Position numbers and translations under genes: made by a program
The notes under the pieces: generated by a model
Seen by the model: the letters and a program-made list of their open reading frames with translations, nothing else
The model's database searches: none
What the model was told of the DNA's origin: nothing
Shown here: positions 1-64,000 of the stretch, piece after piece
How the letters are laid out: the number at the start of each line of letters is the position of its first letter
How positions within the stretch are numbered: position 1 is the stretch's first letter
Assembly (NCBI GenBank): GCA_022600195.1
Contig: JAHZKX010000032.1
Span: forward strand, 1-64,000
Reading direction: 5' to 3'
From: Planctomycetota bacterium
Lineage (GTDB): Bacteria > Planctomycetota > Planctomycetia > Planctomycetales > Planctomycetaceae
Length of the DNA: 64,000 bases

Positions 1-3000
1 GTCATCCCCGTCACCACCATTCACGGTGATATGATTTGTGTCCGCCAGTGAACTGGAACCGATGAGAGTGCCTCCAAGTCGATATTCAACATTTGGACCA
101 ACTACGAGGATCTCGATCACATCATTGTTTGTTGTGCCATCAACCTGGACATCTACCACACCTGAAATAGCAAAGTTTTCAATTTCACTATAGTTGATGG
201 TCGGGAATGTTCCCGTAATAGTACCCGCGCCAACTCCAGTGGAAGTGACCAGCGCTGTTCCTGCCGCCGTGGTATCTATGTTGAGTTGATCACCCAGTGG
301 ATTACTGGTGGGATCGCCACCAAATACCTGGAAGGCTTCTGTATCGGGAGTGATATCAAAACTGTCAGAGTCTGTACCACCATGCAGGTTGATGAAATTA
401 CTGAATTCGAGTGTGTTTGTGCTTAAATAACTATTGGTGCCATTCAGGGTCCAGTTTGCCTGGCTGTTGATGCCCGTCAATGAGTTTGTGCCAGAGCCAC
501 CTGTTAACTGGTTCATGTTCTGGAAGGTAAGCGACTTAGCAGACTCAGTCCCTGCGAAACCATCGGTGCTTCCCAGGCTGGTTAAGCTGGTAGACAAGCC
601 GGTGGTGAAGTTCGTCAGGTTGAGATGATCATCGTCTGCCTGGCCATCAAGCATACCATTTATGGAAGACCCATTATTGCTAAACTGAAAGAGATCGGCT
701 CCTGATCCACCTAAAAGATTCAGTGAGTGCACACCATTTACATTGAAGGTGTCAATGTCACTGCCACCCTGTAGAGTTTCAAAATTTGAGAAGGCGAGCG
801 AGGTGACGCTTCCATAGAGACTGGCAGGTTGAATGTTCCAGGTGGCTTGTGCATCACGGCCCGTTAACTGGTCGGCTACTCCTGAACCGGCGATGATTTC
901 GGTGATATTGTCAAATCCGCCACTGATGGCGGTTTCGGTGCCTTGAAATCCATCGAAAGAACCATTTGCCAATAGTGCTGCATCGATTGAAGAGGATACC
1001 AAAGAATAATCAAGTCTGTCTGCACCCGATTGACCATCAATGGTTCCATTGAGTGTCGCGCCATTCTGAAACTGGAAAATATCATTGCCGGCATTACCGA
1101 GCAGATTGTGAGTTTGGCTGCCGGTGATATTAAACGTATCAATGTTCGTTCCACCAACCAGGTTTTCAAATCCACTGAAATCGAGTGTGTTGGTTGAACT
1201 ATATTGATTGCTGCCATCAATCAACCAGTCTGCAGCCGTATTGATTCCGGTCAATGTATCTGTATTACTACTGCCGATGATGGTATTGATGTTATTAAAC
1301 GAAGTCGCAGTAGAAGCTTCTGACCCAGCGAAACCATTGGTCGAACCGGTAGTTGTTAACATCAGATCCAGTGCAACAGTGGAAGCAGAATAGTCGAGTA
1401 CATTATTGCCCGACAGGCCATCAATGGACCCCGTGATTTGTCCTGCCCCGATGAATTGAAAATTATCGGTTCCCGTTGCGCCGCCAATCAGATGACTGAA
1501 GCCTTCAAATTCAACCAGACCCACGGCAAGACCCTGATTCACTCCGTTGATCTGATAGGTGGTACCGGAAGTATCACCGGTTATGCGATCCTGTGTATTA
1601 TCGCCGACGATTTTCTCAAGACTGACACCGAGGGACACAGTTGTTGCGCTACCGAACGTCAAATCGAACGTTACCACATCACTGTCGGCGGAGAAATCTA
1701 TTATGTCAAACCCACCACCTGCGTTGATCGTTCCTGTGATCTGTCCATTATCCTGCATGACGAATGTGTCAGGGTTTGAATTGCCGTTTAAGTTTTCGAC
1801 ATTACTGAAAATGACAGAACCTGAAAGCAAGCTTCCTGAATTTAAACCATCAATATCCCAGTCATTTGTTTGATTGGGGGCAACGAGAGTATTGGAACCT
1901 GCACCGCCATTGAAGTTGATGCCACCAGCTAAAGTAATGTCTGCACTACTCAATTCGATTCGGGTTGTATTATCGACTCCATTGCCGGTAATGATGACGC
2001 TGGAGATGTTGGCAAAGGTATGCGAGGGTACGATTTCGTTGGCCGTCCCCGTTTCCAGTACTCGCAACTGACTTCCGTCTCTGACTAAAGTAATGTCATT
2101 GACGGACCAGTCGGATGGATTCACAAATAGTGTTTCAGAGAGGTCATTCAAGTTGATGGTAATTGTTGCGGTGTCAGTGCCACCGGCGTTGTCATCAACA
2201 ATGATATCAAGTGTGTAAGTGGGGTTGGTTTCAAAATTGAGCAAACTCTGATCAGCGACGACAATTTGTCCTGCAGAGGTAATGTCAAAGGCGGCTGCGC
2301 CCGATCCTCCGGCTTCGGAGAATGTGAGATTATCGCCGGGTAAATCGTCATCACTGGCAGCAATCACAGCCCCAACAGTTGTACCATTGGTGGCGTTTTC
2401 ATCAACGCCACGGATCTGATTCATGACGACGGGATCATTGTCATTGAGGGGATTCAGGTTGATTGTCACTGTGGCAGTGTCGGTTGCACCAGCACTGTCA
2501 GTCACAAGGATGTCCAGATCAAAGGAAGAGTTGTTTTCAAAATCGAGTTGACCTTGATCGACCACCGTAATGTCACCTGACGTGCTGACATTAAATACAG
2601 ATTGGCCTGAGTCTCCCGTGACGCTAAAGGTCAGACTGTCGGGCGGCAGGTCCGGGTCTGTTGCAGCAATGGTACCGACGGGTGTGGTGTTGATCGCGTT
2701 TTCGTCGACAGCAAAGATTTGATTCGAAGCGGCGGGTGGTGAATTGACTGTCAGTACGACATCATTTCCATCTCCCCCCAGATAGGAAATGAAGACCTGA
2801 TTTCCATTAAAGGAAAGCAAAGCCCCTTCAGCGTGACCAGCAAAGGTGCCGGTGACAGCATCCGCGCCATCATTGTCGATCAGGATGAATTCATTGGCGG
2901 CGGATGCAGTAAAAGTACTGATGAGATTCAAAGTGGCTCCCGTCACATCAACGGTGCCGGTGACCTGGATTTGATCGTACTCGGTACCTGCTGTCGTTCC

Positions 3001-4635
3001 ATCAATTTCGATGTTCAATGTAGAGCCAGCGGCTAGCGTCAGATCTCCAGTGCTGATGATTCCAGGACTCGATCCCGGAACGAGATGACCACCTGAGTTG
3101 ACAGTTACAGGTGCATCAACGGTTCCTGAACCGTTTAATGTAGCTCCAGAAGAAATGATAACTTGAGTTGTCGTGATGCTTCCTTCTACTTGCAGCATAC
3201 CATTTTGGACAGCGGTAGAACCGGTAAATGAATTTGTTCCACTGAGAATGACAGTTCCTGAGCCGTTTTTGATCAAGTCTGTTCCACTCAAATCTGCTGA
3301 GACGGTACCTGAGCGGAGTTCTAAACCGGACTGTAGAGATAAAACTCCACTGGTGGCGATGACGGAGCCATCTTCCAGGGTAAGCCCAGCGATCGTTTCG
3401 TTGAAAGAACCCAGATCCAGGGTTGCACCTCCTGAGAGTGTCAATGAAACTGAGTCAGCCAATAGATCACTGCCCGACAGTTGATAGGTGTCACCTGATG
3501 TTCCTGATAGTATCAGATTTGTTGGCGCGAAAGTGGCATCAAACGAATCGAAGACGACCAGAGAGTTACCGCCCGTGGTATTAATGGTAAGCGAATCAGC
3601 AGGCATCGAAAATGTTGTGAATTCGAAGGCCTCACTCAAGCTGCGGATTTGCATTTCACCTAGAACAGCAGTATTTTCGAGAACCGCATCATTTGTATTC
3701 GCCGGCAGATTGATGATGATATGATTGGCAGTGCTCGAAACGCCAAACACGGGTTCCAGGCCGCCATAGCTGATTTCTGTGATTCCATTGTCGACGAAAT
3801 CAACCGATCCTGTCGTGGGGCCAATTAAGTCATGGGTAATGGTATCAAAGGTTCCCCCCACAAACTCCAAAGCATCATTGCCACCACTACCTCCATTAAA
3901 TGTGATTGCGATGTCAGTCAATCCGGCGGTGCCGTAATCCAGCGTCAGTAAGTCCGATTCTCCATCAGTACCGAATACGTTAATGGAATTGATTGATGCA
4001 GTAGGAGCAGAAAAGAGGGGAGTGGTAAGATCCGTAGGGTCAAGAATTTCAAGGTCAGGGCCATTAATTTGGATAATAAAAGCATCGTCAGCATTGACTT
4101 CATTTGGAAGTACAACATTCAGTTGATCTCCTGTCAGCTGAAATTGGCCGAGATAGGTCACCGCTGATGCGGGATTGAATTGCGGAGTTTCACCCGGTCC
4201 AACCTGAATTTGAATGCCGATATTGACATCGCCTGTAAAACCAGCGAGATCAATATTTCCGGGTAGGACCAGATTTTCCTGGCCTAGAAAATTGATGACT
4301 TGTGAAGCATCAGTTCCGGTAACCAGAATCGATGATACCTGAGTGCTATCCAGTTGCATAATACTGGTAGGAAGACTTAATCCATCATCGACCTGAATTG
4401 TTGCGCCGCCATCAATGACAGAAACAGTCGCTTCATCAGTGGGTGCATCAAGATTGAGTTCAAGAACATCACCTGTGACACCACCCAGGCCTACGCCGAC
4501 ACTGAGGACGATTCGGTCTTCAAGTCGAATTAATTCCAGTTTTGCGTTGCCGTCTTCGCGATAGCTGTCAAACTGCAGATTATGGGAGGGCTCGGTTTTG
4601 CCGAGGTGCCGATTCAACCAATTTAAAAATCTCAC
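1..4635 (-). CDS. Giant secreted cadherin-like/repeat adhesin, N-terminal part (3' end off window)
   Basis: The reading frame is open on the minus strand from a GTG at 4635 to the left edge (1545 codons seen, no stop). The GTG is chosen over an ATG at 4680 because an AAGGAG lies 9 nt upstream. Residues 38-45 read LEDRIVLS, a variant of the planctomycete LEPR sorting motif near the N-terminus of large exported proteins. About residues 485-625 resemble autotransporter-associated beta-strand repeats (SPGI...TGDL, NIEI, YDQIQVTG). Residues 630-835 hold two cadherin-like domains, each with a DENA start and a Dx[DN] style linker. From about 925 onward come repeated modules of 101-129 residues (GGxxxDxF, IDGxxGxxxLDYS, SNFExLxGG). 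Role inferred: extracellular adhesin or surface-layer protein. No catalytic motif is seen. The export route and C-terminus are unknown. Confidence 0.85.
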   Translation of the reverse strand, partial: MRFLNWLNRHLGKTEPSHNLQFDSYREDGNAKLELIRLEDRIVLSVGVGLGGVTGDVLELNLDAPTDEATVSVIDGGATIQVDDGLSLPTSIMQLDSTQVSSILVTGTDASQVINFLGQENLVLPGNIDLAGFTGDVNIGIQIQVGPGETPQFNPASAVTYLGQFQLTGDQLNVVLPNEVNADDAFIIQINGPDLEILDPTDLTTPLFSAPTASINSINVFGTDGESDLLTLDYGTAGLTDIAITFNGGSGGNDALEFVGGTFDTITHDLIGPTTGSVDFVDNGITEISYGGLEPVFGVSSTANHIIINLPANTNDAVLENTAVLGEMQIRSLSEAFEFTTFSMPADSLTINTTGGNSLVVFDSFDATFAPTNLILSGTSGDTYQLSGSDLLADSVSLTLSGGATLDLGSFNETIAGLTLEDGSVIATSGVLSLQSGLELRSGTVSADLSGTDLIKNGSGTVILSGTNSFTGSTAVQNGMLQVEGSITTTQVIISSGATLNGSGTVDAPVTVNSGGHLVPGSSPGIISTGDLTLAAGSTLNIEIDGTTAGTEYDQIQVTGTVDVTGATLNLISTFTASAANEFILIDNDGADAVTGTFAGHAEGALLSFNGNQVFISYLGGDGNDVVLTVNSPPAASNQIFAVDENAINTTPVGTIAATDPDLPPDSLTFSVTGDSGQSVFNVSTSGDITVVDQGQLDFENNSSFDLDILVTDSAGATDTATVTINLNPLNDNDPVVMNQIRGVDENATNGTTVGAVIAASDDDLPGDNLTFSEAGGSGAAAFDITSAGQIVVADQSLLNFETNPTYTLDIIVDDNAGGTDTATITINLNDLSETLFVNPSDWSVNDITLVRDGSQLRVLETGTANEIVPSHTFANISSVIITGNGVDNTTRIELSSADITLAGGINFNGGAGSNTLVAPNQTNDWDIDGLNSGSLLSGSVIFSNVENLNGNSNPDTFVMQDNGQITGTINAGGGFDIIDFSADSDVVTFDLTFGSATTVSLGVSLEKIVGDNTQDRITGDTSGTTYQINGVNQGLAVGLVEFEGFSHLIGGATGTDNFQFIGAGQITGSIDGLSGNNVLDYSASTVALDLMLTTTGSTNGFAGSEASTATSFNNINTIIGSSNTDTLTGINTAADWLIDGSNQYSSTNTLDFSGFENLVGGTNIDTFNITGSQTHNLLGNAGNDIFQFQNGATLNGTIDGQSGADRLDYSLVSSSIDAALLANGSFDGFQGTETAISGGFDNITEIIAGSGVADQLTGRDAQATWNIQPASLYGSVTSLAFSNFETLQGGSDIDTFNVNGVHSLNLLGGSGADLFQFSNNGSSINGMLDGQADDDHLNLTNFTTGLSTSLTSLGSTDGFAGTESAKSLTFQNMNQLTGGSGTNSLTGINSQANWTLNGTNSYLSTNTLEFSNFINLHGGTDSDSFDITPDTEAFQVFGGDPTSNPLGDQLNIDTTAAGTALVTSTGVGAGTITGTFPTINYSEIENFAISGVVDVQVDGTTNNDVIEILVVGPNVEYRLGGTLIGSSSLADTNHITVNGGDGDD
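451..1860 (-). repeat. Tandem protein-level modules in the giant adhesin
   Basis: Anchoring on a recurrent aromatic residue followed by [LTDNQ]-[LI]-[DNQ]-G, the module starts fall at codons ending 453, 840, 1227, 1557 and 1860. Two steps are exactly 387 nt (129 residues); the next are 330 and 303 nt. Each module carries SNFENLxGGxxxDxF, then a glycine/aspartate stretch, then IDGxxGxDxLDYS or a relative, then a TGxxxGFxGTE segment. DNA identity between modules is low, so this is an old duplication rather than a recent one. Confidence 0.7.
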
Positions 4636-4644
4636 GTTGAGATA

Positions 4645-4650
4645 CTCCTT
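4645..4650 (-). promoter_or_regulatory. Shine-Dalgarno deciding the giant-adhesin start
   Basis: AAGGAG on the minus strand, 9 nt before the GTG at 4635. The in-frame ATG at 4680 has no purine-rich element in front of it, so the GTG is preferred although it is the rarer codon. Confidence 0.6.
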
Positions 4651-5342
4651 CGAGTTCCTTGAACTGCGCGAACTTGTCATGGCAAAAATGTGATAGCTGC
4701 CATTTGTTGCAATACGATTGGAGGAGATTGAACAAAAGCAAATCCGTAACCAGACTGACCCTGGAACCTTTGCGCAATGGTCTTACAGTATTTGGGCAAT
4801 GTATCCATATGTATACACTACTTTATGGCTGTAATTCACCTCCTACATTATCTTTACTCCCTAAATGGTATGTCAATCATTTTTAACGTAGCACAAACAT
4901 CTGACAAAAATGTAAAGGTTGTGGTTACACAAACGGAATACTCGTCCTAATTAATCAAGTGGGGTATTTTCAAACTACCATGCGTCTTAACCATTACAAA
5001 CCGACAATCTCCATTACGTGATATAAACGATAAATCGTGAACGTGACTCGATAACTTTTCATGTGATACATTGGAACATCCTAAAATAAATTAGGATTCA
5101 GCCCGATACTGAGGTGTTATATGTATAGTGTTTTTGTGTGATTGAAATGTATTCAGCTTGCCAAACAGGGGGTATAGGGATGATACAAAGACATTGTCGA
5201 TTGATTGAGGATAGATGTGTTGCCCCGTTAAAGCCTGCCGATAAAAGATAATGAGTACTCCTGATCCTGAGGTGTCAGAAAATGGCTTTCTATAAGAAGT
5301 TTAGAGAAAAGCCGGCAATTTACTTATGGAGCGTCTGAATTC
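4651..5342. other. Divergent intergenic region with a 7-bp inverted repeat
   Basis: About 690 bases separate the giant adhesin (leftward) and the lipoprotein (rightward), so both promoters should lie here. The only clear structure is a perfect inverted repeat ATCCTAA/TTAGGAT at 5078-5084 and 5091-5097 around a 6-base A/T loop, which could be an operator. Short frames here have no family resemblance and no ribosome site. No clean -35/-10 pair stood out. Confidence 0.45.
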
Positions 5343-6389
5343 ATGAGGTGTTTAACAATTCAGTCATGGATCGTTACCTGCCTGTGCAGCCTATTTCTGA
5401 GTGGCTGTGCTGTGAATCAAGCTGCGCTATTCTCAATTCCACCTGAGTTTGAAAAAAGTAAAATTGTAGCCATTTCTCAATCTGCTGCCGTGAGAAATCA
5501 ATCAGATGCTAAAAAGACGATTGAAGACGCAAAACCTGACCAATTCAGGGTTACCGGCTTTAATAAAGACACCCTCAAACATCAGGAAAAGCCTGCGATT
5601 GAATCAAAAGTTCAGGTCCATAAGGAGGTGTCCAGCGATGCTGATCTCGAATTCGATGAGTTTGCCGATTTTCATGCGATTGAATTAGCGGAATTCAGTC
5701 GGCTTCAGAAATCAGACATTGAAGAAGTCGATGCGCCTGTCGAAGAAGTCGAAGCAGTCGAAGAAGTCGAAGCACCTGTCGAAGCACCTGTCGAAGCAGA
5801 GAAGCCGGTATTTGATGCACTGCCAACAATAAACGATTCAGAATTAATTCCAGTAACCGAAGTTACTTTTAGATCAAACACCGAAGTTCAAGCTGATCAG
5901 GTAAAGTTGCAGTCTGAAAACGCGGCTGAACTGGTTGAGTTGGGTTTAAAACCACTGAATCAATTATCAATCAGTGCCAAACCGCCAGCAGGCGAGATGC
6001 CCAGGAATACTGCTGCAGAACATCTGGATAAACTTCCCACTCAGCATATTGTGATGGGTGATTCTCGAGATTGGGAGCTGGTCACAAAAGAATGGGAAGC
6101 ACCCGGTGTGGCCTATAATCCATTGTATTTTGAAGAACCCAATCTGGAACGTTATGGATACAATTACGGAGCAATTCAGCCCTTTGTATCTGCAGGTCGA
6201 TTCTTTGGACGCGTGGCTATTCTGCCTTATATGATCGGTGCGTATCCGATGCATGAGAATCGATATTCTCTGGGTTATGCGCGGCCCGGTGATGATCCGC
6301 TATATCAGGTTGAAAAGCTGCCTTTCAGTGCGCGAGGAGCGCTATTTGAAAGTCTAACAGCTACGGGTCTTGTATTCCTGATTCCCTGA
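5343..6389 (+). CDS. Secreted lipoprotein of unknown function with acidic VEA repeats
   Basis: 348 residues. The N-terminus has a short hydrophobic stretch ending in the lipobox LSGC (Cys about residue 22), so it should be a lipid-anchored envelope protein. Residues 127-152 are a low-complexity run of Glu-Val-Glu-Ala and Ala-Pro-Val-Glu units, a likely flexible spacer. The C-terminal third (from about residue 230) is Tyr/Pro/Gly rich (YNPLYFEEPNLERYGYNYG) and looks folded, ending in a hydrophobic tail. I do not recognise a named family; the C-terminal region resembles planctomycete-only hypothetical proteins. It stands alone, closed by a hairpin terminator at 6392. Confidence 0.8.
   Translation: MRCLTIQSWIVTCLCSLFLSGCAVNQAALFSIPPEFEKSKIVAISQSAAVRNQSDAKKTIEDAKPDQFRVTGFNKDTLKHQEKPAIESKVQVHKEVSSDADLEFDEFADFHAIELAEFSRLQKSDIEEVDAPVEEVEAVEEVEAPVEAPVEAEKPVFDALPTINDSELIPVTEVTFRSNTEVQADQVKLQSENAAELVELGLKPLNQLSISAKPPAGEMPRNTAAEHLDKLPTQHIVMGDSRDWELVTKEWEAPGVAYNPLYFEEPNLERYGYNYGAIQPFVSAGRFFGRVAILPYMIGAYPMHENRYSLGYARPGDDPLYQVEKLPFSARGALFESLTATGLVFLIP
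5721..5800 (+). repeat. Short in-frame GAAGTCGAAGC-type repeat
   Basis: Near-exact 9-15-base units (GAAGAAGTCGA, GCACCTGTCGAA) repeat in tandem inside the lipoprotein gene and encode VEEVEA/PVEA. Such a tract could vary in length by slippage without breaking the frame because the units are multiples of three. Confidence 0.7.
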
Positions 6390-6391
6390 TC

Positions 6392-6418
6392 AGACTGAGC
6401 TAAGATTTCAGTCTTTTC
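6392..6418 (+). terminator. Rho-independent-like terminator after the lipoprotein gene
   Basis: AGACTGA (6392-6398) pairs with TCAGTCT (6408-6414) over a 9-base loop and is followed by TTT. It starts 2 bases after the lipoprotein stop codon. Confidence 0.65.
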
Positions 6419-6771
6419 CCGTTGTGTCAAATTCTTCAGGTGAGCCGAATTGCCTGTGCCATCCTTCATCCGGGACCTGTTCACGCTTGAATAGGTCAAT
6501 TCCCAGCTAACAGGCCTACTATCAATGGCGCCGAACAACATTTGGTCAGAGTAGAGCGATTGTTGACAGCGTGTCTGATTTTTTTAGCGTATAGGGAAAC
6601 GAACCTGATGGGCCTGAATTGGGGCGATTGTCATAGTTTTATTTCAACCGGCATTAACTCTATACTGCATTGACACATACGCCAAATATTGGGGGTGACA
6701 AGGTTTCTAAAACGTGCTATGAATCGTTCACTCTGAATGGATTTGGAATTTTTCGCAACAGGGAGGCGACT
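6419..6771. other. Intergenic region upstream of hpnH
   Basis: About 350 bases without a supported gene. It contains a TATACT hexamer at 6661-6666, a good -10 with only a weak -35 (TTTATT-like) 17 bases upstream. Transcription from it would begin near 6673, downstream of the TTG at 6670 that opens the longest hpnH frame, which argues for the GTG start at 6772. A short leftward frame at 6305-6541 overlaps the lipoprotein end and is not supported. Confidence 0.4.
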
Positions 6772-7926
6772 GTGGGTGTTCCCCTTTCACAAATGTGGAC
6801 TGTGGCAAAGTACGTTTTGACACAACGAGTCAAAGGCGTAAAGCGTTATCCGCTGGTGTTAATGCTGGAACCCTTGTTTCGATGCAATCTCGCTTGTGCC
6901 GGTTGTGGGAAGATCCAGTTTCCCGCAAATATTCTGAAACAGCATTTAAGCCCCGAGCAATGTTTTCAAGCTGTTGATGAGTGTGGCGCTCCCATCGTTT
7001 CGATTCCAGGTGGTGAACCACTCCTGCATCCTCAGATGCCGGAAATTGTCGCCGGACTCGTAGACAGAAAGAAATTTATCTATCTATGTACCAACGCCAT
7101 TTTACTGGAAAAACATTTGGATGAATTTCCGCCTTCGAAGTATCTTACTTTCTCAATTCATTTAGATGGGATTCGAGAAGATCATGATGCAGCTGTCTGT
7201 CGGGACGGAATTTATGATAAAGCAATCAGCGCTATCAAAGCGGCAGTCAAGGCAGGGCATCGTGTGACCACAAATGCCACGCTGTTTGAGAACGCAGAGC
7301 CAGAACGTGTTCGACAGATGTTTGATGAACTGGCAGAGTTGGGAATTGAAAGCATGATGCTCTCACCCGGTTATCAATATGAAAAAGCGCCTGATCAGGA
7401 ACATTTCCTGAAACGCAATCAGACGATTCAAAAGTTTCGAGAGATCCTGGCGACCCCTAAAAAACAGTGGAAATTCAACCATTCTCCTTTGTTTCTAGAG
7501 TTCTTAAAAGGGAACTGGGAACTGGAATGCACTCCCTGGGGCAACCCCACTTATAATCTTTTCGGCTGGCAAAAACCATGTTATCTGTTGGAAGAAGGCT
7601 ATGCCGACTCTTTTGCTGAGTTAATGAGTTCGACTGCTTGGGAACGATACGGGCGGAAAAGTGGTAATGACAAGTGCCGAGACTGCATGGTGCATTGTGG
7701 GCATGAACCAACGGCCGTTGATCAGACCTTTTCTTCATGGAAAGGGTTCATGAAAGTCGTTTCACTCACCTTGTTCGGGTCTCGTGATTCGCACAAGTCA
7801 ATTCCGACACCGGAATATGTTCCTTCGCCGCATTACACTGTAGCGGATCATGAATTGATTCAGCTCTCAGTCTCGAATGAAGAGACGTGTGAAGAAGAAG
7901 CCGAAACGCTAAACCTTACAAACTAA
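6772..7926 (+). CDS. hpnH: Adenosyl-hopene transferase HpnH (radical SAM)
   Basis: HpnH joins a 5'-deoxyadenosyl radical to diploptene to give adenosylhopane, the first step toward C35 extended hopanoids. The N-terminus (VPLSQMWTVAKYVL, then RYPLVLMLEPLFRCNLACAGC) matches the family. The radical-SAM cluster Cys are 38, 42 and 45, followed by GGEPLL. A Cys-rich C-terminal part (CRDCMVHCGHEP) fits the SPASM-like tail. The GTG at 6772, 5 bases after GGGAGG, is preferred to the TTG at 6670 because family proteins begin here; length is then 384 residues. No squalene-hopene cyclase or other hpn gene is next to it. Tail residues after about 345 are acidic and not conserved. Confidence 0.92.
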   Translation: MGVPLSQMWTVAKYVLTQRVKGVKRYPLVLMLEPLFRCNLACAGCGKIQFPANILKQHLSPEQCFQAVDECGAPIVSIPGGEPLLHPQMPEIVAGLVDRKKFIYLCTNAILLEKHLDEFPPSKYLTFSIHLDGIREDHDAAVCRDGIYDKAISAIKAAVKAGHRVTTNATLFENAEPERVRQMFDELAELGIESMMLSPGYQYEKAPDQEHFLKRNQTIQKFREILATPKKQWKFNHSPLFLEFLKGNWELECTPWGNPTYNLFGWQKPCYLLEEGYADSFAELMSSTAWERYGRKSGNDKCRDCMVHCGHEPTAVDQTFSSWKGFMKVVSLTLFGSRDSHKSIPTPEYVPSPHYTVADHELIQLSVSNEETCEEEAETLNLTN

Positions 7927-8025
7927 GTGTTCGTGCTTGCGATGTGATTATCGCTCTTTCAAGCTTAGCCTGTGTTTTTATGAATCGCTCTCATTTATCG
8001 TATTCATAAAATTCCATAATTTGAT

Positions 8026-8054
8026 TTGACAAGCTTCGTCTTGCTGACTACTAT
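8026..8054 (+). promoter_or_regulatory. Sigma70-type promoter for the blaI/M56 genes
   Basis: TTGACA (8026-8031), a 17-base spacer, then TACTAT (8049-8054). It lies 63 bases upstream of the BlaI-family start codon and is followed at once by three similar A/T-rich repeats. Confidence 0.6.
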
Positions 8055-8098
8055 AAAACCAAATCTAATAAACCAAATATTGTATTTTAAAACCAATT
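8055..8098 (+). repeat. Three direct repeats, candidate BlaI-family operator
   Basis: AAAACCAAAT (8055-8064), TAAACCAAAT (8069-8078) and AAAACCAATT (8089-8098) lie between the -10 and the start codon. BlaI/MecI repressors normally bind TACA-N-TGTA palindromes at their own promoters; no such palindrome is present, so these direct repeats are the best operator candidates. This is inference. Confidence 0.4.
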
Positions 8099-8116
8099 GA
8101 AGCCAGGGAGTCCTGA

Positions 8117-8515
8117 ATGGCAAGGCCGAAAGCGAAGGAACTCACCACCCGTGAGTTAGAAGTAATGCACGTTTTCTGGGATCAGAATCAAGTGGATCCC
8201 GTCACTGAGTTGACAGTTTCTGATGTGCGCGACGCGATGCAGAAGGCGGGACGCGATTTAGCATATACAACGGTGGCGACCTTAGTACGAATTCTGGTGG
8301 AGAAGGGATTCCTCAACCAAACAAACGAAGAACGGCCTTTTTTGTACCGGGCTGTTCGATCCTTCGATGAAGTTTCCGGAAATATGCTGGGGGAGATGAT
8401 TCAAAAGGTGTTCGGCGGATCTCGAGAAAAACTGCTTATGCGCCTGATGGAAGAACGGAAGCTTACGCCTAAGGAACTCAAAGCTCTTGAAGACATTTTA
8501 CGGGAGAATTCCTGA
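8117..8515 (+). CDS. BlaI/MecI-family transcriptional repressor
   Basis: 132 residues, the usual size. A winged-helix DNA-binding domain fills residues 5-80 (LTTRELEVMHVFWD, then AYTTVATLVRILVEKGFL), followed by a C-terminal dimerisation helix region (ELKALEDILREN). Family members repress their own operon and are inactivated by cleavage by a partner M56 metalloprotease. The stop codon overlaps the start of the M56 gene by one base (TGATG), which is the classical blaI-blaR1 arrangement. In planctomycetes such pairs are common and need not concern beta-lactams. The start ATG follows CAGGGAG at a short distance. Confidence 0.93.
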   Translation: MARPKAKELTTRELEVMHVFWDQNQVDPVTELTVSDVRDAMQKAGRDLAYTTVATLVRILVEKGFLNQTNEERPFLYRAVRSFDEVSGNMLGEMIQKVFGGSREKLLMRLMEERKLTPKELKALEDILRENS

Positions 8516-10182
8516 TGCATGAAATCGGTGTGAGTGTAGTCTGGCTCAGTTTTCAGGTGACGATTGTTGCGGTGGCGTCCGCTTTATTATATTTAGTCGT
8601 TCGTCGCAGGGGGCCCCTTCTGCGGTCACTTGTCATTTCTTCTTCGATGTTGGTCGCCCTGTTGTTGGCTGCGCTGGCTTTCAGTCCCTGGCCGCGCTGG
8701 GGAGGTGAAGTCACACAGCAGTCCAACCGTCCCGAGATGCAGGTGCAGGCTGACGGAAGGAAAACCAGTTTAATAAGTGATTACTCCGCATCAGACAAGG
8801 ATGTCATCGAGCTGGAATCTGTGTGGAGTGCTGCGTGGGGAGGCTTTGTAGAGGGACTCAAGCGGCCACAGCCTGTAGCCGATCAGGATGAACCGCTTAC
8901 ATGGCCTACCCTAATCGGAATTCTGTTTCTGGTGGGAGCAACATTTGGATTGATACGTCTTTGTATTGGCTATTTCTTGTTGAGAAGGGAAATACAACAT
9001 TCCGATTCATTGAACGGGACTTCCGCTCGGGAGCTCTTGGATGGTTTGTTGCTGGAAAGAAACAAGAGATCATCGATTCGGTTACTGGAAACAAAACGAT
9101 TGGCGACAGCAGCAATCATTGGATGGTGGCGACCGGTCATTCTACTGCCTCACACCTGGATGGCCTGGTCTTCTGATCAATTAAGAGCCGTGTTGACTCA
9201 TGAATTGGCCCACAGTGAGCAAAGAGACTATTTGTCAAATATTTCTGCAGAGATTTGCCGGTCCATACATTTCTATCATCCATTGATGCACTGGCTGGTT
9301 GCGCGGTTGAGATTAGAGCAGGAACTGGCGGCAGATGCGGCAGCAGCACAGTCATCTGGTGGTGCAGAATCTTATTTAGTGATACTTGCAGAGATGGCGA
9401 TGGAACAATCCAATCGAAGTGTACTGAGTCTGGCACGTGCCTTTTTACCAACACCGTCGACTTTTTTAAGGCGAATTGACATGTTAAAAGACAAAACACC
9501 ATTTCGGGCTACTGTGTCTCGTACTGCTCGTGCTATTGCGGTCTTTTCTGTTTTGCTGGCGGGGATGTTAGCTGTAGGGATACGTGGTGAGAGCGTTAGT
9601 ATCGCCCAAAGTTCTTCTTTTGGATTTGGAAATTCCGCAGAGACAAAGAAAAGTGAGCAAAAATTTCGAATCGATTTCGTTCCCAATAATGCCTTAGCAG
9701 TGATCGCGGCAAGGCCCGCAAAGATCCTCGCTCAAGATTCGATGAAACCAATCCGCAAGCTGATTGAGCAGGATTATCCCAATTCAAATGACTTTGAGGT
9801 TGTTGGATTTAAATTGGCAGAAATCGAAACTGCTACCGGAATCTACCTTGCTTCGGTCTCGAAAAATAATAAGAGGCCGAGCTTGGGATGGGTAAATGTT
9901 ATTACTTTGACTCAAGATGTTGACCTCAAAAAAGTGATGCAGAGAATTAGTATTAAAAAAGATAATTTGAATAAAGCAACTACAGTTCAAATCAATGGAA
10001 AAACATATACCAAAGTGAAATCCAGCAGGTACGGCGTATTGCTTTTAATAGGCGATCAAACGCTGGTTTTTGCCAACAAAGAGGAATTCTTACAGCAAGT
10101 GATCGACACAATGCAGAGTGGCGGTACAATTCGTTGGGCACCAAGTGGAAGGCCGTTGAACAGGGGGCTTTGGCTGGGATGA
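8515..10182 (+). CDS. BlaR1-like M56 membrane metalloprotease, frameshifted near its C-terminus
   Basis: Membrane-bound zinc protease and sensor partner of the BlaI repressor. Transmembrane segments lie at about 8-28, 38-57 and 130-155, with another near 340-360. The zinc motif HELAH is at 229-233, in LTHELAHSEQRDYL, with the family segment HPLMHWLVARLRLEQELAAD downstream. After the last membrane segment comes an exported domain of about 190 residues. The frame ends with an ill-fitting tail (SGRPLNRGLWLG), while the other frame across the same bases reads KWKAVEQGALAGMIDVRVA and continues into the DUF1559 part. One missing base near 10140-10148 (CACCAAGTGG) would join them. So this is probably the front part of one 900-residue protein. 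Confidence 0.85.
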   Translation: MHEIGVSVVWLSFQVTIVAVASALLYLVVRRRGPLLRSLVISSSMLVALLLAALAFSPWPRWGGEVTQQSNRPEMQVQADGRKTSLISDYSASDKDVIELESVWSAAWGGFVEGLKRPQPVADQDEPLTWPTLIGILFLVGATFGLIRLCIGYFLLRREIQHSDSLNGTSARELLDGLLLERNKRSSIRLLETKRLATAAIIGWWRPVILLPHTWMAWSSDQLRAVLTHELAHSEQRDYLSNISAEICRSIHFYHPLMHWLVARLRLEQELAADAAAAQSSGGAESYLVILAEMAMEQSNRSVLSLARAFLPTPSTFLRRIDMLKDKTPFRATVSRTARAIAVFSVLLAGMLAVGIRGESVSIAQSSSFGFGNSAETKKSEQKFRIDFVPNNALAVIAARPAKILAQDSMKPIRKLIEQDYPNSNDFEVVGFKLAEIETATGIYLASVSKNNKRPSLGWVNVITLTQDVDLKKVMQRISIKKDNLNKATTVQINGKTYTKVKSSRYGVLLLIGDQTLVFANKEEFLQQVIDTMQSGGTIRWAPSGRPLNRGLWLG

Positions 10183-11210
10183 TTGATGTCAGAGTGGCGC
10201 GGGCGATCGTTGGTGATGCGCAAGCTCAGGTTGCTGCTGCAAATGCTCCAGTGTTGGGACTGATTTCACCGATTTGGGAAAATACAGATGTGGCTTCGTT
10301 CGGCTTGAATTTCAATAAAAATTTATTGTTGAATTCTACATTGTATCAGGAGAAGAACGGTGAAGGTGTCCAGGACACACTGGATGCTCTGCTGATACTT
10401 GCTAAAAACATGCTTGGTCAAATGAAACGTGGTATGAAAGGTGACAATGTTAAAGAGCGGTTGGCGTTGATGTCACTCATCAATGTTGCCGAGAATGTGT
10501 TGAAATCTACCGAAGTCACTCGAAAGGCGGAAAATGTCAGTCTGACCACCACAATGGCAGAGGATTCGGGTGCTCCCATGATCTCGATGATGGTACCTGC
10601 GATCATGGAATCACGCGAACGAGCGCGACGAATGCAATCGGTGAACAACCTCAAACAAATTATGTTAGCATTACACAATTACTATGATATTCACAAGCAC
10701 TTTCCACTTGCTGTCGTGATGGGACCCGATGGAAAAACGCCACATAGCTGGCGTGTGGCAATCTTGCCTTACTTGGAACAGCAGGCATTATATGATCAAT
10801 ATCATATGAATGAGCCTTGGGATAGCGAGCACAATATGAAAATAGCACGCACAGTGGTTCCTATCTTTCATAACCCGAATGATGATGGTGCGGTGACTAA
10901 CTCATCCTACTTTGTGCTGGTTGGCGATGATACGGCATTCGGTAACAAGGCAGGCTTGGAATTTAAGAAGGTCATTGATGGTACCTCAAACACCATTGCC
11001 GTGGTTGAAGCCAAACGAGACATACCGTGGACAAAGCCCGAGGACATTCCATTTGATGGCAAAAAAATACCAAAACTCGGTGGCTTTCACCAAGGTGGTT
11101 TCAATGTCGGATTTATTGATGGAGCAGTCCGATTTATCTCAGACAATCTCGATCCCAAGACATTACGCAATTTGCTTATTATCAACGACGGGAATGTAAT
11201 TAATTGGTAG
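10134..11210 (+). CDS. DUF1559-type C-terminal part, probably continuous with the M56 protease
   Basis: No signal peptide or pilin-like N-terminal helix, unlike free-standing DUF1559 proteins. It holds a helical stretch to about residue 150, then the DUF1559 signatures: MQSVNNLKQIMLALHNYYD, SWRVAILPYLEQQALYDQ, DGTSNTIAVVEA, and near the C-terminus an H-x9-DG motif (FHQGGFNVGFIDGAVRFI). The first codon here is a TTG without a ribosome site. An ATG at 10179 overlaps the upstream TGA as ATGA, so a translationally coupled second gene is an alternative reading. I favour a frameshifted fusion because the sequence before that ATG still fits the domain. Function unknown; family members are secreted and very abundant in planctomycetes. 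Confidence 0.75.
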   Translation: MGTKWKAVEQGALAGMIDVRVARAIVGDAQAQVAAANAPVLGLISPIWENTDVASFGLNFNKNLLLNSTLYQEKNGEGVQDTLDALLILAKNMLGQMKRGMKGDNVKERLALMSLINVAENVLKSTEVTRKAENVSLTTTMAEDSGAPMISMMVPAIMESRERARRMQSVNNLKQIMLALHNYYDIHKHFPLAVVMGPDGKTPHSWRVAILPYLEQQALYDQYHMNEPWDSEHNMKIARTVVPIFHNPNDDGAVTNSSYFVLVGDDTAFGNKAGLEFKKVIDGTSNTIAVVEAKRDIPWTKPEDIPFDGKKIPKLGGFHQGGFNVGFIDGAVRFISDNLDPKTLRNLLIINDGNVINW

Positions 11211-11434
11211 TGATGCGTAGTGCGTCAATTTATAATGTATCGATAGATAGAATATATTGTCGCACGGCATTCGGTTTGACACCGGGTTCTCAAATAAGAA
11301 TTGCTTTCGCAAAGTCGTATTTCTGGATTATAGAAGTAAAGGAATTCTTAGAGTTGCGCCAGAGGTAACAGAAGGTTACTACGTAAATCGTCACTTGTTT
11401 TCAGTGCAGTCAGATGAGCAATGCGAGACTGGCA

Positions 11435-12556
11435 TCAGAGTTTAACGCGACCAGGTGCTTCTGCTGGTGGGTCAAATGAATCAGGCTTTCGGAAGGGATT
11501 TTCTAATGGTTCCGTTTGTGTTTCATTGACAGGAAAAGTTGTTGATTCTTCAAACCCGACTTGTGCCGGTTTCCATTTTGGTTCTTCGTTTGAATTATCT
11601 GACCAGTCTGGCTCCTTCAATTCTGCAATGCGCGAATTAATGCGAGCAGGTCTTCTGTGCATAGCGGCTTGCTGAGGAGGGAAGGATGCCCCCAGATCCA
11701 TAACCGGATAGCCAGGAATTTGAGGTAAGCCCCAGACTTCAGTGGGAACGCCCGTGGGATTGACGTCGATATTTGCCATCGTCATTGTGAGAACAATTCC
11801 CGCTTGTGGCCAATCAAGCTTCACCACATGTGGAAGTACTGCTGAAGAATTGTTACAAACACGATACTCGCCCAGGGTCGCTGTGGCGATGCGTTGTCCC
11901 TGACTGTCGTATAAAGATTGTTCAATAATATATCCAGTACACAGATTAACAACCAGGATCTTTTGAACGAGTTTGCCGTTTGGTAACAGACGATCGGAAA
12001 TCAGTTTGACATTCGGTGAATTCTGACCTTCTTTTTGGATGGAAAGTTCTTTTTCATTGAGTGGTACCACGCGTAATGCTTCGAGTAACCAGTCTGGTTC
12101 AAAGGGAATATTTAATTGTGAGCCCATTGACTGGTATTGGTCGTGCCTGACAGTAAAGATTCGTTTTTGTGGATTTCGTTTGACCCAGAACCAGAAGCGA
12201 TCATCATTTGATCCAAAGTCAACTTCTGCTCCGAGAGGTGAACTGGCACGTAATCGGAAGCGTTTAGGTTGTTCGACCGCCAGCATGGCATTTAAGCTGA
12301 TTGGAATACCACCAGATTGTCGGGCGCGAATTTTCACATTGGAAGATTGCCAACCATACACACCATTGGTCTGAGAATTCAAATGATTGATAATTTGGGT
12401 ATAACTGGCGTTGGGAGGCAAAACGCAGACAGTCGCTTCTTGCGGCAAAAAATTCCGCATTGAAGAGCAAGCGGTAAGCATGACCAGAAAGAGTAATACG
12501 GCAGTAAATTTTGTGACTTTCCAAAGTCGGCAAAATATCTGCTCGAATATTTTCAT
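11435..12556 (-). CDS. LolA/LolB-like outer-membrane lipoprotein
   Basis: The ATG at 12556 is chosen (373 residues) because GGGAAGAG precedes it; an in-frame ATG at 12583 adds nine residues ahead of the signal peptide. The signal peptide ends in the lipobox LTAC. The body has a LolB-like layout: a strand SSNVKIRARQSGGIPISLNAML, then VEQPKRFRLRASSPLGAEVDFGSNDDRFWFWVKR and repeated beta strands, which suggests the half-barrel used for binding lipid or lipoprotein. The last 90 residues are Pro/Glu rich and probably disordered. Downstream are two small planctomycete proteins on the same strand. The exact role is not known, and the LolB likeness is by pattern only. Confidence 0.75.
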   Translation of the reverse strand: MKIFEQIFCRLWKVTKFTAVLLFLVMLTACSSMRNFLPQEATVCVLPPNASYTQIINHLNSQTNGVYGWQSSNVKIRARQSGGIPISLNAMLAVEQPKRFRLRASSPLGAEVDFGSNDDRFWFWVKRNPQKRIFTVRHDQYQSMGSQLNIPFEPDWLLEALRVVPLNEKELSIQKEGQNSPNVKLISDRLLPNGKLVQKILVVNLCTGYIIEQSLYDSQGQRIATATLGEYRVCNNSSAVLPHVVKLDWPQAGIVLTMTMANIDVNPTGVPTEVWGLPQIPGYPVMDLGASFPPQQAAMHRRPARINSRIAELKEPDWSDNSNEEPKWKPAQVGFEESTTFPVNETQTEPLENPFRKPDSFDPPAEAPGRVKL

Positions 12557-12614
12557 TTCTGCTCTTCCCTGAACATTCAACATATTTTAGTGATTCATCA
12601 CGGGGACATACCCC

Positions 12615-13103
12615 TTATTCCCAGTCTTCCAAAAATTGGGAATTCAGTTGTTGCTGTAGTTGTTCGACTTCGGATTCATCCAGATTCTGGTCTCGTATTT
12701 CAAAACTTCCTTCGCCATGCGTTCCCGTTAATTGAAGATATGATGCCTCATCTTCGTTTCGAGAGCCGTCCAACTTTAGTCGACGCTTTTGCACGAGAAA
12801 TAAAGCGAGAACATAAAGAAAAGTTTCCTGTACCTGATTGGGAGATTCATATAATTGCTCAAAATATTGCATCAACGCATCAGGGTCGATTTTTTTAGGG
12901 CCTTGTGTTGCAGATTCGGGAACCTGCAATTTCCATTCTCCTACTGCACTTTCGGGAGGTCCATCCCAGGCATCTTCTGAGTAATCGAGCCTGACTAACT
13001 GACCATTTTCTTCAACGATAATCGAGTGAACTGTTTCACCAGGAACAAATTCCTTACCAGTCGCAGAACAGGTTTTTCCCAAAGGTTTTAAATGATAATC
13101 CAT
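12615..13103 (-). CDS. Conserved hypothetical protein, 162 residues
   Basis: No signal peptide or membrane segment. It begins MDYHLKPLGKTCSATGKEF and continues with an aromatic/acidic stretch (LVRLDYSEDAWDGPPE) of the type found in small planctomycete hypothetical proteins. Only one Cys is present in the ATGKEF segment, so a zinc ribbon is unlikely. A central region (about residues 65-115) is helical (YLNKQF-like, LYVLALFLVQKRRL), and the C-terminus is strongly acidic. It lies 58 bases upstream of the lipoprotein gene on the same strand, so the two may be cotranscribed. I do not recognise a function. Confidence 0.7.
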   Translation of the reverse strand: MDYHLKPLGKTCSATGKEFVPGETVHSIIVEENGQLVRLDYSEDAWDGPPESAVGEWKLQVPESATQGPKKIDPDALMQYFEQLYESPNQVQETFLYVLALFLVQKRRLKLDGSRNEDEASYLQLTGTHGEGSFEIRDQNLDESEVEQLQQQLNSQFLEDWE

Positions 13104-13289
13104 TGAAAAAACTCATACTCAGAATTCGTGAACATGGTAGAAACTGGATTTACAGGCAGTTTCGATGATCGCGAGCGAATCCTAGACTATAACTTGATTT
13201 AGCTCAAGGTGATTCTGGCGTCGGCCTAAGAAATCTTCTCGTGCGAAACAGCGGGTTTTGGATGTTTTAAGATGTTGTTTCATATGGGG

Positions 13290-13490
13290 TTATGAGCCAC
13301 TGAAGAATTGGCTTGAAGAACCACCCTCTTTGACGATGGGTATTTCAATTAGAGCGGCACACCGTGGGCAGTGCCCGGCGTAAACAGTTCCAGAATGGTT
13401 GATGTAGATTTTGGAATACACATTACAACATTTGAAATGTACACCGACAGAAGGCCGTTCTGTTCGATGAGAGGCATTCTGATCTGGCAC
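13290..13490 (-). CDS. Small Cys-rich conserved protein, 66 residues
   Basis: The sequence VHFKCCNVYSKIYINHSGTVYAGHCPRCAALIEIPI contains a CC pair and a CPRC pair about 27 residues apart, with the spacing of a small zinc ribbon. Apart from a polar head and a Ser/Gly tail the whole protein is this domain. Proteins of this pattern occur widely in planctomycetes without known role; a nucleic-acid or regulatory partner is possible but not shown. The gene faces away from the ATP synthase operon terminator just upstream and is the first of three leftward genes. Confidence 0.7.
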   Translation of the reverse strand: MPDQNASHRTERPSVGVHFKCCNVYSKIYINHSGTVYAGHCPRCAALIEIPIVKEGGSSSQFFSGS

Positions 13491-13502
13491 GAATGTCTCC
13501 GA

Positions 13503-13546
13503 AGAAAAAAAAGAAGCGGAAACCTTGGAATGAGTTTCCGCTTCTT
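13503..13546 (-). terminator. Strong terminator of the ATP synthase operon
   Basis: A perfect 13-bp stem, AAGAAGCGGAAAC (13511-13523) against GTTTCCGCTTCTT (13534-13546), with a 10-base loop. Read leftward it is followed by a run of T (the A-rich 13503-13510 on the plus strand). It lies 30 bases after the atpC stop. Confidence 0.9.
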
Positions 13547-13575
13547 TATAAAAATCTGGAGTTTAGATCAAGAGC

Positions 13576-13977
13576 TTATTTTTGTCCGGTTAAAGAGATG
13601 ATGGCACGTGCCCGTAGTTGATCTCGTTCTCGGGCATCGCATTGCTCGTCGCCGATCGCAGGGCGGGCAAGCGCTTCCTGCAATTGTTGTTCAGCTTCAG
13701 AGCCATTCAATTCGCTGACGGGAACTGCCTGTTCGGTTAAAACAGAAATCACATTTCCCTGAACCTGTAGAAAGCCACCATCAACAAAGTAGCTACTTTC
13801 AGATCCGTCTTCCGCTCTAAAAACGAGTTCACCATACCCCAGACGACCGACCATGGGCATGCGGCCTGGAATGATCCCAATTTGCCCGTCAAATAACGTG
13901 CAGCGTAGACTCTGGATCGATTGATCTAACAGAGTCGTTTCCGGAGTCACTACTAAAAGACGAAATTCTTGAGCCAT
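13576..13977 (-). CDS. atpC: ATP synthase F1 epsilon subunit
   Basis: Central-stalk subunit that couples rotation to the c-ring and restrains ATP hydrolysis. The N-terminal beta sandwich is clear: FRLLVVTPETTLLDQ, then FDGQIGIIPGRMPMVGRLGYGEL and YFVDGGFLQVQGNVISVLTE. The C-terminal helical hairpin is short and acidic (GSEAEQQLQEALARPAIGDEQ). The ATG at 13977 fits the family N-terminus; an upstream GTG at 13992 is possible. Length is 133 residues, normal for the family. It is the last gene of the operon, 92 bases after atpD, and is followed by the strong terminator. Confidence 0.95.
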   Translation of the reverse strand: MAQEFRLLVVTPETTLLDQSIQSLRCTLFDGQIGIIPGRMPMVGRLGYGELVFRAEDGSESSYFVDGGFLQVQGNVISVLTEQAVPVSELNGSEAEQQLQEALARPAIGDEQCDARERDQLRARAIISLTGQK

Positions 13978-14069
13978 TGGTGCTCTAACCACATTTAAAA
14001 CAGGAATTCAGATTAAATTTGTGTTCGGAGAATTATCCGGCCACACTTATGTCGATGTTCTTTGGTGTT

Positions 14070-16480
<2,411 letters not shown>

Positions 16481-16535
16481 TAGATTCTAAACCTGTTATT
16501 GATTATCTATTTAAACAATTAAATCACTAAATCGA

Positions 16536-18657
<2,122 letters not shown>

Positions 18658-18729
18658 AACTCACAGCTAAAGGATAAATCACTCAAACTCTACGCAAAAC
18701 ATCTGCATAAAGGTTTTTAGTCACTCGTA

Positions 18730-19356
18730 TTAGTTTGAACCGCCTGAAATCTGAGACAACGCCTCTGTAATCAGTCGATCACGATCAGATTCATTGAGTG
18801 CACGTCCTAAAACCTGTTCCGTAGCATCAATGACTCGACCATTCATTTGGTCAAACAGATCTTTTAAAGCAAGCTCACGTGCTCGATCAATTTCGTTCAG
18901 AGCGTGAGACTTGATGGTCTCCGCTTCCTTACGAGCCTGCTCGAGAACGTCCTGCTTGATTCGATCTGCATCAGAACGAGCTTCAACCATCATGGACTGA
19001 ATCTCATCCTGTGCTGCCTCAATTTTAAGTGCATGTTCTTTGACTAGTTCTTCTGCTTCTTTTTGACTTGATTCTGCTTTTTCAATGGCAGAAACCACTC
19101 TCAATTCGCGCTCATCTAAAGCCTCAATAAGCGGCCCCCAGGCCACTTTTTTCAGCAAGATAATAAAGATCCCGAATACAATGAGAGACCAGAGTGCCAG
19201 GTCTGTTTTCCAGCCTAGAGGAGCCCCGGTTGCGTGACCTCCCTCTTCAGCTGCAAATAATGTTGCGTCTGAACCGATCAGCCCGCTGCCCAGGATGATG
19301 CCACTCATGACGAGTATCATAATGCTGTAGCGGTTAGTACAAAGACTTTTCAACAT
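18730..19356 (-). CDS. atpF: ATP synthase F0 b subunit with an N-terminal signal-like extension
   Basis: Peripheral-stalk subunit. A hydrophobic leader (about residues 10-35, ending SDATLFA) precedes the usual single membrane helix (TDLALWSLIVFGIFIILLKKVAWGPL), followed by a long charged coiled coil ending RLITEALSQISGGSN. Length is 208 residues against about 160 for a typical b, the excess being the leader. The ATG at 19356, after GTGAGAG, is preferred to a TTG two codons earlier. The leader suggests the N-terminus is exported and perhaps cleaved. Only one b-type gene is present. Confidence 0.93.
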   Translation of the reverse strand: MLKSLCTNRYSIMILVMSGIILGSGLIGSDATLFAAEEGGHATGAPLGWKTDLALWSLIVFGIFIILLKKVAWGPLIEALDERELRVVSAIEKAESSQKEAEELVKEHALKIEAAQDEIQSMMVEARSDADRIKQDVLEQARKEAETIKSHALNEIDRARELALKDLFDQMNGRVIDATEQVLGRALNESDRDRLITEALSQISGGSN

Positions 19357-19458
19357 GATCAAAAACTCTCACATTGTCATCAGAAGAAATAGTAGCGAAA
19401 TAGTTCTCAATCGTTTGAGAACAGGTATCTCGGTAAAACATTCACATCAGTTTTATCA

Positions 19459-19746
19459 TCACATCATGCAGATGATGAGGGCGAAGAATGCCGCACCTTC
19501 GATCAACGCAGCTGAAATGATCATCGCTGTCTGGATTTTACCAGTCGCTTCTGGCTGGCGAGCGATGGCTTCTACAGCTGAGCCGCCAATTTTACCAATA
19601 CCGAAGCCAGCTCCGATGATGGTGATTCCAGCACCGAGAGCCCCCAGTGAAATTCCACCACCTTCACCTGCTTGTGCCATTGCAGGAACAGCAGTGGCCA
19701 ATACAACAACGCATGTCATGTAGATAATCCGTAAAGCCTGGATCAT
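19459..19746 (-). CDS. atpE: ATP synthase F0 c subunit with an N-terminal leader
   Basis: Rotor-ring proteolipid. Two membrane helices flank the polar loop RQP (residues 63-65); the ion-carrying carboxylate is Glu83 (AALIEGAAFF). The residue after it is Gly, not the Ser/Thr typical of sodium-type rings, so it should be proton-coupled. The first 26 residues (ending TAVPAMAQA) look like a cleavable signal peptide, which most c subunits lack. The ATG at 19746 follows AGGGGA by 9 bases; the longer frame from 19782 has no such site. 95 residues. Lies between atpB and atpF. Confidence 0.95.
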   Translation of the reverse strand: MIQALRIIYMTCVVVLATAVPAMAQAGEGGGISLGALGAGITIIGAGFGIGKIGGSAVEAIARQPEATGKIQTAMIISAALIEGAAFFALIICMM

Positions 19747-19829
19747 TGTTATTATCCCCTGACCTTTCTCAACGAGGAACACTCAAACTAAATATACTAA
19801 GCAAGACTGTCAGATAAGTTACTGTTCCT

Positions 19830-20693
19830 CTAGTGAGGATGCACAGCAGCTCCAATAAACAGAGTTGCAAGAAACGCAAAAACGTATGCTTGCAGGAATG
19901 CAACAAACAGTTCCAGCAAACCAACAAATAACTGGGCGATAATGCTCGATGGCATGACAATCGCCCATAATCCGGAATCCGCAGTCATTGCTATGAATCC
20001 CAGAAAGACAGCGATTACAGTATGGCCTGCCATAATGTTGGCAAACAATCGAATCGCCAATACGGCATGTTTAATTAAAAATCCGGCAAATTCAATCACC
20101 CAGATCATCGGTAATAAGACAACTTTCATGGCCATCGGAAGTTCCATGGTCGGAGCTAACGATAACCAGAAACTGATGAATCCCTGCTCCCGCGTGCCAT
20201 ACATGACGACTGCACAAAATGTGGTGAATGCCAATGCAATTGTCACATTGAGTTCACCAGTGGCAGATCCCAGCCAGGGGAACATTCCCAGAAGATTACA
20301 AATCAGTACATAAAAGAAGCAGGAGAGAACAAAGGGCAGGTATTGATCTGCTGAATGCCCTACCTGTTTTTTCTGATGTGGTTCATGGCCATGGTCGTCA
20401 TCATGATCGTGTCCTTCGCCAATCGTTGGACGAACGACTTCATCCCGCATGTAGATCACAAGCGATTCCCAGAAGTTCCACCAGCGGCCCGTTACCACCT
20501 GACCTCCGGCTGCCTGTTTGGCTAGTCCACGAAAGATGAAGAAGATAATGGTGACAGCCACTAATTGCAACAACATGAATTTCGAGATTTGAAATCCGAA
20601 AATCGAGGGTATCTCGAGGTGGAATCCCCAAGGAAGCTCAAAGTGCGGAAAATCGCGAACATGATGAAATGTATCAGAGTGACCGGCGGCCAT
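19830..20693 (-). CDS. atpB: ATP synthase F0 a subunit
   Basis: Stator channel subunit. The essential arginine is R215 in HAVLAIRLFANIMAGHT, and the last helices (AQLFVGLLELFVAFLQAYVFAFLATLFIGAA) match the family. An unusual His/Asp-rich segment lies between the first and second membrane helices (residues about 94-113, EGHDHDDDHGHEPHQKKQVGH), which could bind metal. The ATG start has MAAGHSDTFHHV, also His-rich. Length is 287 residues. It precedes atpE by 83 bases. Confidence 0.96.
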   Translation of the reverse strand: MAAGHSDTFHHVRDFPHFELPWGFHLEIPSIFGFQISKFMLLQLVAVTIIFFIFRGLAKQAAGGQVVTGRWWNFWESLVIYMRDEVVRPTIGEGHDHDDDHGHEPHQKKQVGHSADQYLPFVLSCFFYVLICNLLGMFPWLGSATGELNVTIALAFTTFCAVVMYGTREQGFISFWLSLAPTMELPMAMKVVLLPMIWVIEFAGFLIKHAVLAIRLFANIMAGHTVIAVFLGFIAMTADSGLWAIVMPSSIIAQLFVGLLELFVAFLQAYVFAFLATLFIGAAVHPH

Positions 20694-20759
20694 TTTATAA
20701 GCTCAATTCAAGAATTTATCAGACTTAATATTTTATGAAGGCTAATCAGTCCCGGCAGA

Positions 20760-21230
20760 TTACCGAATGATCAACAAGGTTTCAACCAATAGAGACGCAA
20801 AGTAACAAATCAATAACCAAATTAGAAATTCCGGTAAACCAAAGTCAGCTCTTAGTTTCAATATGACCATTGTGCCGATACCCACGATCATTAATCTCAC
20901 TAAAGTAGAGATTGCCATCACTGCTACCGGCTCTGCATCACGAAATAAAAACCCTGCTATCAAAAAAATGAACAAGCCAGGTACCAGGCAGAGCATGTTT
21001 GCATACGCCAAGCCCTCAACGGCCTGTATGCCGACAATCAAATATGCTGGTACGCAAAGAACCATGAACAAACAAATGGAAATTCCAATGAGAATACTGC
21101 ACTGTTTGAGTGGTTGATTGCTTTGTGATTGAGTGGGTGAGAGCATGGATCTTGGATAATTATTGCTTGAAATATTAATAAGCTGACCAGTTCTCATGGA
21201 TCTGATCGCTGCTTGTAGGGGGATATTCAA
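20760..21230 (-). CDS. ATP synthase I-like membrane protein
   Basis: Four membrane segments (about residues 45-65, 72-95, 100-122, 128-155) and a position between atpZ and atpB suggest the AtpI-type assembly factor that helps build the c-ring. The sequence shows the hydrophobic pattern rather than a clear signature. The longest frame opens at a TTG that overlaps the upstream TGA (TTGA); internal ATGs at residues 12 and 29 are alternatives, the latter giving the usual 128-residue length. So the start is uncertain. Confidence 0.75.
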   Translation of the reverse strand: MNIPLQAAIRSMRTGQLINISSNNYPRSMLSPTQSQSNQPLKQCSILIGISICLFMVLCVPAYLIVGIQAVEGLAYANMLCLVPGLFIFLIAGFLFRDAEPVAVMAISTLVRLMIVGIGTMVILKLRADFGLPEFLIWLLICYFASLLVETLLIIR

Positions 21231-21529
21231 TTTTTGTTTGTCTGGTGATCATCATCAGGAAGAGAATCGGTTTTCTTCATAGATTGATTTTTACTCTTTT
21301 GTTCCTTGCGTTCTGCATCTTTCGCCATTTGTAATAAATGTGTCAAACCACAAACAAAACCTAACAAAGCACCAACTGCAGTGAAGAGTGGTACGGTATC
21401 CCATTTCTTGTCCAGCCAATGGCCGAAAAAAGCAGGTAACGCCATTTCCAGGCTCACAGTTGTCAGTCGGCTCACCCAAAGATGAGCTTCGGCCAGTGAA
21501 CTGCGATTCTGTCGATCAGGTTGCGGCAT
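21227..21529 (-). CDS. AtpZ/AtpI-family protein
   Basis: 100 residues with two membrane segments; the stretch PAFFGHWLDKKWDTVPLFTAVGALLGFVCG is the AtpZ-type core (helix, GxWLDxxxxTxPxFT, helix). Such proteins form the first gene of many atp operons and are linked to ion supply or assembly of F0. The C-terminus is a highly charged tail (KDAERKEQKSKNQ). It is the first gene after the operon promoter at 21618-21646, and its stop overlaps the next start. Confidence 0.85.
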   Translation of the reverse strand: MPQPDRQNRSSLAEAHLWVSRLTTVSLEMALPAFFGHWLDKKWDTVPLFTAVGALLGFVCGLTHLLQMAKDAERKEQKSKNQSMKKTDSLPDDDHQTNKN

Positions 21530-21617
21530 GAAAAGATGCCTTCAATGATGAAGCTAAAACACACAAATTCTTGTCTGAAAAAGCTTGCATAATCAATATC
21601 AGGCAAACCTGTGAGAG

Positions 21618-21646
21618 AATGTAGAAAGATTGCCCAGTCGAGTCAA
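21618..21646 (-). promoter_or_regulatory. Promoter of the atp operon
   Basis: On the minus strand TTGACT (revcomp of 21641-21646), a 17-base spacer and TACATT (revcomp of 21618-21623). Expected transcription start is near 21611, giving a leader of about 80 bases before the first gene. Confidence 0.6.
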
Positions 21647-22457
21647 AGTATAGGCTAAGTCAAATGAGCGAATAGAGAATTTCTCATAAATGAAATTCAG
21701 TATGCTTGTGTCCTATTTGGGTTAGGAATCATTCTGTTTATGTGTGTCCGACCTGTGAAGGTGATCAACATCAATGATAAACGATCTCTGTGAGCACACG
21801 GTTTTCAATTGTTATGTAAAGGAGGAAAATCCCTCGCTTATCCTGTGCATCATTAAAGTTATCGCGATCAAAGATGATGTGTTGTGATGATACTGTATTT
21901 TGATGAGCCTAAAATTATAAGTCCTTATTATAAAAAGAGATGTGGTTGTAGTGTGGCTTGTTTTACAGAATTCAGATGGTCGTAATAGTTGATTTTTATG
22001 TCCTGTTATGTTAGAAGTAATCAGATGTTTCAAAAATGAATCATGTGTGATGTCGACAACAATGACATCATAATCCGGCACTGAAAGTCGCAATAAACCA
22101 TCATTACAGAGTTGTTTAATGTGATTGGAAAGTCTGATCAAGGGTTCATTTTTAAATCAGGGATATGTGAAGACTGGATTTACTTGAAACCAGTTAGAGT
22201 TCCTGAATTTGAGAAAAGATACTAGTGGCTTTCTGTTCTGGGGAGAGTAGCGTCCTGGTCGAATAAATGATTTGACGTTTACATATTATTTACTGCATTT
22301 TGATCGTAACAAAATTAGGGATTCAGTATTTTTTTCGATTGTTTGAATGCAGTAAAACGGTACAGATGTGCTAAAACTTAACCTGAATGTCATGGAAGAC
22401 TAAGGCATTATTGAGACGCCGACCAGTGTCTTGATTGATATTTGGGAGTCATTCCTA
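21647..22457. other. Long intergenic region, no supported gene
   Basis: About 810 bases between the leftward atp operon promoter and the rightward DUF4912 gene. A leftward 109-residue frame (21812-22141) opens only with TTG, has no ribosome site and no clear family; it is treated as unsupported, though one segment (PDYDVIVVDI) looks protein-like and may be a gene remnant. A GATGTC/GACATC inverted repeat lies at about 22049-22069. Nothing else stands out. Confidence 0.4.
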
Positions 22458-23570
22458 ATGTCCCCAGCGATGATTAAAGCCCTTGAGTGTCAAACCCGTC
22501 GTGATTTAGCAGCAACTGCAAAGTCTCATGGTATTGCCGGTTGGCATGGCATGCGTAAGCAGGAGTTGGTCAAAGCCATTGCTAAGATCAAGACTGCGAA
22601 ATCCAAACCCAAGCAGAAAAGCACTGCTGTTACCAAAAAAACAGTCCGCTCTGCAGCCCCCAATCCTGCTGCGGTTCCTGCATTTCCAGCGCAAAACAGC
22701 TCTACTAATCTGACTCCTTCGGAACATCAAGCTAAAATTCAAAAATTGCTGCGTTCTAATGGTCAGAGTACTGGTAGCGAAAAAATGTTGCCCACTTCGG
22801 AATCGAGCGAGACAACTTTGACAGCAGAGGTCAAAGATTCTCATTGGTTGCTGGCAACCTGGACGATTACACAGGGCAGCCTGGACAGAGCAAAGGCAGC
22901 TTTAGGTGCCTACTGGTATCAGGCAGTTCCTGTCATTCGTGTTTATGATATCACGACAAATGAAAATAGCCGGACCAGCAAAGCTTATGTTAAAGATGTA
23001 GAAGTCAAGATTGACGCGGGGTTGTGGTATGTGCAAATCGATCAACCTGCTCGATCGTATAAATTGCAGCTTGGTTTTGTGACTCCTCAAAACAAGTTTT
23101 TTGGTTTACTCTACTCGCATAAATTGACCCCGCCAATGCCTGAAGTTTGCGAAAAGGGTGGGAAAACGAAACGTACCCTTGATAGCAACTATTCGGCGAC
23201 TCGCTCCAGACGCTACACTTCTCGCGCTGAGAATGGGGGAAGTCAAGTATCAAGGCTTGCTTTGCCTCTGACCCTTGATTCCAATGGAGAATCAAATGGA
23301 GGACGAGGCAAGAAATCAAAACGCGAGTTTCATGTGGAAACAGAGTTGTTGATTCATGGGACATCGGATCCTCAGTCGGAGGTAACTCTGCTGGGAGAAA
23401 AGATTCCTGTCAGTAAAGAAGGGCGGTTTGCTCTGAGATTGAGCCTTCCCAACGGCAGGCAGGTGATTCCCGCAGTCAATACGTCATCAAACAAGCGGCG
23501 TCAGCAGACCATCGTGCTGGCGATTGAACGAAATACCAAAGAGCTGGAACCCGTTCAACTTGACGAATAA
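22458..23570 (+). CDS. DUF4912-containing protein with a Rho-N/SAP-like domain
   Basis: 370 residues from the ATG at 22458, which follows GGGAG by 10 bases; an upstream TTG frame start (22431) is less likely. Residues 5-40 (MIKALECQTRRDLAATAKSHGIAGWHGMRKQELVKAI) are a Rho-N/SAP-like fold that usually binds nucleic acid, followed by a basic Pro/Ala/Lys linker. Residues about 125-240 (DSHWLLATWTIT, AVPVIRVYDIT, GLWYVQIDQPARSYKLQLGF) match DUF4912, a one-domain family of unknown function often paired with Rho-N. A C-terminal beta-rich region ends in charged residues. It is a single gene closed by the 12-bp hairpin at 23595. Confidence 0.85.
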   Translation: MSPAMIKALECQTRRDLAATAKSHGIAGWHGMRKQELVKAIAKIKTAKSKPKQKSTAVTKKTVRSAAPNPAAVPAFPAQNSSTNLTPSEHQAKIQKLLRSNGQSTGSEKMLPTSESSETTLTAEVKDSHWLLATWTITQGSLDRAKAALGAYWYQAVPVIRVYDITTNENSRTSKAYVKDVEVKIDAGLWYVQIDQPARSYKLQLGFVTPQNKFFGLLYSHKLTPPMPEVCEKGGKTKRTLDSNYSATRSRRYTSRAENGGSQVSRLALPLTLDSNGESNGGRGKKSKREFHVETELLIHGTSDPQSEVTLLGEKIPVSKEGRFALRLSLPNGRQVIPAVNTSSNKRRQQTIVLAIERNTKELEPVQLDE

Positions 23571-23594
23571 GGAAATGCGCTCGCATCGCCAAAT

Positions 23595-23623
23595 GACTGA
23601 CAGAGAGCGCTTCTCTGTCAGTC
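23595..23623. terminator. Bidirectional hairpin between convergent genes
   Basis: A 12-bp perfect stem, GACTGACAGAGA against TCTCTGTCAGTC with a 5-base loop (GCGCT). It overlaps the stop codon of the leftward radical-SAM gene at 23618-23620. There is no strong T tract on either side, so it may act as a weak or Rho-aided terminator. Confidence 0.6.
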
Positions 23624-24490
23624 GGCGTTTCCATAATAGACTTCTGTAGTGAGCCTCGTTTTTTCTTTCACTTTCCAGGCAATTTCATCCACCTGTTCTG
23701 TATGAAGTGAAGCAACATAGTCTTCAGCAGTTTGGCGTGCGATGGTATAGACCTGCACCAGTTTTATTTGTCCGCCTGCGCTGATAATTTCATTGAGTCT
23801 CATACAGTAAGCATCTATTTCTGCTGCATCAGGAGGTTCCTGGTTGACCAGCATAAATAGACTCTGAATGACGATCGGTCTTTGTGTTGCAACAAGCGAA
23901 ATATTATCCAGAATTTGCTGAAACCGGATTTTCGTGCGATCAATCTTTTTGAAGTAGTCTTCTGTGCCTGCATCCAGCTTAGCCCAGATTTCACCTTGAT
24001 TTTTATCAAGTACTTTGAGGGCATTTTGCGTACTTTTCCGGTGAAACATACTGGCATTTGTGATTAATACCATTTTGACCTGATCGGCCCGATATTTCTT
24101 TTTCAAGTCTGCGACGTCTTTGACAATTTTGTCAAAATTGCGGTACGTCGTTGGTTCTCCATCACCAGAAAAAGCAAGATCGTTCAATCTTCTGAGATCT
24201 TCAGGGACTGAGGAAAATTTCTCATCCTGATAAATCTCCCCACTGATTACAAAGTTCAGCATATGATCAAGCTCTGCCAGGAGTTGATCGAACTCGACAA
24301 ACCGTGTTTCTGATTCTTCTCTGCGATCTACCTGACAGTAGATACAATCAAAATTGCAGATTTTATCGGGATTTAAGTTGATCCCGATTGAGACACCCTT
24401 GCTGCGACGGGACAACACGGGATAAACAAATCTGTTATCATGATAGTTTCGCTGGTGTTGCGAGTGTAGAGGAAGTGATGATGATGTCAT
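23618..24490 (-). CDS. Radical SAM protein of COG0731 type
   Basis: 290 residues. The cluster Cys are 45, 49 and 52 (CNFDCIYC), with FSGDGEPTTYRNF and VLITNAS as the expected SAM-binding strands, and the whole length fits a single TIM-barrel radical-SAM domain. COG0731 proteins include the wyosine-tRNA enzyme TYW1 and several functionally unassigned bacterial ones; this one lacks the flavodoxin domain of TYW1, so its substrate is unknown. The ATG start at 24490 is followed by a Ser-rich head. Convergent with the DUF4912 gene, and separated from ilvC by the strong ilvC terminator. Confidence 0.88.
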   Translation of the reverse strand: MTSSSLPLHSQHQRNYHDNRFVYPVLSRRSKGVSIGINLNPDKICNFDCIYCQVDRREESETRFVEFDQLLAELDHMLNFVISGEIYQDEKFSSVPEDLRRLNDLAFSGDGEPTTYRNFDKIVKDVADLKKKYRADQVKMVLITNASMFHRKSTQNALKVLDKNQGEIWAKLDAGTEDYFKKIDRTKIRFQQILDNISLVATQRPIVIQSLFMLVNQEPPDAAEIDAYCMRLNEIISAGGQIKLVQVYTIARQTAEDYVASLHTEQVDEIAWKVKEKTRLTTEVYYGNAD

Positions 24491-24617
24491 GGCTCATATT
24501 CCCAATGGATGTGATCGACGCTATCTTTTTATACGACGGTACATTCTGAATGACAAGTGGGGATGAAATAGTTATCACTTGAACCACTTTACTAAACTAA
24601 CAGAAGAGGGTTTGATC

Positions 24618-24655
24618 AAAAAAAAGTGGCAAAGACTTATTTAAGTCTTTGCCAC
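24618..24655 (-). terminator. Terminator of ilvC
   Basis: GTGGCAAAGACTT (24626-24638) pairs with AAGTCTTTGCCAC (24643-24655) over a 4-base loop (13-bp stem), and on the minus strand is followed by eight T (A8 at 24618-24625). It lies about 30 bases after the ilvC stop. Confidence 0.92.
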
Positions 24656-24684
24656 ATATATGCTTCCGGATCTGCTGAACTGGT

Positions 24685-25689
24685 TTAGACTTCTTTGGAA
24701 TCGATCCAGCTCATCATGCGGCGAAGTTCTTTACCGACGGTTTCAATCGGATGCTGTTTATTTAAACGGCGGATCGCTTTGAATGAGGCCTGATTGGCTT
24801 TGTTTTCCAGCAACCAGTTCCTGGCAAACTCTCCTGATTGAATTTCGGAGAGAATCTTCTTCATTTCTTTTCTGGTTTCGTCTGTAACAATTCGAGGACC
24901 ACTTGAGTAATCACCGTATTCAGCTGTATTAGAAACACTGTATCGCATGTAATTCAAACCACCCTGGTAGAATAAATCCACGATCAGTTTCAATTCGTGC
25001 ATACATTCAAAATAAGCCATTTCTGGCTGATATCCGGCTTCTACAAGTGTATCATAACCGGCTTTCACTAATTCGCTGACTCCACCACAGAGTACAACCT
25101 GTTCCCCAAAAAGGTCAGTTTCGGTTTCTTCCGCAAAAGAGGTTTCGATCACACCGCCGCGCGTTCCGCCGATACCTTTTGCATAAGCTAATGCCAGTTG
25201 GCGAGTACTTTCAGCTGCATCATCTGATAATGCAATCAATGAAGGAACACCACCGCCTGCTACATATTCGCTGCGAACCAGGTGGCCTGGACCTTTGGGG
25301 GCAACTAGTCCAGCGTCTACACCAACAGGAGGAACCACCTGATTGAAGTGTATATTAAATCCATGCGAGCATAAGAGAATATTTCCCTTACTCAAATTAG
25401 GCAGAATTTCGCTTTTGTAGAGATCTCCCTGAACTTCGTCAGGCAGCAGGATATTGATCAGATCTCCTTGTTTTGTCGCTTCAGCAAGAGGGACTGGATC
25501 AAAGCCATGGCTGACAGCCAGATCGTAGTTTTCACTTCCTTTACGTTGTCCAATAATGACATTGCAACCACTGTCACGCAGGTTTTGTGCTTGTGCATGT
25601 CCCTGGCTACCATAGCCAAGAATGGCAATTGTCTTATCTTTTAACAGGGACAAATCTGCGTCATCGTCGTAATAAATTGTTACTGCCAT
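24685..25689 (-). CDS. ilvC: Ketol-acid reductoisomerase
   Basis: Converts acetolactate to dihydroxy-isovalerate with NADPH in valine/isoleucine synthesis. The ATG at 25689 gives [37 protein letters not shown]; the NADPH-binding GYGSQG sits about residues 25-30. The metal-site segments (AVSDAAE-type, TEAYE-equivalents [16 protein letters not shown], and [30 protein letters not shown]) are present. 334 residues, class I size. A longer frame to 25797 is not supported. It follows ilvN by 170 bases on the same strand. Confidence 0.97.
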
Positions 25690-25859
25690 AATCCTGATCT
25701 CTTGTAATGATGTAAGGCTGAGAGAAGCAAAACCGGTTCTGCTTCTATTAGAACTTGAACAGCCAAAAAGCTGCTTCAACAATATCTTTGGAAACAACTT
25801 CCTGCTCGATGAGAGTCATTCAACTGTAAATCACATTGCTAAATGCTCTGATGGAGTTG

Positions 25860-26375
25860 TTAAACAGTTTCCACAGTCTCTGAATCAACGTCTGCTTTCA
25901 CTGTTTCTGAGCGTAATAGTGCGATTCGCCCTGTACGTACGATCTCAAGTATTCCAAAAGGTCTCATCATGTCAATGAATGCATTGATTTTGGATTCCTG
26001 ACCTGAGATTTCGATCATCACGTTTTCAGAGCTCACGTCAACGATTTTCGCACGGAAAATGTCGACTAATTCACGAATTTCTGACCGTGATTTTCCAGGA
26101 GTCGCTACTTTCATCAGCATCAGGTCTCTTTCGACGTAGTCTTGTCCGGAAAAATTGACGACTTTCACAACGGTCACCAGTTTTTCCAACTGTTTTCTGA
26201 CCTGATCGAGTTTGTTGTAATCTCCTACGACAAAAGTGATTCTGGAAAACTCCGGTTCTTCTGTTTCACCGACAGCTAAACTTTCGATATTGAACGCACG
26301 AGATGCTAGCATCCCCGAAATATGGGCTAATACACCCGGCTGGTTCATTACTAATGCAGAAAGAACTTGTTTCAT
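25860..26375 (-). CDS. ilvN: Acetolactate synthase small (regulatory) subunit
   Basis: 171 residues, matching IlvH/IlvN. The N-terminal ACT domain (MKQVLSALVMNQPGVLAHISGMLASRAFNIESLAVG) is clear, followed by a C-terminal domain with ELVDIFRAKIVDV and INAFIDMMRPFGILEIVRTGRIAL. It mediates valine feedback on the catalytic subunit IlvB, whose gene is not in this window. Start ATG with AAGG 9 bases upstream. Upstream of ilvC, so together they form a branched-chain amino acid pair. Confidence 0.95.
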   Translation of the reverse strand: MKQVLSALVMNQPGVLAHISGMLASRAFNIESLAVGETEEPEFSRITFVVGDYNKLDQVRKQLEKLVTVVKVVNFSGQDYVERDLMLMKVATPGKSRSEIRELVDIFRAKIVDVSSENVMIEISGQESKINAFIDMMRPFGILEIVRTGRIALLRSETVKADVDSETVETV

Positions 26376-26718
26376 CCCAAAACCTTAATTCGTAATCTAA
26401 ACAGAAATAGGGGTATCGTAAAAGTCATTGAAGCATACAGTTTAGTGTTGATCTCAGGTCCCCACAAGTCCCGACACCGAGATCTGTGCTTGCACCACTG
26501 AGGATCAGGTCGATTAGAGCGATTATGCACCTGCTTCTACTGACAAGCCGACATTCGAGTCGCGTTTCAGGTTCGTTTTCGCTTCAGATAGATCGAATGT
26601 CTTTCATTTTGTACAGATAATCAATCCGCTGGTTTTGACAGTCGGACGCGACTCTGTTTAAATATTCGTAAGCGTTGCAATCAGGCATTTAATCTTCTTA
26701 TTCTGATCGAGAGCAAGG
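26376..26718. other. Divergent region between ilvN and recJ
   Basis: About 340 bases. It holds the recJ promoter at 26635-26663 and presumably the ilvN promoter, which I could not pick out. No gene is supported. I did not recognise an attenuator leader peptide (no short ORF rich in Val/Leu/Ile codons preceding ilvN). Confidence 0.5.
26635..26663 (+). promoter_or_regulatory. Promoter for recJ
   Basis: TTGACA (26635-26640), 17 bases, then TTAAAT (26658-26663). It lies 55 bases before the recJ start codon. Confidence 0.55.
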
Positions 26719-28482
26719 ATGACTCAAAACTGGCGATTTGCGCCCCACGATGAATCACAGGTCCGTCGTCTCAGTTCGGATATGAAGGTCTCTCCTTTAT
26801 TAGCGCAAGTTTTAATCGCGCGGGGATTCAGAGACGCACCGTCGGCGCGCAGTTTTATTGATGCTCGCATGACAGACTTGCTGGAACCCAGTTCCATGTC
26901 GGGAATTGAAGAAGCTGCCGAACGTGTGATTGCCGCACTGAATGCCAAGCGACGCATCACGATTTATGGTGATTACGATGTCGATGGTATGACAGCGACC
27001 AGCATTTTATTGCACTGTATCACTTTAGCGAATGGGCAATGCGACTACTTTATCCCCAATCGTCTGGATGATGGTTACGGTTTGAATTGCGATTCGATTC
27101 GGGCACTGCATGAGGAAGATCCCAGCCGCTTACTGGTAACCGTCGATTGTGGGATCTCAAGTCTGAAAGAAGCTGCCCTCGCGAAAGAATTAGGGTTGGA
27201 GTTGATCATTACCGATCATCATCAGATGAGTGATCAACTTCCGGATGCTAATTGTCTGGTTCATCCTCGATTACCAGATGGCAATTATGAATTCCCTCAT
27301 TTGTGTGGTGCCGGGGTTGCTTTGAAGCTGGCCTGGGCAGTTTGCCAAAAACTGGGTGACGGTCAGAAGGCTTCTCCGGTCATGCGTGAGTATCTGAAAT
27401 GTGCAGTTGGTCTTGCCGCAATTGGTACTGTTGCTGATGTTGTCCCTTTGGTTGGTGAAAATCGAATTCTCGTGCGATATGGGTTGAATGCACTGGCAGA
27501 CCAAGCACCGTTGGGTTTGCAGGAACTAATGAAAGTCGCGGAGATCAAGTCTGACCAGAGACTCGATACCGAAGATATCGGATTTGCCATTGCCCCTCGT
27601 CTCAATGCAGCGGGCCGTTTAGGGCAGGCACGATTAGCAGTCGAGTTGTTAACGACCAATAATCAGGAAAGAGCCAGTCAGCTGGCGACTTACCTCGACG
27701 AGCTCAACAAAAATCGCAGGACTGTTGAGCGAAGGATTATGAAGCAAGCCAAAGAAATGGTTGAGGAGAATGACGAATGGGCCAATCACAGTGCGTTGGT
27801 ATTGGCACATCAAGATTGGCATCCGGGTGTTATTGGTATTGTGGCAAATCGAATTGCAGAACATTTTGAAAAGCCGACGGTCATGATCGCATTAGATTCC
27901 AGTTCTCGAACAGGCCAGGGTTCTGCGCGGTCGTTTGCCGGATTTGATCTGCATGCGGGATTTTCATCCTGCTCCGAACACTTACTTCGCTATGGAGGCC
28001 ATCAGGCTGCTGCGGGACTCAAAATCGATGAAGATCGTATCGAAGGTTTTCGACTGGCATTTTCTGAATATGCGGCCAGTGCTCCCCAACCATCCGAGTA
28101 TGAATTGCAAGTGCGTATCGATGCAGAAGTCTGTTTAAATGAAATTACAAAAAAGGCCGTACGTGAGCTGGATTGTCTTGGGCCTTTTGGTCAAGACAAT
28201 CCGCGCCCTCAGTTTGTAGCGACACGAGTTAAGTTGGCAGAACCTCCCCGCACAATGGGAGAAGGGGGGCGTCATCTTTCGCTGGTCTTCCAACAACAAA
28301 AAACAAAGATACGCGCAATTGCCTTTGGTAAGGGAGAATGGGCGAGCCAGATGGAAGCAGAAGGAGGTCCCTTCTCAATCAGTTTTGCTCCAAGCATCAA
28401 CCGTTTTCGAGGCTTTGAAAGTGTGCAGCTCCACCTGAAGGACTGGATTTCCGAAAAAGCAAAGACACCTCTCACATCCTGA
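26719..28482 (+). CDS. recJ: Single-stranded-DNA exonuclease RecJ
   Basis: 5'-3' exonuclease of recombination and mismatch repair. The DHH-family motifs are present: [12 protein letters not shown] (D85, D87-region), DCG at 143-145, and TDHH at 165-168 for metal binding. The DHHA1 domain has [11 protein letters not shown], and a C-terminal OB-like fold ends the protein. 587 residues, normal. ATG start at 26719 preceded by GAGAGCAAGG. It ends 30 bases from the convergent PQQ gene. Confidence 0.95.
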
Positions 28483-28512
28483 TTCGGAATCAGATACCAG
28501 GCAGGCATTGCT

Positions 28513-31500
28513 TTAATTTTCGCTAATCACCTCAATTCCTGAGATAACGGGCGGGTGCTTAGAATCGCCTTTAGCGTTGAGTTCAATTTCAATCTGCTCG
28601 TTCACGGGAATTCCTTGAAACTCTTTCACGAGACAACGCATTGTCCGACCCGTTTCTTTCACGATGTCCAGGTTCTGGAGTACACTTTTTCCCTGCAGAC
28701 GAATGTCAAAGATTCTTTCTTCCGCTTTGACATGATCATCAGGCTCCGTAAAGGTAAGAATGACTGTATATCGCCTGGCTGAATCTTCATTTACTGATTG
28801 AGTCACTGGCTGTGTTTTCCGTTGTCCTTGCGTTTTTGTTTTCAGAACCAGTCTCGCTGATCCCGAACTTGCTCCTTTGTAGGATTTGGCGACTCGGGTT
28901 CCAGTACCTGTAATCAGAAATGTAACAGGATTTCCCGCTTTCCAGTCTTTCTTTGCAAGTATCTCTTTAAACAAAGAAGTCAGGTCTGGAGTCTTCTGTC
29001 CAGAACCATGTGCATTCGCTTTTGACCAGGCAGGAAGAGACCACTTAACAGAGTTTTTTGTTTGTTTTCGGGTGGACAGGTTCTGTTTTGTTTCAACGAA
29101 TGGTTGTGAATTGGCTGTGTTTTCCGCCTTGATATTTAGGTTGCTCCGAGATTTTCCCGTTTCATCGACCGTAAACTGAATATAAGCTGCTTCAAGCTCA
29201 TCGAAAGAAGTCAAGGGGATGTCAGTAAACCGAAGGCCGACTACTTGTAAGTCTTTCCCGTCAAGTCCCAACTCCAGATCACTGCTATGCAGTCTTACTT
29301 TGCCGTGTGAATCTTCTTCGGCATCGTCTTCCACACCAGCAATAGCGATGCCCTCAGGTGGCTCTGGTTTTGTATGTTGGTTGATTGCAATGGTGATTTT
29401 TCCCGGATCTTCAATTCCGGAGGCAGCGACCCAGTTCAACCCATTTTCCGGAAGCGGTTTTACAATTTTCAGTGAGTGGTGTCTGAAGCGGGTAAATTCA
29501 GAATTAGAAAGAGTCACTTTTAAATCTGGAGATTGTCCGCCTACACTGGGGTAATCAAGCCAGAGTGTTCCGTTATCTGATCGGCGATCTCCGGGAGCAC
29601 CAAAATTGATCCCTGCCTGCTTTACGAGAGGCGAAGATTCAGATTCTGTACCCAACTGGCTATTCGTCCAGATTTCAATTTCTGGCATATGAATGAGAGC
29701 CAATGATGTTTGATTCTGGTAAGAACAGCTGCAGGTGCGTGTGTAATCAGGTGCATTTAACACTCCATTTGCAACGACAAGATTGGAAGTGCAACTGGAT
29801 TTGAATCCACCAAAATTCCCCGTACCACTTTGTGATTTTAAGTCATAAAATCCAGCAGCCCCAGAACGAAAGGTCAGCAGGTTTTCGCTGGCTATTACAT
29901 AATTGCACCCGTAAGTACGCGAAAACTTCAAGAGTTCTTTTTGCTTTGTAATAGGATTGATGATGGAATAAGGCTTTCCATCAATAATATTGAAAGCGCC
30001 ACCAGACACTTCATACGAATTTGCTGAGGTGATGATCAGATCATTATGCAAGACACAAGGCCCGGTATATTTTCGGTCTTTGTTATGCCAGAGTACAGTC
30101 CCGTTTTTTGCCTGGAAGGCAAGCATGCCTTGTCCGATTTCATCTCGCAAACGATCTTTAGCGCGTGCTCCAGCTTGTAGTAAAATGTCATATTTTTCAG
30201 AGTAACCCAACCAGGAACCAAAAATATTCTGCTTCGTCGACCAGAGTTCTTTTCCAGTTAAAGCATCGATACAAAGGATGCGATATTGTGCAGGGTCAGC
30301 CATGCCCCTGCGCGATAGTTTTTTCTCGGCGCTGGCCGGTAGTTTATCCAGACAGAAAATCCGATCATTCCCCGCAACAATGCCATTGTGTAAAAATGAA
30401 TGAATGGCATCCACCTGCCAGATCATTTCACCAGAAAGACGGTCATAGGCGATCAATCCCTGACTAGCTGAAAGGTCAGTTGCAGCGGGTCCATCTTTGC
30501 CTGTTTTTTCATCCAGTCGTTTCCCATAATGTGCAAAACCATTTCCTGCTAACAGAATATCATCATAGACTGCAATAAAAGCCCAGTCATTTTCAGGATT
30601 TGGCAGCTTGATAACCTGTTGAGTCGTTCCATCACTGGCATTTAAGACATGGCATTCTGACCCGATGGCAAGATAAACTTTTTCAGCCGTGGCGATATAA
30701 TTCGTCCCGCGCGAATTTGCTCCTGGAATATGTTTCTGGTTGTATTGTGTACTCAGAGGTGTGTCCTCATAGGTTGAGTTATAGTAAATGCCAAACGTTC
30801 CCAGATCTTTAAATACTCTGTGCCAGAGAACTTCACCCGTATAAACATCGCGTGCACTGAGACTGTTCATCCCTTCCAGAAAAGTCCGGCCGCCAACAAC
30901 CTGTTCTGGAGGACCGTGGCCATGGCGGGGTAGAATGTCATCGTGTGTATTCCCGCCAAACCAAAGGACACCCAGCGGAAGTTTGACCCTTTTGTCATTT
31001 GATTTTACAGTATTAGCAATATCGCCATACTGATGCGTCCAGTCTGCTGAATCTGGAAGTGCACCTTTGCGTTCAATAAGAAATTCATCTGTACGAGCAG
31101 TATTGGTTGCTTTTGGCAATTCGGCTTTCCGAAAGACAGACATGATTTGCTTGTGCGATGTCTGATTATTAAGGGAGATCGAGATTGCACCTCCATACGG
31201 TCGAACGGAGCGGTAGATTTGTTTTAGTTGTTTGGCGTTGAGAGAATGGGCAAAAGCATCACTGATTAAAGTGATTCTCGCAATATGTTGTGGCGCCTGG
31301 TATGAATCGGGAGTCCCCTGGTGAACTGTAATACGCGAACCATACAAATTCAGTGCATCATATCTCGTTCGCAATTCCTGTACTTTGGAAAGATCTTTTT
31401 CGATCACAATTAATCGCAATGGAGAATGTTGCAGGAATGCGTCAAATAGCGGTTGGTTATCCGCTCCATAACAGATCATGTAACCATTTTTTGCCTGAGT

Positions 31501-32859
31501 GATTTCCAGTAACGATTTTGCCTTCTTTGTGGAATGAGGCGCGGGATTTAATGTATCGGATTTTTTCTGATCGCTTGACTGAGGAGTTGTGTTATCTCCG
31601 GGATTTCCGAACGCCTTAATTTCTCCCTCAGAAGTCACGGCGAATAATTTATCATCTGCCGCGACTAATCTTAAAACCTGTCCTTGAAGGGGAAGCTGCC
31701 AGGCTATTTGTGGTTTTTGATCCTTATTGAGAGGAAGCGTGATTGCAGAAAGTGTCTTGTCTCCTGCGGCATACAATCGATTTCCTGCTCGAATCATGTC
31801 TCCCTGACCGTCAACAGCAAGTGACCATAATTCCTGGTGATTCTTTTTATGAGCTTGAATAACAGGCTTTTTATTTTTTAGTATCGCTGAGTAGATTGAT
31901 TCATCATGCAGAACGGGTTCATTATAAACGAACAGTTTTGGTAATCCGGTTTTGAGGTCATATTCCCGAACACCCCGATAGCGCGTATGGACGAAAGCCT
32001 GCGTCGAATTGGCAATTACAAATGACCCACCATTTCCTTTACCACCCAGATGGAAATATTTTAATTCGCCTGTTTTTCGATCAAGAGCGGCGGGCACGGA
32101 TCGACCACCTGGAACCAGTAATAGTTCTTCCGTCGCAACTAAAGTACCTTGCGGAGCAACCCCTGCAAAAGCAGGGGCGCTATGAGGCTGCTTGATATAG
32201 CTGGCGCTGGTTGAATCATTGACCCAGGCAACATTACCTGTTTCAGCATCGAGAGCGTAGATAAATGTGCCCATGAAAGGCCAAATGCTGGCAGCGAAAT
32301 AGATATGGTCCTCATAAAGCACAGGACCACCTCTGGCGGGCCAGGCAGAAATAACTCGTTTGTTTCCCAATGTTTTTTGTGCAGCGGGAGCACCACGAAA
32401 TTTCCAGATGAGTGCGCCATTTTCAGAATTCAGACAATATAAATGTCCGTCATCACTGACGGTATAAACGCGATCTTTTGTTGCAACGGGAGAAAATCGA
32501 ATGGGACCATCTGTATAAAAGGTCCAGAGTGTATTGCCATGCTCTGTATTAATTGCCATCAGTTTATCGGAGTCATTAAACCCGAGAAACATGCGGTTTC
32601 CAAAAACGACGGGTTCTAAGATTTTGTCGTACGTCATCAAATCATTATTGAGCGGATCGTCCCAGGCCTGATCCCGTTTACCCCAATTTCGTGTCCAGAG
32701 AAGTGTCAGCTGATCTGGGAGATTATCCGGCGAAGAAGCGGTGTGACCTGAGTCATACCGCCACATCGGCCAGTTTCCAGCGAACGTCGAAGTTGTCGTC
32801 GTCAGAAGTGCTATTATGCAAAGGATAAAGCCTCGGACTGTCACAAGTTGGTTTTGCAT
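28513..32859 (-). CDS. Large secreted PQQ-propeller protein with a methyltransferase-like insert and malectin-like tail
   Basis: 1448 residues with an N-terminal signal peptide (to TSTFA). The first propeller (about 30-400) has repeated PQQ-type blades (LMAINTEHGNTLWTFYTDGPIRFSPVA). Residues about 445-575 resemble a Rossmann SAM-methyltransferase fold, but no GxGxG or other cofactor motif is seen, so it is probably inactive. A second propeller covers about 600-1060 (ALTGKELWSTKQNIFG). From about 1176 a DNRLRE-like carbohydrate-binding domain follows (AYIQFTVDETG, SGSARLVLKTK). The last 100 residues resemble malectin (ILTFTEPDDHVKAEERIFDIRLQG, PPVISGIEV). Probably a periplasmic/outer surface glycan-binding protein; no enzyme site is recognised. 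Confidence 0.85.
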   Translation of the reverse strand: MQNQLVTVRGFILCIIALLTTTTSTFAGNWPMWRYDSGHTASSPDNLPDQLTLLWTRNWGKRDQAWDDPLNNDLMTYDKILEPVVFGNRMFLGFNDSDKLMAINTEHGNTLWTFYTDGPIRFSPVATKDRVYTVSDDGHLYCLNSENGALIWKFRGAPAAQKTLGNKRVISAWPARGGPVLYEDHIYFAASIWPFMGTFIYALDAETGNVAWVNDSTSASYIKQPHSAPAFAGVAPQGTLVATEELLLVPGGRSVPAALDRKTGELKYFHLGGKGNGGSFVIANSTQAFVHTRYRGVREYDLKTGLPKLFVYNEPVLHDESIYSAILKNKKPVIQAHKKNHQELWSLAVDGQGDMIRAGNRLYAAGDKTLSAITLPLNKDQKPQIAWQLPLQGQVLRLVAADDKLFAVTSEGEIKAFGNPGDNTTPQSSDQKKSDTLNPAPHSTKKAKSLLEITQAKNGYMICYGADNQPLFDAFLQHSPLRLIVIEKDLSKVQELRTRYDALNLYGSRITVHQGTPDSYQAPQHIARITLISDAFAHSLNAKQLKQIYRSVRPYGGAISISLNNQTSHKQIMSVFRKAELPKATNTARTDEFLIERKGALPDSADWTHQYGDIANTVKSNDKRVKLPLGVLWFGGNTHDDILPRHGHGPPEQVVGGRTFLEGMNSLSARDVYTGEVLWHRVFKDLGTFGIYYNSTYEDTPLSTQYNQKHIPGANSRGTNYIATAEKVYLAIGSECHVLNASDGTTQQVIKLPNPENDWAFIAVYDDILLAGNGFAHYGKRLDEKTGKDGPAATDLSASQGLIAYDRLSGEMIWQVDAIHSFLHNGIVAGNDRIFCLDKLPASAEKKLSRRGMADPAQYRILCIDALTGKELWSTKQNIFGSWLGYSEKYDILLQAGARAKDRLRDEIGQGMLAFQAKNGTVLWHNKDRKYTGPCVLHNDLIITSANSYEVSGGAFNIIDGKPYSIINPITKQKELLKFSRTYGCNYVIASENLLTFRSGAAGFYDLKSQSGTGNFGGFKSSCTSNLVVANGVLNAPDYTRTCSCSYQNQTSLALIHMPEIEIWTNSQLGTESESSPLVKQAGINFGAPGDRRSDNGTLWLDYPSVGGQSPDLKVTLSNSEFTRFRHHSLKIVKPLPENGLNWVAASGIEDPGKITIAINQHTKPEPPEGIAIAGVEDDAEEDSHGKVRLHSSDLELGLDGKDLQVVGLRFTDIPLTSFDELEAAYIQFTVDETGKSRSNLNIKAENTANSQPFVETKQNLSTRKQTKNSVKWSLPAWSKANAHGSGQKTPDLTSLFKEILAKKDWKAGNPVTFLITGTGTRVAKSYKGASSGSARLVLKTKTQGQRKTQPVTQSVNEDSARRYTVILTFTEPDDHVKAEERIFDIRLQGKSVLQNLDIVKETGRTMRCLVKEFQGIPVNEQIEIELNAKGDSKHPPVISGIEVISEN

Positions 32860-32950
32860 CTATCGTTCCTGTCAGCATCGATTTCTTAAAGTGTTATTTC
32901 TCAGATATGATTCAAAAATTGATTTCGATTTCTCAAAAGGATCTGTCAGC

Positions 32951-33241
32951 TCATTGCTTTTTTTCTGATTTCAGTTGCAGGTAGAATGTCGCGATCCCCC
33001 AGATGAGAAGTACATAGCCTGCTGTCTTCCAAAACCAGGCTAAATCTTTATCTAAAGTGGCAAAGTAGAGGAGTCCACATCCTCCTACGATGGCAAACAG
33101 ATCATCCTTATATTTTTTTAGAAAAATTTTGAGGGCTGAAATTAACAACCGAAGCACCTTAACTGGTGAAATATTGATTAATTTAAAAAAACGTAAGCAA
33201 AAAAGGGAATCACAAACATCTAAAGTTGTAGTTTCCCGCAA
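32951..33241 (-). CDS. Small predicted membrane protein
   Basis: Two hydrophobic segments (about residues 48-64 and 70-90: LFAIVGGCGLLYFATLD, WFWKTAGYVLLIWGIATFYL), then a Lys-rich tail. The longest frame starts with TTG and begins with a Cys-rich head of doubtful reality; a GTG about 30 codons in (VLRLLISALKIFLKKY) is an alternative start. No clear ribosome site for either. It stands alone, upstream of the PQQ gene on the same strand, and may be expressed with it. Function not recognised. Confidence 0.45.
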   Translation of the reverse strand: MRETTTLDVCDSLFCLRFFKLINISPVKVLRLLISALKIFLKKYKDDLFAIVGGCGLLYFATLDKDLAWFWKTAGYVLLIWGIATFYLQLKSEKKQ

Positions 33242-33457
33242 GAATATCTGAAACTTACCGGAAAGTGTTAAGATCAGCGATTTGTATACGATATTATCAA
33301 CGGGAGACCGTAAAAGGGCAGGGTAGATCGCCCTTGTATTGCTTTTTTCTGATTGTACAATTGACTATATATCAAAGGGTCATTGATCGCAATCATTTCT
33401 CTCTTGTCGCAGCTATATGACCATAGTCTGTTTGCCAATCTGAAGGGTTGTCGTAAC

Positions 33458-35116
33458 GTGTTGAGTATCACCATACATCATCACAAACACAAGTTCAGAC
33501 CAACTCCGGCCTATGCCTTTGTTGCATTCGTACTATTGTGCTACTTGGCATGCTTCAATGATTCCCTCATCACCTCCGGCTTTGCCTACGATCAGGCAGA
33601 AAAGCGACTCGCTCATCAGATTGACCAGCTCATCAATCAGGCCAAGAAACGCGAGGGCATAATTTCGACTCAGCGTTCTACTGATGCTGAATTTATGCGA
33701 CGCATTTCACTCGACTTGACCGGAAAAATCCCCCCTGTTGCCGAACTGCGGCTTTTTTTGGCTGATCAAGATCCATTGAAACGCGAAAAGCTGATTGATC
33801 GCCTGTTGGCAAGTCCTGGATTTGTTGTACATTTTACTAACATCTGGCGCGCGATTTTAATTCCAGAAACATCTACTGATCTTCAGACACGTGGTCAGAT
33901 ACCTGAATTTGATGCATGGATGCGGTCCCAGTTGCTGAACAACACGGGCTATGATGAGATTGTCAGGAACATTATTGATGTACCACTTGATATCAATCGA
34001 GGTGGAGAGAGGTCAGAGATTTCACAAGTTTTGACACCGCGTGCGTATTATCTGTCAAAGCAATTAAAACCGGAAAATCTGGCTGCAGGTACTTCACGGG
34101 CATTTTTAGGAGTGAGGATCGAATGTGCCCAATGCCACGATCATCCATTTGATTCCTGGAAACAACATCAGTTTTGGCAATACGCGGCTTTCTTTTCAAA
34201 TCTCGATCAGTCACAACCTGGTACTCCTGGAAATGCACTGCTTGTCAGGGAAGTTACTGGAAAACCACGGATCAAAATTCCTGATACAAATCGCTTAGTG
34301 GAAGCCATATTTCTTGACGGAATTCAACCCGAATGGGTTAATGAACAAACTCGGCCACGACGCCGGCTTTCGCAATGGATCACATCTGCCCAAAATCCTT
34401 ATTTTGCAAAAGCAACCACGAATCGGATTTGGAGTCTTTTTTTTGGTCGGGGTATCATCGATCCCGTCGATGATTTTTCCTCAACCAATCGTGCTTCTCA
34501 CCCAAAACTACTTGAATTATTGGCAATACAATTTCGAGAACATGACTATGATTTAAAATATTTAATCCGTGAAATCACCACTAGCCAGACTTACCAACTT
34601 TCCAGCCGTCAAACAGACTCCAGCCAATCCCAAGTTGAATGGTATGGGAAAATGCCGACTCGTGGTTTAACCGCAGAACAAATCTTTGCAAATCTGGTTC
34701 AGGCAACCGGTTTTTTCCAGCAAACAACCGACGATACTGTTCTTCTGCGTCCGGGGACGAATTCACCTCAGGCAGAAATTTACGAATTATTCAAGTCGGA
34801 GTCGGAAAATCGACTGGATCCCAAGGCAACGATACTCCAGGCACTGTCTCTAATGAATGGTACGTTTATCACAAATGCCACCAGCCTCGAACAATCTGAC
34901 GTTTTTACAGCGATCGTTGACTTTCCAGAACTGAACGACGAGCAGAAAATCGAAGCATTTTTCCTGTCCGCATTGAGTCGTTACCCAACAAAAGATGAAA
35001 TCAATCGTCTGAAAACTGTTATCGCATCAGCAGGTTCAGGCGAAAATCAGATACACGCTTATTCGGATCTTTTTTGGGCTTTGTTAAACAGCAGCGAATT
35101 TTTATTGAATCACTGA
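33458..35116 (+). CDS. DUF1549/DUF1553 planctomycete cytochrome-like protein
   Basis: 552 residues from the GTG at 33458 (AAGGG 10 bases upstream); a TTG at 33383 is the longer choice. An N-terminal membrane anchor/leader (about 18-42) precedes DUF1549 (RRISLDLTGKIPPVAELRLFL, FTNIWRAILIPE) with the CAQCHDHPFDSW motif, C223 and C226 with H227, which is CxxCH, the c-type heme attachment pattern. The second half is DUF1553 (RLSQWITSAQNPYFAKATTNRIWSLFFGRGI, DDFSSTN, LKYLIREITTSQTYQLSS). Function of the family is unknown, though these proteins are planctomycete-specific and exported. It is the first gene of the large operon and ends one base before the EF-hand gene. Confidence 0.93.
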   Translation: MLSITIHHHKHKFRPTPAYAFVAFVLLCYLACFNDSLITSGFAYDQAEKRLAHQIDQLINQAKKREGIISTQRSTDAEFMRRISLDLTGKIPPVAELRLFLADQDPLKREKLIDRLLASPGFVVHFTNIWRAILIPETSTDLQTRGQIPEFDAWMRSQLLNNTGYDEIVRNIIDVPLDINRGGERSEISQVLTPRAYYLSKQLKPENLAAGTSRAFLGVRIECAQCHDHPFDSWKQHQFWQYAAFFSNLDQSQPGTPGNALLVREVTGKPRIKIPDTNRLVEAIFLDGIQPEWVNEQTRPRRRLSQWITSAQNPYFAKATTNRIWSLFFGRGIIDPVDDFSSTNRASHPKLLELLAIQFREHDYDLKYLIREITTSQTYQLSSRQTDSSQSQVEWYGKMPTRGLTAEQIFANLVQATGFFQQTTDDTVLLRPGTNSPQAEIYELFKSESENRLDPKATILQALSLMNGTFITNATSLEQSDVFTAIVDFPELNDEQKIEAFFLSALSRYPTKDEINRLKTVIASAGSGENQIHAYSDLFWALLNSSEFLLNH

Positions 35117-35117
35117 G

Positions 35118-36821
35118 ATGCTAAAAAATGCCATAACAATTTGTAGTCTGCTGCTTGCAGGTATACTGGGATTCAATATGAATACCAGTGTATCAAGGGG
35201 CGAAGTCCAGCCGGTTTCAGTTGAGTCTCAAGATCAATATTCTGTTCAGAGAATGATCCTGCTGGCTCCCTCAGCTCCTTTTGTGATCGAACTCAGCCTG
35301 CTGGTTGACAAAGGTAATTTTCGTGCTACGACGACAGATTACAGTGAACGACTCTTCCGTTCGCTTGATCGTAATCAGGACAAATTTATTGATCTGCAGG
35401 AGATAAAAAATCTGCCTGCCTTTGGATTCAAACGATATGACCAGGGGAATCCCGAACAGCGAATGAAATTACTTGAGATTCCCCCTGCTGATAACCGGTT
35501 GAGTCTTGCGGAATTCGCTGCTTATATTCATCTTGCTCAAGGAACTGCCTTTCGGGTGGCAGGTGCTCCTGCCAGAACATCTCAGGTAATCGAGTTATTT
35601 CGCAAGCTAGATCAGAATGGTGACGGCTCTGTGAGCGATCGGGAATTTCAGGTGAGTTCACAAACACTTTTCAAGTATGACCGCGACGAGGATCAAGTAT
35701 TCAATCTTGCTGAGCTAAGGCCTTTTGGAGCCGTTTCTAACCAGGGTATTGCTCAGCCGGTTCTTCGGCAAACCGTTGAGACTCCTTTTCTTCAATTGGA
35801 TAATGATCGATCACTGACTGCCGCAATTCAGGAATTGTTTAAGAAGTACATTGAATATGCGAATGCAAAAAAGGATGCACTTTCAATAGAGTGTTTTCGA
35901 TCAAAGCAACCTGATGCTGCCAAACTAACTAAATATGACCGTAATCAAGATGGTTTTTTTGATCAGGACGAGCTGTTGGCCTATCTGCATAATCCAGTGG
36001 TGGATATGAATTTGCAGATTGTGCTTCCTCGCACGCAAAATATTCGTCCACAATTAAAACTACTGAAAAAAAACTCGAATCGAATTAGTGAAGTAGAATC
36101 GCGTTCACGATCCAGGTTACAATTACGAGTGGATAGTCTACTTTTTGAAATTCGTGCTAAGAGTTCACGTTATATGTTTGACAATACTGTCTGGTTTTAT
36201 CAGGCCCGCTTTCGTGTTGCCGATAATGACAAGAACGGATATTTAAATCAGTCTGAATTTATGCAGCTGGATTTGCCCAACACCAATTATAAAAAAGTGG
36301 ATCAAAATAAGGATGAGATGTTGACGGTTGAAGAGCTAACCTCTTTTTTAATAAAAGACATAGCTTCTATTCAGAATCAGGTTGTGATGACAGTTGATAA
36401 TGATGGGAAATCACTTTTTGAAATTTTGGATACCAATCGCGACCAGCGACTCAGTCCACGCGAATTGAAAAAAAGCCTGCAGCGGATAAAACAATTCGAT
36501 GGCAATCATGATCAATCATTGGATAGTTCCGAGTTGCGGGGACATTTTAAGTTGACTTTCGAATTGGGAAAACCAAATTTGTTTAAATTCGCTCCACGTA
36601 ATAATTCCATGTCAATGAGACAGACGCGTATGGTGCAAAGGACCGTGGTGGGACCGCGATGGTTTCAACGCATGGACCGCAATCGGGACGAAGATATTTC
36701 ACCCCGGGAATTCTTATTTGATCCATCTATATTTACAAAAATAGATCTTAATCAAGATCAACTAATCAGTCCTGAAGAAGCAGATGCGGTTGAAAAGCAA
36801 AAACAAGCCAATATAAAATAG
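35118..36821 (+). CDS. Secreted protein with ten EF-hand-like calcium loops
   Basis: 567 residues with a signal peptide (to about residue 27). EF-hand loops of the DxNxDxxxxxxE type start at about residues 84, 165, 188, 274, 368, 394, 437, 460, 519 and 542 (for example DRNQDKFIDLQE, DQNGDGSVSDRE, DRNQDGFFDQDE). Between 205 and 260 and between 290 and 365 are helical stretches without loops. No enzymatic domain is seen. Probably a periplasmic calcium-binding protein. It begins one base after the DUF1549 stop. Confidence 0.88.
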   Translation: MLKNAITICSLLLAGILGFNMNTSVSRGEVQPVSVESQDQYSVQRMILLAPSAPFVIELSLLVDKGNFRATTTDYSERLFRSLDRNQDKFIDLQEIKNLPAFGFKRYDQGNPEQRMKLLEIPPADNRLSLAEFAAYIHLAQGTAFRVAGAPARTSQVIELFRKLDQNGDGSVSDREFQVSSQTLFKYDRDEDQVFNLAELRPFGAVSNQGIAQPVLRQTVETPFLQLDNDRSLTAAIQELFKKYIEYANAKKDALSIECFRSKQPDAAKLTKYDRNQDGFFDQDELLAYLHNPVVDMNLQIVLPRTQNIRPQLKLLKKNSNRISEVESRSRSRLQLRVDSLLFEIRAKSSRYMFDNTVWFYQARFRVADNDKNGYLNQSEFMQLDLPNTNYKKVDQNKDEMLTVEELTSFLIKDIASIQNQVVMTVDNDGKSLFEILDTNRDQRLSPRELKKSLQRIKQFDGNHDQSLDSSELRGHFKLTFELGKPNLFKFAPRNNSMSMRQTRMVQRTVVGPRWFQRMDRNRDEDISPREFLFDPSIFTKIDLNQDQLISPEEADAVEKQKQANIK

Positions 36822-36856
36822 TAGAGAATCATCCTGTTCAACGCGGGGAAGACCAA

Positions 36857-38476
36857 ATGGAAAAAATGACTAAGTCAAATCATTTAATAACGCGGGTTCA
36901 ACGTCGTTTGACAGTGGCCTTGTGTGGGCGAAAATTATATGTGTCTTTTGTCTGTAGTGCGGCAGCTTATCTGGCATTGCTGTTAGCGAGCCGATTTACT
37001 GGTTATTACAGAGAATGGTTTCCTCTTGAATCTGTAGGCGTTGTGCTATTGGGAACCGTATTACTTTCCGGTCTTCTGTTTCGAAAGCCAAGTAAAGAAC
37101 AAGCGGCAAGGCTGATTGATCAAAAACAGAAGACGAAAGATCTGTTTTTAACAGTAACCATGCTCGAAAATGCCATGGGCAATTATAAACCTCTGGTTGC
37201 CCTCGATGCGGAAAAGAAAGCAGAGAAGATCAAGCCTGCAAATGTGATCCGATTTGATTGGGCGCGAAGAATCGCCCTTTCCTGCGCAGGAGTTGTAGTG
37301 ATATTTCTAGTGTTACAGTATACGCCTCAGTTTGATCCCTTTGGGGAAGTTCAGGCAGCAAAAATTGAACAGGAGAAATCAAAAGAATTCGAGAAATCCA
37401 AGAAGGCTACAAAAGTTCGATTAGCCGAGCTCAAGAATAAGGATACCGGTGAAGGGGATGAAGAATCCAAAGATGTAAAAAAGGCTGTCGAAAACTTGAA
37501 ATCGGATTTTCGAAAAATGACTCCAGGCAAGAAACTGAAGAACTCAGAAACTCTTGCCGGTCATCAAAAAACAATCGGTGGTAAATGGCGTAAAATTGCC
37601 GAAGAGAAAATGAAAAGTCTGATGATCAAAACCGACCAGTCTCAGAAATTCGGTGGCATGTCAAAAAATGAGGGAATGCAGAAATGGAATAAAGAACTTC
37701 AGGAAGGTTCTACACAGTCTCTTACTAAAGAAATGGATGAATTAAAAGATCAGCTTCAGCGATTAATGAAAGAAACAGATCCTGTAAAACGTGAGCAATT
37801 GAAAAATGAGATCCAGAAAAAAATAAAAGAAATGGAGTCATTTGCGCGCGAAGAAACCAATTCTAAAGCGATGTCTGCTGCACTAAAGCGGGCAATGAAA
37901 CAAATGCAGATGGCAAAAGCGAAAGGACTCAGTTCGGAAGAAGCATTAAAGGAAGCAATGCAGTCAATGGATCTTGCTAAAATGGAATTAAAGGAGATAG
38001 CACAATCCGCTAAAGATATGAAAAAGCTGGAAGAAGCTCTCAAAGTATTACAGATGGCAAAAAAAGCAAATGAGAAATCAGGTTTGGATGGTGAAGCATG
38101 TGAAAATTGTCTGACATTGGAAGATTATGAAGAGCTTTATGCCGATCTGATGGGGGACATGCCCGGTGAGGGCACGGGTGGTGAAGGTCAGGGAGGGGGC
38201 GGCAAAGTCGACGAAGATGACTCATCCAAGACAGGATTTAAAACAGAGAAATCAAAGTCAGCTATTACCGCTGGTAAAGTTCTTCTTTCACTCAAAACCA
38301 AAGGACTCAGCGATAGTGGCGAAGCAAAAAAACAGTTCAGTAGTTTGCTCAAAATTAAACAGGGTATGAGCGAAGCAATTGTTCAAGAGCAAATTCCTCC
38401 AGGCTACCATAAAGGGATTAAAAAGTACTTCAATTCATTAGAGAAACAACCAGCAGAAAAATCATCTAAGAAATGA
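36857..38476 (+). CDS. Membrane protein with long Lys/Glu-rich coiled coil
   Basis: 539 residues. Two N-terminal membrane segments (about 28-45 and 55-74) and one at about 140-158, then a very charged region (160-420) of Lys/Glu/Gln heptads that is a predicted coiled coil, a CENCL motif near 417, a Gly-rich linker (GEGTGGEGQGGGG) and a C-terminal helical domain. The first 90 residues resemble the N-terminus of DUF4175-like proteins that accompany MoxR/VWA operons. Start ATG at 36857 after GGGGAAG. The stop overlaps the next start by 4 bases (ATGA). Function not known. Confidence 0.75.
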   Translation: MEKMTKSNHLITRVQRRLTVALCGRKLYVSFVCSAAAYLALLLASRFTGYYREWFPLESVGVVLLGTVLLSGLLFRKPSKEQAARLIDQKQKTKDLFLTVTMLENAMGNYKPLVALDAEKKAEKIKPANVIRFDWARRIALSCAGVVVIFLVLQYTPQFDPFGEVQAAKIEQEKSKEFEKSKKATKVRLAELKNKDTGEGDEESKDVKKAVENLKSDFRKMTPGKKLKNSETLAGHQKTIGGKWRKIAEEKMKSLMIKTDQSQKFGGMSKNEGMQKWNKELQEGSTQSLTKEMDELKDQLQRLMKETDPVKREQLKNEIQKKIKEMESFAREETNSKAMSAALKRAMKQMQMAKAKGLSSEEALKEAMQSMDLAKMELKEIAQSAKDMKKLEEALKVLQMAKKANEKSGLDGEACENCLTLEDYEELYADLMGDMPGEGTGGEGQGGGGKVDEDDSSKTGFKTEKSKSAITAGKVLLSLKTKGLSDSGEAKKQFSSLLKIKQGMSEAIVQEQIPPGYHKGIKKYFNSLEKQPAEKSSKK

Positions 38477-39516
38477 ATCAGAAAACAAGGGGGCGGCTTT
38501 TTTCCGGATGGTTCATCCTGGTAATGGTAGAACTTGCTGCCATCATCTCCATCGGGATCTTCTTTTTTTATCAGCAGAATGAAGATGCGCTCGTCGTTTA
38601 TTGTGCACATGACGCTGTGTTTTCTGAAGAAATATTGAAGGCATTTGAGCAGAAAACGGGAATCAAAGTTGAACCACGCTTTGATACCGAAGCGACCAAA
38701 TCACTGGGGTTAACTAACCTGATTATTCGTGAGCAAAATCATCCTCGTTGTGATGTTTTCTGGAATAATCAAACTCTGGGCACAGTTGACCTCAAAGAGC
38801 GGGGGTTATTGGAAGCCTATCAAGGGGAGGGTTACAGCAGGATTCCGGATCAATTTAAAGATGTAGAGGGTTATTGGACCGGATTTGCAGCGAGACTCCG
38901 AGTTTACATCACAAATACAGAAAAATTAAATGCTTCGAAAGAGAGTATCGATCAGAAATTGTCAGGGCCTCTGAATGAGGTAGCAATCGCAAAGCCTCTC
39001 TATGGGACAACTTTAACGCATTATACGGTTCTCTGTGATGCATGGGGCCTGGACGAGTTAAAAAAATGGCATCATTCTCTTGAGAAAAGAGAGATCCAGG
39101 AAACATCGGGAAATGCCAGTGTGAAAAATCTGGTCGCCAGCGGTGCCTGTGCATTGGGGTTTACCGATACAGACGATTATTTTGTGGCGGTAGATGAAGA
39201 CAGACCCGTTGCTGTATTGCCTGTGACTGTCGACGGCCGCGTTATTCTAATTCCGAATAGTGTTGCCATTATTAAAGGAACGAAAAAACGTGAACAGGCA
39301 GAGTTGTTAGTGGATTATTTACTTTCAGAAGAAGTAGAACTCAAGCTGGCGCGATCCCAGTCGCGACAAATTCCTTTGGGAAAAGTAGATTGGACACACG
39401 TTCCCGAGACAGTCAGAAAATTTCAAAGATCTATTGAGAATGCCTATCCATTATCAAATCTAGTCATACAGCGAGCGAAAACATTGGCCTGGCTTAAATC
39501 GGAGTATGTGAAATGA
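38473..39516 (+). CDS. ABC transporter substrate-binding protein of the ferric-iron type
   Basis: 347 residues, membrane-anchored by an N-terminal helix (WFILVMVELAAIISIGIFFFY) rather than a lipobox. The rest is a periplasmic binding fold: LVVYCAHDAVFSEEILKAFEQKTGIKVEPRFDTEATKSLGL, then GYWTGFAARLRVYITN and VAVLPVTVDGRVILIPNSVAII. This is the pattern of FbpA/ThiB/AfuA-type proteins (SBP class 6-like), which bind ferric iron, thiamine or small anions. It has no obvious iron-binding Tyr pair that I can assign, so the substrate is open. It overlaps the permease gene by ATGA. Confidence 0.82.
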   Translation: MNQKTRGRLFSGWFILVMVELAAIISIGIFFFYQQNEDALVVYCAHDAVFSEEILKAFEQKTGIKVEPRFDTEATKSLGLTNLIIREQNHPRCDVFWNNQTLGTVDLKERGLLEAYQGEGYSRIPDQFKDVEGYWTGFAARLRVYITNTEKLNASKESIDQKLSGPLNEVAIAKPLYGTTLTHYTVLCDAWGLDELKKWHHSLEKREIQETSGNASVKNLVASGACALGFTDTDDYFVAVDEDRPVAVLPVTVDGRVILIPNSVAIIKGTKKREQAELLVDYLLSEEVELKLARSQSRQIPLGKVDWTHVPETVRKFQRSIENAYPLSNLVIQRAKTLAWLKSEYVK

Positions 39517-40976
39517 GCCTGGCCACAATTTGTGGCGTGACACTGTTGCGCAGTCTGATTATTTCGATTTTGGGAGTTTTATTATCCCGACCTTTGTCAC
39601 ATCTGATTAATGCTGGTCATTCAAAACGTGCTTTTCTGTTACTGATTCTGATCTTGGCTCCTTTTCTGGTTCCGGAATTGATTGTTGGTTATGCATGGTC
39701 TTTGATTTCACTAAAACTGGTACATTACCCTCTATTGATAGAACTGATTTATTCCAGTCTCGTTTTGCTGAAAGTTGTTCCCGTGGGCATTGTCTGCTTT
39801 TATTTTTCTTCTCCGTTCATTTCAACAGAGGCAGATTATATTCGAAAATCAGTCAATTCAAATTCTACACAACTTTCTGATCTGAAAACTCACTGGAGTT
39901 TCTTTCTGTGGAAACATGTGCTGCCGTCTTTACCTGTTGGAGCGTTGTTATTTCTGCTGGCATTTCAGGAATTTGAAATGGCTTCCTTAATTTATCGAGA
40001 TTCATGGATGGTGTGGATTTTTGACGCACAAGCCGGAGGCGTTCCGATTTCTGAAACGGTTTCATTTTTGACAGGACCATTGTTAATCGAGCTAGTAGTT
40101 ATCGTTGGTGTTTTATATTTTTTAAGTCGAATTCGCCTTCAGCCACGATTAGATCAGCTATCCAATGTAAAAAAAACTTCGTTTTCCTCGACTTTGCAGT
40201 CCTGGGGTTATGTTTTGGCTGCTTTTTTGGTGGTCGTTGTGATTCCATTCAGCCTGACTGGCTGGGGTGGTGTGATTTCACTGGGTAGTCTGTTTCAGAA
40301 TCAATTGCAATTGACGGAGACTCTGCGTGAATGTACCTGGGGACTGGTTTATGGTGTCACATCTGCTATCGCAGCCTGGGGAATGGCTGCCTTCTTTTTT
40401 TCGAGAAATCAACCACGTCAACTTAAAATATTAGGCTTTCTGTTTTGTCTACCCGGGCTCTGCGGTTCCCTGACTCTTTCAATCGTCATGGCTAATTTAT
40501 TCTTAACCGAATCCGGACATTGGCTATACGACACTCCTTTGGCATTCTTTATTGCGTTAGTACTTTTTCTTTTTCCCAGAGCCGTCTTTTTAAAGTTAAT
40601 CATTCTTGCGTCTCAGGAAAACGACTCGTTATTTCTAACGAGATTGTTGAGTCGCTCCAAGAATCATACTCAGTCACAGAGTGGAGGGCACCTACATTGG
40701 TCTGTGAACGGGAAAATGCAATATTGGGCCGTTGTCCTGCTGGCTTTCTGGGCCTACTGGGATGTTACGATCAGTTCGATTCTGGCCCCCAACAATACGA
40801 TGACCTCCTCGATTCGATTATACGGTTTAATGCACTATGGGCAGAATTCTGTTCTCTCTGCAATGACTTTTCTCAGTTTTTGCATACCAGTTTTAATCAG
40901 TCTTCTTTTTTTTCCAATCGTAAGAAAACTGTGGATGACTGTTTCAGACCGCTCAACTATGAATGAGACTTTTTAA
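39513..40976 (+). CDS. ABC transporter permease of the FbpB/ThiP type
   Basis: 487 residues with about twelve hydrophobic segments, the double-permease architecture of iron(III) and thiamine importers. The binding-protein-dependent signature is weakly present around the middle of each half (VLPSLPVGALLFLLAFQEFEMASLIYRD and GFLFCLPGLCGSLTLSIV). Located between the binding protein and ATPase genes, with 4-base overlap upstream and 5 bases before the ATPase. Function is transport across the inner membrane; the substrate is unknown. Confidence 0.8.
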   Translation: MSLATICGVTLLRSLIISILGVLLSRPLSHLINAGHSKRAFLLLILILAPFLVPELIVGYAWSLISLKLVHYPLLIELIYSSLVLLKVVPVGIVCFYFSSPFISTEADYIRKSVNSNSTQLSDLKTHWSFFLWKHVLPSLPVGALLFLLAFQEFEMASLIYRDSWMVWIFDAQAGGVPISETVSFLTGPLLIELVVIVGVLYFLSRIRLQPRLDQLSNVKKTSFSSTLQSWGYVLAAFLVVVVIPFSLTGWGGVISLGSLFQNQLQLTETLRECTWGLVYGVTSAIAAWGMAAFFFSRNQPRQLKILGFLFCLPGLCGSLTLSIVMANLFLTESGHWLYDTPLAFFIALVLFLFPRAVFLKLIILASQENDSLFLTRLLSRSKNHTQSQSGGHLHWSVNGKMQYWAVVLLAFWAYWDVTISSILAPNNTMTSSIRLYGLMHYGQNSVLSAMTFLSFCIPVLISLLFFPIVRKLWMTVSDRSTMNETF

Positions 40977-40981
40977 ATATA

Positions 40982-42844
40982 ATGGCTACTGAAACTCTTC
41001 AATCTGATTCATTATTATGGTCGCTGAAAAATGTCAGTAAGAACTGGGATTCCGGCGTTCGTCTGTCAGATATCAATCTTGAGATTCGACAAGGCACAAC
41101 TGCAGTCATGGGTTATTCTGGTTCGGGAAAAACATCGTTGCTGAATCTGCTCGTTAACTATGAGTCTCCTGATCAGGGAACAGTGTATCGCGAAGATCAG
41201 TATTTCCAAACAGGGCCTGCTCTGGAACTGTTTTGGGTGCCGCATTCTCTGGGGCTATGGCCTCAGTATACGGTTGGGGAGCACTTAGCCCTGGTCCATC
41301 CCAACCGCGAGACACAACAGGAAACAGTAGACGATTTACTGTCTTCGTTTCGTCTGATGGACGTCAGGAACCAATATCCAGGTCAATTGTCGCAAGGTGA
41401 AGCATCACGTTTATCTGTTGCCCGAGCGATTTCCAGTCAGCCAAAAGTACTTGTAATGGATGAACCGCTGGTGCACGTTGACCTGGCGCATTGGTCTACT
41501 TACTGGCAAGCGATTCATCGTTACTGCGAAACCAATCAGGCCTCGCTCGTATTTTCAAGCCACTTACCAGAGCTTGTACTGCGCGAGGCAGATCATGTCA
41601 TTTGTCTTGATGAAGGGAAAGTGGTCTATTCTGGAACAGTCTCAGAATTGTATTATCATCCGCCATCATCTCAAATCGCTTCTTATCTGGGTCCCATTAA
41701 TAATCTTTCTGAACTCTGTTATGAGCCTGAAGCGAATACAGCTGCCCATCAATTCAAATTGGTTCGTCCTGAGCAATTAACACTTGAAAACGATGAACAA
41801 AGCTTGTGGGAAGTACAGCAGACGACATTCAGTGGGTCATTGGAAGAAGTCAGAATTCGACATCAGGACTCACAGGCAGCGCATATTGTTTATCACCGTC
41901 CTGCTCGAACCTACCTGCAAAAAGGCGATCGCGTTTCTATACGATTGTTAATGTTACTGTTTTGCCTGTTCATGGCAGGCGGCTGTCATTTTGATTCCGC
42001 ACCGGAACTCAGGTTTTCCAAGATCAAACAGTGGTCAGTTCCCTCTGAAGGAACCAAGGTTCCCGCTCCGCGGAGTGTGAATGTTGGACCGAATGACGAA
42101 CTTTTTGTACTTGATAATGCGGGGCGCGTTCTTGTTTACAATGCCAAAGACGAACTCATCAGACAATGGAAGATGCCTGATTCTGAAATTGGAAAACCAG
42201 AGGGAGTCTGCTTTCTAAAGAATGGTCAAATCGCAGTTGCAGATACCCATTACCATCGTGTTGTCTTTTTTGATGCGCAGGGCCAAGTTCAAAAGATGCT
42301 GGGAGAATATGGTGAGGGGCCAGGTCAATTTATTTATCCGGTTTCGGTTGTGCAGGATCCCACTGGCAATATTTATGTAGCTGAATATGGGAATAATGAT
42401 CGTGTCCAGAAATTTTCAGAACAAGGCGAGTATTTGCTGGAATTTGGAAAAGTTGGAACTGCTCCCGGCGAATTTCAGAGAACTGCTGGAATGATCTGGC
42501 ATAAGGGGAAGATTTATGTCGCGGATGCGATTAATAATCGTATCCAGGTATTTTCTGATCAGGGAACCTTTTTGGAAATCTTAGGCACGAAAACGGGTGG
42601 AATTCCACTCTACTATCCTTATGACATTGCAATCGATATCAACAGTGAGGAGCTCTACATTGTGGAATATGGAGCAGGGCGGATCACCAAAACCAACTTA
42701 GATGGTGAAATAATAGGTAGATTCGGGGAAACGGGGGTCAAACAGGGGGAATTCTCGACTCCGTGGGGACTTGCTGTAAATTCCAAAGATCAAGTATTCG
42801 TAGCTGACACTGGCAATCGTTTAATCGTAAAATTGATACCATGA
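40982..42844 (+). CDS. ABC ATPase fused to a lipoprotein-type NHL-repeat domain
   Basis: 620 residues. Residues 15-235 are an ABC ATPase: Walker A GYSGSGKT (44-51), signature LSQGEASRLSVARAI (LSQGE rather than LSGGQ), Walker B VLVMDEPLVHVDL, then a TOBE-like end (about 265-320). Residues 321-335 are hydrophobic and end in the lipobox LFMAGGC (Cys335), and an internal ATG (41951, residue 324) would start a normal lipoprotein. Residues 340-620 are NHL/beta-propeller repeats (PEGVCFLKNGQIAVADTHYHRVVFFDAQG, WGLAVNSKDQVFVADTGNRLI). Either the ATPase and lipoprotein genes have fused, or the internal start also yields a separate lipoprotein. No frameshift separates them. The stop overlaps the next start by 4 bases. 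Confidence 0.85.
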   Translation: MATETLQSDSLLWSLKNVSKNWDSGVRLSDINLEIRQGTTAVMGYSGSGKTSLLNLLVNYESPDQGTVYREDQYFQTGPALELFWVPHSLGLWPQYTVGEHLALVHPNRETQQETVDDLLSSFRLMDVRNQYPGQLSQGEASRLSVARAISSQPKVLVMDEPLVHVDLAHWSTYWQAIHRYCETNQASLVFSSHLPELVLREADHVICLDEGKVVYSGTVSELYYHPPSSQIASYLGPINNLSELCYEPEANTAAHQFKLVRPEQLTLENDEQSLWEVQQTTFSGSLEEVRIRHQDSQAAHIVYHRPARTYLQKGDRVSIRLLMLLFCLFMAGGCHFDSAPELRFSKIKQWSVPSEGTKVPAPRSVNVGPNDELFVLDNAGRVLVYNAKDELIRQWKMPDSEIGKPEGVCFLKNGQIAVADTHYHRVVFFDAQGQVQKMLGEYGEGPGQFIYPVSVVQDPTGNIYVAEYGNNDRVQKFSEQGEYLLEFGKVGTAPGEFQRTAGMIWHKGKIYVADAINNRIQVFSDQGTFLEILGTKTGGIPLYYPYDIAIDINSEELYIVEYGAGRITKTNLDGEIIGRFGETGVKQGEFSTPWGLAVNSKDQVFVADTGNRLIVKLIP

Positions 42845-45800
42845 AGATCAAAGACCTTTATCATCAATTAGTTCCTCGACCGCGGGTGCCAGTGCCATGG
42901 ATACGCGCGTTGCCTTTTGTTCTATTTCTTGTCTTTTATGCCATTGTCTGTTTCAGTCTTGAATTTTCCGGGGTCTTACTGTTTGCCCGTCCCTGGGCGT
43001 TTGTATTGATCCTGTTCTCTATCTGGGTTTGGTGGCTTTCGGTAGCCGGATATGGAGGGCTGAGTAAAGGCAGAGGATTGGCAGCATTGCTTTCGCGGCT
43101 GTTAATGCTGGGGCTGTTTGTCATGTTAATTGCCGAGCCGCGATCAGTCCGCGTACGCGATGTGATCTCTGTTGTCTACGCAGTAGACCTTTCTGATTCG
43201 ATTGGACAATCTAAGGTTGATTCCGCATTGGAATTTGTGACAAAGACAGTAACCGAAAAACCACAGCTTGACGAGGCGGGGCTGGTCGTCTTCGGACGAA
43301 ATTCGGCAGTCGAACTCCCGCCACGAGTCTCTTTTCCGTTTGAAGCTCTCAACTCGCGAATTGATCGTGGTGCAACCAATCTACAGCAGACGCTTTCGCT
43401 GGCCGCGGCTATGTTGCCGGAAGATAATCGTGGTCGCATTGTATTGATCAGTGACGGAACGGAAACGGAAGGCTCAATATCACAAATTCTGGATGAGTTG
43501 AAATCTCGGGATATTGCCGTTGATGTCATACCCATTCACTATGAATACGACAAAGAAGTCTGGCTGGAAAGTCTGGAGTTACCGCGCAATGTCAAACTTG
43601 GAGAAAGTTATGAAGCTGCGGTTGTACTTTCATCATTAAAAGACGGTTCTGGTAAGCTCGTTATAAAACGAAATGGCGAGCTGCTTCCGATGAGTCTAGA
43701 TGTATCGTTCAAAGCGGGGAAGAATCGCTTCACTGTGCCAATAGATCTGCACGAAGCTGGCTATTATGAATATTCTGCAACGATTCAGACCAAGGTAGAT
43801 GATGATCAAATCCAGGAAAATAACACGGTTTTAAATTATATCTTTGTGAAAGGCGAAGGTAAGGTCCTGGTTGTTACAGATCCTGTAGGAGACGACCGTG
43901 ACTGGCAGCCTTTAGTCAAAGCGATTCGCGACGGTGAACGAATTGTAGAAACGATGTCTGCCTATGAATTTCCCAGCGATTCACTTTCTTTAATGCCTTA
44001 TGATGCCATTCTGTTTGTGAATGTTCCCGCCGATGCGTTTAATGTGATCCAATTAAAAGCAGTACATGATGCTGTTTTTAATCAAGGGATTGGGTTCTTG
44101 ATGGTTGGCGGCGAAAACAGTTATGGCCCGGGAGGGTATCACCGGACTCTTATCGAAGACGCACTGCCTGTGACAATGGATATCACAAAAAAGAAGATCC
44201 TTCCTAAAGGTGCACTTGCGATTATTCTACATACCTGTGAATTTCCTGAAGGTAACACCTGGGGAAAACGCATCACGAAACAGGCCGTCAAAGTATTAGG
44301 GGCGCAGGATGAAGTTGGAGTATTAGTGTATGACTATATGGGAGGGGAAAAATGGCTTTTCGAACTGACACCCGCGGGTAATTATGAAAAAATGGTTCCT
44401 AAAATCAATGGTGCTCAGATTGGAGATATGCCAAGTTTTGCTAACACCATGCAATTGGGGTTGGAAGGATTGATTAAAAGTGATGCTTCAACCAAGCACA
44501 TGATTATCATTTCTGATGGTGATCCCCAGCCTCCTTCTCCGCAGTTGATACAACGTTTTGTAAAGAACAAAGTCAGTGTGTCGATGGTGGCCATCTTTCC
44601 GCATGGAGGGCGTGATATTTCGGCGATGCGTGGGATTGCTGGTGCAACTGGAGGACGATATTATTTTCCATCGAATCCGAATCAGTTACCATCCATTTTT
44701 ATCAAAGAATCAAAAACGCTGAAACGGAGCATGATTCAAAACGAAACGATTGCTCCGGAAGTCGGTATGATTTCCCCGGTTCTCAAAGGAGTTCAAGAAA
44801 TACCTCCTTTACATGGTTACGTGTTAACCACAATTAAATCGCGAGCGGAAGGTGTTTTAAACGCCCCTGAGAAAAAAGAAGCAGAAGGTGATATCGACCC
44901 GGTACTCGCCTTCTGGAGATATGGCTTGGGAACAACGGCAGCATTTACTTCTGATTTGTCTCCAAACTGGGGATCAGATTGGGTCAACTGGGATTATTAT
45001 CAGGCGTTTGTCAAACAGTTGATGATTAAGATTTCACGCGTCTCGGATCAGTCACAGCTCAAAATGTGGAGTCATTTAACTGGTAATAACGCTTCGATTA
45101 TGGTTGAAGATTTTCACCCGGAAGATACTTTTCTTAATATCGCCGCAAAAATATCGGGGCCCAAAGATCGAGAAGAAACGGTGGTTCTTAAGCAAGTCAG
45201 TCCACGTAGATACCAAGCGTCTGTTCCATTGTGGGGTAAAGGCCGCTATCAAGTTGTGGCGTTAGGGCAATCGGGAGATAGAAAAGAGCATGTCAATGGT
45301 GGCTTTATCGTTTCCTATTCACCAGAATTTCTTCGATTTCGTTCGAACCCAATAGTCATGGAAGAAATCGCAGAAAGAACTGGGGGACAAAGACTGGATC
45401 CGGATAATGCAACGGACGTCATTTATGGACGTCGTAAACCCAAACAGAGTTCGAATCCAATTTTTGACTGGTTCCTGATTGCGTTAGCGATACTCGTGCC
45501 CCTGGATGTGGGTGTCAGGCGTGTGCAACTGGATTGGTATGTGATTCGCGGCTGGTTCCGGTTTGGTCCAGATCAGAAAAGCAGTACGACCACAATGGGT
45601 GCTTTACTGCAACGCAAACAAGACGTATCCGAAGAATTGGATTTGCGTAAAGGCGACACCAAAAAAACAGCGAATCAGGTCAGTTCAAAATCAACCGTTT
45701 CGAAACTGCAAGAACAGAAACAGCAATCACACCGACATAAAGAACAAGAGAAGAGCGATACACAACAGCCAAAGAAGGAAACCAAACCGCTCCCCAATAC

Positions 45801-45888
45801 ACCATCAGCAGATTCAGAGGGAAATCAATCCACCACCGGTCGGTTGCTGGACCTCAAACGAAGAAGACAATCTGACGACGAAAAATAA
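42841..45888 (+). CDS. Large membrane protein with two VWA domains and a GATase-like domain
   Basis: 1015 residues. Membrane helices at about 23-45, 50-70 and 82-98 and one near 880 frame a big exported region. The first VWA domain starts at DLSDS (116-120, MIDAS), then a beta domain. About 345-430 is a glutamine-amidotransferase-like fold (MVGGENSYGPGGY) without a clear catalytic Cys. A second VWA-like segment has MIIISDGDPQPP. The C-terminus (950-1015) is highly charged Lys/Gln. The same layout occurs next to MoxR and DUF58 genes in many planctomycetes. It begins in the end of the ATPase/NHL gene (ATGA). Confidence 0.82.
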   Translation: MKIKDLYHQLVPRPRVPVPWIRALPFVLFLVFYAIVCFSLEFSGVLLFARPWAFVLILFSIWVWWLSVAGYGGLSKGRGLAALLSRLLMLGLFVMLIAEPRSVRVRDVISVVYAVDLSDSIGQSKVDSALEFVTKTVTEKPQLDEAGLVVFGRNSAVELPPRVSFPFEALNSRIDRGATNLQQTLSLAAAMLPEDNRGRIVLISDGTETEGSISQILDELKSRDIAVDVIPIHYEYDKEVWLESLELPRNVKLGESYEAAVVLSSLKDGSGKLVIKRNGELLPMSLDVSFKAGKNRFTVPIDLHEAGYYEYSATIQTKVDDDQIQENNTVLNYIFVKGEGKVLVVTDPVGDDRDWQPLVKAIRDGERIVETMSAYEFPSDSLSLMPYDAILFVNVPADAFNVIQLKAVHDAVFNQGIGFLMVGGENSYGPGGYHRTLIEDALPVTMDITKKKILPKGALAIILHTCEFPEGNTWGKRITKQAVKVLGAQDEVGVLVYDYMGGEKWLFELTPAGNYEKMVPKINGAQIGDMPSFANTMQLGLEGLIKSDASTKHMIIISDGDPQPPSPQLIQRFVKNKVSVSMVAIFPHGGRDISAMRGIAGATGGRYYFPSNPNQLPSIFIKESKTLKRSMIQNETIAPEVGMISPVLKGVQEIPPLHGYVLTTIKSRAEGVLNAPEKKEAEGDIDPVLAFWRYGLGTTAAFTSDLSPNWGSDWVNWDYYQAFVKQLMIKISRVSDQSQLKMWSHLTGNNASIMVEDFHPEDTFLNIAAKISGPKDREETVVLKQVSPRRYQASVPLWGKGRYQVVALGQSGDRKEHVNGGFIVSYSPEFLRFRSNPIVMEEIAERTGGQRLDPDNATDVIYGRRKPKQSSNPIFDWFLIALAILVPLDVGVRRVQLDWYVIRGWFRFGPDQKSSTTTMGALLQRKQDVSEELDLRKGDTKKTANQVSSKSTVSKLQEQKQQSHRHKEQEKSDTQQPKKETKPLPNTPSADSEGNQSTTGRLLDLKRRRQSDDEK

Positions 45889-45917
45889 CAGGACTTTTAT
45901 TCTGCGGAGATATCAAG

Positions 45918-46934
45918 ATGAGCCAGCCAGAAACAATTGAAGAACCTACAGTATTGCAGGCTGAAGCCGACCATTTCAAGAAGACATTTAACGAAGTTCG
46001 ATCTGAAATCGCACGAATGATCATTGGTCAGGAGCGAGTTGTTGAATCGACATTATACGCGTTGTTTTGTGGAGGCAATGTGTTACTGGAAGGTGTTCCC
46101 GGGCTGGGAAAAACAGAATTGGTCAAAGCTCTGTCAAAAGTACTGGACCTTGAATTTCAGCGTATTCAGTTCACACCTGATTTAATGCCGGCTGATATTA
46201 TTGGAACCAATATTATGAGTACGGATGAGACAGGAACGTATCAATTTGAATTTCGTAAAGGCCCAATATTCACTCAATTACTGCTGGCCGATGAAATCAA
46301 CCGTGCATCTCCCAAGACACAATCTGCTTTACTGGAGACGATGCAGGAAGGAACTGTCACAGCTGGTGGAACGCAATATCGTTTGGACCAACCTTTCTTT
46401 GTGCTGGCAACTCAGAATCCGATTGAGCAGGAAGGAACATACCCTTTACCAGAAGCACAGCTGGATCGTTTTCTGTTTAAAATCAGTGTTCCCTTTCCGA
46501 ATCGTGTTGAGTTGAATTCGATTGTTCAGCAAACCATTCTAAGAAAGCCGGCAAATCTAAAAAAGCTCTTGAATAGTGAGCAAATACTTGAATTGCGGGG
46601 TCTTCTGGATAAAGTGGTCGTCGTTGAACCGATCAGGGATTATGCCATTCGCCTGGTGCTATCGACCCATCCTGAGACGGAATTCGCAACGGAAGAAGTT
46701 CGCCGTTTTGTGCATTGGGGAGCCAGTCCCCGCGCGGCACAATCTTTGATTAAAGCGGCTCGTGTACGCGCTCTCAGTGAAGGGCGAGCACACGTTGCTT
46801 TTGAAGACGTTCGCTATTTTGCAAATGAAGTTCTACAACACCGTGTTCTGCTGAATTACGATGGACAGGCAGAAAATATTAAAGTGATGGATTTGGTAGC
46901 ACAGAACTGCAAAGAATTACCAGAACAGGATTAA
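45918..46934 (+). CDS. MoxR-family AAA+ ATPase
   Basis: 338 residues. Walker A GVPGLGKT (59-66), Walker B LLLADEINRA (D124, E125), sensor 1 TQNPIEQEGTYPLPEAQLDRFLFK and a C-terminal lid domain (ASPRAAQSLIKAARVRALSEGRAHVAFEDV). MoxR proteins act as chaperones that use ATP to load metals or assemble VWA/MIDAS partner proteins; here the partners are probably the neighbouring VWA proteins. ATG at 45918 with GGAGAT upstream. Immediately followed by the DUF58 gene. Confidence 0.96.
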   Translation: MSQPETIEEPTVLQAEADHFKKTFNEVRSEIARMIIGQERVVESTLYALFCGGNVLLEGVPGLGKTELVKALSKVLDLEFQRIQFTPDLMPADIIGTNIMSTDETGTYQFEFRKGPIFTQLLLADEINRASPKTQSALLETMQEGTVTAGGTQYRLDQPFFVLATQNPIEQEGTYPLPEAQLDRFLFKISVPFPNRVELNSIVQQTILRKPANLKKLLNSEQILELRGLLDKVVVVEPIRDYAIRLVLSTHPETEFATEEVRRFVHWGASPRAAQSLIKAARVRALSEGRAHVAFEDVRYFANEVLQHRVLLNYDGQAENIKVMDLVAQNCKELPEQD

Positions 46935-46940
46935 ACAGCG

Positions 46941-47846
46941 GTGCCTCAGGAATCTAATACAAATCAGTTTACGAGCTTGTTTGATAACAAAACGTTATCA
47001 ATGCTGGAGAGAATGCGTTTAAATCCGACACGTCGACTAACCAATAGAAGTCGTGGTGAGCATCTTTCAGGTAAGGGGGGGACCAGTACAGAATTTTCAG
47101 ATTATCGTAATTATGTTCCCGGTGATGATGTGCGATATATCGATTGGAATATCTTTTCCCGTTTAAACCGTCCATTTATGAAACAATATCAGCATGAAGA
47201 AGAAATGCATGTCGTCCTGATACTGGATGCCTCTTCTTCGATGGATTACGAAAACAAGTTTTTACGCTGCCAGCAGTTAGCCGCTGCTTTTGGTGTCATG
47301 GGCCTCTTGAATTTTGAAAAAGTGAGCGTCTATGCATGTAATCATAAAGGTTCACGACCGGCCATGTTTGCGCCATCGACTGGCCGCATCAGCATGAAAC
47401 GATTATTCGATTTCCTCACTAAAATTGAGGTTGGTGGAAACTCTCCAGTTGAAGATGCTGTCGAAGATGTTTTGCGAATACATCGCGGTCGGGGAGTTGC
47501 GATCGTTCTTTCCGATTTTGAATCATTTGGAGACTTACAACGTCCTTTCAACATGCTGTTCAGTGCGGGGCTGGAAATTTATGGCGTTCAAATATTGGGC
47601 TCCTCTGAAATCAATCCGGAAATCAATGGTGATTTACGATTAGTTGATAGCGAAAGCGGTCAGACATTGGATATTTCTTCAGCAGGAGATTTACTGGGGA
47701 TTTATCATGAGCATCGCGCCTTGCTGGAAGACCATCTGGCTATGATGTGTCGCCAGCGGTCGGGACGATTTCTGACGATCGACAGTGGCGATACTGTGGA
47801 GCATATCATATTTGACCTGCTAAGACGGAAAGGATGGGTCAGATGA
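46941..47846 (+). CDS. DUF58 protein with VWA-like domain
   Basis: 301 residues. The DUF58 core GRxxTExxDYRxYxxGDDxRxxDWxxxxR is clear (GGTSTEFSDYRNYVPGDDVRYIDWN, residues 46-70), followed by a VWA-like fold with DASSS (96-100). No membrane segment, so probably cytoplasmic partner of MoxR. Start GTG at 46941, 6 bases after the MoxR stop; an ATG at residue 21 is an alternative. Its last bases overlap the next gene. Confidence 0.95.
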   Translation: MPQESNTNQFTSLFDNKTLSMLERMRLNPTRRLTNRSRGEHLSGKGGTSTEFSDYRNYVPGDDVRYIDWNIFSRLNRPFMKQYQHEEEMHVVLILDASSSMDYENKFLRCQQLAAAFGVMGLLNFEKVSVYACNHKGSRPAMFAPSTGRISMKRLFDFLTKIEVGGNSPVEDAVEDVLRIHRGRGVAIVLSDFESFGDLQRPFNMLFSAGLEIYGVQILGSSEINPEINGDLRLVDSESGQTLDISSAGDLLGIYHEHRALLEDHLAMMCRQRSGRFLTIDSGDTVEHIIFDLLRRKGWVR

Positions 47847-49726
47847 ATATTTGGCCTGGCTTTTATTCGCTACAGGGGGCCTGGTACCTTTTTTTATTAG
47901 TGCCGCTGATTATCTTTTATTTTTTAAAGTTAAAGCGTCCACATAAGAGAGTACCTTCGCTGGCATTGTGGAGTTCCGTGATCAACGATCGGCGCGTAAA
48001 TTCTCCTTTTCAAAAATTCAAACGCAGTATCTTGCTCTTACTGCAAATTTTGTTGTTACTTTTTCTGGTCTTGTCGCTCATGCAGCCTTATGTTCACAGT
48101 GGCGCGGATCGGGCACAGTATTTACCCATCTTAATTGATTGTTCAGCCAGCATGGCGGCTACGGATCCTGAAACAAAAAAAACACGCCTCGAACTTGCCA
48201 AAGAGCGAGTCACCGAATTAATCGATAATTTGCTTCCCAATCAGCGAGTTTCATTAGTCGCTGTCAGTTCGACGGCACGCCGTTTGACTGCATTTACTGA
48301 TAATCAGAGAGTCTTAAAACAATCACTTGCAGGATTAACTGTTGATGATGTTCCAAGCAAGCTGGAAGACGCTTTGCGAATGACTCAAGCGCTTTCCAGA
48401 ACAAAACCAATTAAAAGGGTGCTATTCTATTCCGATGGTAATTTTCCAAAGGAGGTGAATTTTGATCTTCCCTTTGAATTAAATTACCAGAAGCTGCCTC
48501 CCGCTGGTTCGAATATTGGAATCACCTCATTTAATGCACGAAAAAGTCAATCTGGTAACTGGGATGTGTTTATTCGCATTGCTAATTCTTTAAAATCTGA
48601 GAATCCGGCTAGCATCGAAATACTACAGGATGGGCAGAGTATTGCCAAAGAAGAAGTTGATTTAGGAAAAAGTGATTCTCAACGGATCGAATTTACCGTC
48701 AACACGGACAGTGGGTCAGCACTGGAAGCCGTTTTGACTCCTGGCTCATTTGATAGTTTAGAGTCAGATAATCGTGCCTATCTGACAATTCCCCGATCCC
48801 GGTCCTTGTTAGTTTACATTAGCGATAGTCTTGCCAGTTATCGGTATGCTCTGGCAGATGATGAAAACCTGGAATTGTATCCGGAACAAAATGAGACAGT
48901 CGGTCCTGCTGAATATGATTTGATCATTTCTTCATCCGAAAATAGTTTGGAGAAACCAGGGTTAGTCAAAGTGGGAGTCGGATTTATTCCTGAGGATCTT
49001 ATCAAATACATATCGCTCGAAACAAATTTAACAGATGTGGTTGACTGGAATCGTAGTTCAGCATTATTGCGACATGTTGAATTAAATGATGTCCAGATCA
49101 CAGAACAACCCGTCTGGAACGAAAATTCGGGTGTCGAGGATCTGGAAGGCCTGGGGTACGAAGTATTAGTCCACGGTCGCTTAGGTCCGCTTTTATTACA
49201 AAAAAGAAAATCGGGTGATCTGGAGTTTTATTTTCTCTTTAATACCGATCGTTCGACGATGCCTTATCGAATTGGTTTTCCAATCATGGTTTCGAATTTG
49301 ATACAACTTACTTTACAGGAGGCCGGAATTGCTGAAGTGCAGGCCTCCGCGACTCCCATTTTACCAGCGGTAGAATATGTACCTGATGAAACGTATCAAA
49401 TTCAAACCCCGACTGGTAAGAGATATAGCACCGAAAGCAACAAGAATGGAATGGTCTCTGGTGTTGCTGCCTTGCATGTCGGGAGATATTTAATAACTGG
49501 TGAAGGTGCTGATTCTGATGAAATCAGTGTCAGTTTATTGAACCCATTAGAAACTTCTCTCGTTACCATTGATGAAATTCAGTTTAGTGAAGTGCCTGTA
49601 ATGGCAGCGCAATCACAAGTAGACAGTGACAAACCTCTTTGGAGCGAATTCGCTTTGATTGCATTTGTTTTGCTGTTAGTTGAATGGTGGTATTTTCAAC
49701 GTCGTCCTGCTGGGATTCCTACATAA
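47843..49726 (+). CDS. BatA-like VWA membrane protein
   Basis: 627 residues. The N-terminus matches the BatA aerotolerance-type domain (WYLFLLVPLIIFYFLKLKRPHKRVPSLALW), with membrane helices at about 13-30 and 62-80, then an extracytoplasmic VWA domain with DCSAS at 99-103. It continues through an exported beta region and a C-terminal anchor (EFALIAFVLLLVEWWYF). The ATG at 47843 (ATGA overlap with DUF58, AAGGA 8 bases upstream) is preferred to one at 47834. Likely MoxR client. Function not assigned. Confidence 0.9.
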   Translation: MNIWPGFYSLQGAWYLFLLVPLIIFYFLKLKRPHKRVPSLALWSSVINDRRVNSPFQKFKRSILLLLQILLLLFLVLSLMQPYVHSGADRAQYLPILIDCSASMAATDPETKKTRLELAKERVTELIDNLLPNQRVSLVAVSSTARRLTAFTDNQRVLKQSLAGLTVDDVPSKLEDALRMTQALSRTKPIKRVLFYSDGNFPKEVNFDLPFELNYQKLPPAGSNIGITSFNARKSQSGNWDVFIRIANSLKSENPASIEILQDGQSIAKEEVDLGKSDSQRIEFTVNTDSGSALEAVLTPGSFDSLESDNRAYLTIPRSRSLLVYISDSLASYRYALADDENLELYPEQNETVGPAEYDLIISSSENSLEKPGLVKVGVGFIPEDLIKYISLETNLTDVVDWNRSSALLRHVELNDVQITEQPVWNENSGVEDLEGLGYEVLVHGRLGPLLLQKRKSGDLEFYFLFNTDRSTMPYRIGFPIMVSNLIQLTLQEAGIAEVQASATPILPAVEYVPDETYQIQTPTGKRYSTESNKNGMVSGVAALHVGRYLITGEGADSDEISVSLLNPLETSLVTIDEIQFSEVPVMAAQSQVDSDKPLWSEFALIAFVLLLVEWWYFQRRPAGIPT

Positions 49727-49749
49727 AAGTTGAAAGAAAGACTGGGTTT

Positions 49750-51921
49750 ATGATTCGGAGAATTCTGCTTTACCTGGGCTTCTATATGATAATCATGCTT
49801 GGTGTTGTCTCCGCACAGTCAATTCCGATGACCGTCGATCTTTATCAACCGACGCAATTTCCAAAGAGCGATGGACCGGTCTCTTTTGTCTGGCAATGTT
49901 CGGTTTCTTCAACCGAATTATTAGAGGGTCATTTTTTTGTGTCAGCGCATGATGGTAACGAAAAATATGGCCAATTCAGATCACATGATGTCGCTTTGCA
50001 ATCAGGATTTCATGAAATACCGATGGTCCTGCCACCATTTAATGTTACTAATCCGTATGGAGAACTCAAACTAAAGCTCAGTTTTATTACCAAAAACAAC
50101 CGTTATGATTTTAAGGAAGAATATGCATTACATGTAGGTCGTCGTTTTCAGCGGACGTTTGCTGTAGGTGTCTGTGATCCATTTGATGTCCAATTATCGC
50201 CGAATATAAAAAAGTTCTTAGACAAGTTGAAATTTGAATCAATTAGCCCTGAGGAACCAATTGCACTTGATAAAGATTTAATCAATTCCTATTTTCCAAA
50301 TCGAAATTTATTCAATAATCAGAAGATTTCCTTAGATGTTAATACGGTTTCCATTCATATACCCCCTCCGGAATTTCCACAAATACCGATAGACTGTCAT
50401 CAGTATGATTTACTGGTGATTACCGCACGCGGATTGAATCTATTAGAGTCGCGCCACTTAAAAGCAATTCGCCAGTGGGTTCGGTCTGGAGGAAGCCTCT
50501 GTATCATTGCCGGCATGACTCCAGGTCAGCTTCCGCTTCAGTTTTTAAATAACCTGATTGAAAACAAGACTAACTCCCCTTTTCTCATTAATTCAGAAGG
50601 TAATCTCAAATTCGATCAGTCAATGCAGATCTGGTTTCAGCGAACGGGGTGGGGAAGAGCAGTGGTCGTGCTCGAGAATGCGCTGGATGAAAATGCGCTT
50701 TCTTCAAATGAAATGAGTCGGATTCCATTTTTTTTATGGAAATTAAAAGAGTCACAGAAAGTGTATTATCAAAAAGAGGATAAGTGGGATCATCATACAT
50801 TGGTGAAGTCATTTCTTAAGACTCAAAAACAGACAAACTACAACAACTTGAATGCTTATTCGATCAACGAACTGCTCAGCTTAAATTATCGACCAATCTT
50901 CACTGGTGGAGCAGTTGTTACCAGCTTAATGCCTGCTGAAATGCGTGTTGTGCCTTCCTGGATTATCATGGCAGTCTTGCTGGGGTATGTACTGATTATT
51001 GGGCCGGGAGAATATTTCATCTTAGGCAAACTCAGGATACGTCGTTTTACCTGGATTACATTCCCCTTAATCTCGATTGGTTTTGCTCTGATTGCATTTA
51101 TGCTCTCTGACTATTTCATGCAGACTTCATATGAACGTAAAGTTCTAGCTATTTATGATTTGGATGCACAAGGGGAACCAGTTAAAGAGAACAAGATTGA
51201 ATTGATATTTACCGGCTCATATCAGCAGATTGAAACAAAAATTAAATCCGGGTTATTCACGCCCATGAATCATTCCGAACTGGGGATGATCCCAAATTAT
51301 AATATGTACGCCCGGAACATGAGTACTGCGTTAGTTGGGCCTCCCTTTTATTCAGGGTCAATCCCTACTCAATATTCAGTTTTTCAGTTGATGCCGCAAT
51401 GGACTCCTCAACTGAATCGTATTGTTCATAATTATCCTGAGGAATTATCGGCTCCTTTTGACTGGTCTACAATTCGTGTTGAACAACTGAAATCTGATTT
51501 GGGAAGACAGAAAATTCATAAACAAATCAAAACAGCTTTTGGTAACCGGGCACAGTTATTGGTCTATAAAGGGGGGGCTGATGGTCAAGTAAAACGATTC
51601 CCTCTTTATCAACCCAATGATTACCACCCAAGTCAGATTCGAAATTCTAAAGCATACGCATTAGTGAACCCAATGCTTCATAGTTACCAAAGATACGCTG
51701 GCCATCAACAAACTCAACATAGTTTTATGGACGATGTATGTGTTCGTAATCAAATGGGGCTATTTCAGATTATTTCACAGACATCACCCTCTGGTGGTAA
51801 TAATTACGAAGACCTGAGTATTCTGGATCCTTCCGATCCAAAACAATGGTTGGTTGTCGTTTATGTTCCCGGTAAAGATCAAGACACAATCTATCGTCAG
51901 TTTATTGTTGCAGATAATTAA
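49750..51921 (+). CDS. Secreted/membrane protein with GATase-like domain, copy A
   Basis: 723 residues from the ATG at 49750; a longer frame (49684) overlaps the previous gene and lacks a leader. Signal peptide to about residue 24. Residues about 180-290 include a GATase1-like segment (YDLLVITARGLNLLESRHLKAIRQWVRSGGSLCIIAG), no catalytic Cys identified. Membrane helices near 405-430 and 440-465 (VLLGYVLIIGPGEYFILG, PLISIGFALIAFML). The C-terminal part is exported. It is a paralogue of the protein at 54778-56673. Begins 24 bases after the BatA-like gene. Confidence 0.75.
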   Translation: MIRRILLYLGFYMIIMLGVVSAQSIPMTVDLYQPTQFPKSDGPVSFVWQCSVSSTELLEGHFFVSAHDGNEKYGQFRSHDVALQSGFHEIPMVLPPFNVTNPYGELKLKLSFITKNNRYDFKEEYALHVGRRFQRTFAVGVCDPFDVQLSPNIKKFLDKLKFESISPEEPIALDKDLINSYFPNRNLFNNQKISLDVNTVSIHIPPPEFPQIPIDCHQYDLLVITARGLNLLESRHLKAIRQWVRSGGSLCIIAGMTPGQLPLQFLNNLIENKTNSPFLINSEGNLKFDQSMQIWFQRTGWGRAVVVLENALDENALSSNEMSRIPFFLWKLKESQKVYYQKEDKWDHHTLVKSFLKTQKQTNYNNLNAYSINELLSLNYRPIFTGGAVVTSLMPAEMRVVPSWIIMAVLLGYVLIIGPGEYFILGKLRIRRFTWITFPLISIGFALIAFMLSDYFMQTSYERKVLAIYDLDAQGEPVKENKIELIFTGSYQQIETKIKSGLFTPMNHSELGMIPNYNMYARNMSTALVGPPFYSGSIPTQYSVFQLMPQWTPQLNRIVHNYPEELSAPFDWSTIRVEQLKSDLGRQKIHKQIKTAFGNRAQLLVYKGGADGQVKRFPLYQPNDYHPSQIRNSKAYALVNPMLHSYQRYAGHQQTQHSFMDDVCVRNQMGLFQIISQTSPSGGNNYEDLSILDPSDPKQWLVVVYVPGKDQDTIYRQFIVADN

Positions 51922-51965
51922 ACTAACTCTTCTAAGACTCTAAAATGAAAAGATGACAGATTCTG

Positions 51966-52913
51966 ATGAGCACACAACCTCCAATGGTGGAAGTAAAAAA
52001 TCTGTGGGTACGTTACGGAAAATATGAAGCCGTCAAAGGCATTTCTTTTTCGATACCCAAGGGTGAAGTATTCGGTTTTATCGGCCCAAATGGGGCTGGA
52101 AAATCTTCCACGATCAAAGTTCTGGCAACGTTACAACGGGAATATCAATGTGACACGGTCAAGATAAATGGTATTTCATTGAACAAAGCCCCTCACCTGA
52201 TCAGAGAAATAATCGGTTATATGCCTGATTTTTTTGGTGTTTACGAAGATTTAACCGCACGGGAATATCTACATTTTTTTGCAGCCGCTTATCGTATTGA
52301 TCGCAAGAAACGAAAAGCCATTGTGAACGATGTCTTAGAGTTAACAGATTTAACCGGAAAAATTGATGCGCCTGTTGATTCGTTGTCCCGAGGTATGAAA
52401 CAACGATTGGCACTGGCACGTGTCCTGTTACATGATCCTGATTTGTTATTACTCGATGAGCCTGCCAGCGGTCTGGATCCCCGCGCCCGAATAGAAGTTC
52501 GCGAGCTATTGGTTGCGTTAAAGGAAATGGGGAAAACGATTATTATCTCCAGTCATATTCTTCACGAACTGTCACAACTTTGTACCAGTATCGGAATCAT
52601 TGAAGCGGGTGAATTTGTCACACAGGGATCTCTCGATCACATCTATAAGCGTCTGGAACTCAGTCGCGTTGTTCATGTCCAGATTGTCGGTGAAATGAAT
52701 GGAGTTTGTGAAAACATCGAAGCAATGCCAGGTGTGAAATCAGTTACTGTTCAGGCAGATCGCCTGGCGATTCAGCTGCAGGAAGATCAGTTGGCTGTTG
52801 AAGATTTACATGCAAAACTTGCTGCTACAGGTGTAAAAATTCGGATGTTTCAGGCGGAAGCCATGGACATGGAAACGGTGTTCATGAAACTGACGGAAGG
52901 GAAAACCGCATGA
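51966..52913 (+). CDS. ABC-2 type ATPase, copy A
   Basis: 315 residues. Walker A GPNGAGKSS (about 39-47), Q-loop region GYMPDFFGVYEDLTAREYLHFF, signature SLSRGMKQRLALARVL, Walker B LLLLDEPASGLDPRA and the switch His (SSHILHEL). The C-terminal 90 residues are a dimer/regulatory domain typical of ABC-2 exporters. Followed by its permease with a 4-base overlap (ATGA). Related to the ATPase at 56666. Confidence 0.95.
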   Translation: MSTQPPMVEVKNLWVRYGKYEAVKGISFSIPKGEVFGFIGPNGAGKSSTIKVLATLQREYQCDTVKINGISLNKAPHLIREIIGYMPDFFGVYEDLTAREYLHFFAAAYRIDRKKRKAIVNDVLELTDLTGKIDAPVDSLSRGMKQRLALARVLLHDPDLLLLDEPASGLDPRARIEVRELLVALKEMGKTIIISSHILHELSQLCTSIGIIEAGEFVTQGSLDHIYKRLELSRVVHVQIVGEMNGVCENIEAMPGVKSVTVQADRLAIQLQEDQLAVEDLHAKLAATGVKIRMFQAEAMDMETVFMKLTEGKTA

Positions 52914-54781
52914 AATTGAGACGATTTCAAATCAGTTTGCCCTTGCTGAGCAAAGAATTAACCGAGATGGCTAATCGTCGACGGACTTATATTATCCGCA
53001 CAATTTATGCACTGCTGTTTCTGGGATGTATCGGTTATATTAGTCTCGACCAGGTATCCGGCCTTCAAAATAATCCATTGGCGATACTTGGTCGCGGGCG
53101 TCAAATATTTGAATCAATGATCTATTTACAATTCACCGCGATCTATTTATTCCTGCCAGCAATCACCTGTAGCGTGATAACACAGGAAAAAGAACACAAT
53201 AGCCTGGGGCTCTTATTAATTACGCGATTGAGTCCTTCCACGATCATCCTGGAAAAGTACCTGGGACGATTGATCACCATGGTTACATTTCTGATGCTGG
53301 GACTTCCGATTTTAGCATTTGCTTATTCATTGGGGGGCGTCTCACCGGCCATGTTTATTAATGGACTCTGGTTGCTGGTGCTCACGATGTTCCAGGTGGC
53401 AGCGCTTGGTGTATTGTGCTCAAGTTTCTTTCGCACGACCGTATCGGCATTTATTGCCTCATATGTATTTGGTTTTTTAATGTTGTTCGGACCAGTTATT
53501 TCTTATGAATTGAATCTGTTCTTTTTTGGCGATTTTCTGAAAATGATAACTGATCAAGTACGAGACATGCCGCTTTGGTCGAATTATATTTCTGCAAGGA
53601 GAGGCGATCTGAGCCTTCTGTTATTTGCCCCCTATTGGTTTGATCGATTATCCGGGGGAGGGGGAATTGGTTCGATTGGTAGAACATTTCTCATCAGTAT
53701 CCCGATTTTATTGAGCACATTTGTGTTTCTGATTTTCTCGCACTACTTTCTGGTGCGTCGTGCTTTTCTTCCTTCGCGAAATTATTTATTGAATCTCTTC
53801 AAATCATTAGACAGCATTTTTTCTAAAATCAATCATAACCGGGTTACACGCGGAATCGTTCTCGTAAAAGAACAGATTCAACTTCCAGAAAACAGGCCGA
53901 TTGCCTGGCGTGAAACATCAAAAAAATCTCTGGGAACTGTCCGCTATCTATTTCGAATTTTGATAGCGCTCGAAGTCCCCGTACTTTTCCTGTGTTTATT
54001 TATTGCATCCAGTAGCCCTGCAGCCATTGTTCCAGGTGCGGTCATGTTACTCTGGTTCATCTGGGGGCTGGTAGTATTGCTGTTGGCGGTTTCCGCAACC
54101 AGTCTGATCTCCGGTGAACGCTCTCATGAAACATTGGATGTTTTACTGACAGCACCAATATCCGGAACCGACATTCTAACGCAGAAAATTGCTGGTGTGC
54201 GACGTTTATCTATGGCTTTATTAGTTCCTTTGCTGACAATTGTGTTATTTGAAGCCTGGTGGAAATGGGAGTACGCCCAGATCAATCCAAACAATCGCAA
54301 TCCATATGAATTACAGTGGCTGCCTTATTTGATTGGATCACTACTTACCATTGGGATTTATCTACCGATGTTAACCTGGCTTTTTTGCTGGATCGGCATG
54401 AAAGTAAAATCACAAACGAAAGCAATTCTTTCTGCATTGGGTGTGATTGTTCTCTGGTGTATTCTTCCATTCATTTTAATGTTCCCGGTTTTAATACTGA
54501 ATCCTTCATTTAATGAAGAGTCAGTCATTTATGGTTTATTTCTCAGTCCCGCATCGTATATCGTAATTAATGAAATAGCCGAATTTCATGAGTTTGGTAC
54601 TACCTGGGGTCCTTTAATGATTAATTCTTTCATTTACGGTGGCTGTTATTTACTGTTCCGTTATCAGTGTCATATGCATATCGATAAAAATCTTGGTCGT
54701 TTAGACAGCAAGGGGAATTTTATAGACCGATCGACGCTGTTCCCTTCAGGTAAACAATCTCTTTTGAGTTCAGATCAATGA
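52910..54781 (+). CDS. ABC-2 type permease, copy A
   Basis: 623 residues with about twelve hydrophobic segments in two halves, resembling ABC-2 family membrane proteins that partner the preceding ATPase. The first half contains TYIIRTIYALLFLGCIGYI, SVITQEKEHNSLGLLLITRLSPSTIILEKYL and a Gly-rich loop; the second begins ETSKKSLGTVRYLF and has SLISGERSHETLDVLLTAPISGTDILTQKI. So two ABC-2 type units appear to be fused in one chain. Substrate unknown. It overlaps the next gene by 4 bases. Confidence 0.9.
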   Translation: MKLRRFQISLPLLSKELTEMANRRRTYIIRTIYALLFLGCIGYISLDQVSGLQNNPLAILGRGRQIFESMIYLQFTAIYLFLPAITCSVITQEKEHNSLGLLLITRLSPSTIILEKYLGRLITMVTFLMLGLPILAFAYSLGGVSPAMFINGLWLLVLTMFQVAALGVLCSSFFRTTVSAFIASYVFGFLMLFGPVISYELNLFFFGDFLKMITDQVRDMPLWSNYISARRGDLSLLLFAPYWFDRLSGGGGIGSIGRTFLISIPILLSTFVFLIFSHYFLVRRAFLPSRNYLLNLFKSLDSIFSKINHNRVTRGIVLVKEQIQLPENRPIAWRETSKKSLGTVRYLFRILIALEVPVLFLCLFIASSSPAAIVPGAVMLLWFIWGLVVLLLAVSATSLISGERSHETLDVLLTAPISGTDILTQKIAGVRRLSMALLVPLLTIVLFEAWWKWEYAQINPNNRNPYELQWLPYLIGSLLTIGIYLPMLTWLFCWIGMKVKSQTKAILSALGVIVLWCILPFILMFPVLILNPSFNEESVIYGLFLSPASYIVINEIAEFHEFGTTWGPLMINSFIYGGCYLLFRYQCHMHIDKNLGRLDSKGNFIDRSTLFPSGKQSLLSSDQ

Positions 54782-56673
54782 AATATCTGTTTAATACGAT
54801 GAAATCCACAAGCATATCTTGTCGGCAAATGTTGCTAACCGGCTGTGCCGGAATGCTGCTTCTTTTACCAGGTACTATTTATGCCATGGATATTGAAGAA
54901 GCCATCTGGGGATTTAATAATCAACGTCCGACAGGGCAATGTATTCCACTTTCTCTATTATTGAGCAATAATACTCCCGAATCATTTGATGAACTGGTTC
55001 AATTGAATCGTCTGCAGTTCAACGGCACCAAAGTTGGCGCTCCACTCTACCGCAGGGTGTTCCTTGCTCCTTACACATCTCAATGGGTGCAGTTTTACCC
55101 CTATATTATTAATAATGAGCAGCAGGAAAACTGGTCCCTTAGCTGGGGGCCTGGTAATCTTTACAGCCGTCGTATCAACAAGCCTGGTAGAAACTCTGAT
55201 AACACTGAGAATGAAGCTGCGAATAAATCGCGTATTATTCTCGTTGATCGAAATGCTCTATCGCAAGGTGGAAGTCATTTTAAAACGTTCCTTGATGAAC
55301 TGTTCCCCCCGTCTGTCACTGCAACGGATTCTTTGGATGAAATAATTCTGGACCACGTCCCACGTTGGGATGCAGCACGCAGAAATTCATTTATGGATTG
55401 GCTCTATCGCGGTGGAATATTGCATCTGCTTCCCGATGCATCTGACGCGAACTTGAAGTTTACGACGAACATGTCTGCGCTTAATGCACCTTTTGATCAC
55501 TTCCGTATTGGTGCTGGGTTAATTATTCGTCATTCCGGTCAACTTAAAGAGTTGGATAAAAAACAATTATTGTCAAGAAAACAGGAAGTTCAAAGTGCCG
55601 AGTTATCTGCTGTTGGTGCTACTGTCCCCACTCCTGAAACAACTAAAAAAGCACCAAAAACTTACAATAACGGTGTAATCGATAATTTTAATTCCTATTT
55701 ACTTTATCAGCTTTCAGAACTGACACACCCTGACCATAACTGGTCGATGATATATTTAATGACAGGAGCGTATTTGCTTATGATATTTCCTGGCTGCTAC
55801 TTTTTTCATAAGAAACAAAAGGGTTATCGTAATTCATTGCTCTTTATTCTAATGACAGTCGCACTTTTCAGTACCATGTTTTGGAGTGTTGGCAAACGTG
55901 GCTATGGTGAAACAACAACACTGAATAGTTTGATCATTGCACGTCCACTGAGTGGCGATCATTATGATTTAACTTATTGCGTCAATGCTTTTGTTACCGA
56001 TGGTGCTGACTATCAGTTTACAGGAAAGGGCGAAGGCGCCATCTACACAACGGCTCAAGAAATTGAAAAAGTTAAGGGGGCAATCATGAATGGCGTTGAT
56101 GGAAGTTTTCATGCGGATATTCCTCCCTTTTCTGCCCGCAGTTTCATGTGTCGTATTAAAGCAACCTATCCGAAACCTGTCATGAAAGTTCTCGAGTATC
56201 AGATCGATAAAAAATCAAGATTAAAAACGCTGAAAATCAAGTTAAACTCAGCATTACCAAAGAATACATCGATCAGTCAAGTTCTCTATAATCGTGTTTT
56301 ATACGATCTAAAACAGACCCGGGAGAAAGATGCCTTTATTCTGGAATTGGGAAATCACTCAACGCCACTTACAGCATGGAAATCCATATTAGAATCAGAT
56401 TCAAGATATAATCGACGATTTGGGTATCGCGATGAAGAAACAGATACTCCCAAAGTCTATGCCAGTTTGTATAAACGACTGGTCATGAAAAATTTGAATC
56501 TAGTTCGACCGGGTCAACTCAGGACTTACAATAACGATCTATCACGTATCAAACTTTTCTTTTACTGTGATATTCCTGATGAATTTAAATTGAAGACGAA
56601 TGTCAATGGATTACAACAAGGACGTACACTGTTTGTAAATAAGATTGCATTACTCAATAATATGAATGACTAG
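54778..56673 (+). CDS. Secreted/membrane protein, copy B of the GATase-like family
   Basis: 631 residues. Signal peptide (LLLLPGTIYAMD) and a large exported head with the GATase-like segment (DEIILDHVPRWDAARRNSFMDWLYRGGILHLLPDA), then membrane helices at about 322-342 and 350-370 (AYLLMIFPGCYFFHKKQ, SLLFILMTVALFSTMFWSV), matching the layout of the 49750 protein. The C-terminal part is exported. Starts within the permease gene (ATGA) and ends 8 bases inside the next ATPase gene. Function unknown; probably an accessory subunit of the ABC-2 exporter. Confidence 0.75.
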   Translation: MKYLFNTMKSTSISCRQMLLTGCAGMLLLLPGTIYAMDIEEAIWGFNNQRPTGQCIPLSLLLSNNTPESFDELVQLNRLQFNGTKVGAPLYRRVFLAPYTSQWVQFYPYIINNEQQENWSLSWGPGNLYSRRINKPGRNSDNTENEAANKSRIILVDRNALSQGGSHFKTFLDELFPPSVTATDSLDEIILDHVPRWDAARRNSFMDWLYRGGILHLLPDASDANLKFTTNMSALNAPFDHFRIGAGLIIRHSGQLKELDKKQLLSRKQEVQSAELSAVGATVPTPETTKKAPKTYNNGVIDNFNSYLLYQLSELTHPDHNWSMIYLMTGAYLLMIFPGCYFFHKKQKGYRNSLLFILMTVALFSTMFWSVGKRGYGETTTLNSLIIARPLSGDHYDLTYCVNAFVTDGADYQFTGKGEGAIYTTAQEIEKVKGAIMNGVDGSFHADIPPFSARSFMCRIKATYPKPVMKVLEYQIDKKSRLKTLKIKLNSALPKNTSISQVLYNRVLYDLKQTREKDAFILELGNHSTPLTAWKSILESDSRYNRRFGYRDEETDTPKVYASLYKRLVMKNLNLVRPGQLRTYNNDLSRIKLFFYCDIPDEFKLKTNVNGLQQGRTLFVNKIALLNNMND

Positions 56674-57655
56674 CAAAATGAATGAATTGCTTTCTGATAC
56701 GCCGATATTCGATGATAACCCTGTAATTGATATAAAAAATGTGTCACACGCCTTTAAGGGCCACCGGGCGCTGCAAGGGATCAGTTTTCAGGTTCATCCG
56801 CAATCTTTGCATGGGTTTGTTGGTCCTAATGGTGCAGGTAAGACGACCACTTTAAAAATAATATGCACCTTGTTGCGACCCCAGGCTGGAAAAATCGAAG
56901 TATTTGGGAATAACGTGCTAACCGGCGTTAAAGAGATTCGTAAACGAATTGGATTTATGCCCGACCACTTCAGTACCTATCGTCAAATGACCGTTTTTGA
57001 GTATCTGGATTTCTTCGGCGCAGCATATGGTCTGGGAGTGGAACAACGTGATCAGGTTATCAATGATGTGCTGACGCTGACTGATATGGATGGTCGTAAG
57101 GATTCGCTGATTAGTGGATTGTCGCGTGGTATGCAGCAACGCGTTAGTTTGGCCCGCGTTTTAGTCAATGACCCTGATTTATTATTGCTTGACGAGCCTG
57201 CTTCCGGCCTAGACCCACGCGCACGAATTGAGCTGATGGAAATACTTCAAGAATTAAAACGCATGGGGAAAACCATTTTTATCAGTTCGCATATTCTGAG
57301 TGAGCTGGCAGAACTTTGTGACAGCGTGACGATCATTGATCGCGGATTAATAAAATATAGTGGTACGATGGATGGGTTATTAACACACGAACAAGAGCAT
57401 CCCACTTATAAGATTGTATTAGCGTCAGAAGTGGAAGGGCTTGTAGAATCGCTGGCGAACGAATCGGGAGTTCTTAATGTAGAAAAAACAGAAAAAGCTC
57501 GAGAATTACGCGTTTCTTTTGATGCAACGACAACAAACACCAGTAAGCTATTATCAAAAATCATAAATCTGCAAGGAGTAATAGAGTCATTCCAAAAAGA
57601 TAAGAAGCATCTGAATCAGGCATTCCTGGATTTAACCGAACAGGGAGTGCGTTAA
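56666..57655 (+). CDS. ABC-2 type ATPase, copy B
   Basis: 329 residues. Walker A GPNGAGKTT, signature GLSRGMQQRVSLARVL, Walker B LLLLDEPASGLDPRA and the switch His in SSHILSEL. It differs from copy A in the N-terminal ~20 residues and in the C-terminal half but keeps the core in the same order (for example FMPDHFSTYRQMTVFEYLDFFGAAYG against YMPDFFGVYEDLTAREYLHFFAAAYR). The ATG at 56666 overlaps the preceding stop by 8 bases. The final A overlaps the permease start. Confidence 0.95.
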   Translation: MTSKMNELLSDTPIFDDNPVIDIKNVSHAFKGHRALQGISFQVHPQSLHGFVGPNGAGKTTTLKIICTLLRPQAGKIEVFGNNVLTGVKEIRKRIGFMPDHFSTYRQMTVFEYLDFFGAAYGLGVEQRDQVINDVLTLTDMDGRKDSLISGLSRGMQQRVSLARVLVNDPDLLLLDEPASGLDPRARIELMEILQELKRMGKTIFISSHILSELAELCDSVTIIDRGLIKYSGTMDGLLTHEQEHPTYKIVLASEVEGLVESLANESGVLNVEKTEKARELRVSFDATTTNTSKLLSKIINLQGVIESFQKDKKHLNQAFLDLTEQGVR

Positions 57656-59208
57656 TGTTTCAAGGAATGTTTGCACTTTTTCATCGGGCATTAAATGTCG
57701 ATTTCCGTTTGACACGGACGCATTTGTTTCGATTCCTGTTCGCAGTGATGATCCTGTTTAGTTTAATGATGGCGCATACAACCAGTCGATTTATGGCTGC
57801 TGCAGGGCTGGTTTTTTTTACGCAAATCATCTATCTCAACTTTGTCTTTATTATCATGGCAGGTATCAGTTTTTTTGCCACGGCAATCACAGAGGAAAAA
57901 GAAGAACAAACGATCGGTTTGCTCTTGATGGCGGGGGTGAATCCCATCTCTCTCTTACTGGGAAAATCACTGCCTCGGTTGGTTTCTGCCCTCTTGCTGC
58001 TATCAGTCCAGTTCCCCTTCACATTACTGGCGATTACATTAGGTGGCGTTACATTCTCTCAAGTGATTTCTGCCTATATTGCATTAGCCGTTTTTTTGTT
58101 TTTTCTGTCAAACCTGGGTTTGATTTGTTCCGTCGTGTGTGCGCGATCTCGCTCTGCATCCACGCTTGTTGTTCTTTCACTCGCGTTTTATTTTTTTGGA
58201 ATTCCACTGCTTAAATGGATTTTGTTAGTGATGGTGCAACAGGGGTGGATCTCCGCTGGTTCCATAATTAACTTTTACCCCAAACTTATATTGGACTGGC
58301 TTAGTCAGTTTTCTGTATTGAGTCAAATTAATAGGATCCTTATTTCCGGTTTTAGTGAATCTCCCTGGAACATGCAGTTTTGGGGCAATCTGATTATGGG
58401 AATCATTTTGTTCTTCTTTGCGTGTTTACTTTTCAACCGGTTTGCTCTGACGGAAATCTCTACAAGTCCCGGGCGTGGTTTAATCGCAAAAAAGAAAAGT
58501 CATTACTTTTCACCGGGCCGTTCATGGTCGAATGCATTAATATGGAAAGATTATTTCTTTCTCAATGGTGGCTATGGAATGGCGGTGATCAAATTATGCT
58601 GCTATGGGATTGCCTTAATGGCATTATGTATTTTTGTTGCGTATCTATCACGCAGCTATTCAAGGGAAGAATTTGCCCTGACTGTATTCTGGACGATGCT
58701 CGTTGTACTTATTATCGAGATTAGTCTGATCTCAGCCCGTGTCTTTCATGTTGAGGTCCAGTGGAACACGATGGTATCCACTGCAATGCTGCCTCAATCG
58801 ATGTCAAAAACAGCATACTCTAAAGTCATCGGATGCCTGCTCAGTTTAGTCCCGGTATGTTTTTATCTGTCGATTGGTTTTGTCCTCTGTATCGATGAGA
58901 TGCTGTACGATCTCGGAATGGTTCTGTCAGAACCGGGGTTTTGGATGATGTTTATTGAAGTCCTTTTTTTCTGGCATTTAACGGCACTTTTATCGACATA
59001 CATCAAGTGGGGGGCTTTGCCACTGGCATTCGTGCTCATGTGGGTTGGCAATATGTTTTTCTTTTTTTCGGCCAGCCTTATCACACTGGGCGGGGGAGCA
59101 AGAGCCATCGAATCGCTCTATATCGTATTTACTCTAGCGATGTTTGTCGGTATCGTAGTATCACACTTCGTCATCAAGGAACGTTTAATTCAACTTGCAT
59201 CTCGATAG
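57655..59208 (+). CDS. ABC-2 type permease, copy B
   Basis: 517 residues, about twelve hydrophobic segments. The early segment AITEEKEEQTIGLLLMAGVNPISLLLGKSLPRLV parallels SVITQEKEHNSLGLLLITRLSPSTIILEKYLGRLI in copy A, so the two permeases are paralogous at least in their first halves. It is shorter than copy A. Starts by a one-base overlap with the ATPase stop (TAATG). The gene ends 38 bases before the Tat-exported isomerase. Confidence 0.9.
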   Translation: MFQGMFALFHRALNVDFRLTRTHLFRFLFAVMILFSLMMAHTTSRFMAAAGLVFFTQIIYLNFVFIIMAGISFFATAITEEKEEQTIGLLLMAGVNPISLLLGKSLPRLVSALLLLSVQFPFTLLAITLGGVTFSQVISAYIALAVFLFFLSNLGLICSVVCARSRSASTLVVLSLAFYFFGIPLLKWILLVMVQQGWISAGSIINFYPKLILDWLSQFSVLSQINRILISGFSESPWNMQFWGNLIMGIILFFFACLLFNRFALTEISTSPGRGLIAKKKSHYFSPGRSWSNALIWKDYFFLNGGYGMAVIKLCCYGIALMALCIFVAYLSRSYSREEFALTVFWTMLVVLIIEISLISARVFHVEVQWNTMVSTAMLPQSMSKTAYSKVIGCLLSLVPVCFYLSIGFVLCIDEMLYDLGMVLSEPGFWMMFIEVLFFWHLTALLSTYIKWGALPLAFVLMWVGNMFFFFSASLITLGGGARAIESLYIVFTLAMFVGIVVSHFVIKERLIQLASR

Positions 59209-59246
59209 ACTACTTACAGAAAAAGGTCCATAGAAAAGATATTATT

Positions 59247-60149
59247 ATGAATTCAGAAATCAGTCGAAGAAAATTATTGCAAAATTCTGGAGTGATGGCG
59301 GCCACGGCCCTGGGGTTAGGGGGACAGCAGGCTTATGCGGGAAAAAGAAATCAGACTATTTGTCAGCAGCCCCTCAAAGGTGACATTAATCAATCAGTCG
59401 TACACTGGTGTTTTAAAAAATATTGGGACATCGAACAAACGGCGCAAGTGGCATCGCAGCTTGGGATGAAGAGTGTTGAACTGACGCCTCCCGAAAACTG
59501 GGGGACTCTCAAGAAGTATGGATTAACCTGTGCGATCGCATCCAGTCACGGATTCAAAGTGGGGTTTAATAACCCCAAGCATTGGGATCAATGTATTGAA
59601 ATTCTGCGGAAAAGGATTGACGACTGTGCTGCTGGGGGAGTCAAAAATGTAATCACATTCACTGGAATGCGAGATGGGATTAGCGATGAAGCAGGGGCCA
59701 AAAACTGTGTAGCAGGGTTCAAAAAAATTGTAGGGTATGCAGAGAAGAAAAAAGTGAATCTCTGTCTGGAAATGTTAAATTCCCGGGACGACAGCCACCC
59801 CATGAAAGGTCATCCCGGTTACCAGGGTGACAACACCGAATATTGTATCGATATAATCAAGCAGGTTGGTTCCGACCGCATGAAATTATTATTTGATATT
59901 TATCATGTGCAAATAATGGATGGCGATGTGATACGCCGCATTCGAGAACATAAAGACTATATTGGTCATGTTCATACGGCCGGAAATCCGGGTAGAGGCG
60001 AATTGGACCAAAAGCAGGAAATCAACTATCCTCCGATCATGCAGGCATTACTGGATATTGGCTATCAGGGTCATGTAGGGCAGGAGTTCATCCCCACAAT
60101 CGACCCCTATCAGGGGTTGAAGCAGGCAGTTGAACTTTGTGACGTCTAG
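59247..60149 (+). CDS. Tat-exported hydroxypyruvate isomerase-like TIM-barrel protein
   Basis: 300 residues. The N-terminus carries a Tat motif (SRRKLLQ) and a hydrophobic stretch ending about residue 31, so the folded protein should be exported. The body is a xylose-isomerase-like TIM barrel: VHWCFKKYWDIEQTAQVASQLGMKSVEL, LCLEMLNSRDD, LLFDIYHVQIM, IGHVHTAGNPGRGELD and GQEFIPT, where the conserved metal-binding Glu/Asp/His/Glu set of hydroxypyruvate isomerase (Hyi) sits. The ATG at 59247 is chosen; a longer frame reaches back into the permease gene and would bury the Tat signal. The substrate is unproven. Confidence 0.9.
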   Translation: MNSEISRRKLLQNSGVMAATALGLGGQQAYAGKRNQTICQQPLKGDINQSVVHWCFKKYWDIEQTAQVASQLGMKSVELTPPENWGTLKKYGLTCAIASSHGFKVGFNNPKHWDQCIEILRKRIDDCAAGGVKNVITFTGMRDGISDEAGAKNCVAGFKKIVGYAEKKKVNLCLEMLNSRDDSHPMKGHPGYQGDNTEYCIDIIKQVGSDRMKLLFDIYHVQIMDGDVIRRIREHKDYIGHVHTAGNPGRGELDQKQEINYPPIMQALLDIGYQGHVGQEFIPTIDPYQGLKQAVELCDV

Positions 60150-60269
60150 CCTGTGTCCAAGTTTATTTTAGCGTCTCCAAGGTCGTTTGAAACGAGTATC
60201 ATAGAGTGGTAGGCGTTACAGATAACCGGGATGCGCTCTGGCCATGAACCTTGTGAGATTGAAAACAGA

Positions 60270-60305
60270 AAAGCGGGGTCGAAATGCATGATTCTTCCCC
60301 GCTTT
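60270..60305. terminator. Bidirectional terminator between the isomerase-like gene and leuB
   Basis: AAAGCGGGG (60270-60278) pairs with CCCCGCTTT (60297-60305); the loop contains a smaller GAA/TTC stem. It serves leuB (stop at 60331, leftward, with A-rich plus-strand sequence GAAAAC ahead) and possibly the rightward operon. Confidence 0.8.
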
Positions 60306-60330
60306 ATAAAATTATTAGCATGATTTCGAT

Positions 60331-61404
60331 TCAGGCTAAAAGTTCCTGAATGACGATGCTCCCCATTTCTTTCGTTGAAATACTTTTTCCACCCGCGGCA
60401 ATATCGGTAGTACGATGACCGGCGGCCAAAACACGGCTCACAGCATTTTCGATAGCAGTGGCTTCAGTTTCCAAATTCAGGGAATGGCGAAGCAGCATTG
60501 CTGTTGCCAGAATGGTCGCCAGAGGGTTGGCAATTCCTTTACCAGCGATGTCAGGTGCGGATCCATGAATGGGCTCATATAGCCCGGGACCTGATGCGCC
60601 CAGGGAAGCAGAGGGAAGTAACCCCAATGATCCGGGAAGCATGGAACCTTCATCAGTCAGGATATCTCCAAACATATTTCCAGTAACGACGACATCAAAG
60701 TCTGATGGTCGGGAAATTAAATGCATCGCCATTGCGTCGACGAGAACAACCTCATACTCAATATCGGGGAATTCATTTTTGATCACATCAGCTGCGACCT
60801 GGCGCCAGAGTCGTGAGACTTCCAGTACATTCGCCTTATCAACTGAAGTTAGTTTGCCCCGACGATTTCGTGCAGATTCTGCTGCCAACCGTACAATTCT
60901 TTCAATTTCCAATGTGGTATAAGTCATCATGCTAAAAGCTTTTTCGCCATCAGGATGTTCCATTCTTCCGGAATCACCAAAATAGATTCCGCCTGTTAAT
61001 TCGCGAAAAAAGAGGATATCTGTTCCTTCGATAATTTCTCGTTTTAAGGGAGATGCATCGAGTAACTCACTATATGGCTTAATTGGTCTTAAATTTGCAA
61101 AGAGACCGAGTTCCTTTCGAATCTGTAAAAGCCCGGCTTCAGGGCGGGTTTTTGCAGAAGGGTCGTCCCATTTGGGACCACCTACAGCTCCGAGCAGTAT
61201 GGCGTTTGATTCTTTACAGGTTTCTAATGTCTGAGGAGGCAGAGGGTCACCAAAGTCATCAATTGCATTACCGCCCATAGGACACGAAGGGGTTTCAAAT
61301 TGATGACCATATTGATCGGCGATGGTATCCAGTACGTGTTTCGCTTCCGCAACAATCTCTGGCCCAATTCCATCACCGGGTAATAGTGTAATCCGAGCTT
61401 CCAC
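60331..61404 (-). CDS. leuB: 3-isopropylmalate dehydrogenase
   Basis: Oxidative decarboxylation in leucine synthesis. 357 residues. N-terminus [22 protein letters not shown], then [28 protein letters not shown], the substrate/NAD region [15 protein letters not shown] and the family signature around [27 protein letters not shown]. The Asp residues that hold Mg lie in that last region. ATG start 61404. Single gene here, no leuC/D nearby. Confidence 0.97.
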
Positions 61405-61861
61405 TGTAGTTCCTCGCTTGATTTCTCTATGTTTTCATGAATCAGGATTTAGATACGAAATGCTCAATTTAGCGTCTGTCTAGACAAAACTCCAGTCGGC
61501 ATCATGGTGCATTTGTTAATTGTCATTAAACTCCCAACCGCTGGAAATTCAGTTCCACATCCAGTCCAGGATCTGTTCAGTATTCAGGATGCCCCCTAAT
61601 ATCGCTACAACCGGCCAGTAAGAAAGGTAGTCAGATTGTAATTGGCTTAGGAAAATCAAGAGTCCAGGCTCTCTTTCCGATAGAAAGACTAGAACCCTCT
61701 ATGCTCAAAGTGTATTGCAGTACTGGGCCAAAATTAAATATTGCCGTCGATTCGAATTGAGAGCCCTGAAGATCAAGGAAGGTACTTCAGAAGAAAGGGC
61801 TCGCGCTCAGGAGGAGCCAGCGAAATAGAAATCGATGTATGTTACAGGACAGGGACATCAC
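61405..61861. other. Intergenic region, no gene recognised
   Basis: About 450 bases upstream of both leuB (leftward) and a small membrane protein gene (rightward). Short frames only. I see no clear promoter hexamers or leader peptide with Leu codons. Confidence 0.45.
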
Positions 61862-62134
61862 ATGTTTCGCTCAACGTTTTTTGCTACCGGCTTATTTGTA
61901 TTACTTATGGGGACCTCATTTTTGTTTGTTGATAAAATGGTTCTCAGTCATCAAGTAACAGTTGAAGAACCGGAGCCAGTTCGCGAACCTGAATTTCGTG
62001 GATTCCTGGGAATGACCACACTGAATGAAGATCAACAGGAGGAATTAAATCCTCCCGACTGGGCTGCTTTTAGCCTAATGTCAATTGGTGCCGTGACAAT
62101 GTTGTACGCAGCAGCATTACCCAAGAGACGATAA
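61862..62134 (+). CDS. Small membrane protein, 90 residues
   Basis: Two hydrophobic segments (FRSTFFATGLFVLLMGTSFLFV at 2-23 and about 65-85, AAFSLMSIGAVTMLYAAAL) separated by a Pro/Glu-rich, charged loop. The ATG at 61862 follows AGGGA by 7 bases; a longer frame starts at 61835. Basic C-terminus (PKRR). Not recognised as a family. It ends just before a strong terminator shared with the convergent gene. Confidence 0.7.
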   Translation: MFRSTFFATGLFVLLMGTSFLFVDKMVLSHQVTVEEPEPVREPEFRGFLGMTTLNEDQQEELNPPDWAAFSLMSIGAVTMLYAAALPKRR

Positions 62135-62161
62135 TCAGCCAAAACGCAAATCGTACAATCA

Positions 62162-62200
62162 AACAGCGATGAATTATTCTGATTCATCGCTGTTTTTTTT
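62162..62200. terminator. Strong terminator between convergent genes
   Basis: AACAGCGATGAAT (62162-62174) pairs with ATTCATCGCTGTT (62182-62194), 7-base loop (TATTCTG), followed by T8 on the plus strand. The left stem arm carries the end of the leftward gene's stop codon. Confidence 0.9.
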
Positions 62201-62836
62201 ATTTAAGGACTCCAATCGCAGCGTTGCCCAAAGGCTTGGATCCTGTTCGAAAGGAAATTCATGATCAACAATCATGAACTGGTCACCTAATTCGGAATCA
62301 GAAATGGCATAATATAAACCGAGTTGAGGGGTGAGAGAGGGATCGAACCCATTCAGAACTGAGGCGGGAAACCAGATATCTAATTCATACCCTGTGGACT
62401 GAAACTTCGTCCAGAGTTGAATTTTGGAAAGATCGCAGAGAGGTGCATCGGCTTGTGCTCGATGAATGGGGTGTTGCGTACAGGTTGCCTTATTCTGGCC
62501 TCGAGATTTTCCCGCCGGATGAAATTCAAATAAATGACAGTATCGATTGGCACGATGAATGGTTTTTGTATCCCTGGTGTCAATCCAAACCTGAAAAGTA
62601 TCCGTGGAAGTTGTGGGGTGCTGTTTCTGGTCTACTTTTAATCCTATCCCCAGACCATTCTTGTTCCAGGCAACTTTCACTTTTCCCCAATTACCTGATT
62701 CCTGGTCAAATGTTAAATCTGGAATCGAGGCGGATTCCGACAGATTCAGTAATCTGCCTCGTTTATGAGGTAGATTGCTAATCTCTGGAATCAAAATGGA
62801 ATGTCGAAATAAGAATGAATATGGGATGATGGGCAT
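62174..62836 (-). CDS. CBM9-like protein (carbohydrate-binding type)
   Basis: 220 residues. No signal peptide is evident. The pattern KVKVAWNKNGLGIGLKVD, STDTFQVWIDTRDTKTIHRANRYCHLFEFHP, QLWTKFQSTGYELDIWFPASVLNGFDP and LGLYYAISDSELGDQFM resembles the family-9 carbohydrate-binding domain used in xylanases and in several planctomycete proteins. The ATG at 62836 is preferred over a TTG two codons upstream. No catalytic partner adjoins it. The likeness is by pattern. Confidence 0.7.
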   Translation of the reverse strand: MPIIPYSFLFRHSILIPEISNLPHKRGRLLNLSESASIPDLTFDQESGNWGKVKVAWNKNGLGIGLKVDQKQHPTTSTDTFQVWIDTRDTKTIHRANRYCHLFEFHPAGKSRGQNKATCTQHPIHRAQADAPLCDLSKIQLWTKFQSTGYELDIWFPASVLNGFDPSLTPQLGLYYAISDSELGDQFMIVDHEFPFEQDPSLWATLRLESLNKKNSDESE

Positions 62837-62992
62837 TATCAATAAAGCTCTGGTGTTCTGAGGAACTTTTAAAATAATCAGTGACTGTTAGAATCATAAC
62901 AATTGCGAATGTGTGATACCATCAATCCACAAAACATTTATTATAGCTGATTTTCATACATCGAATCTTCATATTTAACATACATGTGACTT

Positions 62993-64000
62993 ATGCAGCA
63001 TCAGGAATTGATTGAAATTCGCGGCGCGCGTTGCCATAACCTTAAAAATATTAACGTGGACCTTCCCCGTAATCAGCTGATTGTCGTAACGGGGCTCAGT
63101 GGCAGTGGTAAGAGTAGTCTAGTTTTTGACACGCTGTACAGCGAAGGACAGAGGCGTTTCCTGGAAAACCTGGCCCCTGGAACGCGCCAGTTATTCAGCC
63201 AGATGCAACCCGCGGACGTTGATTCGATCAGTGGATTGCCCCCAACTATCAGCATAGATCAAGCACAACGGAATTATTCCCGTCGCAGCACTCTAGCTAC
63301 AATAACGGAGTTACATGAATATTTTCGATTACTTTATGCCAAACTGGGAATCGTCTACTGCGTCGAATGTCATCAGCCACTGCATCAGCAGTCTGCCAAA
63401 CAGATTGTTGATCTGATTCTTGCCTTAGAACAGCGACAAAAAGTAATGATTCTCGCTCCGGTGCGTGCGGCAAAAAAAGGGGATCATCTAGCGACATTGA
63501 ACAAAATTGCAAAAGAGGGATTTCTTCGTGCCAGAATAGATGGCGTTATTGTTGATATCACTCAACCGCAGGAGCTTCAGTCTGATCAATACCACGACAT
63601 TGAAATTATCATCGATCGAATCATTGTAAAAGAGGGGATCAGTGCACGTCTCAAGGAGTCTATTGACCTGGCATTAAAGCATGGTAATGGTACCTGTGTT
63701 GTCAGCCAGCAAACGAATGAAGGCTGGTCAGATCGATTTATGAGTGTCAAGCTTGCCTGCGGAAAGTGTGCCCTTAGTTATCCTGATCCCGAACCGCGCG
63801 GCTTCAGTTTCAACAGTCCCTTTGGAGCATGCGCTGGGTGTCAGGGGTTAGGTGTGATTGATAGTGATGTTGATTCACAATCTGAGCAGGCATGTCCAGA
63901 GTGTCAAGGAACACGACTCAATGCATACACCCGTTCTATTAAGTTAAATGGTCAATCCATAGATCAGTTATTGGATCTGACTTCTCCGGCTCTCTTATCA
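62993..64000 (+). CDS. uvrA: UvrA-like excinuclease ATPase, N-terminal part (runs off window)
   Basis: First 336 codons. Walker A GLSGSGKS near residue 34-41, then zinc-finger pairs (YCVECHQPLHQ and ACGKCALSYPDPEPRGFSFNSPFGACAGCQGLG). The order matches UvrA, the damage-sensing ABC-ATPase of nucleotide excision repair. Several family-invariant stretches differ (LAPGTRQLFSQMQPADVDSISGLPPTISIDQAQRNYSRRSTLAT), so this is likely a paralogue rather than the main UvrA. The ATG at 62993 has no strong ribosome site; the region before it (62837-62992) is AT-rich. Confidence 0.85.
   Translation, partial: MQHQELIEIRGARCHNLKNINVDLPRNQLIVVTGLSGSGKSSLVFDTLYSEGQRRFLENLAPGTRQLFSQMQPADVDSISGLPPTISIDQAQRNYSRRSTLATITELHEYFRLLYAKLGIVYCVECHQPLHQQSAKQIVDLILALEQRQKVMILAPVRAAKKGDHLATLNKIAKEGFLRARIDGVIVDITQPQELQSDQYHDIEIIIDRIIVKEGISARLKESIDLALKHGNGTCVVSQQTNEGWSDRFMSVKLACGKCALSYPDPEPRGFSFNSPFGACAGCQGLGVIDSDVDSQSEQACPECQGTRLNAYTRSIKLNGQSIDQLLDLTSPALLS

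Follow-up and report, generated by a model that had tools for sequence, protein, structure and literature searches.

Seventeen consecutive genes of a Gimesia-like planctomycete form a tightly packed block that, judging from gene order and ortholog distribution, is an ancient co-inherited gene set and not an accident of Gimesia. Within this block, the ATPase gene of an importer (g6) carries a TOBE domain and is joined in frame to an NHL-propeller lipoprotein, a new observation that was missed in the initial annotation. We tentatively suggest that the products of g3-g16 make up a single inner-membrane machine of the envelope that has three ATP-driven parts, a reading that falls just short of probable.

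The block occupies positions 33458..60149 of the window (the whole 64,000-nt stretch of DNA that was analysed), and all of its genes lie on the + strand (Table 1). The shared strand had already been recognised, with a count of 16 genes where there are 17. With the start sites judged likely for g11 and g17, the distances at the 16 junctions run from -13 to +44 bp and five are 4-nt overlaps, in line with the tight packing described earlier. The gene kinds named at that stage (MoxR, DUF58, BatA, two ABC-2 pairs, a binding protein with permease and ATPase, EF-hand, and CxxCH) were all present, including one CxxCH in the DUF1549 protein g1. No Pfam family was assigned to g3, g11, or g14 in the window; among orthologs, 1 of 18 g3 proteins weakly matched DUF4175 and 4 of 17 g11 proteins matched DUF4350. 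Terminator-like sites outnumbered those in shuffled sequences (23 vs. 12.6 and 20 vs. 12.6), yet none of those listed fell in an intergenic gap of the block, all being within genes or beyond it. Promoter-like matches showed no excess over chance in our promoter scan, and tRNA and Rfam scans returned no match.

Table 1. Genes of the block and the signal inside g6
Feature	Position	Strand	Product or element	Basis
g1	33458..35116	+	DUF1549/DUF1553 (PSCyt2-PSD1) protein, one CxxCH	Pfam, motif
g2	35118..36821	+	Multi EF-hand protein	Pfam
g3	36857..38476	+	Membrane/coiled-coil-like (by eye), family-less	
g4	38473..39516	+	FbpA-type solute-binding protein, TDxDD loop; N-terminal hydrophobic stretch (by eye)	
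g5	39513..40976	+	FbpB-type two-repeat importer permease	Predicted fold
g6	40982..42844	+	ABC importer ATPase with TOBE (aa 1 to ~321), then lipobox signal (Cys335) and NHL beta-propeller	
Signal within g6	41951..41986	+	Lipoprotein-type hydrophobic signal, ends at Cys335	Sequence, conservation, position
g7	42841..45888	+	Large MIDAS VWA protein (DxSxS at 116) with GATase-like region	
g8	45918..46934	+	MoxR AAA+ ATPase, P-loop GVPGLGKT	
g9	46941..47846	+	DUF58 protein with DxSxS	
g10	47834..49726	+	BatA-type VWA protein, DxSxS at 102	
g11	49750..51921	+	Exporter accessory protein	Predicted fold
g12	51966..52913	+	ABC-2 type ATPase	Pfam
g13	52910..54781	+	ABC-2 type membrane protein	Pfam
g14	54778..56673	+	Putative second exporter accessory protein	By position
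g15	56666..57655	+	Second ABC-2 type ATPase	
g16	57655..59208	+	Second ABC-2 type membrane protein	
g17	59247..60149	+	Xylose-isomerase-like TIM barrel	

An importer ATPase joined to a lipoprotein

The ATPase-NHL fusion is present in 37 of 80 loci and, by tblastn, in 36 of the 54 loci having both parts, and it occurs in three phyla. Unfused loci encode the ATPase and the NHL protein as separate genes, which overlap by 4 nt in 8 of 17 pairs. Every one of the 37 fused rows retains the lipobox Cys, a G, A, or S at position -1, and ten uncharged residues preceding the Cys, and 36 of them have K or R ahead of the hydrophobic core. The NHL half of g6 itself has the layout of a lipoprotein, with a positive n-region, then a hydrophobic core, and a lipobox Cys preceded by a small residue (-1), and genes for both Lgt and LspA were found in the genome. 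Cutting by LspA needs a small residue at -1. On these features of the sequence, the g6 product is probably lipidated and split in two. In many lineages, the propeller would then arise as the C-terminal portion of the ATPase chain and be exported via its internal signal, with Lgt lipidating and LspA cutting the NHL half. A single translation event could in this way give rise to both an ATPase and an extracytoplasmic propeller that docks on neighbouring VWA proteins.

It is possible, if rather unlikely, that the NHL half arises without cutting, either as a lipoprotein translated from an internal start or as the outer part of an uncut ATPase that permanently tethers the propeller outside. Lgt could lipidate the protein without cleavage, an in-frame ATG with K or R before the Cys occurs in 9 of 37 fused rows, and an ATG stands 11 codons ahead of the Cys in g6 of the window. 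However, the start candidates in the window leave no positive residue, the stretch 11-40 codons upstream of the Cys is free of ATG, GTG, and TTG in three fused loci, and the uniformly small -1 residue fits LspA. Shine-Dalgarno content is no guide to internal starts because it is weak in the separate genes as well (4 of 18 vs. 5 of 37 in fused rows).

Some larger apparent fusions were rejected as artefacts of ORF calling in GC-rich alternative frames. In locus L136, the permease of the apparent permease-ATPase-NHL fusion is in a different frame, and the permease-ATPase-NHL and g14-ABC-2 ATPase fusions in genome G023 were discarded on the basis of their match frames.

If cutting does take place, g6 would encode a bacterial transporter polyprotein in which the lipoprotein signal lies internally. 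The fusion raises the questions of how a cell produces a cytoplasmic enzyme of 320 residues that ends in such a signal and whether lipoprotein processing serves bacteria as a means of splitting precursor proteins.

Transport units around a MoxR-VWA core

MoxR-VWA operons are widespread, and their purpose is mostly obscure. In the window, Pfam places g8 in AAA_3 (4.5e-63), g9 in DUF58 (1.1e-26), and g10 in BatA (2e-10). The g7 profile matches BatB (3ibs, 3.7e-12) and an aerotolerance protein (4jdu, 9.5e-13), and its GATase-like region is split into two stretches that flank a second VWA-like part, which the initial annotation had also missed; a quick tree of g7 carried long-branch warnings. The available text of a study of Bat-like operons describes their distribution and purpose in much the same terms and reports that Rhizobium Bat-type mutants were altered in envelope and morphology (PMC5700661).

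Downstream lie two ABC-2 ATPase/membrane protein pairs, g12/g13 and g15/g16, and the g12 of a same-genus genome is 41% identical to g15. The predicted model of g11 comprises an Ig-like domain and a GIFT/GATase-like domain, both listed by VIA, together with two long helices that are transmembrane in appearance and a beta domain. The second of these domains lends fold support to the Gld-type likeness noted in the initial annotation. Foldseek searches with the whole of g11 gave weak, mixed matches, and the g11 profile matched nothing credible among sequences of solved structures. A GldG entry was not among the listed structural relatives of g11, which is no evidence that GldG is absent. Pfam likewise found no GldG family match in the block, and its membrane-protein matches were generic ABC-2.

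In the machine that we propose, an FbpABC-type unit (g4, g5, and the ATPase of g6) would import or sense a small polar ligand, while MoxR g8 and its DUF58 partner g9 would remodel the MIDAS-VWA proteins g7 and g10. One or two ABC-2 exporters, each pair preceded by an accessory protein (g11 or g14), would move or pull an envelope component, and the NHL propeller lipoprotein could be the physical link between the parts. With somewhat less confidence, we suggest a machine of the PVC superphylum in which lipoprotein processing splits a single precursor, the ratio of the two products is thereby fixed, and the importer is wired to the MoxR/VWA complex and the GIFT-type exporters. Such a transport-chaperone supersystem would be undescribed in the literature searched, which covered the whole, its parts, and the fusion, with most subscription papers outside its scope; the initial annotation also knew of no system with this combination. 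The MoxR-VWA operon of this block is linked to defined transporters through gene order, co-occurrence, and the fusion, which offers testable partner pairs.

Metal or cofactor insertion of the Mxa/Cox kind, with MoxR and VWA proteins opening an enzyme or the propeller for a metal supplied by the importer, seems improbable to us. It would suit D232, D234, and D235 of the binding protein g4, which are invariant in 17 of 17 rows, and the EF-hand gene that is present in 9 of 44 loci with room. Yet that gene is optional, the two ABC-2 exporters are unaccounted for, and no metalloenzyme was recognised by Pfam on the 17 genes or by NCBIfam on 10 of them (g3, g11, and g14 being family-less).

The importer had been called iron-type, which held for its fold and failed for its iron ligands. 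The best profile match of g4 is the ferric-binding protein 7w3w (E 3.8e-22). The AF2 model of g5 (pLDDT 87.2) best matches Thermus FbpB (9j4r_A; Foldseek E 6.5e-8, TM 0.63 over 500 columns), even though the sequence is too diverged for a Pfam match in any of 17 orthologs and its profile found nothing credible among solved-structure sequences. Despite these matches, it is very unlikely that the block is simply a standard FbpABC importer of ferric iron plus accessory genes. Both profile alignments shown place invariant Asp (D234/D235) opposite the ferric Tyr pair. In the single-sequence alignment, the loop has a two-residue shift and a single Tyr of the window lies opposite the pair, but this Tyr varies among the 17 orthologs. 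Moreover, the top NCBIfam names for the binding protein and the ATPase are 2-aminoethylphosphonate-type, all far under cut-off. The ligand is probably something other than tyrosine-bound ferric iron. Among the other 108 genomes of the phylum, 66 have a related subfamily of binding proteins, indicating that this type of importer is not confined to the system.

Gene order and co-occurrence across phyla

Gene order was compared among the 80 loci with the best g7 matches. The order g3-g13 recurs in other Planctomycetota, Verrucomicrobiota, and Lentisphaerota. The complete set is present in 14 of the 80 loci, including two of Verrucomicrobiota and one of Lentisphaerota, which contradicts the planctomycete specificity proposed earlier; an envelope role, as proposed with it, would agree with the content of membrane, VWA, and ABC-2 proteins. 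Order is broken in only 3 of the 80 loci, and no gene from g2 to g12 is found solely on the opposite strand. By HMMs trained on loci that they also scored, the genes are present in the following shares of loci with room for them: g2, 9/44; g3, 27/49; g4, 32/53; g5, 38/57; ATPase part of g6, 52/67; NHL part, 62/71; g8, 55/66; g9, 43/59; g10, 40/52; g11, 30/48; and g12, 26/46. Of 39 loci with room, 20 combine importer, core, and ABC-2 genes. The importer is reduced to one gene or none in 12 of these 39, the MoxR-DUF58-BatA core is incomplete in 7, and an ABC-2 gene is absent in 12. Two loci (L107 and L132) have the importer and g7 and lack the core.

Co-occurrence extends beyond linkage. Close orthologs of g4 and g7 are found in the identical 10 of 118 genomes of the phylum, sometimes unlinked, and g11 is found in those 10 plus one. 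Eight of the 10 belong to one family, two other members of which (G018 and G019) yielded no close g7. The g4 orthologs are set apart from the next binding protein by a score gap (3.3e-129 vs. 5.8e-96). All four genomes checked that lack g4 at the locus have one ortholog on another contig.

Outside the family, six genomes (G028, G029, G030, G034, G037, and G038) have only NHL-VWA-MoxR-DUF58-BatA within ~20 kb of g7, even by HMM. This short core is not the sole form there: G055, G048, and G120, chosen because binding protein and g7 shared one contig, have g4-g10 in order, with g5 by weak matches and g7 33-35% identical. The ABC-2 genes of G120 lie on the opposite strand. These three are among six further distant loci, of which the other three (G132, G085, and G096) lack the importer beside g7. 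The splitting into separate units that the initial annotation named as grounds for refutation was therefore seen in part, in the displaced g4 and the short cores, whereas g4 was retained and the order recurs. The gene-order comparison it had called for supports a co-inherited combination.

Unrelated operons lying side by side through synteny inertia in one genus are a highly unlikely explanation. In all 6 Gimesia genomes compared, synteny extends just as well to leuB and a PQQ-type gene at the flanks, and g1 and g17 fit this explanation as far as tested; for g4-g13, it is contradicted by core order across phyla and by the joint occurrence of g4, g7, and g11 even where unlinked. Three genes look peripheral from their distribution. 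The CxxCH gene g1 keeps its place in all 6 same-genus genomes and was not found in order in loci of other genera, most of which extend just 10 kb upstream and so limit the search; it is probably a Gimesia-level neighbour more than the member it was taken for. The EF-hand gene g2 is indeed present, as an optional member. The third, g17, occurs in the window and six Gimesia stretches and in none of 14 other stretches compared, making it a genus-level neighbour.

Comparison with known systems

The block shares MoxR, DUF58, BatA, a BatB-related VWA protein, and tight order with the Bat operons of aerotolerance (MoxR-DUF58-BatA-BatB). The TPR and BatD partners of those operons (BatC/BatD) had no Pfam match at E<=0.01 among the 17 block proteins, and the block adds an NHL lipoprotein, a GATase-like region, an ABC importer, and ABC-2 exporters. 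With type I FbpABC importers it has in common the binding protein, two-repeat permease, and ATPase with TOBE, but it differs in its lost ferric Tyr pair, a permease that Pfam does not recognise, an ATPase fused to a lipoprotein, and a VWA/MoxR operon setting. The feature shared with Gld-type exporters (GldA/GldF/GldG) would be the GIFT domain predicted in the accessory protein g11; the lack of a GldG Pfam match, an extra Ig-like domain, a duplicated cassette, and MoxR/VWA neighbours distinguish the block.

The same three protein types are also encoded together in the beta-propeller MoxR-vWA ternary conflict systems of Kaur et al. (2020), where, in the available text, the propeller forms the C-terminal part of the vWA protein and MoxR frequently has the P-loop GXXXTAKS (PMC7159879). 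That the block is such a system is barely credible: g8 matches bpMoxR weakly (1.8e-10 vs. 4.5e-63 for AAA_3), its P-loop is the canonical GVPGLGKT, g6 alone of the 17 genes has NHL/propeller matches in Pfam, and the propeller stands outside the vWA chain as a separate lipoprotein, in the company of transporters.

Layout and conservation of the block

By gene calls, the window carries 17 genes (g1 to g17) between 33458 and 60149, all on the + strand, and their 16 junctions span −13 to +44 bp with 4-nt overlaps at five, sizes that assume the more likely start codons of g11 (49750) and g17 (59247). Pfam assigns families to most of the encoded proteins; g3, g5, g11, and g14 have none at E≤0.01. 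A PQQ-type gene lies on one side of the block and a leuB-like gene, oriented towards it, on the other. By eye, the N-terminus of g17 is twin-arginine-like. Terminator-like hairpins in 32500-61000 numbered 23 vs. 12.6 and 20 vs. 12.6 in shuffles, nearly all intragenic. The host is a Gimesia-like planctomycete; the named relatives closest to its g7 come from uncultured Gimesia (86% along the whole length, 90% for a partial copy).

All 17 genes keep the same order in six same-genus genomes (G001, G003, G009, G011, G014, and G016). The PQQ gene and leuB are equally syntenic in all six, as is recJ in five, lying beyond the fetched stretch in the sixth. Because the flanks are as syntenic as the block, the genus alone is no proof of more than local synteny. 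Genome contigs were also scanned with a 12-member g7 alignment, and the best 80 of 555 confirmed loci, many of them short contigs, were used. Presence was counted on the same strand at loci with enough sequence, and the HMMs were built from the window plus the same loci they scored, making them sensitive but not independent.

Features of the block and its flank (locus counts: HMM matches among the best 80 of 555 loci)
Feature	Position	Loci	Strand	Basis
PQQ-type flank, 1448 aa, PQQ_2/BamB-type propeller, malectin-like C-terminus	28513-32859		-	Pfam
g2, EF-hand		9/44	same	HMM
g3, family-less		27/49	same	HMM
g4, importer SBP		32/53	same	HMM
g5, importer permease		38/57	same	HMM
g6a, ATPase part of g6		52/67	same	HMM
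g6b, NHL part of g6		62/71	same	HMM
g8, MoxR		55/66	same	HMM
g9, DUF58		43/59	same	HMM
g10, BatA-type VWA		40/52	same	HMM
g11, exporter accessory		30/48	same	HMM
g12, ABC-2 exporter ATPase		26/46	same	HMM
g17, xylose-isomerase-like TIM barrel, end of run	59247-60149		+	Pfam

Among these best 80 of 555 loci, none of g2-g12 was found solely on the opposite strand, minus-strand matches totaled three (g15 in L096 and L108, a second g6a in L148), and order was broken in three (g12 ahead of g11 in L115 and L117, a second NHL copy in L142). Complete g3-g13 was present by HMM in 14 of the 80 (11 Planctomycetia, 1 Lentisphaerota, and 2 Verrucomicrobiota, the isolate Chthoniobacter flavus Ellin428, L118, being among the 14). 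The co-oriented block reported in the initial annotation is firmer than sequence alone could tell, with its order recurring across phyla, while the suggested restriction to planctomycetes is contradicted. Its extent holds for g3-g16 and not for the full run: g17 was found in the window and six Gimesia stretches but was absent from 14 further stretches that were scanned, making it, as far as tested, a genus-level neighbor.

Local variation was also observed. In three Schlesneria-type loci (L089, L090, and L091, about 13000-15850), some 2.8 kb of additional g7-like sequence separates g7 from MoxR, and in G020 (L040) and L104 (about 9296) the MoxR/DUF58 gap holds a 301-aa protein of unknown type.

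Modularity and co-occurrence

Three genomes of other families (G055, G048, and G120), picked for g4 and g7 matches sharing one contig, encode a g7 33-35% identical to that of the window and keep g4-g10 in order, with g5 weakly matched (17-50 bits). Two of them have g3, and two have ABC-2 genes (weak g13 matches only in G055, opposite strand in G120). Importer genes are absent beside g7 in G132, G085, and G096, and G085 carries a g11-g12-g13 cassette on another contig. Six further genomes (G028, G029, G030, G034, G037, and G038) have just NHL-VWA-MoxR-DUF58-BatA within about 20 kb around g7 by tblastn and HMM. Among the 39 of the best 80 of 555 loci with room on both sides, 20 combine importer, core (MoxR-DUF58-BatA), and ABC-2 genes; in overlapping classes, at most one importer gene is present in 12, the core is incomplete in 7, and ABC-2 genes are missing from 12. 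These absences, together with the short distant loci, indicate a modular machine whose importer, core, and exporter are often, not always, together. The splitting in relatives that the initial annotation named as a refutation is partly observed: modules can come apart, yet complete g3-g13 is found in other phyla.

Across 118 phylum genomes (requested minimum completeness 90), g7 was found in 10 at E≤1e-170, and g4 in exactly those 10 at E≤3.3e-129, a cut-off we placed inside the score gap before the next SBP (5.8e-96). At E≤1e-40, g11 occurred in the same 10 plus G085. One family accounts for 8 of the 10, so independent lineages number about three. In the draft G101, g4, g7, and g11 are each on a different contig, and in the single-contig G114, g7 and g11 lie 2.7-4 Mb apart, depending on direction round. 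Four genomes of one planctomycete clade (loci L127, L137, L146, and L147) lack g4/g5 beside g6 and have one g4 ortholog each on another contig, distinguished by its length. That ortholog is accompanied by g5 in L159 and by g3 plus g5 in L162, and in L160 and L161 it was the only gene of the set detected; the ATPase remains with the propeller gene. SBPs of a related subfamily (best E from 1e-96 to 1e-69) are found in 66 of the 108 remaining genomes, and in G055, G048, and G120 they belong to the same operon.

Fusion of an ATPase with a predicted lipoprotein

The g6 product runs from ATPase through TOBE, a hydrophobic stretch, and Cys335 to an NHL propeller, and a PhnT2-type profile reaches residue 321 of 620. 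Among the best 80 of 555 loci, ATPase and NHL form a single ORF in 37 by HMM and are fused in 36 of the 54 with both parts found by tblastn; fusions are present in Planctomycetota, Lentisphaerota, and Verrucomicrobiota. On the g7 tree, the fused/separate label (34 and 18 rows) requires at least 6 changes vs. a shuffle mean of 15.0, although the tree is quick, with long-branch warnings, and near-copies contribute to the low count.

All 37 fused rows (the window plus 36 loci) have the lipobox Cys with a preceding G/A/S and ten uncharged residues before it, and 36 have K/R ahead of the hydrophobic core. Overall, the Cys is present in 64 of 67 rows; two exceptions are clipped by contig ends, and L142 is a different NHL copy. 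The upstream of the two L142 copies (2994, 8464) is without a lipobox Cys and, by eye, begins with a twin-arginine-like sequence. At loci with separate genes, the stop codon and the earliest possible start share a 4-nt overlap in 8 of 17 pairs (L142 excluded), so a frame shift between overlapping genes would yield the fusion. In G055, G048, and G120, where the NHL protein is separate, it too starts with a hydrophobic stretch ending in Cys.

An internal start could supply the NHL half, and an ATG with K/R after it occurs in 9 of 37 fused rows. Judged from sequence, this cannot be the general route, because no ATG, GTG, or TTG lies 11-40 codons upstream of the Cys in L074, L082, and L095, and the only window candidates, a TTG and an ATG, leave no positive residue. 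The genome also encodes LspA and Lgt. We infer that the g6 precursor is probably lipidated and cut.

Proposed function and known systems

An inner-membrane machine is the most economical picture. Cytoplasmic MoxR and DUF58 would target the two VWA proteins, g7 and g10, and the lipid-anchored propeller would lie next to these on the outside. The importer, whose ATPase gene also encodes the propeller, may supply or sense a ligand, and the GIFT-type ABC-2 exporters would work on some component of the envelope. Membrane content, judged by eye, suggests an envelope role, as do the envelope and shape defects of a Rhizobium Bat-type mutant described in PMC5700661. The main rival is metal insertion of the kind that PMC7159879 describes for MoxR-MoxC/L or CoxD-CoxE.

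In the literature searched, with subscription papers mostly outside, we found no description of the MoxR/NHL/ABC set or the lipobox fusion. The block is not the ternary system with a beta-propeller that Kaur et al. describe (PMC7159879). Individually, its parts are familiar: the core resembles Bat operons, the importer resembles FbpABC, and the exporters resemble Gld-type pumps.

What the first reader, a model, noticed from the sequence alone, without database searches (positions are those of the whole stretch)
33458..60149. 27-kb co-oriented operon combining MoxR/VWA chaperones, two ABC-2 exporters, an iron-type ABC importer, calcium loops and a heme-motif protein
Seen directly: sixteen genes on one strand, nearly all separated by under 50 bases or overlapping by ATGA. 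Known families: MoxR-DUF58-BatA sets assemble or activate VWA proteins; ABC-2 pumps with GATase-like accessory proteins recall the Gld-type exporters; DUF1549 proteins carry a CxxCH motif. I know of no described system combining these with an iron-type importer and an EF-hand protein. Inference: an envelope-assembly or export system specific to planctomycetes.
Basis: partly seen in the sequence, partly recalled or inferred. Interest (0 to 1): 0.75.

Follow-up and report, generated by a model that had tools for sequence, protein, structure and literature searches.

The report
Iron-type importer fused to lipoprotein propeller
In this bacterium and many relatives, the engine of a nutrient importer and a lipoprotein-like propeller protein are encoded as one chain with a lipid-anchor signal in its middle, beside a conserved but poorly understood envelope-maintenance gene set.

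Summary
The block is real: 17 genes (not 16) on one strand, gaps of 44 bases or less, five 4-base overlaps. It is a mosaic. The conserved core is g3-g11 (36857-51921): coiled-coil membrane protein, FbpA-type binding protein, FbpB-type permease, ABC ATPase, VWA/GATase, MoxR, DUF58, BatA and one unassigned membrane protein. The ABC-2 exporters follow only in part of the genera; the heme-motif, EF-hand and isomerase-like genes are more local.

The ATPase (40982-42844) is fused in frame to an NHL beta-propeller. The join is a lipoprotein-type signal whose Cys is invariant in 51 of 51 fused and 23 of 23 separate propellers. Fused and separate states change at least 12 times on a 74-row tree. Permease, propeller and VWA protein are all present in 110 and all absent in 32 of 150 genomes of the order. 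The same gene order occurs in Verrucomicrobiota and Lentisphaerota contigs, so it is not planctomycete-specific.

I infer that Lgt/LspA cut the fused chain into a membrane-tailed ATPase and a periplasmic lipoprotein, linking a non-ferric FbpABC-type importer to a Bat/Cmd-like envelope machine. Cleavage, substrate and function are untested.

The parts
33383..35116 (+). g1 PSCyt2/PSD1 (DUF1549/DUF1553) protein with CAQCH motif; not part of the conserved core
35118..36821 (+). g2 EF-hand repeat protein; upstream of g3 in 10 of 24 mapped genomes
36857..38476 (+). g3 membrane protein, three N-terminal hydrophobic segments, then a long charged helical-looking stretch; no Pfam or NCBIfam family over cut-off
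38473..39516 (+). g4 FbpA-type solute-binding protein; the Tyr pair of ferric relatives is replaced by invariant Asp234-Asp235
39513..40976 (+). g5 FbpB-type permease; no sequence-family match; best fold match T. thermophilus FbpB (9j4r_A)
40982..41944 (+). g6 N-terminal part: FbpC/MalK-type ABC ATPase with C-terminal beta domain; Q-loop Gln not conserved
41945..41986 (+). g6 junction: short hydrophobic stretch ending in Gly-Cys (residues 334-335), a mid-chain lipobox
41984..42844 (+). g6 C-terminal part: NHL beta-propeller starting at the lipobox Cys
42841..45888 (+). g7 membrane VWA/GATase1-like protein; D116, S118, S120, T179, D205 (MIDAS-type residues, recalled motif) invariant in 30 rows
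45918..46934 (+). g8 MoxR AAA+ ATPase
46941..47846 (+). g9 DUF58 protein
47834..49726 (+). g10 BatA-type VWA membrane protein
49684..51921 (+). g11 membrane protein of no known family (likely ATG start about 49747)
51966..59208 (+). g12-g16 two ABC-2 type transporter sets (ATPase, permease, accessory g14, ATPase, permease); present after g11 in part of the genera
59247..60149 (+). g17 AP_endonuc_2 (xylose-isomerase-like) protein; among mapped genomes only in the congeners

Best explanation
Shown: a conserved gene core (g3-g11) joins an FbpABC-type ABC importer to a VWA/GATase-MoxR-DUF58-BatA set, and the importer's ATPase is encoded in frame with a lipoprotein-type NHL propeller. Shown: in other families of the same class a separate lipoprotein-type propeller gene lies close upstream of the VWA/MoxR set without the importer (5 of 10 loci mapped). 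Inferred: the chain enters the membrane with the ATPase inside; Lgt lipidates the mid-chain Cys and LspA cuts before it. The products are an ATPase with a membrane tail, held at the permease, and a periplasmic lipoprotein propeller, made 1:1. Inferred: MoxR and DUF58 act from the cytosol through the membrane VWA proteins (g7, g10) on the propeller, as MoxR-VWA sets are thought to do in metal or cofactor maturation and envelope upkeep. The binding protein and importer handle the ligand involved, probably not ferric iron since the Tyr ligands are replaced by Asp.
For: Propeller reading frame of 600 aa or more in 67 of 109 order genomes, under 450 aa in 41, one between (frame length is a proxy for fusion; the window's genome and three fragments left out). 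Cys invariant 51 of 51 fused and 23 of 23 separate, Gly before it in 70 of 74. Net positive charge before the hydrophobic run in 47 of 51 fused; uncharged run median 13, short for a membrane span but normal for a lipoprotein signal (recalled). At least 12 fused/separate changes on the tree. No positionally conserved in-frame start: ATG in 13 of 39 fused genes tested. Permease, propeller and g7 all present in 110, all absent in 32, partial in 8 of 150. 74 of 75 genomes with g5 and g7 on one contig have them co-oriented within 12 kb, in 28 genera. Lipoprotein propeller upstream of g7 without importer in 5 of 10 outgroup loci. Folds.
Against: No direct evidence of cleavage, lipidation, substrate or function. 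The importer and g7 lie far apart in G024 (one contig) and on different contigs in 37 of 112 genomes; how many of these are truly apart is unknown. In Verrucomicrobiota g7 lies within 9.5 kb of g4 in only 4 of 10 loci with room. Of 45 Planctomycetota loci with room, 9 show no propeller downstream of g4. The Q-loop Gln is present in only 7 of 29, so transport coupling is uncertain. Only 5 of 10 outgroup loci show a propeller near g7.
Confidence: 0.45

Rival explanations
1. The fused protein stays whole: the hydrophobic stretch is a signal anchor and the propeller is a permanent periplasmic cap of the importer, the lipid on Cys being an extra anchor.
For: In-frame fusion is kept in many genera.
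Against: Repeated fused/separate change implies that permanent linkage is not needed. The hydrophobic run is short (median 13) and follows the last strand of the ATPase's C-terminal domain directly in the model.
Confidence: 0.25
2. The propeller is also translated from internal starts, so the fusion is only overlapping translation.
For: Some in-frame ATG, GTG or TTG lies 13-28 codons before the Cys in 34 of 39 fused genes tested.
Against: Positions differ between genes, 5 of 39 have none, and ATG is present in only 13 of 39.
Confidence: 0.1
3. An ordinary FbpABC-like nutrient importer that merely shares a gene string with a Bat-type cluster; no functional link.
For: g7 and importer lie apart in some genomes, and 6 of 10 Verrucomicrobiota loci with room show no g7 within 9.5 kb. 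Outside the family the class has g7 relatives but no g5 match was found.
Against: All-or-none presence in 142 of 150 genomes of the order, and fusion of the importer ATPase to a propeller that elsewhere precedes g7 as its own gene.
Confidence: 0.15
4. One reading: one 16-gene planctomycete-specific envelope-assembly or export system.
For: Tight co-oriented genes in this genus.
Against: The block splits into differently conserved units and the core is found in other phyla.
Confidence: 0.05

Closest known systems
Bat / cmdABCD operons (MoxR, DUF58, VWA/BatA proteins) of Bacteroides, spirochetes, Rhizobium
   Same: MoxR + DUF58 + BatA-type VWA + further VWA protein close together; periplasmic VWA topology shown for BB0173 (PMC5700661, passages)
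   Different: No importer or lipoprotein propeller described in those passages; no BatD or TPR match here
mxa (mox) operon of methylotrophs
   Same: Pairs a periplasmic-binding-protein-like MxaJ with MxaR and MxaS and methanol dehydrogenase (PMC9728263, passages). That MxaR is a MoxR, MxaS a DUF58 protein and the dehydrogenase a propeller is recalled.
   Different: No permease or ATPase (recalled); no methanol dehydrogenase match in g1-g17
FbpABC ferric importer
   Same: Fold of permease (9j4r_A) and ATPase (9j4r_B); sequence profile of the binding protein
   Different: Fe-ligand Tyr pair replaced by Asp-Asp; Q-loop Gln not conserved; ATPase fused to a lipoprotein
Beta-propeller MoxR-vWA ternary conflict systems (Kaur et al. 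2020, PMC7159879, passages)
   Same: MoxR, vWA and propeller together; g8 also passes the cut-off of the derived Pfam model PF20030
   Different: There the propeller is fused to the vWA protein; here it is fused to an ABC ATPase or separate, and an importer is present

Membership tests
FbpABC ferric-iron importer | FbpA-type binding protein with the Tyr-Tyr iron ligands | tested here: not met
   Profile matches FbpA-type chains (best 7w3w_A, 6.3e-21), but their Tyr pair aligns to Asp234-Asp235, invariant in 24 of 24 rows. That these Tyr bind iron is recalled.
FbpABC ferric-iron importer | FbpB-type permease fold | tested here: met
   Foldseek best match 9j4r_A, E 1.5e-7, TM 0.61, 14% identity, the only match at E<=0.001; no sequence match to PDB permeases.
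FbpABC ferric-iron importer | ATPase with canonical Walker A, signature, Walker B, H-loop and Q-loop | tested here: inconclusive
   G49, K50, S137, G139, D160, E161 and H194 invariant in 29 rows; Q-loop position P 11, Q 7, H 6, A 5.
Bat/Cmd operon | MoxR, DUF58 and BatA/VWA genes adjacent | tested here: met
   Pfam AAA_3, DUF58, BatA + VWA_2, VWA + GATase1_like.
Bat/Cmd operon | BatD and TPR (BatC/E) proteins | tested here: not met
   No such Pfam match among the 17 genes at E<=0.01.
Bat/Cmd operon | Envelope or oxidative-stress role | not testable with these tools
   Reported for mutants elsewhere (PMC5700661 and PMC11834572, passages).
Lipoprotein (propeller part of g6) | Lipobox Cys after a charged n-region and hydrophobic run | tested here: met
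   Cys 74 of 74, Gly before it 70 of 74; net positive 47 of 51 fused. The position is mid-chain, unlike any lipoprotein I recall.
Lipoprotein (propeller part of g6) | Lipidation and LspA cleavage | not testable with these tools
   Needs mass spectrometry or globomycin.
mxa operon | Methanol dehydrogenase subunits in the operon | tested here: not met
   No PQQ-enzyme match in g1-g17 at E<=0.01.
Beta-propeller MoxR-vWA ternary system (Kaur et al.) | vWA component with C-terminal propeller | tested here: not met
   g7 and g10 carry no propeller match; the propeller is on the ABC ATPase.
Gld-type ABC-2 exporter | GldG-type accessory protein | tested here: not met
   g11 and g14 match no Pfam family at E<=5; no structure was predicted for them.

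The most novel reading that the evidence does not exclude
Bacteria of several phyla make an ABC-importer ATPase and a periplasmic lipoprotein as one polyprotein with a signal-peptidase-II site in mid-chain. Processing leaves the ATPase with a membrane tail and delivers a propeller that a MoxR-VWA machine loads with the imported ligand: a coupled import-and-maturation device.
Probability: 0.35. Interest if true: 0.8.

Novelty: new variant of a known kind. Interest (0 to 1): 0.55.

Why it matters
MoxR-VWA clusters are widespread and mostly without a known client or ligand (recalled). A cluster whose VWA protein comes all-or-none with an importer and a lipoprotein propeller offers a concrete candidate client (the propeller) and a route of supply (the importer). 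A mid-chain lipobox joining a cytosolic ATPase to a periplasmic protein would be an unusual protein-processing route. A protein blot with and without globomycin would settle it.

Tried and rejected
Permease-ATPase-propeller triple fusions (1111 aa ORFs in G030 and G022) were rejected: the extra N-terminal stretch is a wrong-frame extension (seen in the alignment, for G030 also). A DUF4175 identity for g3 was considered from memory; no Pfam or NCBIfam model supports it. An amidating-lyase-like active site in the propeller was considered by eye from memory and dropped; the PDB match is weak (3fvz, 4.8e-07). A GldG-like identity for g11/g14 found no support. A first lipobox regex missed cases (found in 39 of 49 fused and 8 of 14 separate, with 11 more rows without an anchor) and was replaced by an alignment count. 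The start-codon count used only the 39 fused genes whose lipobox that regex found. In the maps the g12 profile had drifted to ATPase-propeller proteins, so g12 labels beside ATP there often mean the propeller. Long antisense ORFs hide some genes in GC-rich genomes, so absences there are upper bounds. One search stopped with a script error after printing the g4-g7 lists and nine g10 rows; I used what was printed.

In the counts, g5 means E<=0.001, g7 means ortholog-level hits of about 50% identity or more picked by eye, propeller means E<1e-50 plus one shorter fragment (G127). All 8 partial cases are assemblies of 310 contigs or more. Genomes mapped were chosen from the g5 and g11 hits and are not a random sample; one search is the broader figure. 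The tree is a quick one with 26 of 71 inner branches open.

Literature: searches returned no paper. Of I saw the listings only (10 to 12 rows at most) and then passages of PMC7159879, PMC9728263, PMC5700661 and PMC11834572. No paper was read whole. Most subscription papers are not held, so 'undescribed' is limited to these searches.

Full report
OBSERVATION. The window lies on contig C55 of an 84-contig, 6.58-Mb genome; the closest named matches to its g4 and g6 are Gimesia. Between 33383 and 60149 there are 17 ORFs on the + strand with gaps of 44 bases or less and five 4-base overlaps. g5, g11 and g14 have no Pfam match even at E<=5; g3 has only sub-threshold ones. No listed terminator-like site lies in an inter-gene gap. 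Two promoter-like sites lie just before g3 and g7, though promoter-like sites are fewer than in shuffles.

WHAT WAS MISSED. g6 (40982-42844, 620 aa) is an ABC ATPase (residues 1 to about 321) followed in frame by an NHL beta-propeller (335-620). The join is a short hydrophobic run ending Gly334-Cys335. AlphaFold2 with 29 sequences gives mean pLDDT 88.2: ATPase with a C-terminal beta domain, a short helix at 325-332, a join at 331-338 with pLDDT under 50, then the propeller. Foldseek finds NHL propellers (Thin, TRIM71; TM 0.82-0.86 by target) and MalK/GlcV/FbpC-type ATPases, among them FbpC of the T. thermophilus ferric importer, 9j4r_B. g5, without a sequence match, folds like an FbpB-type permease: 9j4r_A, E 1.5e-7, TM 0.61. 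g4 matches FbpA-type chains, but their tyrosine pair aligns to Asp234-Asp235. These two and Cys44, Asp47, Asp71, Glu73, Trp97, Asn98 and Asn99 are invariant in 24 of 24 rows, the window included. The ATPase keeps Walker A, signature, Walker B and H-loop residues, but the Q-loop Gln is present in only 7 of 29.

THE MID-CHAIN LIPOBOX. In 74 distinct propeller proteins (51 fused, 23 separate) the Cys is invariant, and Gly precedes it in 70. The fused forms have a net positive stretch before the hydrophobic run in 47 of 51; the uncharged run before the Cys has median 13 (range 3-19) in fused and 14 (12-26) in separate forms. A tree of the propeller domains, with the join left out, needs at least 12 changes between fused and separate (quick method, 26 of 71 inner branches open). 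Some 'separate' calls are single genomes and could be sequencing errors, but three groups of two to five rows are consistently separate. In-frame start codons before the join are not at a conserved place. An invariant lipidation-type Cys in both arrangements, and repeated change between them, fit post-translational cutting better than a permanent tether. This is inference.

CONSERVATION. Over 150 genomes of the order (55 genera), permease, propeller and g7 are all present in 110, all absent in 32 and partial in 8; the 8 are all assemblies of 310 contigs or more. Where g5 and g7 share a contig they are co-oriented within 12 kb in 74 of 75 genomes from 28 genera; in 37 of 112 they are on different contigs. 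The propeller's frame is 600 aa or more in 67 of 109 and under 450 in 41. In 24 non-window genomes mapped contiguously (chosen, not random), g13-type exporter genes follow g11 in 17, g2 precedes g3 in 10 and g17 is in 3. A g5 profile found 42 of 198 class genomes, the window's own included, all in its family (at most 7 candidates per genome were scored). g7 relatives, paralogues included, are in 128 of 158 class genomes. In 10 outgroup loci mapped around the best g7 relative, a separate lipoprotein-type propeller gene precedes it in 5: directly in 3, with one to three called ORFs between in 2. In these five at least one of MoxR, DUF58 and BatA follows. So the propeller-VWA-MoxR set may be older and the importer recruited to it, or lost in those families; the root is not proved.

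OTHER PHYLA. Where the flank is long enough, g5 follows in 52 of 53 Planctomycetota and 13 of 13 Verrucomicrobiota, the propeller in 36 of 45 and 10 of 11, g7 in 30 of 36 and 4 of 10, MoxR in 27 of 35 and 3 of 10. Fused ATPase-propeller genes occur in Chthoniobacter flavus Ellin428, a Lentisphaerae MAG and a complete planctomycete genome (L110, L093, L149). A protein search with the join and propeller region gave 2496 matches; 107 of the 120 listed carry both ABC_tran and NHL domains, counted by eye. In 245 genomes of the phylum, 140 have a g4-profile match at E<=1e-50. Of these, 18 score 429 bits or more and the other 122 clearly less (best E 2.3e-95), a second SBP family.

FUNCTION. Defects in Bat/Cmd-type clusters (MoxR, DUF58, VWA) have been reported to change envelope, morphology and stress resistance, and BB0173's VWA faces the periplasm (PMC5700661, PMC11834572; passages). 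The mxa operon pairs a binding-protein-like MxaJ with MxaR, MxaS and methanol dehydrogenase (PMC9728263, passages; the calcium-loading role of its MoxR-VWA genes is recalled). By analogy I propose that g7-g10 act on the propeller lipoprotein and that the importer handles a ligand tied to it. The ligand is open; the acidic conserved residues suggest a divalent metal or an organic cation.

VERDICT. A real, widely conserved variant of the MoxR-VWA gene set, carrying a fused ATPase-lipoprotein; I found no description of it in the searches made. The anatomy is well supported; the mechanism is inference.

Noticed in passing
window:41962-41989: Two overlapping terminator-like hairpins fall on the ATPase-propeller join; conservation not checked.
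   Followed up: no
G049 (L031), G073 (L035) and G105:C58: A second, diverged g7 copy lies directly after g7: a tandem duplication of the VWA/GATase gene.
   Followed up: no
L159:14185-20850 and L134:13146-19872: In two verrucomicrobial loci without a g7 match, proteins of over 2200 aa with lamin-tail and other surface-type domains (CotH in L159) follow the importer-propeller genes.
   Followed up: partly
L157:13360-14343: The separate propeller here starts with a twin-arginine-like lipoprotein signal (SRRRFL...AGC).
   Followed up: no
G000: The genome has 11 AAA_3 (MoxR) matches, 10 of them strong, so this MoxR is one of many paralogues.
   Followed up: no
window:28513-32859: Next to the block, on the other strand, is a 1448-aa protein with PQQ-type propeller and malectin domains.
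   Followed up: no
genomes: A second SBP family, scoring below the strict g4 relatives, is common across the phylum; its neighbours were not examined.
   Followed up: no
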